Assembly (NCBI GenBank): GCA_036925085.1 | Contig: JAUPFP010000219.1 | Location: 1 to 64,000, forward strand | Length of the DNA: 64,000 nt | Direction: 5' to 3' | Source of the DNA: Brachycybe producta | Taxonomy: Eukaryota > Arthropoda > Diplopoda > Playtdesmida > Andrognathidae | Part shown: one piece after another, positions 1 through 64,000 of the stretch | Numbering within the stretch: the stretch's first letter is position 1 | Layout of the letters: the number at the start of each line of letters is the position of its first letter | Translations under genes and position numbers: made by a program | Notes under the pieces: generated by a model | What the model saw: the letters and a program-made list of their open reading frames with translations, nothing else | What the model was told of the DNA's origin: nothing | Databases searched by the model: none

Positions 1-746
1 ACTGAAGTTGAAATTTAAGTTGAAATTGAAGTTGAAATTGAAGTTAAAATTGAAGTTGAAATTGAAGTTGAAATTGAAGTTGAAATTGAAGCTGAAATTG
101 ATGTTAAAATTGAAGTTGAAATTGAAGTTGAAATTGAAGTTGAAATTGAAGTTGAAATTGAAGTTGAAATTGAAGTTGAAATTGAAATTAAAATTGAAGT
201 CGAAATTGAAGTTGAAAGTGATTGAAGTTGAAATTGAAGTTGAAATTGAAGTTGAAATTGAAGTTGAAATTGAAGTTGAAATTGAAGTTGAAAATTGAAG
301 TTGAAAATGAAGTTGAAATTGAAGTTGAAAATTGAAGTTGAAATTGAAGTTGAAATTGAATTTGAAATTGAAGTTGAAATTGAAGTTGAAATTGGAGTTG
401 AAATTGAAGTTGAAATTGAAGTTGAAATTGAAGTTGAAATTGAAGTTGAAATTGAAGTTAAAAATTGAAGTTGAAAATGAAGTTGAAATTGAAGTTGAAT
501 TTGAATTTGAAATTGAAGTTGAAATTGAAGTTGAAATTGGAGGTGAAATTGAAGTTGAAATTGAAGTTGAAATTGAAGTTGAATTTGAAGGTGAACTTGA
601 AAGTGAAGTTGAAGTTGAAATTGAAGTTGAAATTGATGTTAAAATTGAAGTTGAAATTGAAGTTGAAATTGAAGTTGAAATTGAAAGTTAAAATTGAAGT
701 TAAAATTGAAGTTGAAATTAAAGTTGAAATTGAAGTTAAAATTGAA
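1..746 (+). repeat. Right-hand part of a long module, cut by the window edge
   Basis: Dodecamer repeats with GTCGAAATT near 200, GGAGGT near 539, the GAAGGTGAACTTGAAAG block near 589 and GATGTTAAAATT near 635, ending in GAAAGTTAAAATT before the first punctuation element. This order matches the right half of the long modules ending at 6957 and 29696. Several 1-bp insertions are present (near 214, 290, 327 and 465). The module's left end lies outside the window. Confidence 0.8.
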
Positions 747-3700
747 GTTTAAGTTTAAGTAAAGTTAAAGTTGAAGTTGAAATTGAAGTTCAAATTGAAG
801 TTGAAATTGAAATTTGAAGTTAAGTTTGAATTTGAAATTGAAGTTGAAATTGAAGTTGAAATTGAAGTTGAAATTGATGTTAAAATTGAACGTTGAAATT
901 GAAGTTGAAATTGAAGTTGAAATTGAAAGTTAAAATTGAAGTTGAAATTGAAATTAAAATTAAAGTTGAAATTGAAGTTGAAATTGAAGTTGAAATTGAA
1001 GTTAAAATTGAAGTTTAAGTTTAAGTAAAGTTTAAAGTTGAAGTTGAATTTGAATTTGAAGTTGAACTTGAAAGTGAAGTTGAAGTTGAAATTGACGTTG
1101 AAGTTGAAGTTAAGTTGAAGTTGAAATTGAATTTGAAATTGAAGTTGAAATTGAAGTTGAAATTGAAGTTGAAATTGAAGTTGAAATTGGAGTTGAAATT
1201 GAAGTTGAAATTGAAGTTGAAATTGAAGTTGAAATTGAAGTTGAAATTGAAATTGAAATTGAAGTTGAAATTAAAGTTGAAGTTGAAATTGAAGTTGAAA
1301 TTGAAGTTGAAACTGAAGTTGAAATTGAAGTTGAAATTGAAGTTGAAATTGAAGTTAAAATTGAAGTTGAAATTGAAGTTGAAATTGAAGTTGAAATTGA
1401 AGCTGAAATTGATGTTAAAATTGAAGTTGAAATTGAAGTTGAAATTGAAGTTGAAATTGAAGTTGAAATTGAAGTTGAAATTGAAATTAAAATTGAAGTC
1501 GAAATTGAAGTTGAAATTGAAGTTGAAATTGAAGTTGAAATTGAAGTTGAAATTGAAGTTGAAATTGAAGTTGAAATTGAAGTTGAAATTGAAGTTAAAA
1601 TTGAAGTTGAAAATGAAGTTGAAATTGAAGTTGAAATTGAAGTTGAAATTGAATTTGAAATTGAAGTTGAAATTGAAGTTGAAATTGGAGTTGAAATTGA
1701 AGTTGAAATTGAAGTTGAAATTGAAGTTGAAATTGAAGTTGAAATTGAAGGTTAAAATTGAAGTTGAAAATGAAGTTGAAATTGAAGTTGAATTTGAATT
1801 TGAAATTGAAGTTGAAATTGAAGTTGAAAATGGAGGTGAAATTGAAGTTGAAATTGAAGTTGAAATTGAAGTTGAATTTGAAGGTGAACTTGAAAGTGAA
1901 GTTGAAGTTGAAATTGAAGTTGAAATTGAAGTTGAAATTGATGTTAAAATTGAAGTTGAAATTGAAGTTGAAATTGAAGTTGAAAATGAAGTTGAAATTG
2001 AAAGTTAAAATTGAAGTTGAAATTGAAGTTGAAATTAAAGTTGAAATTGAAGTTAAAATTGAAGTTTAAGTTTAAGTAAAGTTAAAGTTGAAGTTGAAAT
2101 TGAAGTTCAAATTGAAGTTGAAATTGAAGTTGAAATTGAAGTTGAAATTGAAGTTGAAATTGGAGTTGAAATTGAAGTTGAAATTGAAGTTGAAATTGAA
2201 GTTGAAATTGAAGTTGAAATTGAAATTGAAATTGAAGTTGAAATTAAAGTTGAAGTTGAAATTGAAGTTGAAATTGAAGTTGAAACTGAAGTTGAAATTG
2301 AAGTTGAAATTGAAGTTGAAATTGAAGTTAAAATTGAAGTTGAAATTGAAGTTGAATTTGAATTTGAAATTGAAGTTGAAATTGGGAGGTGAAATTGAAG
2401 TTGAAATTGAAGTTGAAATTGAAGTTTAATTTGAAGGTGAACTTGAAAGTGAAGTTGAAGTTGAAATTGAAGTTGAATTTGAATTTGAAATTGAAGTTGA
2501 AATTGAAGTTGAAATTGAAGTTGAAATTGAAGTTGAAATTGAAGTTGAAATTGAAGTTGAAATTGAAGTTGAAAATTGAAGTTGAAATTGAAGTTGAAAT
2601 TGAAGTTAAAATTGAAGTTGAAAATGAAGTTGAAATTGAAGTTAAAATTGAAGTTGAAAATGAAGTTGAAATTGAAGTTGAATTTGAATTTGAAATTGAA
2701 GTTGAAATTGAAGTTGAAATTGAAGTTGAAATTGAAGTTGAAATTGAAGTTGAAATTGAAGTTTAATTTGAAGGTGAACTGAAAAGTGAAGTTGAAGTTG
2801 AAATTGAAGTTGAATTTGAATTTGAAATTGAAGTTGAAATTGAAGTTGAAAATTGAAGTTGAAATTGAAGTTGAAATTGAAGTTGAAATTGAAGTTGAAA
2901 TTGAAGTTAAAATTGAAGTTGAAATTGAAGTTGAAAGTGAAGTTGAAATTGAAGTTGAAATTGATGTTAAAATTGAAGTTGAAATTGAAGTTGAAATTGA
3001 AGTTGAAATTGAAGTTGAAATTGAAGTTGAAATTGAAGTTGAAATTGAAGTTGAAATTGAAGTTGAAATTGAAGTTAAAATTGAAGTTGAAAATGAAGTT
3101 GAAATTGAAGTTGAATTTGAATTTGAAATTGAAGTTGAAATTGAAGTTGAAATTGGAGGTGAAATTGAAGTTGAAATTGAAGTTGAAATTGAAGTTGAAT
3201 TTGAAGGTGAACTTGAAAGTGAAGTTGAAGTTGAAATTGAAGTTGAAATTGAAGTTGAAATTGATGTTAAAATTGAAGTTGAAATTGAAGTTGAAATTGA
3301 AGTTGAAATTGAAAGTTAAAATGAAGTTGAAATTGAAGTTGAATTTAAAGTGGAAATTGAAGTTAAAATTGAAGTTTAAGTTTAAGTAAAGTTAAAGTTG
3401 AAGTTGAAATTGAAGTTCAAATTGAAGTTAAAATTGAATTTGAAGTTAAGTTTGAATTTGAAATTGAAGTTGAAATTGAAGTTGAAATTGAAGTTGAAAT
3501 TGATGTTAAAATTGAAGTTGAAATTGAAGTTAAAATTAAAGTTGAAATTGAAGTTGAAATTGAAGTTGAAATTGAAGTTAAAATTGAAGTTTTAAGTTTA
3601 AGTAAAGTTAAAGTTGAAGTTGATTTGAATTTGAGAAGTTAGAACTTGAAAGTGAAGTTGAAGTTGAAATTGACGTTGAAGTTGAAGTTAAGTTGAAGTT

Positions 3701-6700
3701 GAAATTAAGTTTGAAATTGAAGTTGAAGTTGAAATTAAAGTTAAAATTGAAGTTAAATTTGAAGTTGAAATTGAAGTTGAAATTGAAGTTGAAATTGAAG
3801 TTGAAACTGAAGTTGAATTTGAAGGTGAACTTGAAAGTGAAGTTGAAGTTGAAATTGAAGTTAAAATTAAAGTTGAAATTGAAGTTGAAATTGAAGTTGA
3901 AATTGAAGTTAAAATTGAAGTTTAAGTTTAAGTAAAGTTTAAAGTTGAAGTTGAATTTGAATTTGAAGTTGAACTTGAAAGTGAAGTTGAAGTTGAAATT
4001 GACGTTGAAGTTGAAGTTAAGTTGAAGTTGAAATTAAGTTTGAAATTGAAGTTGAAGTTGAAATTAAAGTTAAAATTGAAGTTAAATTTGAAGTTGAAAT
4101 TGAAGTTGAAATTGAAGTTGAAATTGAAGTTGAAACTGAAGTTGAATTTGAAGGTGAACTTGAAAGTGAAGTTGAAGTTGAAATTGAAGTTGAAATTAAA
4201 GTTGAAATTGAAGTTGAAATTGAAGTTAAAATTGAAGTTGAAATTGAAGTTGAAATTGAAGTTGAAATTAATGTTAAATTGAAGTTGAAATTGAAGTTGA
4301 AATTGAAGTTGAAATTGAAAGTTCAAAATTGAAGTTAAAATTGAAGTTGAAATTGAAGTAGAAATTGAAGTTGAAATTGAAGTTGAAATTAAAACTGAAG
4401 TTGAAATTAAATTTGAAATTGAAGTTGAAATTGAAGTTAAAATTGAAGTTGAAATTTAAGTTGAAATTTAAGTTGAAATTGAAGTTAAAATTGAAGTTGA
4501 AATTGAATTTGAAATTGAAGTTGAAATTGAAGTTGAAATTGAAAGTTGAAAATTGAAGTTGAAATTGGAGTTGAAATTGAAGTTGAAATTGAAGTTGAAA
4601 TTGAAGTTGAAAATTGAAGTTGAAATTGAAATTGAAATTGAAGTTGAAATTAAAGTTGAAGTTGAAATTGAAGTTGAAATTGAAGTTGAAACTGAAGTTG
4701 AAATTTAAGTTGAAATTGAAGTTGAAATTGAAAGTTAAAATTGAAGTTGAAATTTAAGTTGAAATTTAAGTTGAAATTGAAGTTGAAATTGATGTTAAAA
4801 TTGAAGTTGAAATTGAAGTTGAAATTGAAGTTGAAATTGAAGTTGAAATTGAAGTTGAAATTGAAGTTGAAATTGAAGTTGAAATTGAAGTTGAAATTGA
4901 AGTTGAAATTGAAGTTGAAATTGAAGTTGAAATTGAAGTTGAAATTGAAATTAAAATTGAAGTCGAAATTGAAGTTGAAATTGAAGTTGAAATTGAAGTT
5001 GAAATTGAAGTTGAAATTGAAGTTGAAATTGAAGTTAAAATTGAAGTTAAAAATTGAAGTTGAAAATGAAGTTGAAATTGAAGTTGAAATTGAAGTTGAA
5101 ATTTGAATTTGAAATTGAAGTTGAAATTGAAGTTGAAATTGGAGTTGAAATTGAAGTTGAAATTGAAGTTGAAATTGGAGTTGAAATTGAAGTTGAAATT
5201 GAAGTTAAAATTGAAGTTGAAAATGAAGTTGAAATTGAAGTTGAATTTGAATTTGAAATTGAAAGTTGAAATTGGAGGGTGAAATTGAAGTTAAAATTGG
5301 AGGTGAAATTTGAAGTTGAAATTGAAGTTGAAATTGAAGTTGAATTTGAAGGTGAACTTGACAAGTGAAGTTGAAGTTGAAATTGAAGTTGAAATTGAAG
5401 TTGAAATTGATGTTAAAATTGAAGTTGAAATTGAAGTTGAAATTGAAGTTGAAATTGAAGTTGAAATTGAAAGTTAAAATTAGAAGTTAAAATTGAAGTT
5501 GAAATTAAAGTTGAAATTTGAAGTTAAAATTGAAAGTTTAAGTTTAAGTAAAGTTAAAGTTGAAGTTGAAATTGAAGTTCAAATTGAAGTTGAAATTGAA
5601 TTTGAAGTTAAGTTTGAATTTGAAATTGAAGTTGAAATTGAAGTTGAAATTGAAGTTGAAATTGATGTTAAAATTGAAGTTGAAATTGAAGTTGAAATTG
5701 AAGTTGAAATTGAAAATTTAAGAATTGAAGTTTAAGTTTAAGTAAAGTTAAAGTTGAAGTTGAATTTGAATTTGAAGTTGAACTTGAAAGTGAAGTTGAA
5801 GTTGAAATTGACGTTGAAGTTGCAAGTTAAGTTGAAGTTGAAATTAAGTTTGAAATTGAAGTTGAAGTTGAAATTAAAGTTAAAATTGAAGTTAAAATTT
5901 GAAGTTGAAATTGAAGTTGAAATTGAAGTTGAAATTGAAGTTGAAACTGAAGTTGAAATTTGAAGGTGAACTTGAAAGTGAAGTTGAAGTTGAAATTGAA
6001 GTTGAAATTGAAGATTGAAATTGAAGTTGAAATTGAAGTTGAAATATTGAAGTTGAAATTGAAGTTGAAATTAATGTTAAAAATTGAAGTTGAAATTGAA
6101 GTTGAAATTGAAGTTGAAATTGAAGTTGAAATTGAAAGTTAAAATTGAAAGTTAAAATTGAAGTTGAAATTGAAGTAGAAATTGAAGTTGAAATTGAAGG
6201 TTGAAATTAAAACTGAAGTTGAAATTAAATTTGAAATTGAAGTTGAAATTGAAGTTAAAATTGAAGTTGAAATTTAAGTTGAAATTTAAGTTGAAATTGA
6301 AGTTAAAATTGAAGTTGAAATTGAATTTGAAATTGAAGTTGAAATTGAAGTTGAAATTGAAGTTGAAATTGAAGTTGAAATTGGAGTTGAAATTGAAGTT
6401 GAAATTGAAGTTGAAATTGAAGTTGAAATTGAAGTTGAAATTGAAATTGAAATTGAAGTTGAAATTAAAGTTGAAGTTGAAATTGAAGTTGAAATTGAAG
6501 TTGAAACTGAAGTTGAAATTTAAGTTGAAATTTAAGTTGAAATTGAAGTTAAAATTGAAGTTGAAATTTAAGTTGAAATTTAAGTTGAAATTTAAGTTGA
6601 AATTGAAGTTGAAATTGATGTTTAAAATTGAAGTTGAAATTGAAGTTGAAATTGAAGTTGAAATTGAAGTTGAAATTGAAGTTGAAATTGAAGTTGAAAT

Positions 6701-6957
6701 TGAAGTTGAAATTGAAGTTGAAATTGAAGTTGAAATTGAAGTTGAAATTGAAGTTGAAATTGAAGTTGAAATTGAAATTAAAATTGAAGTCGAAATTGAA
6801 GTTGAAATTGAAGTTGAAATTGAAGTTGAAATTGAAGTTGAAATTGAAGTTGAAATTGAAGTTGAAATTGAAGTTGAAATTGAAGTTGAAATTGAAAGTT
6901 AAAATTGAAGTTAAAATTGAAGTTGAAATTAAAGTTGAAATTGAAGTTAAAATTGAA
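747..6957 (+). repeat. About 6.2-kb cassette, copy 1
   Basis: Ordered modules of about 266, 1051, 1310, 215, 331, 1616, 194 and 1228 bp between successive punctuation elements. The opening 266-bp module contains GAAATTAAAATTAAAG, a subtype otherwise seen at 6958 and 29697, and in all three places it precedes a module of about 1050 bp. The copy carries many 1-2 bp indels absent from equivalents further right: an added A near 4320, a split GGAGGGTG near 5274, and CTTGACAAGTG near 5357. Equivalence to the next copy rests on module order and diagnostic variants, not a computed alignment. Confidence 0.78.
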
Positions 6958-9900
6958 GTTTAAGTTTAAGTAAAGTTAAAGTTGAAGTTGAAATTGAAGT
7001 TCAAATTGAAGTTGAAATTGAATTTGAAGTTAAGTTTGAATTTGAAATTGAAGTTGAAATTGAAGTTGAAATTGAAGTTGAACTTGATGTTAAAATTGAA
7101 GTTGAAATTGAAGTTGAAATTGAAGTTGAAATTGAAAGTTAAAAATTGAAGTTGAAATTGAAATTAAAATTAAAGTTGAAAATTGAAGTTGAAATTGAAG
7201 TTGAAATTGAAGTTAAAATTGAAGTTTAAGTTTAAGTAAAGTTAAAGTTGAAGTTGAATTTGAATTTGAAGTTGAACTTGAAAGTGAAGTTGAAGTTGAA
7301 ATTGACGTTTGAAGTTGAAAGTTAAGTTGAAGTTGAAATTTGAATTTTGAAATTGAAGTTGAAATTGAAGTTGAAATTGAAGTTGAAATTGAAGTTGGAA
7401 ATTGGAGTTGAAATTGAAGTTGAAATTGAAGTTGAAATTGAAGTTGAAATTGAAGTTGAAATTGAAATTGAAATTGAAGTTGAAATTAAAGTTGAAGTTG
7501 AAATTGAAGTTGAAATTGAAGTTGAAACTGAAGTTGAAATTGAAGTTGAAATTGAAGTTGAAATTGAAGTTAAAATTGAAGTTGAAATTGAAGTTGAAAT
7601 TGAAGTTGAAATTGAAGCCTGAAATTGATGTTAAAATTGAAGTTGAAATTGAAGTTGAAATTGAAGTTGAAATTGAAGTTGAAATTGAAGTTGAAATTGA
7701 AAATTAAAAATTGAAGTCGAAATTGAAGTTGAAAATTGAAGTTGAAATTGAAGTTGAAATTGAAGTTGAAATTGAAGTTGAAATTGAAGTTGAAATTGAA
7801 GTTGAAATTGAAGTTTAAAATTGAAGTTGAAAATGAAGTTGAAATTTGAAGTTGAAATTGAAGTTGAAATTGAATTTTAAATTGAAGTTGAAATTGAAGT
7901 TGAAATTGGAGTTGAAATTGAAGTTGAAAATTGAAGTTGAAATTGAAGTTGAAATTGAAGTTGAAATTGAAGTTGAAATTGAAGTTAAAATTGAAGTTGA
8001 AAATGAAGTTTGAAATTTGAAGTTGAATTTGAATTTGAAATTGAAGTTGAAATTGAAGTTGAAATTGGAGGTGAAATTGAAGTTGAAATTGAAGAATTGA
8101 AGTTGAAATTGAAGTTGAATTTGAAGGTGAACTTGAAAGTGAAGTTGAAGTTGAAATTGAAGTTGAAATTGAAGTTGAAATTGATGTTATAAAATTGAAG
8201 TTGAAATTGAAGTTGAAATTGAAGTTGAAATTGAAGTTGAAATTGAAAGTTAAAAATTGAAGTTGAAATTGAAGTTGAAATTAAAGTTGAAATTGAAGTT
8301 AAAAATTGAAGTTTAAGTTTAAGTAAAGTTAAAGTTGAAGTTCAAATTGAAGTTCAAATTGAAGTTGAAATTGAAAGTTGAAATTGAAGTTGAAATTGAA
8401 GTTGAAATTGAAGTTGAAATTGAAGTTAAAATTAAAGGTTGAAAATGAAGTTGAAATTGAAGTTGAATTTGAATTATGAAATTGAATTAAATTGAAGTTG
8501 AAATTGAAGTTGAAATTGGAGGTGAAATTGAAGTTGAAATTGAAGTTGAAATTGAAGTTTAATTTGAAGGTGAACTTGAAAGTGAAGTTGAAGTTGAAAT
8601 TGAAGTTGAATTTGAATTTGAAATTGAAGTTGAAATTGAAGTTGAAATTGAAGTTGAAATTGAAGTTGAAATTTGAAGTTTGAAATTGAAGTTGAAATTG
8701 AAGTTGAAATTGAAGTTGAAATTGAAGTTGAAAATTGAAGTTAAAATTGAAGTTGAAAATGAAGTTGAAATTGAAGTTAAAATTGAAGTTTGAAAATGAA
8801 GTTGAAATTGAAGTTGAATTTGAATTTGAAATTGAACGTTGAAATTGAAGTTGAAATTGAAGTTTAATTTGAAGGTGAAACCTTGAAAGTAGAAGTTGAA
8901 GTTGAAATTGAAGTTGAATTTGAATTTGAAATTGAAGTTGAAATTGAAGTTGAAAATTGAAAGTTGAAATTGAAAGTTGAAATTGAAGTTGAAATTGAAG
9001 TTAAAATTGAAGTTGAAATTGAAGTTGAAAGTGAAGTTGAAATTGAAGTTGAAATTGATGTTAAAATTGAAGTTGAAATTGAAGTTGAAATTGAAGTTGA
9101 AAATTGAAGTTGAAATTGAAGTTGAAATTGAAGTTGAAATTGAAGTTGAAATTGAAGTTGAAATTGAAGTTAAAATTGAAGTTGAAAATGAAGTTGAAAA
9201 TTGAAGTTGAATTTGAATTTGAAATTGAAGTTGAAATTGAAGTTGAAATTGGAGGTGAAATTGAAGTTGAAATTGAAGTTGAAATTGAAGTTGAATTTGA
9301 AGGTGAACTTGAAAAGTGAAGTTGAAGTTGAAATTGAAGTTGAAATTGAAGTTGAAATTGATGTTAAAAATTGAAGTTGAAATTGAAGTTGAAATTGAAG
9401 TTGAAATTGAAAGTTAAAATTGAAGTTGAAATTGAAGTTGAATTTAAAGTGGAAATTGAAGTTAAAATTGAAGTTTAAGTTTAAGTAAAGTTAAAGTTGA
9501 AGTTGAAATTGAAGTTCAAATTGAAGTTGAAATTGAATTTGAAGTTAAGTTTGAATTTGAAATTGAAGTTGAAATTGAAGTTGAAATTGAAGTTGAAATT
9601 GATGTTAAAATTGAAGTTGAAATTGAAGTTAAAATTAAAGTTGAAATTGAAGTTGAAATTGAAGTTGAAATTGAAGTTAAAATTGAAGTTTAAGGTTTAA
9701 GTAAAGTTAAAGTTGAAGTTGAATTTGAATTTGAAGTTGAACTTGAAAGTGAAGTTGAAGTTGAAATTGACGTTGAAGTTGAAGTTAAGTTAAAGTTGAA
9801 ATTAAGTTTGAAATTGAAGTTAAGTTGAAATTAAAGTTAAAATTGAAGTTAAATTTGAAGTTGAAATTGAAGTTGAAATTGAAGTTGAAATTGAAGTTGA

Positions 9901-12900
9901 AACTGAAGTTGAATTTGAAGGTGAACTTGAAAGTGAAGTTGAAGTTGAAATTGAAGTTAAAATTAAAGTTGAAATTGAAGTTGAAATTGAAGTTGAAATT
10001 GAAGTTAAAATTGAAGTTTAAGTTTAAGTAAAGTTAAAGTTGAAGTTGAATTTGAATTTGAAGTTGAACTTGAAAGTGAAGTTGAAGTTTGAAATTGACG
10101 TTGAAGTTGAAGTTAAGTTGAAGTTGAAATTAAGTTTGAAATTGAAGTTGAAGTTGAAATTAAAGTTAAAATTGAAGTTAAATTTGAAGTTGAAATTGAA
10201 GTTGAAATTGAAGTTGAAATTGAAGTTGAAACTGAAGTTGAATTTGAAGGTGAACTTGAAAGTGAAGTTGAAGTTGAAATTGAAGTTGAAATTAAAGTTG
10301 AAATTGAAGTTGAAATTGAAGTTGAAATTGAAGTTGAAATTGAAGTTGAAATTGAAGTTGAAATTAATGTTAAAATTGAAGTTGAAATTGAAAGTTGAAA
10401 TTGAAGTTGAAATTGAAAGTTAAAATTGAAGTTAAAATTGAAGTTGAAATTGAAGTAGAAATTGAAGTTGAAATTGAAGTTGAAATTAAAACTGAAGTTG
10501 AAATTAAATTTGAAATTGAAGTTGAAATTGAAGTTAAAATTGAAGTTGAAATTTAAGTTGAAATTTAAGTTGAAATTGAAGTTAAAATTGAAGTTGAAAT
10601 TGAATTTGAAATTGAAGTTGAAATTGAAGTTGAAATTGAAGTTGAAATTGAAGTTGAAATTGGAGTTGAAATTGAAGTTGAAATTGAAGTTGAAATTGAA
10701 GTTGAAATTGAAGTTGAAATTGAAATTGAAATTGAAGTTGAAATTAAAGTTGAAGTTGAAATTGAAGTTGAAATTGAAGTTGAAACTGAAGTTGAAATTT
10801 AAGTTGAAATTGAAGTTGAAATTGAAGTTAAAATTGAAGTTGAAATTTAAGTTGAAATTTAAGTTGAAATTGAAGTTGAAATTGATGTTAAAATTGAAGT
10901 TGAAATTGAAGTTGAAATTGAAGTTGAAATTGAAGTTGAAATTGAAGTTGAAATTGAAGTTGAAATTGAAGTTGAAATGAAGTTGAAATTGAAGTTGAAA
11001 TTGAAGTTGAAATTGAAGTTGAAATTGAAGTTGAAATTGAAGTTGAAATTGAAATTAAAATTGAAGTCGAAATTGAAGTTGAAATTGAAGTTGAAATTGA
11101 CAGTTGAAATTGGAAGTTGAAATTGAAGTTGAAATTGAAGTTAAAATTGAAGTTAAAATTGAAGTTGAAAATGAAGTTGAAATTGAAGTTGAAATTGAAG
11201 TTGAAATTGAATTTGAAATTGAAGTTGAAATTGAAGTTGAAATTGGAGTTGAAATTGAAGTTGAAATTGAAGTTGAAATTGGAGTTGAAATTGAAGTTGA
11301 AATTGAAGTTAAAATTGAAGTTGAAAATGAAGTTGAAATTGAAGTTGAATTTGAATTTGAAATTGAAGTTGAAATTGGAGGTGAAATTGAAGTTAAAATT
11401 GGAGGTGAAATTGAAGTTGAAATTGAAGTTGAAATTGAAGTTGAATTTGAAGGTGAACTTGAAAGTGAAGTTGAAGTTGAAATTGAAGTTGAAATTGAAG
11501 TTGAAATTGATGTTAAAATTGAAGTTGAAATTGAAGTTGAAATTGAAGTTGAAATTGAAGTTGAAATTGAAAGTTAAAATTGAAGTTAAAATTGAAGTTG
11601 AAATTAAAGTTGAAATTGAAGTTAAAATTGAAGTTTAAGTTTAAGTAAAGTTAAAGTTGAAGTTGAAATTGAAGTTCAAATTGAAGTTGAAATTGAATTT
11701 GAAGTTAAGTTTGAATTTGAAATTGAAGTTGAAATTGAAGTTGAAATTGAAGTTGAAATTGATGTTAAAATTGAAGTTGAAATTGAAGTTGAAATTGAAG
11801 TTGAAATTGAAGTTGAAATTGAAATTTAAAATTGAAGTTTAAGTTTAAGTAAAGTTAAAGTTGAAGTTAAATTTGAATTTGAAGTTGAACTTGAAAGTGA
11901 AGTTGAAGTTGAAATTGACGTTGAAGTTGAAGTTAAGTTGAAGTTGAAATTAAGTTTGAAATTGAAGTTGAAGTTGAAATTAAAGTTAAAATTGAAGTTA
12001 AATTTGAAGTTGAAATTGAAGTTGAAATTGAAGTTGAAATTGAAGTTGAAATTGAAGTTGAAATTGAAGTTGAAATTAATGTTAAAATTGAAGTTGAAAT
12101 TGAAGTTGAAATTGAAGTTGAAATTGAAGTTGAAATTGAAGTTGAAATTAAAACTGAAGTTGAAATTAAATTTGAAATTGAAGTTGAAATTGAAGTTAAA
12201 ATTGAAGTTGAAATTTAAGTTGAAATTTAAGTTGAAATTGAAGTTAAAATTGAAGTTGAAATTGAATTTGAAATTGAAGTTGAAATTGAAGTTGAAATTG
12301 AAGTTGAAATTGAAGTTGAAATTGGAGTTGAAATTGAAGTTGAAATTGAAGTTGAAATTGAAGTTGAAATTGAAGTTGAAATTGAAATTGAAATTGAAGT
12401 TGAAATTAAAGTTGAAGTTGAAATTGAAGTTGAAATTGAAGTTGAAACTGAAGTTGAAATTTAAGTTGAAATTGAAGTTGAAATTGAAGTTAAAATTGAA
12501 GTTGAAATTTAAGTTGAAATTTAAGTTGAAATTGAAGTTGAAATTGATGTTAAAATTGAAGTTGAAATTGAAGTTGAAATTGAAGTTGAAATTGAAGTTG
12601 AAATTGAAGTTGAAATTGAAGTTGAAATTGAAGTTGAAATTGAAGTTGAAATTGAAGTTGAAATTGAAGTTGAAATTGAAGTTGAAATTGAAGTTGAAAT
12701 TGAAGTTGAAATTGAAATTAAAATTGAAGTCGAAATTGAAGTTGAAATTGAAGTTGAAATTGAAGTTGAAATTGAAGTTGAAATTGAAGTTGAAATTGAA
12801 GTTGAAATTGAAGTTGAAATTGAAGTTGAAATTGAAGTTAAAATTGAAGTTAAAATTGAAGTTGAAAATGAAGTTGAAATTGAAGTTGAAATTGAAGTTG

Positions 12901-13220
12901 AAATTGAATTTGAAATTGAAGTTGAAATTGAAGTTGAAATTGGAGTTGAAATTGAAGTTGAAATTGAAGTTGAAATTGGAGTTGAAATTGAAGTTGAAAT
13001 TGAAGTTAAAATTGAAGTTGAAAATGAAGTTGAAATTGAAGTTGAATTTGAATTTGAAATTGAAGTTTAAATTGGAGGTGAAATTGAAGTTGAAATTGGA
13101 GGTGAAATTGAAGTTGAAATTGAAGTTGAAATTGAAGTTGAATTTGAAGGTGAACTTGAAAGTGAAGTTGAAGTTGAAATTGAAGTTGAAATTGAAGTTG
13201 AAATTGAAGTTAAAATTGAA
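6958..13220 (+). repeat. About 6.2-kb cassette, copy 2
   Basis: Modules of about 266, 1087, 1162, 215, 328, 1617, 204 and 1384 bp in the same order as copy 1. Indels are dense as far as about 11.1 kb, for example GAAGCCTG near 7615, GAATTATGAAATTGAATT near 8471 and GAAACCTTGAAAGTAG near 8877, then become rare. The last part (11633-13220) is clean. Its GGAGGT pair, with a GAAGTTTAAATTGG variant, is shared with 36213-37801, 40401-41989 and 59942-61493, which places it in the same module class as those blocks of about 1.55-1.59 kb. Confidence 0.75.
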
Positions 13221-14176
13221 GTTTAAGTTTAAGTAAAGTTAAAGTTGAAGTTGAATTTTAATTTGAAGTTGAACTTGAAAGTGAAGTTGAAGTTGAAATT
13301 GACGTTGAAGTTGAAGTTAAGTTGAAGTTGAAATTGAATTTGAAATTGAAGTTGAAATTGAAGTTGAAATTGAAGTTGAAATTGAAGTTAAAATTAAAGT
13401 TGAAAATGAAGTTGAAATTGAAGTTGAATTTGAATTTGAAATTGAAGTTGAAATTGAAGTTGAAATTGGAGGTGAAATTGAAGTTGAAATTGAAGTTGAA
13501 ATTGAAGTTTAATTTGAAGGTGAACTTGAAAGTGAAGTTGAAGTTGAAATTGACGTTGAAGTTGAAGTTAAGTTGAAGTTGAAATTAAGTTTGAAATTGA
13601 AGTTGAAATTGAAGTTGAATTTGAAGGTGAACTTGAAAGTGAAGTTGAAGTTGAAATTGAAGTTGAAATTGAAGTTGAAATTGAAGTTAAAATTGAAGTT
13701 TGAGTTTAAGTAAAGTTAAAGTTGAAGTTGAATTTGAATTTGAAGTTGAACTTGAAAGTGAAGTTGAAGTTGAAATTGACGTTGAAGTTGAAGTTCAAAT
13801 TGAAGTTGAAATTGAAGTTGAAATTGAAGTTGAAATTGAAGTTGAAATTGAAGTTGAAATTGAAGTTGAATTTAAAGTGGAAATTGAAGTTAAAATTGAA
13901 GTTTAAGTTTAAGTAAAGTTAAAGTTGAAGTTGAAATTGAAGTTCAAATTGAAGTTGAAATTGAATTTGAAGTTAAGTTTGAATTTGAAATTGAAGTTGA
14001 AATTGAAGTTGAAATTGAAGTTGAAATTGATGTTAAAATTGAAGTTGAAATTGAAGTTGAAATTGAAGTTGAAATTGAAGTTGAAATTGAAATTTAAAAT
14101 TGAAGTTGAAATTGAAGTTAAAATTAAAGTTGAAATTGAAGTTGAAATTGAAGTTGAAATTGAAGTTAAAATTGAA
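13221..14176 (+). repeat. Module trio 477-203-276, copy 1
   Basis: Three modules of 477, 203 and 276 bp. The 477-bp module holds GACGTT and GTTAAGTTG twice, giving three -1 phase defects (480-3). The 203-bp module has GAATTTAAAGTGG near its end. The 276-bp module opens with GAAGTTCAAATT and closes with GAAATTTAAAATT. The punctuation element at 13698 has a private G (TGAG for TAAG). The trio recurs at 37802, 41990, 54368 and 61494. Confidence 0.88.
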
Positions 14177-14277
14177 GTTTAAGTTTAAGTAAAGTTAAAG
14201 TTGAAGTTGAATTTGAATTTGAAGTTGAACTTGAAAGTGAAGTTGAAGTTGAAATTGACGTTGAAGTTGAAGTTAAG

Positions 14278-15740
14278 TTGAAGTTGAAATTAAGTTTGAA
14301 ATTGAAGTTGAAATTGAAGTTGAATTTGAAGGTGAACTTGAAAGTGAAGTTGAAGTTGAAATTGAAGTTGAAATTGAAGTTGAAATTGAAGTTAAAATTG
14401 AAGTTTAAGTTTAAGTAAAGTTAAAGTTGAAGTTGAATTTGAATTTGAAGTTGAACTTGAAAGTGAAGTTGAAGTTGAAATTGACGTTGAAGTTGAAGTT
14501 CAAATTGAAGTTGAAATTGAAGTTGAAATTGAAGTTGAAATTGAAGTTGAAGTTGAAGTTGAAATTGAAGTTAAAATTAAAGTTGAAAATGAAGTTGAAA
14601 TTGAAGTTGAATTTGAATTTGAAATTGAAGTTGAAATTGAAGTTGAAATTGGAGGTGAAATTGAAGTTGAAATTGAAGTTGAAATTGAAGTTTAATTTGA
14701 AGGTGAACTTGAAAGTGAAGTTGAAGTTGAAATTGAAGTTGAATTTGAATTTGAAATTGAAGTTGAAATTGAAGTTGAAATTGAAGTTGAAATTGAAGTT
14801 GAAATTGAAGTTGAAATTGAAGTTGAAATTGAAGTTGAAATTGAAGTTGAAATTGAAGTTGAAATTGAAGTTAAAATTGAAGTTGAAAATGAAGTTGAAA
14901 TTGAAGTTAAAATTGAAGTTGAAAATGAAGTTGAAATTGAAGTTGAATTTGAATTTGAAATTGAAGTTGAAATTGAAGTTGAAATTGAAGTTTAATTTGA
15001 AGGTGAACTTGAAAGTGAAGTTGAAGTTGAAATTGAAGTTGAATTTGAATTTGAAATTGAAGTTGAAATTGAAGTTGAAATTGAAGTTGAAATTGAAGTT
15101 GAAATTGAAGTTGAAATTGAAGTTAAAATTGAAGTTGAAATTGAAGTTGAAAGTGAAGTTGAAATTGAAGTTGAAATTGATGTTAAAATTGAAGTTGAAA
15201 TTGAAGTTGAAATTGAAGTTGAAATTGAAGTTGAAATTGAAGTTGAAATTGAAGTTGAAATTGAAGTTGAAATTGAAGTTGAAATTGAAGTTAAAATTGA
15301 AGTTGAAAATGAAGTTGAAATTGAAGTTGAATTTGAATTTGAAATTGAAGTTGAAATTGAAGTTGAAATTGAAGTTGAAATTGGAGGTGAAATTGAAGTT
15401 GAAATTGAAGTTGAAATTGAAGTTGAATTTGAAGGTGAACTTGAAAGTGAAGTTGAAGTTGAAATTGAAGTTGAAATTGAAGTTGAAATTGATGTTAAAA
15501 TTGAAGTTGAAATTGAAGTTGAAATTGAAGTTGAAATTGAAAGTTAAAATTGAAGTTGAAATTGAAGTTGAATTTAAAGTGGAAATTGAAGTTAAAATTG
15601 AAGTTTAAGTTTAAGTAAAGTTAAAGTTGAAGTTGAAATTGAAGTTCAAATTGAAGTTGAAATTGAATTTGAAGTTAAGTTTGAATTTGAAATTGAAGTT
15701 GAAATTGAAGTTGAAATTGAAGTTGAAATTGATGTTAAAA
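14278..15740 (+). repeat. 1463-bp tandem duplication, copy 1
   Basis: Copy 1 starts inside the 226-bp module (14177-14402) and includes the 1200-bp module 14403-15602 and the first half of the next module. Every landmark recurs 1463 bp downstream: punctuation 14403 to 15866 and 15603 to 17066. The 1200-bp modules look identical by eye; each encodes the same 393-codon repetitive frame. Boundaries are set by the chimeric joint at 15741-15754. Confidence 0.9.
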
Positions 15741-15754
15741 TTGAAGTTGAAATT
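15741..15754 (+). other. Recombination joint inside a chimeric 263-bp module
   Basis: The module 15603-15865 begins as a 264-type (GTTCAAATT, then GATGTTAAAATT) and ends as a 226/238-type (AAGTTTGAAATT, GAATTTGAAGGTG, GAACTT). The switch lies in TTGAAGTTGAAATT, 14 bp common to both parents. The parental sites are near 14278 and 17204. The length of 263 (264-1) fits loss of the +1 defect of one parent. Confidence 0.85.
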
Positions 15755-17203
15755 AAGTTTGAAATTGAAGTTGAAATTGAAGTTGAATTTGAAGGTGAAC
15801 TTGAAAGTGAAGTTGAAGTTGAAATTGAAGTTGAAATTGAAGTTGAAATTGAAGTTAAAATTGAAGTTTAAGTTTAAGTAAAGTTAAAGTTGAAGTTGAA
15901 TTTGAATTTGAAGTTGAACTTGAAAGTGAAGTTGAAGTTGAAATTGACGTTGAAGTTGAAGTTCAAATTGAAGTTGAAATTGAAGTTGAAATTGAAGTTG
16001 AAATTGAAGTTGAAGTTGAAGTTGAAATTGAAGTTAAAATTAAAGTTGAAAATGAAGTTGAAATTGAAGTTGAATTTGAATTTGAAATTGAAGTTGAAAT
16101 TGAAGTTGAAATTGGAGGTGAAATTGAAGTTGAAATTGAAGTTGAAATTGAAGTTTAATTTGAAGGTGAACTTGAAAGTGAAGTTGAAGTTGAAATTGAA
16201 GTTGAATTTGAATTTGAAATTGAAGTTGAAATTGAAGTTGAAATTGAAGTTGAAATTGAAGTTGAAATTGAAGTTGAAATTGAAGTTGAAATTGAAGTTG
16301 AAATTGAAGTTGAAATTGAAGTTGAAATTGAAGTTAAAATTGAAGTTGAAAATGAAGTTGAAATTGAAGTTAAAATTGAAGTTGAAAATGAAGTTGAAAT
16401 TGAAGTTGAATTTGAATTTGAAATTGAAGTTGAAATTGAAGTTGAAATTGAAGTTTAATTTGAAGGTGAACTTGAAAGTGAAGTTGAAGTTGAAATTGAA
16501 GTTGAATTTGAATTTGAAATTGAAGTTGAAATTGAAGTTGAAATTGAAGTTGAAATTGAAGTTGAAATTGAAGTTGAAATTGAAGTTAAAATTGAAGTTG
16601 AAATTGAAGTTGAAAGTGAAGTTGAAATTGAAGTTGAAATTGATGTTAAAATTGAAGTTGAAATTGAAGTTGAAATTGAAGTTGAAATTGAAGTTGAAAT
16701 TGAAGTTGAAATTGAAGTTGAAATTGAAGTTGAAATTGAAGTTGAAATTGAAGTTAAAATTGAAGTTGAAAATGAAGTTGAAATTGAAGTTGAATTTGAA
16801 TTTGAAATTGAAGTTGAAATTGAAGTTGAAATTGAAGTTGAAATTGGAGGTGAAATTGAAGTTGAAATTGAAGTTGAAATTGAAGTTGAATTTGAAGGTG
16901 AACTTGAAAGTGAAGTTGAAGTTGAAATTGAAGTTGAAATTGAAGTTGAAATTGATGTTAAAATTGAAGTTGAAATTGAAGTTGAAATTGAAGTTGAAAT
17001 TGAAAGTTAAAATTGAAGTTGAAATTGAAGTTGAATTTAAAGTGGAAATTGAAGTTAAAATTGAAGTTTAAGTTTAAGTAAAGTTAAAGTTGAAGTTGAA
17101 ATTGAAGTTCAAATTGAAGTTGAAATTGAATTTGAAGTTAAGTTTGAATTTGAAATTGAAGTTGAAATTGAAGTTGAAATTGAAGTTGAAATTGATGTTA
17201 AAA
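15741..17203 (+). repeat. 1463-bp tandem duplication, copy 2
   Basis: Second copy of the 1463-bp unit. It ends inside the module 17066-17329, where the parental 264-bp module continues without the GAAATTAAGTTT joint seen at the left end. The arrangement (intact parental modules outside, one chimeric module between) is what an unequal crossover between a 226/238-type and a 264-type module would leave. Confidence 0.9.
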
Positions 17204-20200
17204 TTGAAGTTGAAATTGAAGTTGAAATTGAAGTTGAAATTGAAATTTAAAATTGAAGTTGAAATTGAAGTTAAAATTAAAGTTGAAATTGAAGTTGAAA
17301 TTGAAGTTGAAATTGAAGTTAAAATTGAAGTTTAAGTTTAAGTAAAGTTAAAGTTGAAGTTGAATTTGAATTTGAAGTTGAACTTGAAAGTGAAGTTGAA
17401 GTTGAAATTGACGTTGAAGTTGAAGTTAAGTTGAAGTTGAAATTAAGTTTGAAATTGAAGTTGAAGTTGAAATTAAAGTTAAAATTGAAGTTAAATTTGA
17501 AGTTGAAATTGAAGTTGAAATTGAAGTTGAAATTGAAGTTGAAACTGAAGTTGAATTTGAAGGTAAACTTGAAAGTGAAGTTGAAGTTGAAATTGAAGTT
17601 GAAATTGAAGTTGAAATTGAAGTTGAAATTGAAGTTAAAATTGAAGTTTAAGTTTAAGTAAAGTTAAAGTTGAAGTTGAATTTGAATTTGAAGTTGAACT
17701 TGAAAGTGAAGTTGAAGTTGAAATTGACGTTGAAGTTGAAGTTAAGTTGAAGTTGAAATTAAGTTTGAAATTGAAGTTGAAATTGAAGTTGAATTTGAAG
17801 GTGAACTTGAAAGTGAAGTTGAAGTTGAAATTGAAGTTGAAATTGAAGTTGAAATTGAAGTTGAAATTGAAGTTAAAATTGAAGTTTAAGTTTAAGTAAA
17901 GTTAAAGTTGAAGTTGAATTTGAATTTGAAGTTGAACTTGAAAGTGAAGTTGAAGTTGAAATTGACGTTGAAGTTGAAGTTCAAATTGAAGTTGAAATTG
18001 AAGTTGAAATTGAAGTTGAAATTGAAGTTGAAGTTGAAGTTGAAATTGAAGTTAAAATTAAAGTTGAAAATGAAGTTGAAATTGAAGTTGAATTTGAATT
18101 TGAAATTGAAGTTGAAATTGAAGTTGAAATTGGAGGTGAAATTGAAGTTGAAATTGAAGTTGAAATTGAAGTTTAATTTGAAGGTGAACTTGAAAGTGAA
18201 GTTGAAGTTGAAATTGAAGTTGAATTTGAATTTGAAATTGAAGTTGAAATTGAAGTTGAAATTGAAGTTGAAATTGAAGTTGAAATTGAAGTTGAAATTG
18301 AAGTTGAAATTGAAGTTGAAATTGAAGTTGAAATTGAAGTTGAAATTGAAGTTAAAATTGAAGTTGAAAATGAAGTTGAAATTGAAGTTAAAATTGAAGT
18401 TGAAAATGAAGTTGAAATTGAAGTTGAATTTGAATTTGAAATTGAAGTTGAAATTGAAGTTGAAATTGAAGTTTAATTTGAAGGTGAACTTGAAAGTGAA
18501 GTTGAAGTTGAAATTGAAGTTGAATTTGAATTTGAAATTGAAGTTGAAATTGAAGTTGAAATTGAAGTTGAAATTGAAGTTGAAATTGAAGTTGAAATTG
18601 AAGTTAAAATTGAAGTTGAAATTGAAGTTGAAAGTGAAGTTGAAATTGAAGTTGAAATTGATGTTAAAATTGAAGTTGAAATTGAAGTTGAAATTGAAGT
18701 TGAAATTGAAGTTGAAATTGAAGTTGAAATTGAAGTTGAAATTGAAGTTGAAATTGAAGTTGAAATTGAAGTTAAAATTGAAGTTGAAAATGAAGTTGAA
18801 ATTGAAGTTGAATTTGAATTTGAAATTGAAGTTGAAATTGAAGCTGAAATTGGAGGTGAAATTGAAGTTGAAATTGAAGTTGAAATTGAAGTTGAATTTG
18901 AAGGTGAACTTGAAAGTGAAGTTGAAGTTGAAATTGAAGTTGAAATTGAAGTTGAAATTGATGTTAAAATTGAAGTTGAAATTGAAGTTGAAATTGAAGT
19001 TGAAATTGAAAGTTAAAATTGAAGTTGAAATTGAAGTTGAATTTAAAGTGGAAATTGAAGTTAAAATTGAAGTTTAAGTTTAAGTAAAGTTAAAGTTGAA
19101 GTTGAAATTGAAGTTCAAATTGAAGTTGAAATTGAATTTGAAGTTAAGTTTGAATTTGAAATTGAAGTTGAAATTGAAGTTGAAATTGAAGTTGAAATTG
19201 ATGTTAAAATTGAAGTTGAAATTGAAGTTGAAATTGAAGTTGAAATTGAAGTTGAAATTGAAATTTAAAATTGAAGTTGAAATTGAAGTTAAAATTAAAG
19301 TTTAAATTGAAGTTGAAATTGAAGTTGAAATTGAAGTTACAATTGAAGTTTAAGTTTAAGTAAAGTTAAAGTTGAAGTTGAATTTGAATTTGAAGTTGAA
19401 CTTGAAAGTGAAGTTGAAGTTGAAATTGACGTTGAAGTTGAAGTTAAGTTGAAGTTGAAATTAAGTTTGAAATTGAAGTTGAAGTTGAAATTAAAGTTAA
19501 AATTGAAGTTAAATTTGAAGTTGAAATTGAAGTTGAAATTGAAGTTGAAATTGAAGTTGAAACTGAAGTTGAATTTGAAGGTAAACTTGAAAGTGAAGTT
19601 GAAGTTGAAATTGAAGTTGAAATTGAAGTTGAAATTGAAGTTGAAATTGAAGTTGAAATTGAAGTTGAAATTGAAGTTGAAATTGAAGTTGAAATTGAAG
19701 TTGAAATTAATGTTAAAATTGAAGTTGAAATTGAAGTTGAAATTGAAGTTGAAATTGAAGTTGAAATTGAAAGTTAAAATTGAAGTTAAAATTGAAGTTG
19801 AAATTGAAGTAGAAATTGAAGTTGAAATTGAAGTTGAAATTAAAACTGAAGTTGAAATTAAATTTGAAATTGAAGTTGAAATTGAAGTTAAAATTGAAGT
19901 TGAAATTTAAGTTGAAATTTAAGTTGAAATTGAAGTTAAAATTGAAGTTGAAATTGAATTTGAAATTGAAGTTGAAATTGAAGTTGAAATTGAAGTTGAA
20001 ATTGAAGTTGAAATTGGAGTTGAAATTGAAGTTGAAATTGAAGTTGAAATTGAAGTTGAAATTGAAGTTGAAATTGAAGTTGAAATTGAAGTTAAAATTG
20101 AAGTTGAAAATGAAGTTGAAATTGGAGGTGAAATTGAAGTTGAAATTGAAGTTGAAATTGAAGTTTAATTTGAAGGTGAACTTGAAAGTGAAGTTGAAGT

Positions 20201-21447
20201 TGAAATTGAAGTTCAATTTGAATTTGAAATTGAAGTTGAAATTGAAGTTGAAATTGAAGTTGAAATTGAAGTTGAAATTGAAGTTGAAATTGAAGTTGAA
20301 ATTGAAGTTGAAATTGAAGTTGAAATTGAAGTTGAAATTGAAGTTGAAATTGAAGTTGAAATTGAAGTTGAAATTGAAGTTGAAATTGAAGTTGAAATTG
20401 AAGTTGAAATTGAAGTTGAAATTGAAGTTAAAATTGAAGTTGAAAATGAAGTTGAAATTGAAGTTAAAATTGAAGTTGAAAATGAAGTTGAAATTGAAGT
20501 TGAATTTGAATTTGAAATTGAAGTTGAAATTGAAGTTGAAATTGAAGTTTAATTTGAAGGTGAACTTGAAAGTGAAGTTGAAGTTGAAATTGAAGTTGAA
20601 TTTGAATTTGAAATTGAAGTTGAAATTGAAGTTGAAATTGAAGTTGAAATTGAAGTTGAAATTGAAGTTGAAATTGAAGTTAAAATTGAAGTTGAAATTG
20701 AAGTTGAAAGTGAAGTTGAAATTGAAGTTGAAATTGATGTTAAAATTGAAGTTGAAATTGAAGTTGAAATTGAAGTTGAAATTGAAGTTGAAATTGAAGT
20801 TGAAATTGAAGTTGAAATTGAAGTTGAAATTGAAGTTGAAATTGAAGTTGAAATTGAAGTTAAAATTGAAGTTGAAAATGAAGTTGAAATTGAAGTTGAA
20901 TTTGAATTTGAAATTGAAGTTGAAATTGAAGTTGAAATTGGAGGTGAAATTGAAGTTGAAATTGAAGTTGAAATTGAAGTTGAATTTGAAGGTGAACTTG
21001 AAAGTGAAGTTGAAGTTAAAATTGAAGTTGAAATTGAAGTTGAAATTGATGTTAAAATTGAAGTTGAAATTGAAGTTGAAATTGAAGTTGAAATTGAAAG
21101 TTAAAATTGAAGTTGAAATTGAAGTTGAATTTAAAGTGGAAATTGAAGTTAAAATTGAAGTTTAAGTTTAAGTAAAGTTAAAGTTGAAGTTGAAATTGAA
21201 GTTCAAATTGAAGTTGAAATTGAATTTGAAGTTAAGTTTGAATTTGAAATTGAAGTTGAAATTGAAGTTGAAATTGAAGTTGAAATTGATGTTAAAATTG
21301 AAGTTGAAATTGAAGTTGAAATTGAAGTTGAAATTGAAGTTGAAATTGAAGTTGAAATTGAAATTTAAAATTGAAGTTGAAATTGAAGTTAAAATTAAAG
21401 TTGAAATTGAAGTTGAAATTGAAGTTGAAATTGAAGTTAAAATTGAA
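17066..21447 (+). repeat. Long-range duplicated block, copy 1 (264-316-238-1188-276-1812-288)
   Basis: Module lengths 264, 316, 238, 1188, 276, 1812 and 288 bp. The same series, with 1680 for 1812, occurs at 44145-48394. Diagnostic variants shared with that copy are GAAGGTAAACTTG (near 17561 and 19578) and GAAGCTGAAATTGG (near 18841). Private to this copy are GTTACAATT near 19337 and a TTTAAATTG near 19302. The 1812-bp module combines 316-type start material, GAAGTAGAAATT near 19808 and a distal part resembling the 1188-bp module. Confidence 0.88.
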
Positions 21448-23469
21448 GTTTAAGTTTAAGTAAAGTTAAAGTTGAAGTTGAATTTGAATTTGAAGTTGAA
21501 CTTGAAAGTGAAGTTGAAGTTGAAATTGACGTTGAAGTTGAAGTTAAGTTGAAGTTGAAATTAAGTTTGAAATTGAAGTTGAAGTTGAAATTAAAGTTAA
21601 AATTGAAGTTAAATTTGAAGTTGAAATTGAAGTTGAAATTGAAGTTGAAATTGAAGTTGAAACTGAAGTTGAATTTGAAGGTGAACTTGAAAGTGAAGTT
21701 GAAGTTAAAATTGAAGTTGAAATTGAAGTTGAAATTGAAGTTGAAATTGAAGTTGAAATTGAAGTTGAAATTGAAGTTGAAATTGAAGTTGAAATTAATG
21801 TTAAAATTGAAGTTGAAATTGAAGTTGAAATTGAAGTTGAAATTTAAGTTGAAATTTAAGTTGAAATTGAAGTTAAAATTGAAGTTGAAATTGAATTTGA
21901 AATTGAAGTTGAAATTGAAGTTGAAATTGAAATTAAAATTGAAGTCGAAATTGAAGTTGAAATTGAAGTTGAAATTGAAGATGAAATTGAAGTTGAAATT
22001 GAAGTTGAAATTGAAGTTAAAATTGAAGTTAAAATTGAAGTTGAAAATGAAGTTGAAATTGAAGTTGAAATTGAAGTTGAAATTGAATTTGAAATTGAAG
22101 TTGAAATTGAAGTTGAAATTGGAGTTGAAATTGAAGTTGAAATTGAAGTTGAAATTGGAGTTGAAATTGAAGTTGAAATTGAAGTTAAAATTGAAGTTGA
22201 AAATGAAGTTGAAATTGAAGTTGAATTTGAATTTGAAATTGAAGTTGAAATTGGAGGTGAAATTGAAGTTGAAATTGGAGGTGAAATTGAAGTTGAAATT
22301 GAAGTTGAAATTGAAGTTGAATTTGAAGGTGAACTTGAAAGTGAAGTTGAAGTTGAAATTGAAGTTGAAATTGAAGTTGAAATTAATGTTAAAATTGAAG
22401 TTGAAATTGAAGTTGAAATTGAAGTTGAAATTGAAGTTGAAATTGAAAGTTAAAATTGAAGTTAAAATTGAAGTTGAAATTGAAGTAGAAATTGAAGTTG
22501 AAATTGAAGTTGAAATTAAAACTGAAGTTGAAATTAAATTTGAAATTGAAGTTGAAATTGAAGTTAAAATTGAAGTTGAAATTTAAGTTGAAATTGAAGT
22601 TGAAATTGAAGTTGAAATTGAAGTTGAAATTAAAGTTGAAGATGAAATTGAAGTTGAAATTGAAGTTGAAACTGAAGTTGAAATTTAAGTTGAAATTGAA
22701 GTTGAAATTGAAGTTAAAATTGAAGTTGAAATTTAAGTTGAAATTTAAGTTGAAATTGAAGTTGAAATTGATGTTAAAATTGAAGTTGAAATTGAAGTTG
22801 AAATTGAAGTTGAAATTGAAGTTGAAATTGAAGTTGAAATTGAAGTTGAAATTGAAGTTGAAATTGAAGTTGAAATTGAAGTTGAAATTGAAATTAAAAT
22901 TGAAGTCGAAATTGAAGTTGAAATTGAAGTTGAAATTGAAGTTGAAATTGAAGTTGAAATTGAAGTTGAAATTGAAGTTAAAATTGAAGTTAAATTGAAG
23001 TTGAAAATGAAGTTGAAATTGAAGTTGAAATTGAAGTTGAAATTGAATTTGAAATTGAAGTTGAAATTGAAGTTGAAATTGGAGTTGAAATTGAAGTTGA
23101 AATTGAAGTTGAAATTGGAGTTGAAATTGAAGTTGAAATTGAAGTTAAAATTGAAGTTGAAAATGAAGTTGAAATTGAAGTTGAATTTGAATTTGAAATT
23201 GAAGTTGAAATTGGAGGTGAAATTGAAGTTGAAATTGGAGGTGAAATTGAAGTTGAAATTGAAGTTGAAATTGAAGTTGAATTTGAAGGTGAACTTGAAA
23301 GTGAAGTTGAAGTTGAAATTGAAGTTGAAATTGAATGTTGAAATTGATGTTAAAATTGAAGTTGAAATTGAAGTTGAAATTGAAGTTGAAATTGAAGTTG
23401 AAATTGAAAGTTAAAATTGAAGTTAAAATTGAAGTTGAAATTAAAGTTGAAATTGAAGTTAAAATTGAA
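21448..23469 (+). repeat. 2022-bp composite module
   Basis: Begins as a 316-type module (GACGTT, GTTAAGTTG, GAAACTG), then GATGAAATTG near 21960, a GGAGGT pair near 22254-22281, GAAGTAGAAATT near 22490, a second GATGAAATTG near 22639, GTCGAAATT near 22908 and a second GGAGGT pair near 23214-23240. The two halves share most variants in order, so the module looks like an internal duplication. Two private phase changes, GTTAAATTG near 22991 (-1) and GAATGTTG near 23333 (+1), cancel. The block 49214-51329 contains the same GATGAAATTG, GAAGTAGAAATT, GATGAAATTG series. Confidence 0.82.
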
Positions 23470-25655
23470 GTTTAAGTTTAAGTAAAGTTAAAGTTGAAGT
23501 TGAAATTGAAGTTCAAATTGAAGTTGAAATTGAATTTGAAGTTAAGTTTGAATTTGAAATTGAAGTTGAAATTGAAGTTGAAATTGAAGTTGAAATTGAA
23601 GTTGAAATTGATGTTAAAATTGAAGTTGAAATTGAAGTTGAAATTGAAATTTAAAATTGAAGTTGAAATTGAAGTTAAAATTAAAGTTGAAATTGAAGTT
23701 GAAATTGAAGTTGAAATTGAAGTTAAAATTGAAGTTTAAGTTTAAGTAAAGTTAAAGTTGAAGTTGAATTTGAATTTGAAGTTGAACTTGAAAGTGAAGT
23801 TGAAGTTGAAATTGACGTTGAAGTTGAAGTTAAGTTGAAGTTGAAATTAAGTTTGAAATTGAAGTTGAAGTTGAAGTTGAAACTGAAGTTGAATTTGAAG
23901 GTGAACTTGAAAGTGAAGTTGAAGTTGAAATTGAAGTTGAAATTGAAGTTGAAATTGAAGTTGAAATTGAAGTTGAAATTGAAGTTGAAATTGAAGTTGA
24001 AATTGAAGTTGAAATTGAAGTTGAAATTGAAGTTGAAATTGATGTTAAAATTGAAGTTGAAATTGAAGTTGAAATTGAAGTTGAAATTGAAAGTTAAAAT
24101 TGAAGTTAAAATTGAAGTTGAAATTGAAGTAGAAATTGAAGTTGAAATTGAAGTTGAAATTAAAACTGAAGTTGAAATTAAATTTGAAATTGAAGTTGAA
24201 ATTGAAGTTAAAATTGAAGGTGAAATTGAAGTTGAAATTTAAGTTGAAATTTAAGTTGAAATTGAAGTTAAAATTGAAGTTGAAATTGAATTTGAAAATT
24301 GAAGTTGAAATTGAAGTTGAAATTGAAGTTGAAATTGAAGTTGAAATTGGAGTTGAAATTGGAGTTGAAATTGAAGTTGAAATTGAAGTTGAAATTGAAG
24401 TTGAAATTGAAGTTGAAATTGAAGTTGAAATTGAAATTGAAATTGAAGTTGAAATTAAAGTTGAAGTTGAAATTGAAGTTGAAATTGAAGTTGAAACTGA
24501 AGTTGAAATTTAAGTTGAAATTGAAGTTGAAATTGAAGTTAAAATTGAAGTTGAAATTTAAGTTGAAATTTAAGTTGAAATTGAAGTTGAAATTGATGTT
24601 AAAATTGAAGTTGAAATTGAATTTGAAATTGAAGTTGAAATTGAAGTTGAAATTGGAGTTGAAATTGAAGTTGAAATTGAAGTTGAAATTGAAGTTGAAA
24701 TTGAAGTTGAAATTGAAGTTAAAATTGAAGTTGAAAATGAAGTTGAAATTGAAGTTGAATTTGAATTTGAAATTGAAGTTGAAATTGAAGTTGAAATTGG
24801 AGGTGAAATTGAAGTTGAAATTGAAGTTGAAATTGAAGTTGAATTTGAAGGTGAACTTGAAAGTGAAGTTGAAGTTGAAATTGAAGTTGAAATTGAAGTT
24901 GAAATTGATGTTAAAATTGAAGTTGAAATTTAAGTTGAAATTTAAGTTGAAATTGAAGTTGAAATTGATGTTAAAATTGAAGTTGAAATTGAAGTTGAAA
25001 TTGAAGTTGAAATTGAAGTTGAAATTGAAGTTGAAATTGAAGTTGAAATTGAAGTTGAAATTGAAGTTGAAATTGAAGTTGAAATTGAAGTTGAAATTGA
25101 AGTTGAAATTGAAGTTAAAATTGAAGTTGAAAATGAAGTTGAAATTGAAGTTGAAATTGAAGTTAAAATTGAAGTTAAAATTTGAAGTTGAAAATGAAGT
25201 TGAAATTGAAGTTGAAATTGAAGTTGAAATTGAATTTGAAATTGAAGTTGAAATTGAAGTTGAAATTGGAGTTGAAATTGAAGTTGAAATTGAAGTTGAA
25301 ATTGGAGTTGAAATTGAAGTTGAAATTGAAGTTAAAATTGAAGTTGAAAATGAAGTTGAAATTGAAGTTGAATTTGAATTTGAAATTGAAGTTGAAATTG
25401 GAGGTGAAATTGAAGTTGAAATTGGAGGTGAAATTGAAGTTGAAATTGAAGTTGAAATTGAAGTTGAATTTGAAGGTGAACTTGAAAGTGAAGTTGAAGT
25501 TGAAATTGAAGTTGAAATTGAAGTTGAAATTGATGTTAAAATTGAAGTTGAAATTGAAGTTGAAATTGAAGTTGAAATTGAAGTTGAAATTGAAAGTTAA
25601 AATTGAAGTTAAAATTGAAGTTGAAATTAAAGTTGAAATTGAAGTTAAAATTGAA
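23470..25655 (+). repeat. 2.19-kb higher-order unit, copy 1 (2186 bp)
   Basis: Modules of 264 and 1922 bp. Diagnostic features are a short 316-type start (GAAGTTGAAGTTGAAACTG near 23870), GAAGTAGAAATT near 24127, GAAGGTGAAATTG near 24217, GAAAATTG near 24295, repeated GAAATTTAAG blocks, and the GGAGGT pair near 25399-25426. There is one private +1 at AAAATTTGAAG near 25181. The five other phase defects in the 1922-bp module net +1, giving 1920+2. Confidence 0.88.
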
Positions 25656-27847
25656 GTTTAAGTTTAAGTAAAGTTAAAGTTGAAGTTGAAATTGAAGTTC
25701 AAATTGAAGTTGAAATTGAATTTGAAGTTAAGTTTGAATTTGAAATTGAAGTTGAAATTGAAGTTGAAATTGAAGTTGAAATTGAAGTTGAAATTGATGT
25801 TAAAATTGAAGTTGAAATTGAAGTTGAAATTGAAATTTAAAATTGAAGTTGAAATTGAAGTTAAAATTAAAGTTGAAATTGAAGTTGAAATTGAAGTTGA
25901 AATTGAAGTTAAAATTGAAGTTTAAGTTTAAGTAAAGTTAAAGTTGAAGTTGAATTTGAATTTGAAGTTGAACTTGAAAGTGAAGTTGAAGTTGAAATTG
26001 ACGTTGAAGTTGAAGTTAAGTTGAAGTTGAAATTAAGTTTGAAATTGAAGTTGAAGTTGAAGTTGAAACTGAAGTTGAATTTGAAGGTGAACTTGAAAGT
26101 GAAGTTGAAGTTGAAATTGAAGTTGAAATTGAAGTTGAAATTGAAGTTGAAATTGAAGTTGAAATTGAAGTTGAAATTGAAGTTGAAATTGAAGTTGAAA
26201 TTGAAGTTGAAATTGAAGTTGAAATTGATGTTAAAATTGAAGTTGAAATTGAAGTTGAAATTGAAGTTGAAATTGAAAGTTAAAATTGAAGTTAAAATTG
26301 AAGTTGAAATTGAAGTAGAAATTGAAGTTGAAATTGAAGTTGAAATTAAAACTGAAGTTGAAATTAAATTTGAAATTGAAGTTGAAATTGAAGTTAAAAT
26401 TGAAGGTGAAATTGAAGTTGAAATTTAAGTTGAAATTTAAGTTGAAATTGAAGTTAAAATTGAAGTTGAAATTGAATTTGAAAATTGAAGTTGAAATTGA
26501 AGTTGAAATTGAAGTTGAAATTGAAGTTTGAAATTGGAGTTGAAATTGGAAGTTGAAATTGAAGTTGAAATTGAAGTTGAAATTGAAGTTGAAATTGAAG
26601 TTGAAATTGAAGTTGAAATTGAAATTGAAATTGAAGTTGAAATTAAAGTTGAAGTTGAAATTGAAGTTGAAATTGAAGTTGAAACTGAAGTTGAAATTTA
26701 AGTTGAAATTGAAGTTGAAATTGAAGTTAAAATTGAAGTTGAAATTTAAGTTGAAATTTAAGTTGAAATTGAAGTTGAAATTGATGTTAAAATTGAAGTT
26801 GATATTGAATTTGAAATTGAAGTTGAAATTGAAGTTGAAAATTGGAGTTGAAATTGAAGTTGAAATTGAAGTTGAAATTGAAGTTGAAATTGAAGTTGAA
26901 ATTGAAGTTAAAATTGAAGTTGAAAATGAAGTTGAAATTGAAGTTGAATTTGAATTTGAAATTGAAGTTGAAATTGAAGTTGAAATTGGAGGTGAAATTG
27001 AAGTTGAAATTGAAGTTGAAATTGAAGTTGAATTTGAAGGTGAACTTGAAAGTGAAGTTGAAGTTGAAATTGAAGTTGAAATTGAAGTTGAAATTGATGT
27101 TAAAATTGAAGTTGAAATTTAAGTTGAAATTTAAGTTGAAATTGAAGTTGAAATTGATGTTAAAATTGAAGTTGAAATTGAAGTTGAAATTGAAGTTTGA
27201 AATTGAAGTTGAGAAATTGAAGTTGAAATTGAAGTTGAAATTGAAGTTGAAATTGAAGTTGAAATTGAAGTTGAAATTGAAGTTGAAATTGAAGTTGAAA
27301 TTGAAGTTAAAATTGAAGTTGAAAATGAAGTTGAAATTGAAGTTGAAATTGAAGTTAAAATTGAAGTTAAAATTGAAGTTGAAAATGAAGTTGAAATTGA
27401 AGTTGAAATTGAAGTTGAAATTGAATTTGAAATTGAAGTTGAAATTGAAGTTGAAATTGGAGTTGAAATTGAAGTTGAAATTGAAGTTGAAATTGGAGTT
27501 GAAATTGAAGTTGAAATTGAAGTTAAAATTGAAGTTGAAAATTGAAGTTGAAATTGAAGTTGAATTTGAATTTGAAATTGAAGTTGAAATTGGAGGTGAA
27601 ATTGAAGTTGAAATTGGAGGTGAAATTGAAGTTGAAATTGAAGTTGAAATTGAAGTTGAATTTGAAGGTGAACTTGAAAGTGAAGTTGAAGTTGAAATTG
27701 AAGTTGAAATTGAAGTTGAAATTGATGTTAAAATTGAAGTTGAAATTGAAGTTGAAATTGAAGTTGAAATTGAAGTTGAAATTGAAAGTTAAAATTGAAG
27801 TTAAAATTGAAGTTGAAATTAAAGTTGAAATTGAAGTTAAAATTGAA
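25656..27847 (+). repeat. 2.19-kb higher-order unit, copy 2 (2192 bp)
   Basis: Same order as the preceding unit at an offset of 2186 bp. Between about 26.52 and 27.55 kb it has seven private added bases (near 26527, 26549, 26839, 27197, 27212 (two) and 27540) and a GATATTG substitution near 26810. It lacks the single private insertion of copy 1. Seven minus one gives the observed 6-bp length difference, so the two units are otherwise equal in length. Confidence 0.87.
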
Positions 27848-29696
27848 GTTTAAGTTTAAGTAAAGTTAAAGTTGAAGTTGAAATTGAAGTTCAAATTGAA
27901 GTTGAAATTGAATTTGAAGTTAAGTTTGAATTTGAAATTGAAGTTGAAATTGAAGTTGAAATTGAAGTTGAAATTGAAGTTGAAATTGATGTTAAAATTG
28001 AAGTTGAAATTGAAGTTGAAATTGAAATTTAAAATTGAAGTTGAAATTGAAGTTAAAATTAAAGTTGAAATTGAAGTTGAAATTGAAGTTGAAATTGAAG
28101 TTAAAATTGAAGTTTAAGTTTAAGTAAAGTTAAAGTTGAAGTTGAATTTGAATTTGAAGTTGAACTTGAAAGTGAAGTTGAAGTTGAAATTGACGTTGAA
28201 GTTGAAGTTAAGTTGAAGTTGAAATTAAGTTTGAAATTGAAGTTGAAGTTGAAGTTGAAACTGAAGTTGAATTTGAAGGTGAACTTGAAAGTGAAGTTGA
28301 AGTTGAAATTGAAGTTGAAATTGAAGTTGAAATTGAAGTTGAAATTGAAGTTGAAATTGAAGTTGAAATTGAAGTTGAAATTGAAGTTGAAATTGAAGTT
28401 GAAATTGAAGTTGAAATTGATGTTAAAATTGAAGTTGAAATTGAAGTTGAAATTGAAGTTGAAATTGAAAGTTAAAATTGAAGTTAAAATTGAAGTTGAA
28501 ATTGAAGTAGAAATTGAAGTTGAAATTGAAGTTGAAATTAAAACTGAAGTTGAAATTAAATTTGAAATTGAAGTTGAAATTGAAGTTAAAATTGAAGTTG
28601 AAATTGAAGTTGAAATTTAAGTTGAAATTTAAGTTGAAATTGAAGTTAAAATTCAAGTTGAAATTGAATTTGAAAATTGAAGTTGAAATTGAAGTTGAAA
28701 TTGAAGTTGAAATTGAAGTTGAAATTGGAGTTGAAATTGGAGTTGAAATTGAAGTTGAAATTGAAGTTGAAATTGAAGTTGAAATTGAAGTTGAAATTGA
28801 AGTTGAAATTGAAATTGAAATTGAAGTTGAAATTAAAGTTGAAGTTGAAATTGAAGTTGAAATTGAAGTTGAAACTGAAGTTGAAATTTAAGTTGAAATT
28901 GAAGTTGAAATTGAAGTTAAAATTGAAGTTGAAATTTAAGTTGAAATTTAAGTTGAAATTGAAGTTGAAATTGATGTTAAAATTGAAGTTGAAATTGAAT
29001 TTGAAATTGAAGTTGAAATTGAAGTTGAAATTGGAGTTGAAATTGAAGTTGAAATTGAAGTTGAAATTGAAGTTGAAATTGAAGTTGAAATTGAAGTTAA
29101 AATTGAAGTTGAAAATGAAGTTGAAATTGAAGTTGAATTTGAATTTGAAATTGAAGTTGAAATTGAAGTTGAAATTGGAGGTGAAATTGAAGTTGAAATT
29201 GAAGTTGAAATTGAAGTTGAATTTGAAGGTGAACTTGAAAGTGAAGTTGAAGTTGAAATTGAAGTTGAAATTGAAGTTGAAATTGATGTTAAAATTGAAG
29301 TTGAAATTTAAGTTGAAATTTAAGTTGAAATTGAAGTTGAAATTGATGTTAAAATTGAAGTTGAAATTGAAGTTGAAATTGAAGTTGAAATTGAAGTTGA
29401 AATTGAAGTTGAAATTGAAGTTGAAATTGAAGTTGAAATTGAAGTTGAAATTGAAGTTGAAATTGAAGTTGAAATTGAAGTTGAAATTGAAGTTGAAATT
29501 GAAGTTGAAATTGAAATTAAAATTGAAGTCGAAATTGAAGTTGAAATTGAAGTTGAAATTGAAGTTGAAATTGAAGTTGAAATTGAAGTTGAAATTGAAG
29601 TTGAAATTGAAGTTGAAATTGAAGTTGAAATTGAAAGTTAAAATTGAAGTTAAAATTGAAGTTGAAATTAAAGTTGAAATTGAAGTTAAAATTGAA
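27848..29696 (+). repeat. 2.19-kb higher-order unit, copy 3, shortened (1849 bp)
   Basis: Modules of 264 and 1585 bp. The first about 1.5 kb matches the two preceding units, with a private ATTCAAG near 28653. The distal GGAGGT pair and the GGAGTT series are replaced by a plain dodecamer run with GTCGAAATT near 29529. This end resembles the right part of the module at 5730-6957, so the unit appears to have switched into another module type. Confidence 0.83.
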
Positions 29697-29960
29697 GTTT
29701 AAGTTTAAGTAAAGTTAAAGTTGAAGTTGAAATTGAAGTTCAAATTGAAGTTGAAATTGAATTTGAAGTTAAGTTTGAATTTGAAATTGAAGTTGAAATT
29801 GAAGTTGAAATTGAAGTTGAAATTGATGTTAAAATTGAAGTTGAAATTGAAGTTGAAATTGAAGTTGAAATTGAAAGTTAAAATTGAAGTTGAAATTGAA
29901 ATTAAAATTAAAGTTGAAATTGAAGTTGAAATTGAAGTTGAAATTGAAGTTAAAATTGAA
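29697..29960 (+). repeat. 264-bp module, GAAATTAAAATTAAAG subtype
   Basis: It opens like other 264-type modules with GAAGTTCAAATT and GATGTTAAAATT. Its +1 defect is GAAAGTTAAAATT rather than GAAATTTAAAATT, and GAAATTAAAATTAAAG follows. The subtype is also found at 747-1012 and 6958-7223, each time directly left of a module of about 1050 bp, and so marks the start of a cassette. Confidence 0.85.
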
Positions 29961-32298
29961 GTTTAAGTTTAAGTAAAGTTAAAGTTGAAGTTGAATTTGA
30001 ATTTGAAGTTGAACTTGAAAGTGAAGTTGAAGTTGAAATTGACGTTGAAGTTGAAGTTAAGTTGAAGTTGAAATTGAATTTGAAATTGAAGTTGAAATTG
30101 AAGTTGAAATTGAAGTTGAAATTGAAGTTGAAATTGGAGTTGAAATTGAAGTTGAAATTGAAGTTGAAATTGAAGTTGAAATTGAAGTTGAAATTGAAAT
30201 TGAAATTGAAGTTGAAATTAAAGTTGAAGTTGAAATTGAAGTTGAAATTGAAGTTGAAACTGAAGTTGAAATTGAAGTTGAAATTGAAGTTGAAATTGAA
30301 GTTAAAATTGAAGTTGAAATTGAAGTTGAAATTGAAGTTGAAATTGAAGCTGAAATTGATGTTAAAATTGAAGTTGAAATTGAAGTTGAAATTGAAGTTG
30401 AAATTGAAGTTGAAATTGAAGTTGAAATTGAAATTAAAATTGAAGTCGAAATTGAAGTTGAAATTGAAGTTGAAATTGAAGTTGAAATTGAAGTTGAAAT
30501 TGAAGTTGAAATTGGAGTTGAAATTGAAGTTGAAATTGAAGTTAAAATTGAAGTTGAAAATGAAGTTGAAATTGAAGTTGAAATTAAAGTTGAAATTGAA
30601 TTTGAAATTGAAGTTGAAATTGAAGTTGAAATTGGAGTTGAAATTGAAGTTGAAATTGAAGTTGAAATTGAAGTTGAAATTGAAGTTGAAATTGAAGTTA
30701 AAATTGAAGTTGAAAATGAAGTTGAAATTGAAGTTGAATTTGAATTTGAAATTGAAGTTGAAATTGAAGTTGAAATTGGAGGTGAAATTGAAGTTGAAAT
30801 TGAAGTTGAAATTGAAGTTGAATTTGAAGGTGAACTTGAAAGTGAAGTTGAAGTTGAAATTGAAGTTGAAATTGAAGTTGAAATTGATGTTAAAATTGAA
30901 GTTGAAATTGAAGTTGAAATTGAAGTTGAAATTGAAGTTGAAATTGAAAGTTAAAATTGAAGTTGAAATTGAAGTTGAAATTAAAGTTGAAATTGAAGTT
31001 AAAATTGAAGTTTAAGTTTAAGTAAAGTTAAAGTTGAAGTTGAAATTGAAGTTGAAATTGAAGTTGAAATTGAAGTTGAAATTGAAGTTGAATTTGAATT
31101 TGAAATTGAAGTTGAAATTGAAGTTGAAATTGGAGGTGAAATTGAAGTTGAAATTGAAGTTGAAATTGAAGTTTAATTTGAAGGTGAACTTGAAAGTGAA
31201 GTTGAAGTTGAAATTGAAGTTGAATTTGAATTTGAAATTGAAGTTGAAATTGAAGTTGAAATTGAAGTTGAAATTGAAGTTGAAATTGAAGTTGAAATTG
31301 AAGTTGAAATTGAAGTTGAAATTGAAGTTGAAATTGAAGTTGAAATTGAAGTTAAAATTGAAGTTGAAAATGAAGTTGAAATTGAAGTTAAAATTGAAGT
31401 TGAAAATGAAGTTGAAATTGAAGTTGAATTTGAATTTGAAATTGAAGTTGAAATTGAAGTTAAAATTGAAGTTTAATTTGAAGGTGAACTTGAAAGTGAA
31501 GTTGAAGTTGAAATTGAAGTTGAATTTGAATTTGAAATTGATGTTGAAATTGAAGTTGAAATTGAAGTTGAAATTGAAGTTGAAATTGAAGTTGAAATTG
31601 AAGTTAAAATTGAAGTTGAAATTGAAGTTGAAAGTGAAGTTGAAATTGAAGTTGAAATTGATGTTAAAATTGAAGTTGAAATTGAAGTTGAAATTGAAGT
31701 TGAAATTGAAGTTGAAATTGAAGTTGAAATTGAAGTTGAAATTGAAGTTGAAATTGAAGTTGAAATTGAAGTTGAAATTGAAGTTAAAATTGAAGTTGAA
31801 AATGAAGTTGAAATTGAAGTTGAATTTGAATTTGAAATTGAAGTTGAAATTGAAGTTGAAATTGGAGGTGAAATTGAAGTTGAAATTGAAGTTGAAATTG
31901 AAGTTGAATTTGAAGGTGAACTTGAAAGTGAAGTTGAAGTTGAAATTGAAGTTGAAATTGAAGTTGAAATTGATGTTAAAATTGAAGTTGAAATTGAAGT
32001 TGAAATTGAAGTTGAAATTGAAAGTTAAAATTGAAGTTGAAATTGAAGTTGAATTTAAAGTGGAAATTGAAGTTAAAATTGAAGTTTAAGTTTAAGTAAA
32101 GTTAAAGTTGAAGTTGAAATTGAAGTTCAAATTGAAGTTGAAATTGAATTTGAAGTTAAGTTTGAATTTGAAATTGAAGTTGAAATTGAAGTTGAAATTG
32201 AAGTTGAAATTGATGTTAAAATTGAAGTTGAAATTGAAGTTAAAATTAAAGTTGAAATTGAAGTTGAAATTGAAGTTGAAATTGAAGTTAAAATTGAA
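29961..32298 (+). repeat. 2.35-kb higher-order unit, copy 1 (1049-1074-215)
   Basis: Modules of 1049, 1074 and 215 bp. The 1049-bp module carries GAAGCTGAAATTGATG near 30347, GTCGAAATT near 30448 and GGAGGT near 30779, and starts with GAAATTGAATTTG after GTTAAGTTG. The 1074-bp module holds two GAAGTTTAATTTGAAGG blocks. The unit repeats immediately at 32299. The same three-module order, with indels, is present at 1013-3588 and 7224-9687. Confidence 0.9.
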
Positions 32299-34672
32299 GT
32301 TTAAGTTTAAGTAAAGTTAAAGTTGAAGTTGAATTTGAATTTGAAGTTGAACTTGAAAGTGAAGTTGAAGTTGAAATTGACGTTGAAGTTGAAGTTAAGT
32401 TGAAGTTGAAATTAAGTTTGAAATTGAAGTTGAAGTTGAAGTTGAAATTGAAGTTGAAATTGAAGTTGAAATTGGAGTTGAAATTGAAGTTGAAATTGAA
32501 GTTGAAATTGAAGTTGAAATTGAAGTTGAAATTGAAATTGAAATTGAAGTTGAAATTAAAGTTGAAGTTGAAATTGAAGTTGAAATTGAAGTTGAAACTG
32601 AAGTTGAAATTGAAGTTGAAATTGAAGTTGAAATTGAAGTTAAAATTGAAGTTGAAATTGAAGTTGAAATTGAAGTTGAAATTGAAGCTGAAATTGATGT
32701 TAAAATTGAAGTTGAAATTGAAGTTGAAATTGAAGTTGAAATTGAAGTTGAAATTGAAGTTGAAATTGAAATTAAAATTGAAGTCGAAATTGAAGTTGAA
32801 ATTGAAGTTGAAATTGAAGTTGAAATTGAAGTTGAAATTGAAGTTGAAATTGGAGTTGAAATTGAAGTTGAAATTGAAGTTAAAATTGAAGTTGAAAATG
32901 AAGTTGAAATTGAAGTTGAAATTAAAGTTGAAATTGAATTTGAAATTGAAGTTGAAATTGAAGTTGAAATTGGAGTTGAAATTGAAGTTGAAATTGAAGT
33001 TGAAATTGAAGTTGAAATTGAAGTTGAAATTGAAGTTAAAATTGAAGTTGAAAATGAAGTTGAAATTGAAGTTGAATTTGAATTTGAAATTGAAGTTGAA
33101 ATTGAAGTTGAAATTGGAGGTGAAATTGAAGTTGAAATTGAAGTTGAAATTGAAGTTGAATTTGAAGGTGAACTTGAAAGTGAAGTTGAAGTTGAAATTG
33201 AAGTTGAAATTGAAGTTGAAATTGATGTTAAAATTGAAGTTGAAATTGAAGTTGAAATTGAAGTTGAAATTGAAGTTGAAATTGAAAGTTAAAATTGAAG
33301 TTGAAATTGAAGTTGAAATTAAAGTTGAAATTGAAGTTAAAATTGAAGTTTAAGTTTAAGTAAAGTTAAAGTTGAAGTTGAAATTGAAGTTGAAATTGAA
33401 GTTGAAATTGAAGTTGAAATTGAAGTTGAAATTGAAGTTGAAATTGAAGTTAAAATTAAAGTTGAAAATGAAGTTGAAATTGAAGTTGAATTTGAATTTG
33501 AAATTGAAGTTGAAATTGAAGTTGAAATTGGAGGTGAAATTGAAGTTGAAATTGAAGTTGAAATTGAAGTTTAATTTGAAGGTGAACTTGAAAGTGAAGT
33601 TGAAGTTGAAATTGAAGTTGAATTTGAATTTGAAATTGAAGTTGAAATTGAAGTTGAAATTGAAGTTGAAATTGAAGTTGAAATTGAAGTTGAAATTGAA
33701 GTTGAAATTGAAGTTGAAATTGAAGTTAAAATTGAAGTTGAAAATGAAGTTGAAATTGAAGTTAAAATTGAAGTTGAAAATGAAGTTGAAATTGAAGTTG
33801 AATTTGAATTTGAAATTGAAGTTGAAATTGAAGTTAAAATTGAAGTTTAATTTGAAGGTGAACTTGAAAGTGAAGTTGAAGTTGAAATTGAAGTTGAATT
33901 TGAATTTGAAATTGATGTTGAAATTGAAGTTGAAATTGAAGTTGAAATTGAAGTTGAAATTGAAGTTGAAATTGAAGTTAAAATTGAAGTTGAAATTGAA
34001 GTTGAAAGTGAAGTTGAAATTGAAGTTGAAATTGATGTTAAAATTGAAGTTGAAATTGAAGTTGAAATTGAAGTTGAAATTGAAGTTGAAATTGAAGTTG
34101 AAATTGAAGTTGAAATTGAAGTTGAAATTGAAGTTGAAATTGAAGTTGAAATTGAAGTTAAAATTGAAGTTGAAAATGAAGTTGAAATTGAAGTTGAATT
34201 TGAATTTGAAATTGAAGTTGAAATTGAAGTTGAAATTGGAGGTGAAATTGAAGTTGAAATTGAAGTTGAAATTGAAGTTGAATTTGAAGGTGAACTTGAA
34301 AGTGAAGTTGAAGTTGAAATTGAAGTTGAAATTGAAGTTGAAATTGATGTTAAAATTGAAGTTGAAATTGAAGTTGAAATTGAAGTTGAAATTGAAAGTT
34401 AAAATTGAAGTTGAAATTGAAGTTGAATTTAAAGTGGAAATTGAAGTTAAAATTGAAGTTTAAGTTTAAGTAAAGTTAAAGTTGAAGTTGAAATTGAAGT
34501 TCAAATTGAAGTTGAAATTGAATTTGAAGTTAAGTTTGAATTTGAAATTGAAGTTGAAATTGAAGTTGAAATTGAAGTTGAAATTGATGTTAAAATTGAA
34601 GTTGAAATTGAAGTTAAAATTAAAGTTGAAATTGAAGTTGAAATTGAAGTTGAAATTGAAGTTAAAATTGAA
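32299..34672 (+). repeat. 2.35-kb higher-order unit, copy 2 (1049-1110-215)
   Basis: Same three modules as the preceding unit. The middle module is longer by a net 36 bp, exactly three dodecamers, in keeping with a GTTAAAATTAAAG stretch near 33450 that copy 1 lacks. The opening differs too: AAGTTTGAAATT here against GAATTTGAAATT in copy 1, with no change in length. The private GATGTTGAAATTG variant (near 33914) is shared with copy 1 (near 31540). Confidence 0.9.
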
Positions 34673-36020
34673 GTTTAAGTTTAAGTAAAGTTAAAGTTGA
34701 AGTTGAATTTGAATTTGAAGTTGAACTTGAAAGTGAAGTTGAAGTTGAAATTGACGTTGAAGTTGAAGTTAAGTTGAAGTTGAAATTAAGTTTGAAATTG
34801 AAGTTGAAGTTGAAATTAAAGTTAAAATTGAAGTTAAATTTGAAGTTGAAATTGAAGTTGAAATTGAAGTTGAAATTGAAGTTGAAACTGAAGTTGAATT
34901 TGAAGGTGAACTTGAAAGTGAAGTTGAAGTTGAAATTGAAGTTAAAATTAAAGTTGAAATTGAAGTTGAAATTGAAGTTGAAATTGAAGTTGAAATTGAA
35001 GTTAAAATTGAAGTTTAAGTTTAAGTAAAGTTAAAGTTGAAGTTGAATTTGAATTTGAAGTTGAACTTGAAAGTGAAGTTGAAGTTGAAATTGACGTTGA
35101 AGTTGAAGTTAAGTTGAAGTTGAAATTAAGTTTGAAATTGAAGTTGAAGTTGAAATTAAAGTTAAAATTGAAGTTAAATTTGAAGTTGAAATTGAAGTTG
35201 AAATTGAAGTTGAAATTGAAGTTGAAACTGAAGTTGAATTTGAAGGTGAACTTGAAAGTGAAGTTGAAGTTGAAATTGAAGTTGAAATTAAAGTTGAAAT
35301 TGAAGTTGAAATTGAAGTTGAAATTGAAGTTGAAATTGAAGTTGAAATTGAAGTTGAAATTAATGTTAAAATTGAAGTTGAAATTGAAGTTGAAATTGAA
35401 GTTGAAATTGAAAGTTAAAATTGAAGTTAAAATTGAAGTTGAAATTGAAGTAGAAATTGAAGTTGAAATTGAAGTTGAAATTAAAACTGAAGTTGAAATT
35501 AAATTTGAAATTGAAGTTGAAATTGAAGTTAAAATTGAAGTTAAAATTGAAGTTGAAAATGAAGTTGAAATTGAAGTTGAAATTGAAGTTGAAATTGAAT
35601 TTGAAATTGAAGTTGAAATTGAAGTTGAAATTGGAGTTGAAATTGAAGTTGAAATTGAAGTTGAAATTGGAGTTGAAATTGAAGTTGAAATTGAAGTTAA
35701 AATTGAAGTTGAAAATGAAGTTGAAATTGAAGTTGAATTTGAATTTGAAATTGAAGTTGAAATTGGAGGTGAAATTGAAGTTAAAATTGGAGGTGAAATT
35801 GAAGTTGAAATTGAAGTTGAAATTGAAGTTGAATTTGAAGGTGAACTTGAAAGTGAAGTTGAAGTTGAAATTGAAGTTGAAATTGAAGTTGAAATTGATG
35901 TTAAAATTGAAGTTGAAATTGAAGTTGAAATTGAAGTTGAAATTGAAGTTGAAATTGAAAGTTAAAATTGAAGTTAAAATTGAAGTTGAAATTAAAGTTG
36001 AAATTGAAGTTAAAATTGAA
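34673..36020 (+). repeat. 340-bp and 1008-bp modules
   Basis: The 340-bp module is a 316-type with two extra dodecamers and GAAGTTAAAATTAAAG near its end. The 1008-bp module starts the same way, then passes GAAGTAGAAATT near 35449, the GGAGTT pair, GGAGGT near 35765 and 35789, and GATGTTAAAATT before GAAAGTTAAAATT. It corresponds to 10016-11632 (longer) and 58842-59749 (shorter, indel-bearing). Confidence 0.82.
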
Positions 36021-37801
36021 GTTTAAGTTTAAGTAAAGTTAAAGTTGAAGTTGAAATTGAAGTTCAAATTGAAGTTGAAATTGAATTTGAAGTTAAGTTT
36101 GAATTTGAAATTGAAGTTGAAATTGAAGTTGAAATTGAAGTTGAAATTGATGTTAAAATTGAAGTTGAAATTGAAGTTGAAATTGAAGTTGAAATTGAAA
36201 TTTAAAATTGAAGTTTAAGTTTAAGTAAAGTTAAAGTTGAAGTTGAATTTGAATTTGAAGTTGAACTTGAAAGTGAAGTTGAAGTTGAAATTGACGTTGA
36301 AGTTGAAGTTAAGTTGAAGTTGAAATTAAGTTTGAAATTGAAGTTGAAGTTGAAATTAAAGTTAAAATTGAAGTTAAATTTGAAGTTGAAATTGAAGTTG
36401 AAATTGAAGTTGAAATTGAAGTTGAAACTGAAGTTGAATTTGAAGGTGAACTTGAAAGTGAAGTTGAAGTTGAAATTGAAGTTGAAATTGAAGTTGAAAT
36501 TGAAGTTGAAATTGAAGTTGAAATTGAAGTTGAAATTGAAGTTGAAATTGAAGTTGAAATTGAAGTTGAAATTAATGTTAAAATTGAAGTTGAAATTGAA
36601 GTTGAAATTGAAGTTGAAATTGAAGTTGAAATTGAAAGTTAAAATTGAAGTTAAAATTGAAGTTGAAATTGAAGTAGAAATTGAAGTTGAAATTGAAGTT
36701 GAAATTAAAACTGAAGTTGAAATTAAATTTGAAATTGAAGTTGAAATTGAAGTTAAAATTGAAGTTGAAATTTAAGTTGAAATTTAAGTTGAAATTGAAG
36801 TTAAAATTGAAGTTGAAATTGAATTTGAAATTGAAGTTGAAATTGAAGTTGAAATTGAAGTTGAAATTGAAGTTGAAATTGGAGTTGAAATTGAAGTTGA
36901 AATTGAAGTTGAAATTGAAGTTGAAATTGAAGTTGAAATTGAAATTGAAATTGAAGTTGAAATTAAAGTTGAAGTTGAAATTGAAGTTGAAATTGAAGTT
37001 GAAACTGAAGTTGAAATTTAAGTTGAAATTGAAGTTGAAATTGAAGTTAAAATTGAAGTTGAAATTTAAGTTGAAATTTAAGTTGAAATTGAAGTTGAAA
37101 TTGATGTTAAAATTGAAGTTGAAATTGAAGTTGAAATTGAAGTTGAAATTGAAGTTGAAATTGAAGTTGAAATTGAAGTTGAAATTGAAGTTGAAATTGA
37201 AGTTGAAATTGAAGTTGAAATTGAAGTTGAAATTGAAGTTGAAATTGAAGTTGAAATTGAAGTTGAAATTGAAGTTGAAATTGAAGTTGAAATTGAAATT
37301 AAAATTGAAGTCGAAATTGAAGTTGAAATTGAAGTTGAAATTGAAGTTGAAATTGAAGTTGAAATTGAAGTTGAAATTGAAGTTGAAATTGAAGTTGAAA
37401 TTGAAGTTGAAATTGAAGTTAAAATTGAAGTTAAAATTGAAGTTGAAAATGAAGTTGAAATTGAAGTTGAAATTGAAGTTGAAATTGAATTTGAAATTGA
37501 AGTTGAAATTGAAGTTGAAATTGGAGTTGAAATTGAAGTTGAAATTGAAGTTGAAATTGGAGTTGAAATTGAAGTTGAAATTGAAGTTAAAATTGAAGTT
37601 GAAAATGAAGTTGAAATTGAAGTTGAATTTGAATTTGAAATTGAAGTTTAAATTGGAGGTGAAATTGAAGTTGAAATTGGAGGTGAAATTGAAGTTGAAA
37701 TTGAAGTTGAAATTGAAGTTGAATTTGAAGGTGAACTTGAAAGTGAAGTTGAAGTTGAAATTGAAGTTGAAATTGAAGTTGAAATTGAAGTTAAAATTGA
37801 A

Positions 37802-38757
37802 GTTTAAGTTTAAGTAAAGTTAAAGTTGAAGTTGAATTTGAATTTGAAGTTGAACTTGAAAGTGAAGTTGAAGTTGAAATTGACGTTGAAGTTGAAGTTA
37901 AGTTGAAGTTGAAATTGAATTTGAAATTGAAGTTGAAATTGAAGTTGAAATTGAAGTTGAAATTGAAGTTAAAATTAAAGTTGAAAATGAAGTTGAAATT
38001 GAAGTTGAATTTGAATTTGAAATTGAAGTTGAAATTGAAGTTGAAATTGGAGGTGAAATTGAAGTTGAAATTGAAGTTGAAATTGAAGTTTAATTTGAAG
38101 GTGAACTTGAAAGTGAAGTTGAAGTTGAAATTGACGTTGAAGTTGAAGTTAAGTTGAAGTTGAAATTAAGTTTGAAATTGAAGTTGAAATTGAAGTTGAA
38201 TTTGAAGGTGAACTTGAAAGTGAAGTTGAAGTTGAAATTGAAGTTGAAATTGAAGTTGAAATTGAAGTTAAAATTGAAGTTTAAGTTTAAGTAAAGTTAA
38301 AGTTGAAGTTGAATTTGAATTTGAAGTTGAACTTGAAAGTGAAGTTGAAGTTGAAATTGACTTTGAAGTTGAAGTTCAAATTGAAGTTGAAATTGAAGTT
38401 GAAATTGAAGTTGAAATTGAAGTTGAAATTGAAGTTGAAATTGAAGTTGAATTTAAAGTGGAAATTGAAGTTAAAATTGAAGTTTAAGTTTAAGTAAAGT
38501 TAAAGTTGAAGTTGAAATTGAAGTTCAAATTGAAGTTGAAATTGAATTTGAAGTTAAGTTTGAATTTGAAATTGAAGTTGAAATTGAAGTTGAAATTGAA
38601 GTTGAAATTGATGTTAAAATTGAAGTTGAAATTGAAGTTGAAATTGAAGTTGAAATTGAAGTTGAAATTGAAATTTAAAATTGAAGTTGAAATTGAAGTT
38701 AAAATTAAAGTTGAAATTGAAGTTGAAATTGAAGTTGAAATTGAAGTTAAAATTGAA
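37802..38757 (+). repeat. Module trio 477-203-276, copy 2
   Basis: Spacing and internal variants are the same as at 13221-14176, at an offset of 24,581 bp. The 203-bp module has the private GACTTTG in place of GACGTTG, removing its CpG. Confidence 0.9.
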
Positions 38758-38900
38758 GTTTAAGTTTAAGTAAAGTTAAAGTTGAAGTTGAATTTGAATT
38801 TGAAGTTGAACTTGAAAGTGAAGTTGAAGTTGAAATTGACGTTGAAGTTGAAGTTAAGTTGAAGTTGAAATTAAGTTTGAAATTGAAGTTGAAATTGAAG

Positions 38901-38925
38901 TTGAATTTGAAGTTGAAGTTGAAGT
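38901..38925 (+). other. Deletion joint fusing a 226/238-type module to a 1200-type module
   Basis: In the 1199-bp module (38758-39956) the start is 226/238-type (AAGTTTGAAATT), but GAATTTGAAG runs straight into TTGAAGTTGAAG of the 1200-type. The second half of the small module and one punctuation element are missing. Compared with the separate pair at 14177-15602 (226+1200), about 227 bp are absent. Confidence 0.78.
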
Positions 38926-41900
38926 TGAAATTGAAGTTAAAATTAAAGTTGAAAATGAAGTTGAAATTGAAGTTGAATTTGAATTTGAAATTGAAGTTGA
39001 AATTGAAGTTGAAATTGGAGGTGAAATTGAAGTTGAAATTGAAGTTGAAATTGAAGTTTAATTTGAAGGTGAACTTGAAAGTGAAGTTGAAGTTGAAATT
39101 GAAGTTGAATTTGAATTTGAAATTGAAGTTGAAATTGAAGTTGAAATTGAAGTTGAAATTGAAGTTGAAATTGAAGTTGAAATTGAAGTTGAAATTGAAG
39201 TTGAAATTGAAGTTGAAATTGAAGTTGAAATTGAAGTTAAAATTGAAGTTGAAAATGAAGTTGAAATTGAAGTTAAAATTGAAGTTGAAAATGAAGTTGA
39301 AATTGAAGTTGAATTTGAATTTGAAATTGAAGTTGAAATTGAAGTTGAAATTGAAGTTTAATTTGAAGGTGAACTTGAAAGTGAAGTTGAAGTTGAAATT
39401 GAAGTTGAATTTGAATTTGAAATTGAAGTTGAAATTGAAGTTGAAATTGAAGTTGAAATTGAAGTTGAAATTGAAGTTGAAATTGAAGTTAAAATTGAAG
39501 TTGAAATTGAAGTTGAAAGTGAAGTTGAAATTGAAGTTGAAATTGATGTTAAAATTGAAGTTGAAATTGAAGTTGAAATTGAAGTTGAAATTGAAGTTGA
39601 AATTGAAGTTGAAATTGAAGTTGAAATTGAAGTTGAAATTTGGGTTGAAATTGAAGTTAAAATTGAAGTTGAAAATGAAGTTGAAATTGAAGTTGAATTT
39701 GAATTTGAAATTGAAGTTGAAATTGAAGTTGAAATTGGAGGTGAAATTGAAGTTGAAATTGAAGTTGAAATTGAAGTTGAATTTGAAGGTGAACTTGAAA
39801 GTGAAGTTGAAGTTGAAATTGAAGTTGAAATTGAAGTTGAAATTGATGTTAAAATTGAAGTTGAAATTGAAGTTGAAATTGAAGTTGAAATTGAAAGTTA
39901 AAATTGAAGTTGAAATTGAAGTTGAATTTAAAGTGGAAATTGAAGTTAAAATTGAAGTTTAAGTTTAAGTAAAGTTAAAGTTGAAGTTGAAATTGAAGTT
40001 CAAATTGAAGTTGAAATTGAATTTGAAGTTAAGTTTGAATTTGAAATTGAAGTTGAAATTGAAGTTGAAATTGAAGTTGAAATTGATGTTAAAATTGAAG
40101 TTGAAATTGAAGTTGAAATTGAAGTTGAAATTGAAATTTAAAATTGAAGTTGAAATTGAAGTTAAAATTAAAGTTGAAATTGAAGTTGAAATTGAAGTTA
40201 AAATTGAAGTTTAAGTTTAAGTAAAGTTAAAGTTGAAGTTGAAATTGAAGTTCAAATTGAAGTTGAAATTGAATTTGAAGTTAAGTTTGAATTTGAAATT
40301 GAAGTTGAAATTGAAGTTGAAATTGAAGTTGAAATTGATGTTAAAATTGAAGTTGAAATTGAAGTTGAAATTGAAGTTGAAATTGAAATTTAAAATTGAA
40401 GTTTAAGTTTAAGTAAAGTTAAAGTTGAAGTTGAATTTGAATTTGAAGTTGAACTTGAAAGTGAAGTTGAAGTTGAAATTGACGTTGAAGTTGAAGTTAA
40501 GTTGAAGTTGAAATTAAGTTTGAAATTGAAGTTGAAGTTGAAATTAAAGTTAAAATTGAAGTTAAATTTGAAGTTGAAATTGAAGTTGAAATTGAAGTTG
40601 AAATTGAAGTTGAAACTGAAGTTGAATTTGAAGGTGAACTTGAAAGTGAAGTTGAAGTTGAAATTGAAGTTGAAATTGAAGTTGAAATTGAAGTTGAAAT
40701 TGAAGTTGAAATTGAAGTTGAAATTGAAGTTGAAATTGAAGTTGAAATTGAAGTTGAAATTAATGTTAAAATTGAAGTTGAAATTGAAGTTGAAATTGAA
40801 GTTGAAATTGAAGTTGAAATTGAAAGTTAAAATTGAAGTTAAAATTGAAGTTGAAATTGAAGTAGAAATTGAAGTTGAAATTGAAGTTGAAATTAAAACT
40901 GAAGTTGAAATTAAATTTGAAATTGAAGTTGAAATTGAAGTTAAAATTGAAGTTGAAATTTAAGTTGAAATTTAAGTTGAAATTGAAGTTAAAATTGAAG
41001 TTGAAATTGAATTTGAAATTGAAGTTGAAATTGAAGTTGAAATTGAAGTTGAAATTGAAGTTGAAATTGGAGTTGAAATTGAAGTTGAAATTGAAGTTGA
41101 AATTGAAGTTGAAATTGAAGTTGAAATTGAAATTGAAATTGAAGTTGAAATTAAAGTTGAAGTTGAAATTGAAGTTGAAATTGAAGTTGAAACTGAAGTT
41201 GAAATTTAAGTTGAAATTGAAGTTGAAATTGAAGTTAAAATTGAAGTTGAAATTTAAGTTGAAATTTAAGTTGAAATTGAAGTTGAAATTGATGTTAAAA
41301 TTGAAGTTGAAATTGAAGTTGAAATTGAAGTTGAAATTGAAGTTGAAATTGAAGTTGAAATTGAAGTTGAAATTGAAGTTGAAATTGAAGTTGAAATTGA
41401 AGTTGAAATTGAAGTTGAAATTGAAGTTGAAATTGAAGTTGAAATTGAAGTTGAAATTGAAGTTGAAATTGAAGTTGAAATTGAAATTAAAATTGAAGTC
41501 GAAATTGAAGTTGAAATTGAAGTTGAAATTGAAGTTGAAATTGAAGTTGAAATTGAAGTTGAAATTGAAGTTGAAATTGAAGTTGAAATTGAAGTTGAAA
41601 TTGAAGTTAAAATTGAAGTTAAAATTGAAGTTGAAAATGAAGTTGAAATTGAAGTTGAAATTGAAGTTGAAATTGAATTTGAAATTGAAGTTGAAATTGA
41701 AGTTGAAATTGGAGTTGAAATTGAAGTTGAAATTGAAGTTGAAATTGGAGTTGAAATTGAAGTTGAAATTGAAGTTAAAATTGAAGTTGAAAATGAAGTT
41801 GAAATTGAAGTTGAATTTGAATTTGAAATTGAAGTTTAAATTGGAGGTGAAATTGAAGTTGAAATTGGAGGTGAAATTGAAGTTGAAATTGAAGTTGAAA

Positions 41901-41989
41901 TTGAAGTTGAATTTGAAGGTGAACTTGAAAGTGAAGTTGAAGTTGAAATTGAAGTTGAAATTGAAGTTGAAATTGAAGTTAAAATTGAA

Positions 41990-42945
41990 GTTTAAGTTTA
42001 AGTAAAGTTAAAGTTGAAGTTGAATTTGAATTTGAAGTTGAACTTGAAAGTGAAGTTGAAGTTGAAATTGACGTTGAAGTTGAAGTTAAGTTGAAGTTGA
42101 AATTGAATTTGAAATTGAAGTTGAAATTGAAGTTGAAATTGAAGTTGAAATTGAAGTTAAAATTAAAGTTGAAAATGAAGTTGAAATTGAAGTTGAATTT
42201 GAATTTGAAATTGAAGTTGAAATTGAAGTTGAAATTGGAGGTGAAATTGAAGTTGAAATTGAAGTTGAAATTGAAGTTTAATTTGAAGGTGAACTTGAAA
42301 GTGAAGTTGAAGTTGAAATTGACGTTGAAGTTGAAGTTAAGTTGAAGTTGAAATTAAGTTTGAAATTGAAGTTGAAATTGAAGTTGAATTTGAAGGTGAA
42401 CTTGAAAGTGAAGTTGAAGTTGAAATTGAAGTTGAAATTGAAGTTGAAATTGAAGTTAAAATTGAAGTTTAAGTTTAAGTAAAGTTAAAGTTGAAGTTGA
42501 ATTTGAATTTGAAGTTGAACTTGAAAGTGAAGTTGAAGTTGAAATTGACTTTGAAGTTGAAGTTCAAATTGAAGTTGAAATTGAAGTTGAAATTGAAGTT
42601 GAAATTGAAGTTGAAATTGAAGTTGAAATTGAAGTTGAATTTAAAGTGGAAATTGAAGTTAAAATTGAAGTTTAAGTTTAAGTAAAGTTAAAGTTGAAGT
42701 TGAAATTGAAGTTCAAATTGAAGTTGAAATTGAATTTGAAGTTAAGTTTGAATTTGAAATTGAAGTTGAAATTGAAGTTGAAATTGAAGTTGAAATTGAT
42801 GTTAAAATTGAAGTTGAAATTGAAGTTGAAATTGAAGTTGAAATTGAAGTTGAAATTGAAATTTAAAATTGAAGTTGAAATTGAAGTTAAAATTAAAGTT
42901 GAAATTGAAGTTGAAATTGAAGTTGAAATTGAAGTTAAAATTGAA
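41990..42945 (+). repeat. Module trio 477-203-276, copy 3
   Basis: Matches copy 2 of the trio at an offset of 4188 bp, including the private GACTTTG. It is part of the second 4188-bp duplicate. Confidence 0.9.
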
Positions 42946-43088
42946 GTTTAAGTTTAAGTAAAGTTAAAGTTGAAGTTGAATTTGAATTTGAAGTTGAACT
43001 TGAAAGTGAAGTTGAAGTTGAAATTGACGTTGAAGTTGAAGTTAAGTTGAAGTTGAAATTAAGTTTGAAATTGAAGTTGAAATTGAAG

Positions 43089-43113
43089 TTGAATTTGAAG
43101 TTGAAGTTGAAGT
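43089..43113 (+). other. Same deletion joint in the second 4188-bp copy
   Basis: Identical junction sequence 4188 bp downstream of the joint at 38901-38925. Presence in both copies places the deletion before the 4188-bp duplication. Confidence 0.78.
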
Positions 43114-44144
43114 TGAAATTGAAGTTAAAATTAAAGTTGAAAATGAAGTTGAAATTGAAGTTGAATTTGAATTTGAAATTGAAGTTGAAATTGAAGTTGA
43201 AATTGGAGGTGAAATTGAAGTTGAAATTGAAGTTGAAATTGAAGTTTAATTTGAAGGTGAACTTGAAAGTGAAGTTGAAGTTGAAATTGAAGTTGAATTT
43301 GAATTTGAAATTGAAGTTGAAATTGAAGTTGAAATTGAAGTTGAAATTGAAGTTGAAATTGAAGTTGAAATTGAAGTTGAAATTGAAGTTGAAATTGAAG
43401 TTGAAATTGAAGTTGAAATTGAAGTTAAAATTGAAGTTGAAAATGAAGTTGAAATTGAAGTTAAAATTGAAGTTGAAAATGAAGTTGAAATTGAAGTTGA
43501 ATTTGAATTTGAAATTGAAGTTGAAATTGAAGTTGAAATTGAAGTTTAATTTGAAGGTGAACTTGAAAGTGAAGTTGAAGTTGAAATTGAAGTTGAATTT
43601 GAATTTGAAATTGAAGTTGAAATTGAAGTTGAAATTGAAGTTGAAATTGAAGTTGAAATTGAAGTTGAAATTGAAGTTAAAATTGAAGTTGAAATTGAAG
43701 TTGAAAGTGAAGTTGAAATTGAAGTTGAAATTGATGTTAAAATTGAAGTTGAAATTGAAGTTGAAATTGAAGTTGAAATTGAAGTTGAAATTGAAGTTGA
43801 AATTGAAGTTGAAATTGAAGTTGAAATTTGGGTTGAAATTGAAGTTAAAATTGAAGTTGAAAATGAAGTTGAAATTGAAGTTGAATTTGAATTTGAAATT
43901 GAAGTTGAAATTGAAGTTGAAATTGGAGGTGAAATTGAAGTTGAAATTGAAGTTGAAATTGAAGTTGAATTTGAAGGTGAACTTGAAAGTGAAGTTGAAG
44001 TTGAAATTGAAGTTGAAATTGAAGTTGAAATTGATGTTAAAATTGAAGTTGAAATTGAAGTTGAAATTGAAGTTGAAATTGAAAGTTAAAATTGAAGTTG
44101 AAATTGAAGTTGAATTTAAAGTGGAAATTGAAGTTAAAATTGAA

Positions 44145-47100
44145 GTTTAAGTTTAAGTAAAGTTAAAGTTGAAGTTGAAATTGAAGTTCAAATTGAAGTT
44201 GAAATTGAATTTGAAGTTAAGTTTGAATTTGAAATTGAAGTTGAAATTGAAGTTGAAATTGAAGTTGAAATTGATGTTAAAATTGAAGTTGAAATTGAAG
44301 TTGAAATTGAAGTTGAAATTGAAATTTAAAATTGAAGTTGAAATTGAAGTTAAAATTAAAGTTGAAATTGAAGTTGAAATTGAAGTTGAAATTGAAGTTA
44401 AAATTGAAGTTTAAGTTTAAGTAAAGTTAAAGTTGAAGTTGAATTTGAATTTGAAGTTGAACTTGAAAGTGAAGTTGAAGTTGAAATTGACGTTGAAGTT
44501 GAAGTTAAGTTGAAGTTGAAATTAAGTTTGAAATTGAAGTTGAAGTTGAAATTAAAGTTAAAATTGAAGTTAAATTTGAAGTTGAAATTGAAGTTGAAAT
44601 TGAAGTTGAAATTGAAGTTGAAACTGAAGTTGAATTTGAAGGTAAACTTGAAAGTGAAGTTGAAGTTGAAATTGAAGTTGAAATTGAAGTTGAAATTGAA
44701 GTTGAAATTGAAGTTAAAATTGAAGTTTAAGTTTAAGTAAAGTTAAAGTTGAAGTTGAATTTGAATTTGAAGTTGAACTTGAAAGTGAAGTTGAAGTTGA
44801 AATTGACGTTGAAGTTGAAGTTAAGTTGAAGTTGAAATTAAGTTTGAAATTGAAGTTGAAATTGAAGTTGAATTTGAAGGTGAACTTGAAAGTGAAGTTG
44901 AAGTTGAAATTGAAGTTGAAATTGAAGTTGAAATTGAAGTTGAAATTGAAGTTAAAATTGAAGTTTAAGTTTAAGTAAAGTTAAAGTTGAAGTTGAATTT
45001 GAATTTGAAGTTGAACTTGAAAGTGAAGTTGAAGTTGAAATTGACGTTGAAGTTGAAGTTCAAATTGAAGTTGAAATTGAAGTTGAAATTGAAGTTAAAA
45101 TTGAAGTTGAAGTTGAAGTTGAAATTGAAGTTAAAATTAAAGTTGAAAATGAAGTTGAAATTGAAGTTGAATTTGAATTTGAAATTGAAGTTGAAATTGA
45201 AGTTGAAATTGGAGGTGAAATTGAAGTTGAAATTGAAGTTGAAATTGAAGTTTAATTTGAAGGTGAACTTGAAAGTGAAGTTGAAGTTGAAATTGAAGTT
45301 GAATTTGAATTTGAAATTGAAGTTGAAATTGAAGTTGAAATTGAAGTTGAAATTGAAGTTGAAATTGAAGTTGAAATTGAAGTTGAAATTGAAGTTGAAA
45401 TTGAAGTTGAAATTGAAGTTGAAATTGAAGTTAAAATTGAAGTTGAAAATGAAGTTCAAATTGAAGTTAAAATTGAAGTTGAAAATGAAGTTGAAATTGA
45501 AGTTGAATTTGAATTTGAAATTGAAGTTGAAATTGAAGTTGAAATTGAAGTTTAATTTGAAGGTGAACTTGAAAGTGAAGTTGAAGTTGAAATTGAAGTT
45601 GAATTTGAATTTGAAATTGAAGTTGAAATTGAAGTTGAAATTGAAGTTGAAATTGAAGTTGAAATTGAAGTTGAAATTGAAGTTAAAATTGAAGTTGAAA
45701 TTGAAGTTGAAAGTGAAGTTGAAATTGAAGTTGAAATTGATGTTAAAATTGAAGTTGAAATTGAAGTTGAAATTGAAGTTGAAATTGAAGTTGAAATTGA
45801 AGTTGAAATTGAAGTTGAAATTGAAGTTGAAATTGAAGTTGAAATTGAAGTTAAAATTGAAGTTGAAAATGAAGTTGAAATTGAAGTTGAATTTGAATTT
45901 GAAATTGAAGTTGAAATTGAAGCTGAAATTGGAGGTGAAATTGAAGTTGAAATTGAAGTTGAAATTGAAGTTGAATTTGAAGGTGAACTTGAAAGTGAAG
46001 TTGAAGTTGAAATTGAAGTTGAAATTGAAGTTGAAATTGATGTTAAAATTGAAGTTGAAATTGAAGTTGAAATTGAAGTTGAAATTGAAAGTTAAAATTG
46101 AAGTTGAAATTGAAGTTGAATTTAAAGTGGAAATTGAAGTTAAAATTGAAGTTTAAGTTTAAGTAAAGTTAAAGTTGAAGTTGAAATTGAAGTTCAAATT
46201 GAAGTTGAAATTGAATTTGAAGTTAAGTTTGAATTTGAAATTGAAGTTGAAATTGAAGTTGAAATTGAAGTTGAAATTGATGTTAAAATTGAAGTTGAAA
46301 TTGAAGTTGAAATTGAAGTTGAAATTGAAGTTGAAATTGAAATTTAAAATTGAAGTTGAAATTGAAGTTAAAATTAAAGTTGAAATTGAAGTTGAAATTG
46401 AAGTTGAAATTCAAGTTAAAATTGAAGTTTAAGTTTAAGTAAAGTTAAAGTTGAAGTTGAATTTGAATTTGAAGTTGAACTTGAAAGTGAAGTTGAAGTT
46501 GAAATTGACGTTGAAGTTGAAGTTAAGTTGAAGTTGAAATTAAGTTCGAAATTGAAGTTGAAGTTGAAATTAAAGTTAAAATTGAAGTTAAATTTGAAGT
46601 TGAAATTGAAGTTGAAATTGAAGTTGAAATTGAAGTTGAAACTGAAGTTGAATTTGAAGGTAAACTTGAAAGTGAAGTTGAAGTTGAAATTGAAGTTGAA
46701 ATTAAAGTTGAAATTGAAGTTGAAATTGAAGTTGAAATTGAAGTTGAAATTGAAGTTGAAATTGAAGTTGAAATTGAAGTTGAAATTAATGTTAAAATTG
46801 AAGTTGAAATTGAAGTTGAAATTGAAGTTGAAATTGAAGTTGAAATTGAAAGTTAAAATTGAAGTTAAAATTGAAGTTGAAATTGAAGTAGAAATTGAAG
46901 TTGAAATTGAAGTTGAAATTAAAACTGAAGTTGAAATTAAATTTGAAATTGAAGTTGAAATTGAAGTTAAAATTGAAGTTGAAATTTAAGTTGAAATTTA
47001 AGTTGAAATTGAAGTTAAAATTGAAGTTGAAATTGAATTTGAAATTGAAGTTGAAATTGAAGTTGAAATTGAAGTTGAAATTGAAGTTGAAATTGGAGTT

Positions 47101-48394
47101 GAAATTGAAGTTGAAATTGAAGTTGAAATTGAAGTTGAAATTGAAGTTGAAATTGAAGTTGAAATTGAAGTTAAAATTGAAGTTGAAAATGAAGTTGAAA
47201 TTGGAGGTGAAATTGAAGTTGAAATTGAAGTTGAAATTGAAGTTTAATTTGAAGGTGAACTTGAAAGTGAAGTTGAAGTTGAAATTGAAGTTGAATTTGA
47301 ATTTGAAATTGAAGTTGAAATTGAAGTTGAAATTGAAGTTGAAATTGAAGTTGAAATTGAAGTTGAAATTGAAGTTGAAATTGAAGTTGAAATTGAAGTT
47401 GAAATTGAAGTTGAAATTGAAGTTGAAATTGAAGTTGAAATTGAAGTTAAAATTGAAGTTGAAAATGAAGTTGAAATTGAAGTTAAAATTGAAGTTGAAA
47501 ATGAAGTTGAAATTGAAGTTGAATTTGAATTTGAAATTGAAGTTGAAATTGAAGTTGAAATTGAAGTTTAATTTGAAGGTGAACTTGAAAGTGAAGTTGA
47601 AGTTGAAATTGAAGTTGAATTTGAAGTTAAAATTGAAGTTGAAATTGAAGTTGAAAGTGAAGTTGAAATTGAAGTTGAAATTGATGTTAAAATTGAAGTT
47701 GAAATTGAAGTTGAAATTGAAGTTGAAATTGAAGTTGAAATTGAAGTTGAAATTGAAGTTGAAATTGAAGTTGAAATTGAAGTTGAAATTGAAGTTGAAA
47801 TTGAAGTTAAAATTGAAGTTGAAAATGAAGTTGAAATTGAAGTTGAATTTGAATTTGAAATTGAAGTTGAAATTGAAGTTGAAATTGGAGGTGAAATTGA
47901 AGTTGAAATTGAAGTTGAAATTGAAGTTGAATTTGAAGGTGAACTTGAAAGTGAAGTTGAAGTTAAAATTGAAGTTGAAATTGAAGTTGAAATTGATGTT
48001 AAAATTGAAGTTGAAATTGAAGTTGAAATTGAAGTTGAAATTGAAAGTTAAAATTGAAGTTGAAATTGAAGTTGAATTTAAAGTGGAAATTGAAGTTAAA
48101 ATTGAAGTTTAAGTTTAAGTAAAGTTAAAGTTGAAGTTGAAATTGAAGTTCAAATTGAAGTTGAAATTGAATTTGAAGTTAAGTTTGAATTTGAAATTGA
48201 AGTTGAAATTGAAGTTGAAATTGAAGTTGAAATTGATGTTAAAATTGAAGTTGAAATTGAAGTTGAAATTGAAGTTGAAATTGAAGTTGAAATTGAAGTT
48301 GAAATTGAAATTTAAAATTGAAGTTGAAATTGAAGTTAAAATTAAAGTTGAAATTGAAGTTGAAATTGAAGTTGAAATTGAAGTTAAAATTGAA
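44145..48394 (+). repeat. Long-range duplicated block, copy 2 (264-316-238-1188-276-1680-288)
   Basis: Follows 17066-21447 at a constant offset of 27,079 bp, then 26,947 bp after a 132-bp (11-dodecamer) shortening in the 1680-bp module near 47.6 kb. There GAATTTGAAG joins GTTAAAATTG without the usual GAATTTGAATTTG run. Shared marks are GAAGGTAAACTTG and GAAGCTGAAATTGG. Private marks are GAAGTTAAAATTGAAG near 45091, GTTCAAATTG near 45455, ATTCAAG near 46410 and GTTCGAAATT near 46545 (a new CpG). Confidence 0.88.
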
Positions 48395-49213
48395 GTTTAA
48401 GTTTAAGTAAAGTTAAAGTTGAAGTTGAATTTGAATTTGAAGTTGAACTTGAAAGTGAAGTTGAAGTTGAAATTGACGTTGAAGTTGAAGTTAAGTTGAA
48501 GTTAAATTAAGTTTGAAATTGAAGTTGAAGTTGAAATTAAAGTTAAAATTGAAGTTAAATTTGAAGTTGAAATTGAAGTTGAAATTGAAGTTGAAATTGA
48601 AGTTGAAACTGAAGTTGAATTTGAAGGTGAACTTGAAAGTGAAGTTGAAGTTAAAATTGAAGTTGAAATTGAAGTTGAAATTGAAGTTGAAATTGAAGTT
48701 GAAATTGAAGTTGAAATTGAAGTTGAAATTGAAGTTGAAATTGAAGTTGAAATTAATGTTAAAATTGAAGTTGAAATTGAAGTTGAAATTGAAGTTGAAA
48801 TTTAAGTTGAAATTTAAGTTGAAATTTAAGTTAAAATTGAAGTTGAAATTGAATTTGAAATTGAAGTTGAAATTGAAGTTGAAATTGAAGTTGAAATTGA
48901 AGTTGAAATTGGAGTTGAAATTGAAGTTGAAATTGAAGTTGAAATTGAAGTTGAAATTAAAACTGAAGTTGAAATTAAATTTGAAATTGAAGTTGAAATT
49001 GAAGTTAAAATTGAAGTTGAAATTTAAGTTGAAATTTAAGTTGAAATTGAAGTTAAAATTGAAGTTGAAATTGAATTTGAAATTGAAGTTGAAATTAAAG
49101 TTGAAGTTGAAATTGAAGTTGAAATTGAAGTTAAAATTGAAGTTGAAATTGAAGTTAAAATTAAAGTTGAAATTGAAGTTGAAATTGAAGTTGAAATTGA
49201 AGTTAAAATTGAA
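48395..49213 (+). repeat. 819-bp module, tandem copy 1
   Basis: A 316-type start followed by three consecutive GAAATTTAAG blocks (near 48799) and an AAAACTGAAG block near 48960. A private 1-bp loss, GTTAAATTAAG near 48501, recurs 819 bp downstream. Homology with the next copy continues to about 49150, where this copy turns into GTTAAAATTAAAG and ends. Confidence 0.88.
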
Positions 49214-51329
49214 GTTTAAGTTTAAGTAAAGTTAAAGTTGAAGTTGAATTTGAATTTGAAGTTGAACTTGAAAGTGAAGTTGAAGTTGAAATTGACGTTG
49301 AAGTTGAAGTTAAGTTGAAGTTAAATTAAGTTTGAAATTGAAGTTGAAGTTGAAATTAAAGTTAAAATTGAAGTTAAATTTGAAGTTGAAATTGAAGTTG
49401 AAATTGAAGTTGAAATTGAAGTTGAAACTGAAGTTGAATTTGAAGGTGAACTTGAAAGTGAAGTTGAAGTTAAAATTGAAGTTGAAATTGAAGTTGAAAT
49501 TGAAGTTGAAATTGAAGTTGAAATTGAAGTTGAAATTGAAGTTGAAATTGAAGTTGAAATTGAAGTTGAAATTAATGTTAAAATTGAAGTTGAAATTGAA
49601 GTTGAAATTGAAGTTGAAATTTAAGTTGAAATTTAAGTTGAAATTTAAGTTAAAATTGAAGTTGAAATTGAATTTGAAATTGAAGTTGAAATTGAAGTTG
49701 AAATTGAAGTTGAAATTGAAGTTGAAATTGGAGTTGAAATTGAAGTTGAAATTGAAGTTGAAATTGAAGTTGAAATTAAAACTGAAGTTGAAATTAAATT
49801 TGAAATTGAAGTTGAAATTGAAGTTAAAATTGAAGTTGAAATTTAAGTTGAAATTTAAGTTGAAATTGAAGTTAAAATTGAAGTTGAAATTGAATTTGAA
49901 ATTGAAGTTGAAATTAAAGTTGAAGTTGAAATTGAAGTTGAAATTGAAGTTAAAATTGAAGTTGAAATTTAAGTTGAAATTTAAGTTGAAATTGAAGTTG
50001 AAATTGATGTTAAAATTGAAGTTGAAATTGAAGTTGAAATTGAAGTTGAAATTGAAGTTGAAATTGAAGTTGAAATTGAAGTTGAAATTGAAGTTGAAAT
50101 TGAAGTTGAAATTGAAGTTGAAATTGAAGTTGAAATTGAAATTAAAATTGAAGTCGAAATTGAAGTTGAAATTGAAGTTGAAATTGAAGATGAAATTGAA
50201 GTTGAAATTGAAGTTGAAATTGAAGTTAAAATTGAAGTTAAAATTGAAGTTGAAAATGAAGTTGAAATTGAAGTTGAAATTGAAGTTGAAATTGAATTTG
50301 AAATTGAAGTTGAAATTGAAGTTGAAATTGGAGTTGAAATTGAAGTTGAAATTGAAGTTGAAATTGGAGTTGAAATTGAAGTTGAAATTGAAGTTAAAAT
50401 TGAAGTTGAAAATGAAGTTGAAATTGAAGTTGAATTTGAATTTGAAATTGAAGTTGAAATTGGAGGTGAAATTGAAGTTGAAATTGGAGGTGAAATTGAA
50501 GTTGAAATTGAAGTTGAAATTGAAGTTGAATTTGAAGGTGAACTTGAAAGTGAAGTTGAAGTTGAAATTGAAGTTGAAATTGAAGTTGAAATTAATGTTA
50601 AAATTGAAGTTGAAATTGAAGTTGAAATTGAAGTTGAAATTGAAGTTGAAATTGAAAGTTAAAATTGAAGTTAAAATTGAAGTTGAAATTGAAGTAGAAA
50701 TTGAAGTTGAAATTGAAGTTGAAATTAAAACTGAAGTTGAAATTAAATTTGAAATTGAAGTTGAAATTGAAGTTAAAATTGAAGTTGAAATTTAAGTTGA
50801 AATTGAAGTTGAAATTGAAGTTGAAATTGAAGTTGAAATTAAAGTTGAAGATGAAATTGAAGTTGAAATTGAAGTTGAAACTGAAGTTGAAATTTAAGTT
50901 GAAATTGAAGTTGAAATTGAAGTTAAAATTGAAGTTGAAATTTAAGTTGAAATTTAAGTTGAAATTGAAGTTGAAATTGATGTTAAAATTGAAGTTGAAA
51001 TTGAAGTTGAAATTGAAGTTGAAATTGAAGTTGAAATTGAAGTTGAAATTGAAGTTGAAATTGAAGTTGAAATTGAAGTTGAAATTGAAGTTGAAATTGA
51101 AATTAAAATTGAAGTCGAAATTGAAGTTGAAATTGAAGTTGAAATTGAAGTTGAAATTGAAGTTGAAATTGAAGTTGAAATTGAAGTTAAAATTGAAGTT
51201 AAAATTGAAGTTGAAAATGAAGTTGAATTTGAAGGTGAACTTGAAAGTGAAGTTGAAGTTAAAATTGAAGTTAAAATTAAAGTTGAAATTGAAGTTGAAA
51301 TTGAAGTTGAAATTGAAGTTAAAATTGAA
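49214..51329 (+). repeat. 819-bp tandem copy 2 extended into a 2116-bp module
   Basis: The first about 755 bp repeat 48395-49150 at an offset of 819 bp, including GTTAAATTAAG near 49320. After about 49970 it continues with a part equivalent to the 2022-bp module at 21448: GATGAAATTG near 50188 and 50849, GAAGTAGAAATT near 50693, and GTCGAAATT near 50153 and 51115. It ends in a private joint near 51225 where GAAAATGAAG runs into GAATTTGAAGGTG. Confidence 0.83.
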
Positions 51330-52517
51330 GTTTAAGTTTAAGTAAAGTTAAAGTTGAAGTTGAATTTGAATTTGAAGTTGAACTTGAAAGTGAAGTTGAA
51401 GTTGAAATTGACGTTGAAGTTGAAGTTCAAATTGAAGTTGAAATTGAAGTTGAAATTGAAGTTGAAATTGAAGTTGAAGTTGAAGTTGAATTTGAAGTTA
51501 AAATTAAAGTTGAAAATGAAGTTGAAATTGAAGTTGAATTTGAATTTGAAATTGAAGTTGAAATTGAAGTTGAAATTGGAGGTGAAATTGAAGTTGAAAT
51601 TGAAGTTGAAATTGAAGTTTAATTTGAAGGTGAACTTGAAAGTGAAGTTGAAGTTGAAATTGAAGTTGAATTTGAATTTGAAATTGAAGTTGAAATTGAA
51701 GTTGAAATTGAAGTTGAAATTGAAGTTGAAATTGAAGTTGAAATTGAAGTTGAAATTGAAGTTGAAATTGAAGTTGAAATTGAAGTTGAAATTGAAGTTA
51801 AAATTGAAGTTGAAAATGAAGTTGAAATTGAAGTTAAAATTGAAGTTGAAAATGAAGTTGAAATTGAAGTTGAATTTGAATTTGAAATTGAAGTTGAAAT
51901 TGAAGTTGAAATTGAAGTTTAATTTGAAGGTGAACTTGAAAGTGAAGTTGAAGTTGAAATTGAAGTTGAATTTGAATTTGAAATTGAAGTTGAAATTGAA
52001 GTTGAAATTGAAGTTGAAATTGAAGTTGAAATTGAAGTTGAAATTGAAGTTAAAATTGAAGTTGAAATTGAAGTTGAAAGTGAAGTTGAAATTGAAGTTG
52101 AAATTGATGTTAAAATTGAAGTTGAAATTGAAGTTGAAATTGAAGTTGAAATTGAAGTTGAAATTGAAGTTGAAATTGAAGTTGAAATTGAAGTTGAAAT
52201 TGAAGTTGAAATTGAAGTTAAAATTGAAGTTGAAAATGAAGTTGAAATTGAAGTTGAATTTGAATTTGAAATTGAAGTTGAAATTGAAGTTGAAATTGGA
52301 GGTGAAATTGAAGTTGAAATTGAAGTTGAAATTGAAGTTGAATTTGAAGGTGAACTTGAAAGTGAAGTTGAAGTTGAAATTGAAGTTGAAATTGAAGTTG
52401 AAATTGATGTTAAAATTGAAGTTGAAATTGAAGTTGAAATTGAAGTTGAAATTGAAAGTTAAAATTGAAGTTGAAATTGAAGTTGAATTTAAAGTGGAAA
52501 TTGAAGTTAAAATTGAA
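51330..52517 (+). repeat. 1188-bp module with private GAATTTGAAGTTAAAATT
   Basis: A standard 1188-type module: GTTCAAATT start, two GAAGTTTAATTTGAAGG blocks, GAAAGTGAAGTTG near 52076, GGAGGT near 52299, GATGTTAAAATT, and GAATTTAAAGTGG at the end. GAATTTGAAGTTAAAATT near 51488 replaces GAAATTGAAGTTAAAATT of most copies and is shared with 62676-63863, an exact 11,346-bp offset. Confidence 0.86.
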
Positions 52518-54367
52518 GTTTAAGTTTAAGTAAAGTTAAAGTTGAAGTTGAAATTGAAGTTCAAATTGAAGTTGAAATTGAATTTGAAGTTAAGTTTGAA
52601 TTTGAAATTGAAGTTGAAATTGAAGTTGAAATTGAAGTTGAAATTGATGTTAAAATTGAAGTTGAAATTGAAGTTGAAATTGAAGTTGAAATTGAAATTT
52701 AAAATTGAAGTTGAAATTGAAGTTAAAATTAAAGTTGAAATTGAAGTTGAAATTAAAGTTGAAATTGAAGTTAAAATTGAAGTTTAAGTTTAAGTAAAGT
52801 TAAAGTTGAAGTTGAATTTGAATTTGAAGTTGAACTTGAAAGTGAAGTTGAAGTTGAAATTGACGTTGAAGTTGAAGTTAAGTTGAAGTTGAAATTAAGT
52901 TTGAAATTGAAGTTGAAGTTGAAATTAAAGTTAAAATTGAAGTTAAATTTGAAGTTGAAATTGAAGTTGAAATTGAAGTTGAAATTGAAGTTGAAACTGA
53001 AGTTGAATTTGAAGGTAAACTTGAAAGTGAAGTTGAAGTTGAAATTGAAGTTGAAATTGAAGTTGAAATTGAAGTTGAAATTGAAGTTAAAATTGAAGTT
53101 TAAGTTTAAGTAAAGTTAAAGTTGAAGTTGAATTTGAATTTGAAGTTGAACTTGAAAGTGAAGTTGAAGTTGAAATTGACGTTGAAGTTGAAGTTAAGTT
53201 GAAGTTGAAATTAAGTTTGAAATTGAAGTTGAAATTGAAGTTGAATTTGAAGGTGAACTTGAAAGTGAAGTTGAAGTTGAAATTGAAGTTGAAATTGAAT
53301 TTGAAATTGAAGTTGAAATTGAAGTTAAAATTGAAGTTTAAGTTTAAGTAAAGTTAAAGTTGAAGTTGAATTTGAATTTGAAGTTGAACTTGAAAGTGAA
53401 GTTGAAGTTGAAATTGACGTTGAAGTTGAAGTTCAAATTGAAGTTTAAATTGAAGTTGAAATTGAAGTTGAAATTGAAGTTGAAGTTGAAGTTGAAATTG
53501 AAGTTAAAATTAAAGTTGAAAATGAAGTTGAAATTGAAGTTGAATTTGAATTTGAAATTGAAGTTGAAATTGAAGTTGAAATTGGAGGTGAAATTGAAGT
53601 TGAAATTGAAGTTGAAATTGAAGTTTAATTTGAAGGTGAACTTGAAAGTGAAGTTGAAGTTGAAATTGAAGTTGAATTTGAATTTGAAATTGAAGTTGAA
53701 ATTGAAGTTGAAATTGAAGTTGAAATTGAAGTTGAAATTGAAGTTGAAATTGAAGTTGAAATTGAAGTTGAAATTGAAGTTGAAATTGAAGTTGAAATTG
53801 AAGTTGAAATTGAAGTTAAAATTGAAGTTGAAAATGAAGTTGAAATTGAAGTTAAAATTGAAGTTGAAAATGAAGTTGAAATTGAAGTTGAATTTGAATT
53901 TGAAATTGAAGTTGAAATTGAAGTTGAAAGTGAAGTTGAAATTGAAGTTGAAATTGATGTTAAAATTGAAGTTGAAATTGAAGTTGAAATTGAAGTTGAA
54001 ATTGAAGTTGAAATTGAAGTTGAAATTGAAGTTGAAATTGAAGTTGAAATTGAAGTTGAAATTGAAGTTAAAATTGAAGTTGAAAATGAAGTTGAAATTG
54101 AAGTTGAATTTGAATTTGAAATTGAAGTTGAAATTGAAGCTGAAATTGGAGGTGAAATTGAAGTTGAAATTGAAGTTGAAATTGAAGTTGAATTTGAAGG
54201 TGAACTTGAAAGTGAAGTTGAAGTTGAAATTGAAGTTGAAATTGAAGTTGAAATTGATGTTAAAATTGAAGTTGAAATTGAAGTTGAAATTGAAGTTGAA
54301 ATTGAAAGTTAAAATTGAAGTTGAAATTGAAGTTGAATTTAAAGTGGAAATTGAAGTTAAAATTGAA
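52518..54367 (+). repeat. Long-range duplicated block, partial copy 3 (264-316-238-1032)
   Basis: Same order as 17066-19071 at an offset of 35,452 bp. The last module is 156 bp (13 dodecamers) shorter, with one GAAGTTTAATTTGAAGG block lost near 53.93 kb, where GAATTTGAATTTG is followed directly by GAAAGTGAAG. Shared marks are GGTAAACTTG near 53013 and GAAGCTGAAATTGG near 54138. Private marks are GAAATTAAAGTTG near 52752, GAAATTGAATTTG near 53297 and GTTTAAATTG near 53443. Confidence 0.86.
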
Positions 54368-55321
54368 GTTTAAGTTTAAGTAAAGTTAAAGTTGAAGTTG
54401 AATTTGAATTTGAAGTTGAACTTGAAAGTGAAGTTGAAGTTGAAATTGACGTTGAAGTTGAAGTTAAGTTGAAGTTGAAATTGAATTTGAAATTGAAGTT
54501 GAAATTGAAGTTGAAATTGAAGTTGAAATTGAAGTTAAAATTAAAGTTGAAAATGAAGTTGAAATTGAAGTTGAATTTGAATTTGAAATTGAAGTTGAAA
54601 TTGAAGTTGAAATTGGAGGTGAAATTGAAGTTGAAATTGAAGTTGAAATTGAAGTTTAATTTGAAGGTGAACTTGAAAGTGAAGTTGAAGTTGAAATTGA
54701 CGTTGAAGTTGAAGTTAAGTTGAAGTTGAAATTAAGTTTGAAATTGAAGTTGAAATTGAAGTTGAATTTGAAGGTGAACTTGAAAGTGAAGTTGAAGTTG
54801 AAATTGAAGTTGAAATTGAAGTTGAAATTGAAGTTAAAATTGAAGTTTAAGTTTAAGTAAAGTTAAAGTTGAAGTTGAATTTGAATTTGAAGTTGAACTT
54901 GAAAGTGAAGTTGAAGTTGAAATTGACGTTGAAGTTGAGTTCAAATTGAAGTTGAAATTGAAGTTGAAATTGAAGTTGAAATTGAAGTTGAAATTGAAGT
55001 TGAAATTGAAGTTGAATTTAAAGTGGAAATTGAAGTTAAAATTGAAGTTTAAGTTTAAGTAAAGTTAAAGTTGAAGTTGAAATTGAAGTTCAAATTGAAG
55101 TTGAAATTGAATTTGAAGTTAAGTTTGAATTTGAAATTGAAGTTGAAATTGAAGTTGAAATTGAAGTTGAAATTGATGTTAAAATTGAAGTTGAAATTGA
55201 AGTTGAAATTGAAGTTGAAATTGAAGTTGAAATTGAAATTTAAATTGAAGTTGAAATTGAAGTTAAAATTAAAGTTGAAATTGAAGTTGAAATTGAAGTT
55301 GAAATTGAAGTTAAAATTGAA
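54368..55321 (+). repeat. Module trio 477-203-276, copy 4 (477-202-275)
   Basis: Same order as 13221-14176. It is short by one base in the second module (GTTGAGTTC near 54936) and one in the third (GAAATTTAAATTG near 55237). These mark the left edge of the tract of frequent 1-bp deletions. Confidence 0.86.
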
Positions 55322-56732
55322 GTTTAAGTTTAAGTAAAGTTAAAGTTGAAGTTGAATTTGAATTTGAAGTTGAACTTGAAAGTGAAGTTGAGTTGAAATT
55401 GACGTTGAAGTTGAAGTTAAGTTGAAGTTGAAATTAAGTTTGAAATTGAAGTTGAAATTGAAGTTGAATTTGAAGGTGAACTTGAAAGTGAAGTTGAAGT
55501 TGAAATTGAAGTTGAAATTGAAGTTGAAATTGAAGTTGAAATTGAAGTTAAAATTGAAGTTTAAGTTTAAGTAAAGTTAAAGTTGAAGTTGAATTTGAAT
55601 TTGAAGTTGAACTTGAAAGTGAAGTTGAAGTTGAAATTGACGTTGAAGTTGAAGTTCAAATTGAAGTTGAAATTGAAGTTGAAATTGAAGTTGAAATTGA
55701 AGTTGAAGTTGAAGTTGAATTGAAGTTAAAATTAAGTTGAAAATGAAGTTGAAATTGAAGTTGAATTTGAATTTGAAATTGAAGTTGAATTGAAGTTGAA
55801 TTGGAGGTGAAATTGAAGTTGAATTGAAGTGAAATTGAAGTTTAATTTGAAGGTGAACTTGAAAGTGAAGTTGAAGTTGAAATTGAAGTTGAATTTGAAT
55901 TTGAAATTGAAGTTGAAATTGAAGTTGAAATTGAAGTTGAAATTGAAGTTGAAATTGAAGTTGAAATTGAAGTTGAATTGAAGTTGAAATTGAAGTTGAA
56001 ATTGAAGTTGAAATTGAAGTAAAATTGAAGTTGAAAATGGAAGTTGAAATTGAAGTTAAAATTGAAGTTGAAATGAAGTTGAAATTGAAGTTGAATTTGA
56101 ATTGAAATTGAAGTGAAATTGAAGTTGAAATTGAAGTTTAATTTGAAGGTGAACTTGAAAGTGAAGTTGAAGTTGAAATTGAAGTTGAATTTGAATTTGA
56201 AATTGAAGTTGAAATTGAAGTTGAAATTGAAGTTGAAATTGAAGTTGAAATTGAAGTTGAAATTGAAGTTAAAATTGAAGTTGAAATTGAAGTTGAAAGT
56301 GAAGTTGAAATTGAAGTTGAAATTGATGTTAAAATTGAAGTGAATTGAAGTTGAAATTGAAGTTGAAATTGAAGTTGAAATTGAAGTTGAAATTGAAGTT
56401 GAAATTGAAGTTGAAATTGAAGTTGAATTGAAGTTAAAATTGAAGTTGAAAATGAAGTTGAAATTGAAGTTGAATTTGAATTTGAAATTGAAGTTGAAAT
56501 TGAAGTTGAAATTGGAGGTGAAATTGAAGTTGAAATTGAAGTTGAATTGAAGTTGAATTTGAAGGTGAACTTGAAAGTGAAGTTGAAGTTGAAATTGAAG
56601 TTGAAATTGAAGTTGAAATTGATGTTAAAATTGAAGTTGAAATTGAAGTTGAAATTGAAGTTGAAATTGAAAGTTAAAATTGAAGTTGAAATTGAAGTTG
56701 AATTTAAAGTGGAAATTGAAGTTAAAATTGAA
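55322..56732 (+). repeat. 238-type and 1188-type modules with many 1-bp deletions (237 and 1174 bp)
   Basis: The order of variants is that of the 238-1188 pair elsewhere. Many GAAATT units have lost one A (GTTGAATTG) and several GTTG have lost a T (GAAGTGAAATT), near 55388, 55718, 55733, 55789, 55799, 55826, 56019, 56101, 56113, 56339 and 56425. At least one insertion occurs (GAAAATGGAAG near 56036). The net length stays close to that of the intact modules. Confidence 0.82.
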
Positions 56733-58841
56733 GTTTAAGTTTAAGTAAAGTTAAAGTTGAAGTTGAAATGAAGTTCAAATTGAAGTTGAAATTGAATTTG
56801 AAGTTAAGTTTGAATTTGAAATTGAAGTTGAAATTGAAGTTGAAATTGAAGTTGAAATTGATGTTAAAATTGAAGTTGAAATTGAAGTTGAAATTGAAGT
56901 TGAAATTGAAATTTAAAATTGAAGTTGAAATTGAAAGTTAAAATTAAAGTTGAAATTGAAGTTGAAATTAAAGTTGAAATTGAAGTTAAAATTGAAGTTT
57001 AAGTTTAAGTAAAGTTAAAGTTGAAGTTGAATTTGAATTTGAAGTTGAACTTGAAAGTGAAGTTGAAGTTGAAATTGACGTTGAAGTTGAAGTTAAGTTG
57101 AAGTGAAATTAAGTTTGAAATTGAAGTTGAAGTTGAAATTAAAGTTAAAATTGAAGTTAAATTTGAAGTTGAAATTGAAGTTGAAATTGAAGTTGAAATT
57201 GAAGTTGAAACTGAAGTTGAATTTGAAGGTAAACTTGAAAGTGAAGTTGAAGTTGAAATTGAAGTTGAAATTGAAGTTGAAATTGAAGTTGAAATTGAAG
57301 TTAAAATTGAAGTTTAAGTTTAAGTAAAGTTAAAGTTGAAGTTGAATTTGAATTTGAAGTTGAACTTGAAAGTGAAGTTGAAGTTGAAATTGACGTTGAA
57401 GTTGAAGTTAAGTTGAAGTTGAAATTAAGTTTGAAATTGAAGTTGAAATTGAAGTTGAATTTGAAGGTGAACTTGAAAGTGAAGTTGAAGTTGAAATTGA
57501 AGTTGAAATTGAATTTGAAATTGAAGTTGAAATTGAAGTTAAAATTGAAGTTTAAGTTTAAGTAAAGTTAAAGTTGAAGTTGAATTTGAATTTGAAGTTG
57601 AACTTGAAAGTGAAGTTGAAGTTGAAATTGACGTTGAAGTTGAAGTTCAAATTGAAGTTGAAATTGAAGTTGAAATTGAAGTTGAAATTGAAGTTGAAGA
57701 ATGAAGTTGAAATTGAAAGTTAAATTAAAGTTGAAAATGAAGTTGAAATTGAAGTTGATTTGAATTTGAAATTGAAGTTGAAATTGAAGTTGAAATTGGA
57801 GGTGAAATTGAAGTTGAAATTGAAGTTGAAATTGAAGTTTAATTTGAAGGTGAACTTGAAAGTGAAGTTGAAGTTGAAATTGAAGTTGAATTTGAATTTG
57901 AAATTGAAGTTGAAATTGAAGTTGAAAATTGAAGTTGAAATTGAAGTTGAAATTGAAGTTGAAATTGAAGTTGAAATTGAAGTTGAAATTGAAGTTGAAA
58001 TTGAAGTTGAAATTGAAGTTAAAATTGAAGTTGAAAATGAAGTTGAAATTGAAGTTAAAATTGAAGTTGAAAATGAAGTTGAAATTGAAGTTGAATTTGA
58101 ATTTGAAATTGAAGTTGAAATTGAAGTTGAAAGTGAAGTTGAAATTGAAGTTGAAATTGATGTTAAAATTGAAGTTGAAATTGAAGTTGAAATGAAGTTG
58201 AAATTGAAGTTGAAATTGAAGTTGAAATTGAAGTTGAAATTGAAGTTGAAATTGAAGTTGAAATTGAAGTTAAAATTGAAGTTGAAAATGAAGTTGAAAT
58301 TGAAGTTGAATTTGAATTTGAAATTGAAGTTGAAATTGAAGCTGAAATTGGAGGTGAAATTGAAGTTGAAATTGAAGTTGAAATTGAAGTTGAATTTGAA
58401 GGTGAACTTGAAAGTGAAGTTGAAGTTGAATTGAAGTTGAAATTGAAGTTGAAATTGATGTTAAAATTGAAGTTGAAATTGAAGTTGAAATTGAAGTGAA
58501 TTGAAAGTTAAAATTGAAGTTGAAATTGAAGTTGAATTTAAAGTGGAAATTGAAGTTAAAATTGAAGTTTAAGTTTAAGTAAAGTTAAAGTTGAAGTTGA
58601 AATTGAAGTTCAAATTGAAGTTGAAATTGAATTTGAAGTTAAGTTGAATTTGAAATTGAAGTTGAAATTGAAGTTGAAATTGAAGTTGAAATTGATGTTA
58701 AAATTGAAGTTGAAATTGAAGTTGAAATTGAAGTTGAAATTGAAGTTGAAATTGAAATTTAAAATTGAAGTTGAAATTGAAGTTAAAATTAAAGTTGAAA
58801 TTGAAGTTGAAATTGAAGTTGAAATTGAAGTTAAAATTGAA
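56733..58841 (+). repeat. Long-range duplicated block, partial copy 4 (264-315-238-1017-275)
   Basis: Same module order as at 17066 and 52518. It shares with 52518-54367 the private GAAATTAAAGTTG (near 56967) and GAAATTGAATTTG (near 57507) and the shortened last module, so these two are sister copies about 4215 bp apart. Scattered 1-bp deletions and a few insertions (near 56763, 56930, 57099, 57695, 57751, 58190, 58427, 58493 and 58641) distinguish it. Confidence 0.84.
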
Positions 58842-59941
58842 GTTTAAGTTTAAGTAAAGTTAAAGTTGAAGTTGAATTTGAATTTGAAGTTGAACTTGAA
58901 AGTGAAGTTGAAGTTGAAATTGACGTTGAAGTTGAAGTTAAGTTGAAGTTGAAATTAAGTTTGAAATTGAAGTTGAGTTGAAATTAAAGTTAAAATTGAA
59001 GTTAAATTTGAAGTTGAAATTGAAGTTGAAATTGAAGTTGAAATTGAAGTTGAAACTGAAGTTGAATTTGAAGGTAAACTGAAAGTGAAGTTGAAGTTGA
59101 AATTGAAGTTGAAATTGAAGTTGAAATTGAAGTTGAAATTGAAGTTGAATTGAAGTTGAAATTGAAGTTGAAATTGAAGTTGAAATTGAAGTTGAAATTA
59201 ATGTTAAAATTGAAGTTGAAATTGAAGTTGAAATTGAAGTTGAAATTGAAGTTGAAATTGAAAGTTAAAATTGAAGTTAAAATTGAAGTTGAAATTGAAG
59301 TAGAAATTGAAGTTGAAATTGAAGTTGAAATTAAAACTGAAGTTGAAATTAAATTTGAAATTGAAGTTGAAATTGAAGTTAAAATTGAAGTTGAAATTGG
59401 AGTTGAAATTGAAGTTGAAATTGAAGTTAAAATTGAAGTTGAAAATGAAGTTGAAATTGAAGTTGAATTTGAATTTGAAATTGAAGTTGAAATTGGAGGT
59501 GAAATTGAAGTTAAAATTGGAGGTGAAATTGAAGTTGAAATTGAAGTTGAAATTGAAGTTGAATTTGAAGGTGAACTTGAAAGTGAAGTTGAAGTTGAAA
59601 TTGAAGTTGAAATTGAAGTTGAAATTGATGTTAAAATTGAAGTTGAAATTGAAGTTGAAATTGAAGTTGAAATTGAAGTTGAAATTGAAAGTTAAAATTG
59701 AAGTTAAATTGAAGTTGAAATTAAAGTTGAAATTGAAGTTAAAATTGAAGTTTAAGTTTAAGTAAAGTTAAAGTTGAAGTTGAAATTGAAGTTCAAATTG
59801 AAGTTGAAATTGAATTTGAAGTTAAGTTTGAATTTGAAATTGAAGTTGAAATTGAAGTTGAAATTGAAGTTGAAATTGATGTTAAAATTGAAGTTGAAAT
59901 TGAAGTTGAAATTGAAGTTGAAATTGAAATTTAAAATTGAA
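58842..59941 (+). repeat. 908-bp and 192-bp modules
   Basis: The 908-bp module is the counterpart of 35013-36020, shortened and carrying 1-bp losses near 58973, 59077, 59145 and 59705. The 59705 loss is the last of the indel-rich tract. Its eight phase defects sum to -4, and 912-4 gives 908. The 192-bp module matches 36021-36212 and 40209-40400. Confidence 0.82.
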
Positions 59942-61493
59942 GTTTAAGTTTAAGTAAAGTTAAAGTTGAAGTTGAATTTGAATTTGAAGTTGAACTTGAA
60001 AGTGAAGTTGAAGTTGAAATTGACGTTGAAGTTGAAGTTAAGTTGAAGTTGAAATTAAGTTTGAAATTGAAGTTGAAGTTGAAATTAAAGTTAAAATTGA
60101 AGTTAAATTTGAAGTTGAAATTGAAGTTGAATTTGAAGTTGAAATTGAAGTTGAAACTGAAGTTGAATTTGAAGGTGAACTTGAAAGTGAAGTTGAAGTT
60201 GAAATTGAAGTTGAAATTGAAGTTGAAATTGAAGTTGAAATTGAAGTTGAAATTGAAGTTGAAATTGAAGTTGAAATTGAAGTTGAAATTAATGTTAAAA
60301 TTGAAGTTGAAATTGAAGTTGAAATTGAAGTTGAAATTGAAGTTGAAATTGAAAGTTAAAATTGAAGTTAAAATTGAAGTTGAAATTGAAGTAGAAATTG
60401 AAGTTGAAATTGAAGTTGAAATTAAAACTGAAGTTGAAATTAAATTTGAAATTGAAGTTGAAATTGAAGTTAAAATTGAAGTTGAAATTTAAGTTGAAAT
60501 TTAAGTTGAAATTGAAGTTAAAATTGAAGTTGAAATTGAATTTGAAATTGAAGTTGAAATTGAAGTTGAAATTGAAGTTGAAATTGAAGTTGAAATTGGA
60601 GTTGAAATTGAAGTTGAAATTGAAGTTGAAATTGAAGTTGAAATTGAAGTTGAAATTGAAATTGAAATTGAAGTTGAAATTAAAGTTGAAGTTGAAATTA
60701 AGTTGAAATTGAAGTTGAAACTGAAGTTGAAATTTAAGTTGAAATTGAAGTTGAAATTGAAGTTAAAATTGAAGTTGAAATTTAAGTTGAAATTTAAGTT
60801 GAAATTGAAGTTGAAATTGATGTTAAAATTGAAGTTGAAATTGAAGTTGAAATTGAAGTTGAAATTGAAGTTGAAATTGAAGTTGAAATTGAAGTTGAAA
60901 TTGAAGTTGAAATTGAAGTTGAAATTGAAGTTGAAATTGAAGTTGAAATTGAAGTTGAAATTGAAGTTGAAATTGAAGTTGAAATTGAAATTAAAATTGA
61001 AGTCGAAATTGAAGTTGAAATTGAAGTTGAAATTGAAGTTGAAATTGAAGTTGAAATTGAAGTTGAAATTGAAGTTGAAATTGAAGTTGAAATTGAAGTT
61101 AAAATTGAAGTTAAAATTGAAGTTGAAAATGAAGTTGAAATTGAAGTTGAAATTGAAGTTGAAATTGAATTTGAAATTGAAGTTGAAATTGAAGTTGAAA
61201 TTGGAGTTGAAATTGAAGTTGAAATTGAAGTTGAAATTGGAGTTGAAATTGAAGTTGAAATTGAAGTTAAAATTGAAGTTGAAAATGAAGTTGAAATTGA
61301 AGTTGAATTTGAATTTGAAATTGAAGTTTAAATTGGAGGTGAAATTGAAGTTGAAATTGGAGGTGAAATTGAAGTTGAAATTGAAGTTGAAATTGAAGTT
61401 GAATTTGAAGGTGAACTTGAAAGTGAAGTTGAAGTTGAAATTGAAGTTGAAATTGAAGTTGAAATTGAAGTTGAAATTGAAGTTAAAATTGAA
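59942..61493 (+). repeat. 1552-bp module, counterpart of the 1589-bp module
   Basis: Variant order as in 36213-37801 and 40401-41989: GAAGTAGAAATT near 60389, repeated GAAATTTAAG, GTCGAAATT near 61003, a GGAGTT pair, and GAAGTTTAAATTGG near 61326. It is 37 bp shorter, including a private 5-bp unit (GAAATTAAGTTGAAATT near 60696). GAATTTGAAG near 60129 is also private. Confidence 0.85.
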
Positions 61494-62437
61494 GTTTAAG
61501 TTTAAGTAAAGTTAAAGTTGAAGTTGAATTTGAATTTGAAGTTGAACTTGAAAGTGAAGTTGAAGTTGAAATTGACGTTGAAGTTGAAGTTAAGTTGAAG
61601 TTGAAATTGAATTTGAAATTGAAGTTGAAATTGAAGTTGAAATTGAAGTTGAAATTGAAGTTAAAATTAAAGTTGAAAATGAAGTTGAAATTGAAGTTGA
61701 ATTTGAATTTGAAATTGAAGTTGAAATTGAAGTTGAAATTGGAGGTGAAATTGAAGTTGAAATTGAAGTTGAAATTGAAGTTTAATTTGAAGGTGAACTT
61801 GAAAGTGAAGTTGAAGTTGAAATTGACGTTGAAGTTGAAGTTAAGTTGAAGTTGAAATTAAGTTTGAAATTGAAGTTGAAATTGAAGTTGAATTTGAAGG
61901 TGAACTTGAAAGTGAAGTTGAAGTTGAAATTGAAGTTGAAATTGAAGTTGAAATTGAAGTTAAAATTGAAGTTTAAGTTTAAGTAAAGTTAAAGTTGAAG
62001 TTGAATTTGAATTTGAAGTTGAACTTGAAAGTGAAGTTGAAGTTGAAATTGACGTTGAAGTTGAAGTTCAAATTGAAGTTGAAATTGAAGTTGAAATTGA
62101 AGTTGAAATTGAAGTTGAAATTGAAGTTGAAATTGAAGTTGAATTTAAAGTGGAAATTGAAGTTAAAATTGAAGTTTAAGTTTAAGTAAAGTTAAAGTTG
62201 AAGTTGAAATTGAAGTTCAAATTGAAGTTGAAATTGAATTTGAAGTTAAGTTTGAATTTGAAATTGAAGTTGAAATTGAAGTTGAAATTGAAGTTGAAAT
62301 TGATGTTAAAATTGAAGTTGAAATTGAAGTTGAAATTGAAGTTGAAATTGAAGTTGAAATTGAAATTTAAAATTGAAGTTGAAATTGAAGTTAAAATTAA
62401 AGTTGAAATTGAAGTTGAAATTGAAGTTAAAATTGAA
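61494..62437 (+). repeat. Module trio 477-203-264, copy 5
   Basis: Same order as the other trios, with the ancestral GACGTTG in the 203-bp module. The third module is one dodecamer shorter (264) than in the other clean copies (276). Confidence 0.88.
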
Positions 62438-64000
62438 GTTTAAGTTTAAGTAAAGTTAAAGTTGAAGTTGAATTTGAATTTGAAGTTGAACTTGAAAGTG
62501 AAGTTGAAGTTGAAATTGACGTTGAAGTTGAAGTTAAGTTGAAGTTGAAATTAAGTTTGAAATTGAAGTTGAAATTGAAGTTGAATTTGAAGGTGAACTT
62601 GAAAGTGAAGTTGAAGTTGAAATTGAAGTTGAAATTGAAGTTGAAATTGAAGTTGAAATTGAAGTTAAAATTGAAGTTTAAGTTTAAGTAAAGTTAAAGT
62701 TGAAGTTGAATTTGAATTTGAAGTTGAACTTGAAAGTGAAGTTGAAGTTGAAATTGACGTTGAAGTTGAAGTTCAAATTGAAGTTGAAATTGAAGTTGAA
62801 ATTGAAGTTGAAATTGAAGTTGAAGTTGAAGTTGAATTTGAAGTTAAAATTAAAGTTGAAAATGAAGTTGAAATTGAAGTTGAATTTGAATTTGAAATTG
62901 AAGTTGAAATTGAAGTTGAAATTGGAGGTGAAATTGAAGTTGAAATTGAAGTTGAAATTGAAGTTTAATTTGAAGGTGAACTTGAAAGTGAAGTTGAAGT
63001 TGAAATTGAAGTTGAATTTGAATTTGAAATTGAAGTTGAAATTGAAGTTGAAATTGAAGTTGAAATTGAAGTTGAAATTGAAGTTGAAATTGAAGTTGAA
63101 ATTGAAGTTGAAATTGAAGTTGAAATTGAAGTTGAAATTGAAGTTAAAATTGAAGTTGAAAATGAAGTTGAAATTGAAGTTAAAATTGAAGTTGAAAATG
63201 AAGTTGAAATTGAAGTTGAATTTGAATTTGAAATTGAAGTTGAAATTGAAGTTGAAATTGAAGTTTAATTTGAAGGTGAACTTGAAAGTGAAGTTGAAGT
63301 TGAAATTGAAGTTGAATTTGAATTTGAAATTGAAGTTGAAATTGAAGTTGAAATTGAAGTTGAAATTGAAGTTGAAATTGAAGTTGAAATTGAAGTTAAA
63401 ATTGAAGTTGAAATTGAAGTTGAAAGTGAAGTTGAAATTGAAGTTGAAATTGATGTTAAAATTGAAGTTGAAATTGAAGTTGAAATTGAAGTTGAAATTG
63501 AAGTTGAAATTGAAGTTGAAATTGAAGTTGAAATTGAAGTTGAAATTGAAGTTGAAATTGAAGTTAAAATTGAAGTTGAAAATGAAGTTGAAATTGAAGT
63601 TGAATTTGAATTTGAAATTGAAGTTGAAATTGAAGTTGAAATTGGAGGTGAAATTGAAGTTGAAATTGAAGTTGAAATTGAAGTTGAATTTGAAGGTGAA
63701 CTTGAAAGTGAAGTTGAAGTTGAAATTGAAGTTGAAATTGAAGTTGAAATTGATGTTAAAATTGAAGTTGAAATTGAAGTTGAAATTGAAGTTGAAATTG
63801 AAAGTTAAAATTGAAGTTGAAATTGAAGTTGAATTTAAAGTGGAAATTGAAGTTAAAATTGAAGTTTAAGTTTAAGTAAAGTTAAAGTTGAAGTTGAAAT
63901 TGAAGTTCAAATTGAAGTTGAAATTGAATTTGAAGTTAAGTTTGAATTTGAAATTGAAGTTGAAATTGAAGTTGAAATTGAAGTTGAAATTGATGTTAAA
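62438..64000 (+). repeat. 238-bp and 1188-bp modules and the start of a 264-type module
   Basis: The 238-bp module is of the usual type. The 1188-bp module (62676-63863) has the private GAATTTGAAGTTAAAATT shared with 51330-52517. The final 137 bp open a 264-type module (GTTCAAATT, GATGTTAAA) and are cut by the window edge, so the array continues to the right. Confidence 0.88.

Follow-up and report, generated by a model that had tools for sequence, protein, structure and literature searches.

What holds a six-base lattice in register across tens of kilobases of satellite DNA, and do the one-base slips within it account for the lengths of the modules that it carries? These questions are raised by the window, the first 64,000 bases of the 68,934-bp contig C219 (JAUPFP010000219.1) of Brachycybe producta; the remainder of the contig was also analysed. 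TRF finds satellite DNA in the usual sense of a long head-to-tail array of short units, with period 12 spanning 3-63,997 and 5,358.6 copies of the 12-mer. GC skew is 0.91-0.98 in all 64 one-kb steps, only 378 of the 64,000 bases are C, and the Rfam families searched in the window gave no match. Genome-wide, three successive GAARTT words match 674,065 times, and taking the density measured locally on two contigs, 30-68 per kb, we estimate from these matches that hexamer arrays total about 10-22 Mb. We conclude that the array is very probably a young higher-order satellite built on the 12-mer GAAGTTGAAATT, in which the recurrent slips are old and travelled with their blocks as these were copied, and the slip-rich tracts are poorly corrected. 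As a separate observation on the same assembly, the mitochondrial contig C442 (15,359 bp, 81% AT) has COX1 open throughout under table 5 (TGA = Trp), and its gene order looks rearranged, the genes other than COX1 having been named by eye.

A hexamer HMM applied to the whole of C219 returned 11,492 words, of which 11,144 have six bases and are mostly GAARTT. The commonest odd words are TAAGT (-1, 97 copies), GAAAGTT (+1, 57), AAGTT (-1, 53), GAAATTT (+1, 32) and GAAAATT (+1, 19). TAAGT lies within a punctuation element, GAAGTTTAAGTTTAAGTAAAGTTAAAGTTGAAGTT, with 93 exact copies in C219 and 789 genome-wide on both strands; the reversed pattern, sought genome-wide, had 0 copies. Among the matches listed (the first 100 places), the element also occurs on at least seven other contigs, and its spacings on contig C183 recur (400 eight times, 467 five times, 202 and 178 three times each). 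The features discussed here are collected in Table 1.

Table 1. Coordinates of the array, its blocks, its example words and its error-like tracts in the window.
Feature	Start	End	Strand	Basis or details
Hexamer satellite array, unit GAAGTTGAAATT (12 bp)	1	64000	+	TRF, GC skew, HMM parse
Error-like tract, mainly private +1 slips	1	11632	+	+1 62, +2 9, -1 10, -2 1
First clean punctuation element GAAGTTTAAGTTTAAGTAAAGTTAAAGTTGAAGTT	11630	11664	+	-1 word TAAGT at 11,642-11,646
+1 word GAAATTT preceding AAAATT, example	11821	11827	+	Flank classes
-1 word AAGTT, example	11935	11939	+	Usually 15 words past punctuation TAAGT
+1 word GAAAGTT preceding AAAATT, example	15539	15545	+	Flank classes
5,323-bp block, exact copy at 63,612-68,934	16814	22136	+	Offset 46,798, suffix comparison
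Small error-like tract, private +1 and +2 slips	26400	28700	+	7 private events: six +1, one +2
4,205-bp block, exact copy at 40,183-44,387	35995	40199	+	Offset 4,188, suffix comparison
Error-like tract, mainly private -1 slips	54801	59800	+	-1 in 26 of 30 private slips

The earlier note had listed module lengths and proposed that a multiple of six plus a few defects explains each of them exactly. The lengths are real, all 20 being present between successive TAAGT words in 11,633-63,864. The explanation falls away, since under any parse a length must equal 6n plus its defect sum, which is an identity, and closure is uninformative because random placement of the defects closes all 15,400 of 15,400 intervals too. 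Among the 77 TAAGT intervals, 59 contain only defects whose seven-word context is found three or more times in C219. The remaining 18 comprise three with recurrent defects and a nearby substitution (starts 13,707, 19,357 and 46,436), two with a further slip in common, which is found twice (48,404 and 49,223), eight that begin inside the 54.8-59.8 kb tract, and five with other rare slips (21,457, 23,743, 25,929, 28,121 and 59,951).

It is in recurrence that the slips depart from chance. In the clean tracts (11,633-26,399, 28,701-54,800 and 59,801-63,864), 142 of 154 defects have a context found at least three times, against a mean of 11 and a maximum of 31 in 200 trials of random placement, and there are 17 distinct contexts where random placement gives a mean of 137.5. 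This bears out the proposal that modules carry phase defects as fixed, heritable components. Background indels in the middle of the window are also rare, as had been claimed: private defects (context seen once) number 0.28 per kb in 11,633-53,999 and 0.22 in 60,001-68,934, as against 7.1 in 1-11,632 and 5.0 in 54,000-60,000. AAGTT stands exactly 15 words after TAAGT in 30 of 36 clean-tract cases. GAAATTT is flanked by GATGTT AAAATT, a canonical run, and further on AAAATT in 24 of the 28 copies in its eight commonest flank classes (32 copies in total), and GAAAGTT has the same arrangement, with GATGTT or AATGTT first, in 38 of 44 (57 in total). Because these flanks are shared, the two +1 words probably descend from one ancestral insertion. 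The recurrent defects reduce to about three fossil events: a -1 in the punctuation, a -1 at AAGTT and one +1 at GAAA(G/T)TT.

Lengths change in steps of 12 bp rather than the 6 bp supposed previously. Across the clean part of window and contig, run lengths depart by an even number of hexamers in all 125 cases. These cases fall into 22 flank classes, each with three or more runs, and copies are non-independent events; although evenness is forced by definition in two classes (9 of the 125), the other 20 give 116 of 116. The working unit is a 12-mer because all run-length changes are even. On a larger scale, there are exact repeats of 4-5 kb although words vary, so that identity between blocks is much higher than between their diverged units, and the recurrent module lengths also count towards a higher-order organisation. 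The module order is a mosaic and not a single regular tandem unit, the commonest repeat offsets being 46,798, 4,188, 19,719, 27,079 and 2,006.

These observations together favour homogenisation, one of the two ways of maintaining the lattice that the earlier note had offered. The slips would be old and copied along with their blocks by unequal exchange, conversion or rolling-circle reinsertion, and module lengths would fall into few classes modulo 6 because the same few slips are present in every copy. Block copying is supported by recurrence far above random, the constant position of AAGTT, the shared flanks of the +1 words, the punctuation on other contigs and its other recurrent spacings on C183, the 12-bp steps, the exact multi-kb repeats and the low private variation of both kinds. 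It is less comfortable with the stretches of a sibling array on contig C53 at 700-915 kb, which are free of slips outside one patch and which copying by itself accounts for only given a slip-free founder, and its base of private slips is small, at four only.

Alternatively, it is possible, although unlikely, that out-of-phase indels are actively disfavoured, by loop-mismatch repair, a register requirement during exchange or some protein sensing the 6-bp phase, and that the lattice is conserved beyond copying. The clean window contains 13 private substitutions and 4 private slips in 7,635 words tested with a four-word context (12:4 with six words, 9:4 with eight). The ratio of slips to substitutions, 4:13, compares with 33:295 in an unrelated satellite on C53 (Fisher p 0.10, the direction being more slips), and with no depletion relative to this control the suggestion that 1-bp slips are disfavoured in the window is not upheld. 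Private slips are few because private changes of every kind are few. The control is a 183/372-bp satellite compared by blastn self-pairs (four alignment pairs, 3.5 kb in total; from L060 only bases 6,878 onward), with bands of at least 85% identity pooled to 295 substitutions and 33 indels, one of them of 6 bp; pairs of 80-85% identity (600:93) were excluded, and their inclusion would only raise the control ratio. Monomer alignment of this satellite, with 10 monomers only, gave 30 substitutions and 4 indels in four pairs. Histone duplicates on two contigs are near-identical, differing by 6 mismatches and a single 1-bp gap across 6,847 bp and not at all across a further 3,112-bp piece, and are too similar to yield a neutral slip ratio. 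Ungapped word-diagonal counts (substitutions to slips 102:0 on C53 and 101:14 on C219) were dropped, as many of the C219 events are 12-bp misregister.

It is the sibling array on C53 that speaks for protection of phase. Four 10-kb stretches (at 840, 860, 880 and 905 kb) and two 2-kb stretches (700 and 780 kb) are without slips, a single 7-mer parsed at the edge of the 780-kb stretch being in phase when its bases are read (GAATAT GGAACT), and the phase stays constant across all 10 places sampled between 790 and about 896 kb. The ratio of private single substitutions to slips in the six stretches is 62:0 with a two-word context and 47:0 with six words (Fisher p 0.005 and 0.023 against the control's 295:33), words changed at two or three positions (13 with the two-word context) being excluded; if the stretch that bears the patch is included, the substitutions become 67 and 50 and every slip lies inside the patch. 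With no slip in 44 kb, slips there may be depleted. However, the window itself shows no such depletion, many C53 private substitutions swap common words and may be conversion rather than mutation, and rare words alone give an uninformative 11:0 (p 0.61). Moreover, other C53 stretches (915, 1,000, 1,180 and 1,215 kb) contain recurrent slips, the phase varies with position along 550-790 kb, and the control of four pairs and 3.5 kb has diverged further and was analysed with a different method. We regard it as unlikely that some process keeps the 6-bp phase of these arrays, removing or blocking single-base slips while words, as on C53, are freely substituted, with slips in the window tolerated only at a few fixed places.

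A further possibility, which we consider unlikely, is that the regularity is largely a product of assembly, a graph loop or collapsed consensus having repeated blocks and erased true indels. The exact tandem copy of the 4,205-bp block would fit such an account, as would the 5,323-bp repeat, whose second copy reaches the final base of C219; this repeat may be a true duplication or an assembly-graph loop, which could also produce a run to the contig end. Uneven correction is indicated by the slip-rich tracts, including a third and smaller one at 26.4-28.7 kb that had previously gone unseparated. All three look like assembly errors, and we infer poorly corrected consensus. Where contexts are seen at least five times, slips far outnumber substitutions in two of them (42:12 in the first, 15:2 in the last), with 2:1 in the small tract. 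The modules of 202, 275, 237 and 315 in 54,801-59,800 are each one base below the clean 203, 276, 238 and 316, and a similar patch of 23 odd words (21 of them 5-mers) interrupts the otherwise slip-free C53 array at about 896.5-898 kb. Against this reading of the tracts, the excess is of -1 slips in one tract and of +1 slips in another, which would call for two error modes or two molecules. Assembly as the source of the regularity itself is countered by the punctuation, present with its -1 word on other contigs, by the substitutions and 12-bp steps that still distinguish clean modules, and by C53, where many substitutions and no slips were retained.

That the lattice is a reading frame, with the array or its slip-free C53 sibling encoding a giant dipeptide-repeat protein, is extremely improbable: there are 54 stop-to-stop frames of at least 300 codons in the window, and the clean tracts hold 24 long frames per strand against 10.7 (+; maximum 16 in 100 shuffles) and 15.9 (-) in word-shuffled sequence, but the long frames lie on both strands with similar ends, as module boundaries would produce, and the longest is 493 against a shuffled mean of 584; each of the four 10-kb C53 stretches has one stop-free frame, yet that frame needs two changes for a stop, and in column shuffles stops average 2.1, with 23 of 200 shuffles free of them. 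Purifying selection was not detected in a single frame among the 62 private C53 substitutions, since none of the six frames is clearly enriched for synonymous ones (at the greatest excess, 15 of 62 where 12.5 were expected); the window was judged by ORF lengths only.

Several known satellites are comparable to the array. Contrary to the earlier belief that no described satellite keeps such books, human DYZ1 offers a described parallel in the sections cited here (PMC3925983). This Y-chromosomal satellite (HSat3A6) likewise has a short-word lattice, TTCCA, with substituted words (PMC3925983, PMC4022460), its authors discuss insertions and deletions that shift the TTCCA frame (PMC3925983), and its 3,564-bp unit (PMC3925983), which we factorise as 5x713-1, contains a net slip. 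Its copies differ in length by 5, 15 and 20 bp, and also by 16 bp in one case and 1 bp in several (PMC3925983, PMC4022460). Unlike the array, DYZ1 has words of five rather than six bases, another sequence, and one dominant 3.6-kb unit in place of a mosaic of 192-2,116 bp modules separated by punctuation; slips looked commoner in it, as far as those sections go. With 11,144 of 11,492 words being hexamers and C making up only 378 of 64,000 bases, the array does not belong to the CATTC-derived DYZ1 or HSat2,3 family. Alpha-satellite monomers are nucleosome-scale, in contrast to the 6/12-bp words here. Nevertheless, alpha-satellite higher-order repeats resemble the array in that divergent monomers were amplified as blocks that are near-identical to one another, and the 5-10 bp centromeric satellites of Drosophila (AATAT, AAGAG) resemble it as very short words in long arrays of an arthropod, although the portion of the review cited mentions no module or punctuation structure for them (PMC8122249). 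In Leptopilina boulardi, hexamers are the commonest SSR class, the part of the report cited giving no sequence (PMC7202025). Open-access papers, mostly judged by title, yielded nothing on the array satellite under GAAGTTGAAATT, TTCAAC or GAAGTT.

The array thus seems to be an ordinary young satellite whose kind is already known from humans, and a striking pattern becomes plain: the sum is bound to close, a few slips are fossils, and some tracts are doubtfully assembled. The slip-free stretches of C53 raise the question of whether a short-word satellite can protect its own phase. The fossil slips, for their part, are usable as pedigree markers of block copying, with which exchange inside simple-word satellites can be traced.

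According to the earlier note, module lengths in this array are explained exactly by multiples of 6 bp plus a sum of defects. We parsed the entire contig C219 (68,934 bp, that is, the window plus the final 4,934 bases), one of 442 contigs in an assembly of 295.3 Mb, with a circular six-state hidden Markov model in which insertions and deletions are permitted. The resulting 11,492 words comprise 11,144 hexamers, 184 five-mers, 149 seven-mers and 15 of other lengths. The principal odd words are those listed in the note. Between successive TAAGT words (TAAGT being the -1 word of a recurrent 35-mer, the punctuation) there are 77 intervals starting within 11,633-63,864; all 20 module lengths of the note occur among them, so its figures are correct. 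As an explanation, the closure is an identity. Since length equals six times the word number plus the summed deviations in any parse, the proposed test cannot fail, and 15,400 of 15,400 arbitrary intervals closed when the clean tracts were first made slip-free and 154 slips (words longer or shorter than 6 bp) were then scattered over them randomly.

What does set the real sequence apart from random placement is the recurrence of slips. In clean tracts picked after inspecting where private (single-copy) slips fall, 142 of 154 slips lie in seven-word contexts that occur three times or more, against a mean of 11 and a maximum of 31 in 200 random trials, and the distinct slip contexts number 17 rather than the random mean of 137.5. 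Over the whole range originally considered, the count is 167 of 220. Of the 36 AAGTT words in these tracts, 30 stand exactly 15 words past a punctuation TAAGT. GAAAGTT and GAAATTT, both +1 words, have flanks in common (GATGTT, AAAATT and a canonical run, then AAAATT), GAAAGTT alone occurring also with AATGTT in place of GATGTT; most simply, they represent one insertion, later substituted. Most of the listed slips go back to three founding slips or are rare later additions.

Canonical runs between identical flanks differ in length in 22 flank classes (each with at least three runs). Runs depart from the commonest length of their class in 125 instances, which are copies and not independent events, and every departure is an even number of hexamers; evenness is forced by definition in two classes (9 departures), and the other 20 show even steps in 116 of 116, so that the step of length change is 12 bp. 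Blocks of 5,323 bp and 4,205 bp recur in C219 with zero differences; the former reaches the contig end, which may mark an assembly-graph loop.

The suggestion that 1-bp slips are disfavoured in the window was not supported. Counting words unique to one clean-tract copy in four-word contexts seen at least five times (7,635 words tested), we found 13 private substitutions and 4 slips, compared with 295 substitutions and 33 indels in a control, the 183/372-bp satellite of contig C53 (four self-pairs, identity at least 85%); the difference (p 0.10) is in the direction of more slips. Slips are few because private changes of every kind are few: the array is young. The slip-rich tracts differ from the control in their several-fold excess of slips over substitutions. 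Clean modules of 203, 276, 238 and 316 return in the tract at 54,801-59,800 as 202, 275, 237 and 315, and a like patch on C53 lies in an array that is slip-free elsewhere for tens of kb. From the assembled sequence, we infer that these tracts are poorly corrected consensus.

C53 carries a sibling array. No hexamer satellite was present at 1, 150, 300, 400 and 500 kb, and a different, GAAGTT-rich subfamily occupied all sampled places from 550 kb onward. Phase differs from place to place over 550-790 kb and is constant at 10 of 10 places checked from 790 to ~896 kb. Words are in phase throughout 44 kb (2 kb each at 700 and 780 kb; 10 kb each at 840, 860, 880 and 905 kb), a lone parsed 7-mer at the edge of the 780-kb stretch being readable in phase as GAATAT GGAACT. 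Recurrent slips are present at 915, 1,000, 1,180 and 1,215 kb. In the six in-phase stretches, private single substitutions and slips number 62:0 or 47:0, depending on context length (p 0.005 and 0.023 against the control); with rare-word substitutions only, the ratio of 11:0 is uninformative. Protection of the 6-bp phase on C53 is possible but unproven.

The 18-mer GAARTTx3 has 674,065 matches in the genome; with local densities of 30-68 per kb on two contigs, the hexamer satellite totals, as a rough estimate, ~10-22 Mb, or 3-8% of the assembly. We counted 789 exact matches to the punctuation 35-mer on the two strands together, and among the first 100 places listed it occurs on at least seven contigs besides C219; its reversed form has zero copies in the genome search. 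An isolated 12-mer array on C47 is possibly a seed or stray copy, and two histone regions are perhaps haplotypes of one locus.

Coordinates of features in the Brachycybe producta assembly
Contig	Position	Feature
C219	1-11,632	slip-rich: 42 slips, 12 substitutions, mainly +1
C219	54,801-59,800	slip-rich: 15 slips, 2 substitutions, mainly -1
C219	11,633-26,399; 28,701-54,800; 59,801-63,864	clean tracts (recurrence); the last extended to 68,934 for private changes
C219	16,814-22,136; 63,612 to last base	5,323-bp exact repeat
C53	1-501,000	183/372-bp satellite, filling nearly all of read stretch L059 and 6,878-10,000 of read stretch L060
C53	501-550 kb	switch to hexamer satellite
C53	840,000-914,999	unbroken 6-bp phase where read, one slip-rich patch excepted; on the strand opposite GAAGTT, one frame without stop in each of four 10-kb stretches
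C53	~896.5-898 kb	slip-rich patch: 23 odd words, net -19 bases
C53	1,270,440-1,280,439	hexamer satellite, inverted relative to other stretches read on C53; 18 five-mers in 1,671 words
C183, C198	171	punctuation element, 170 bases after contig start; next-element spacing 635 and 641
C47	~849,855-850,245	isolated ~390-bp array of the same 12-mer, sole one within 10 kb read
C1; C17	12,697,416-12,698,753; 3.33-4.03 Mb	mitochondrial COX1 matches on large contigs; one is almost complete and carries an additional TAA
C442		mitochondrial contig; gene and tRNA order apparently rearranged
C18; C89	4,474,500-4,484,499; 18,957-28,956	nearly identical histone regions

A known parallel is human DYZ1 (PMC3925983), a pentamer lattice with a unit of 3,564 bp, which we factorise as 5x713-1; its authors describe shifts of the TTCCA frame caused by insertions and deletions. 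The C219 array is a new sequence of the DYZ1 kind and has the richer module mosaic. The observed pattern is real and its mechanism ordinary.
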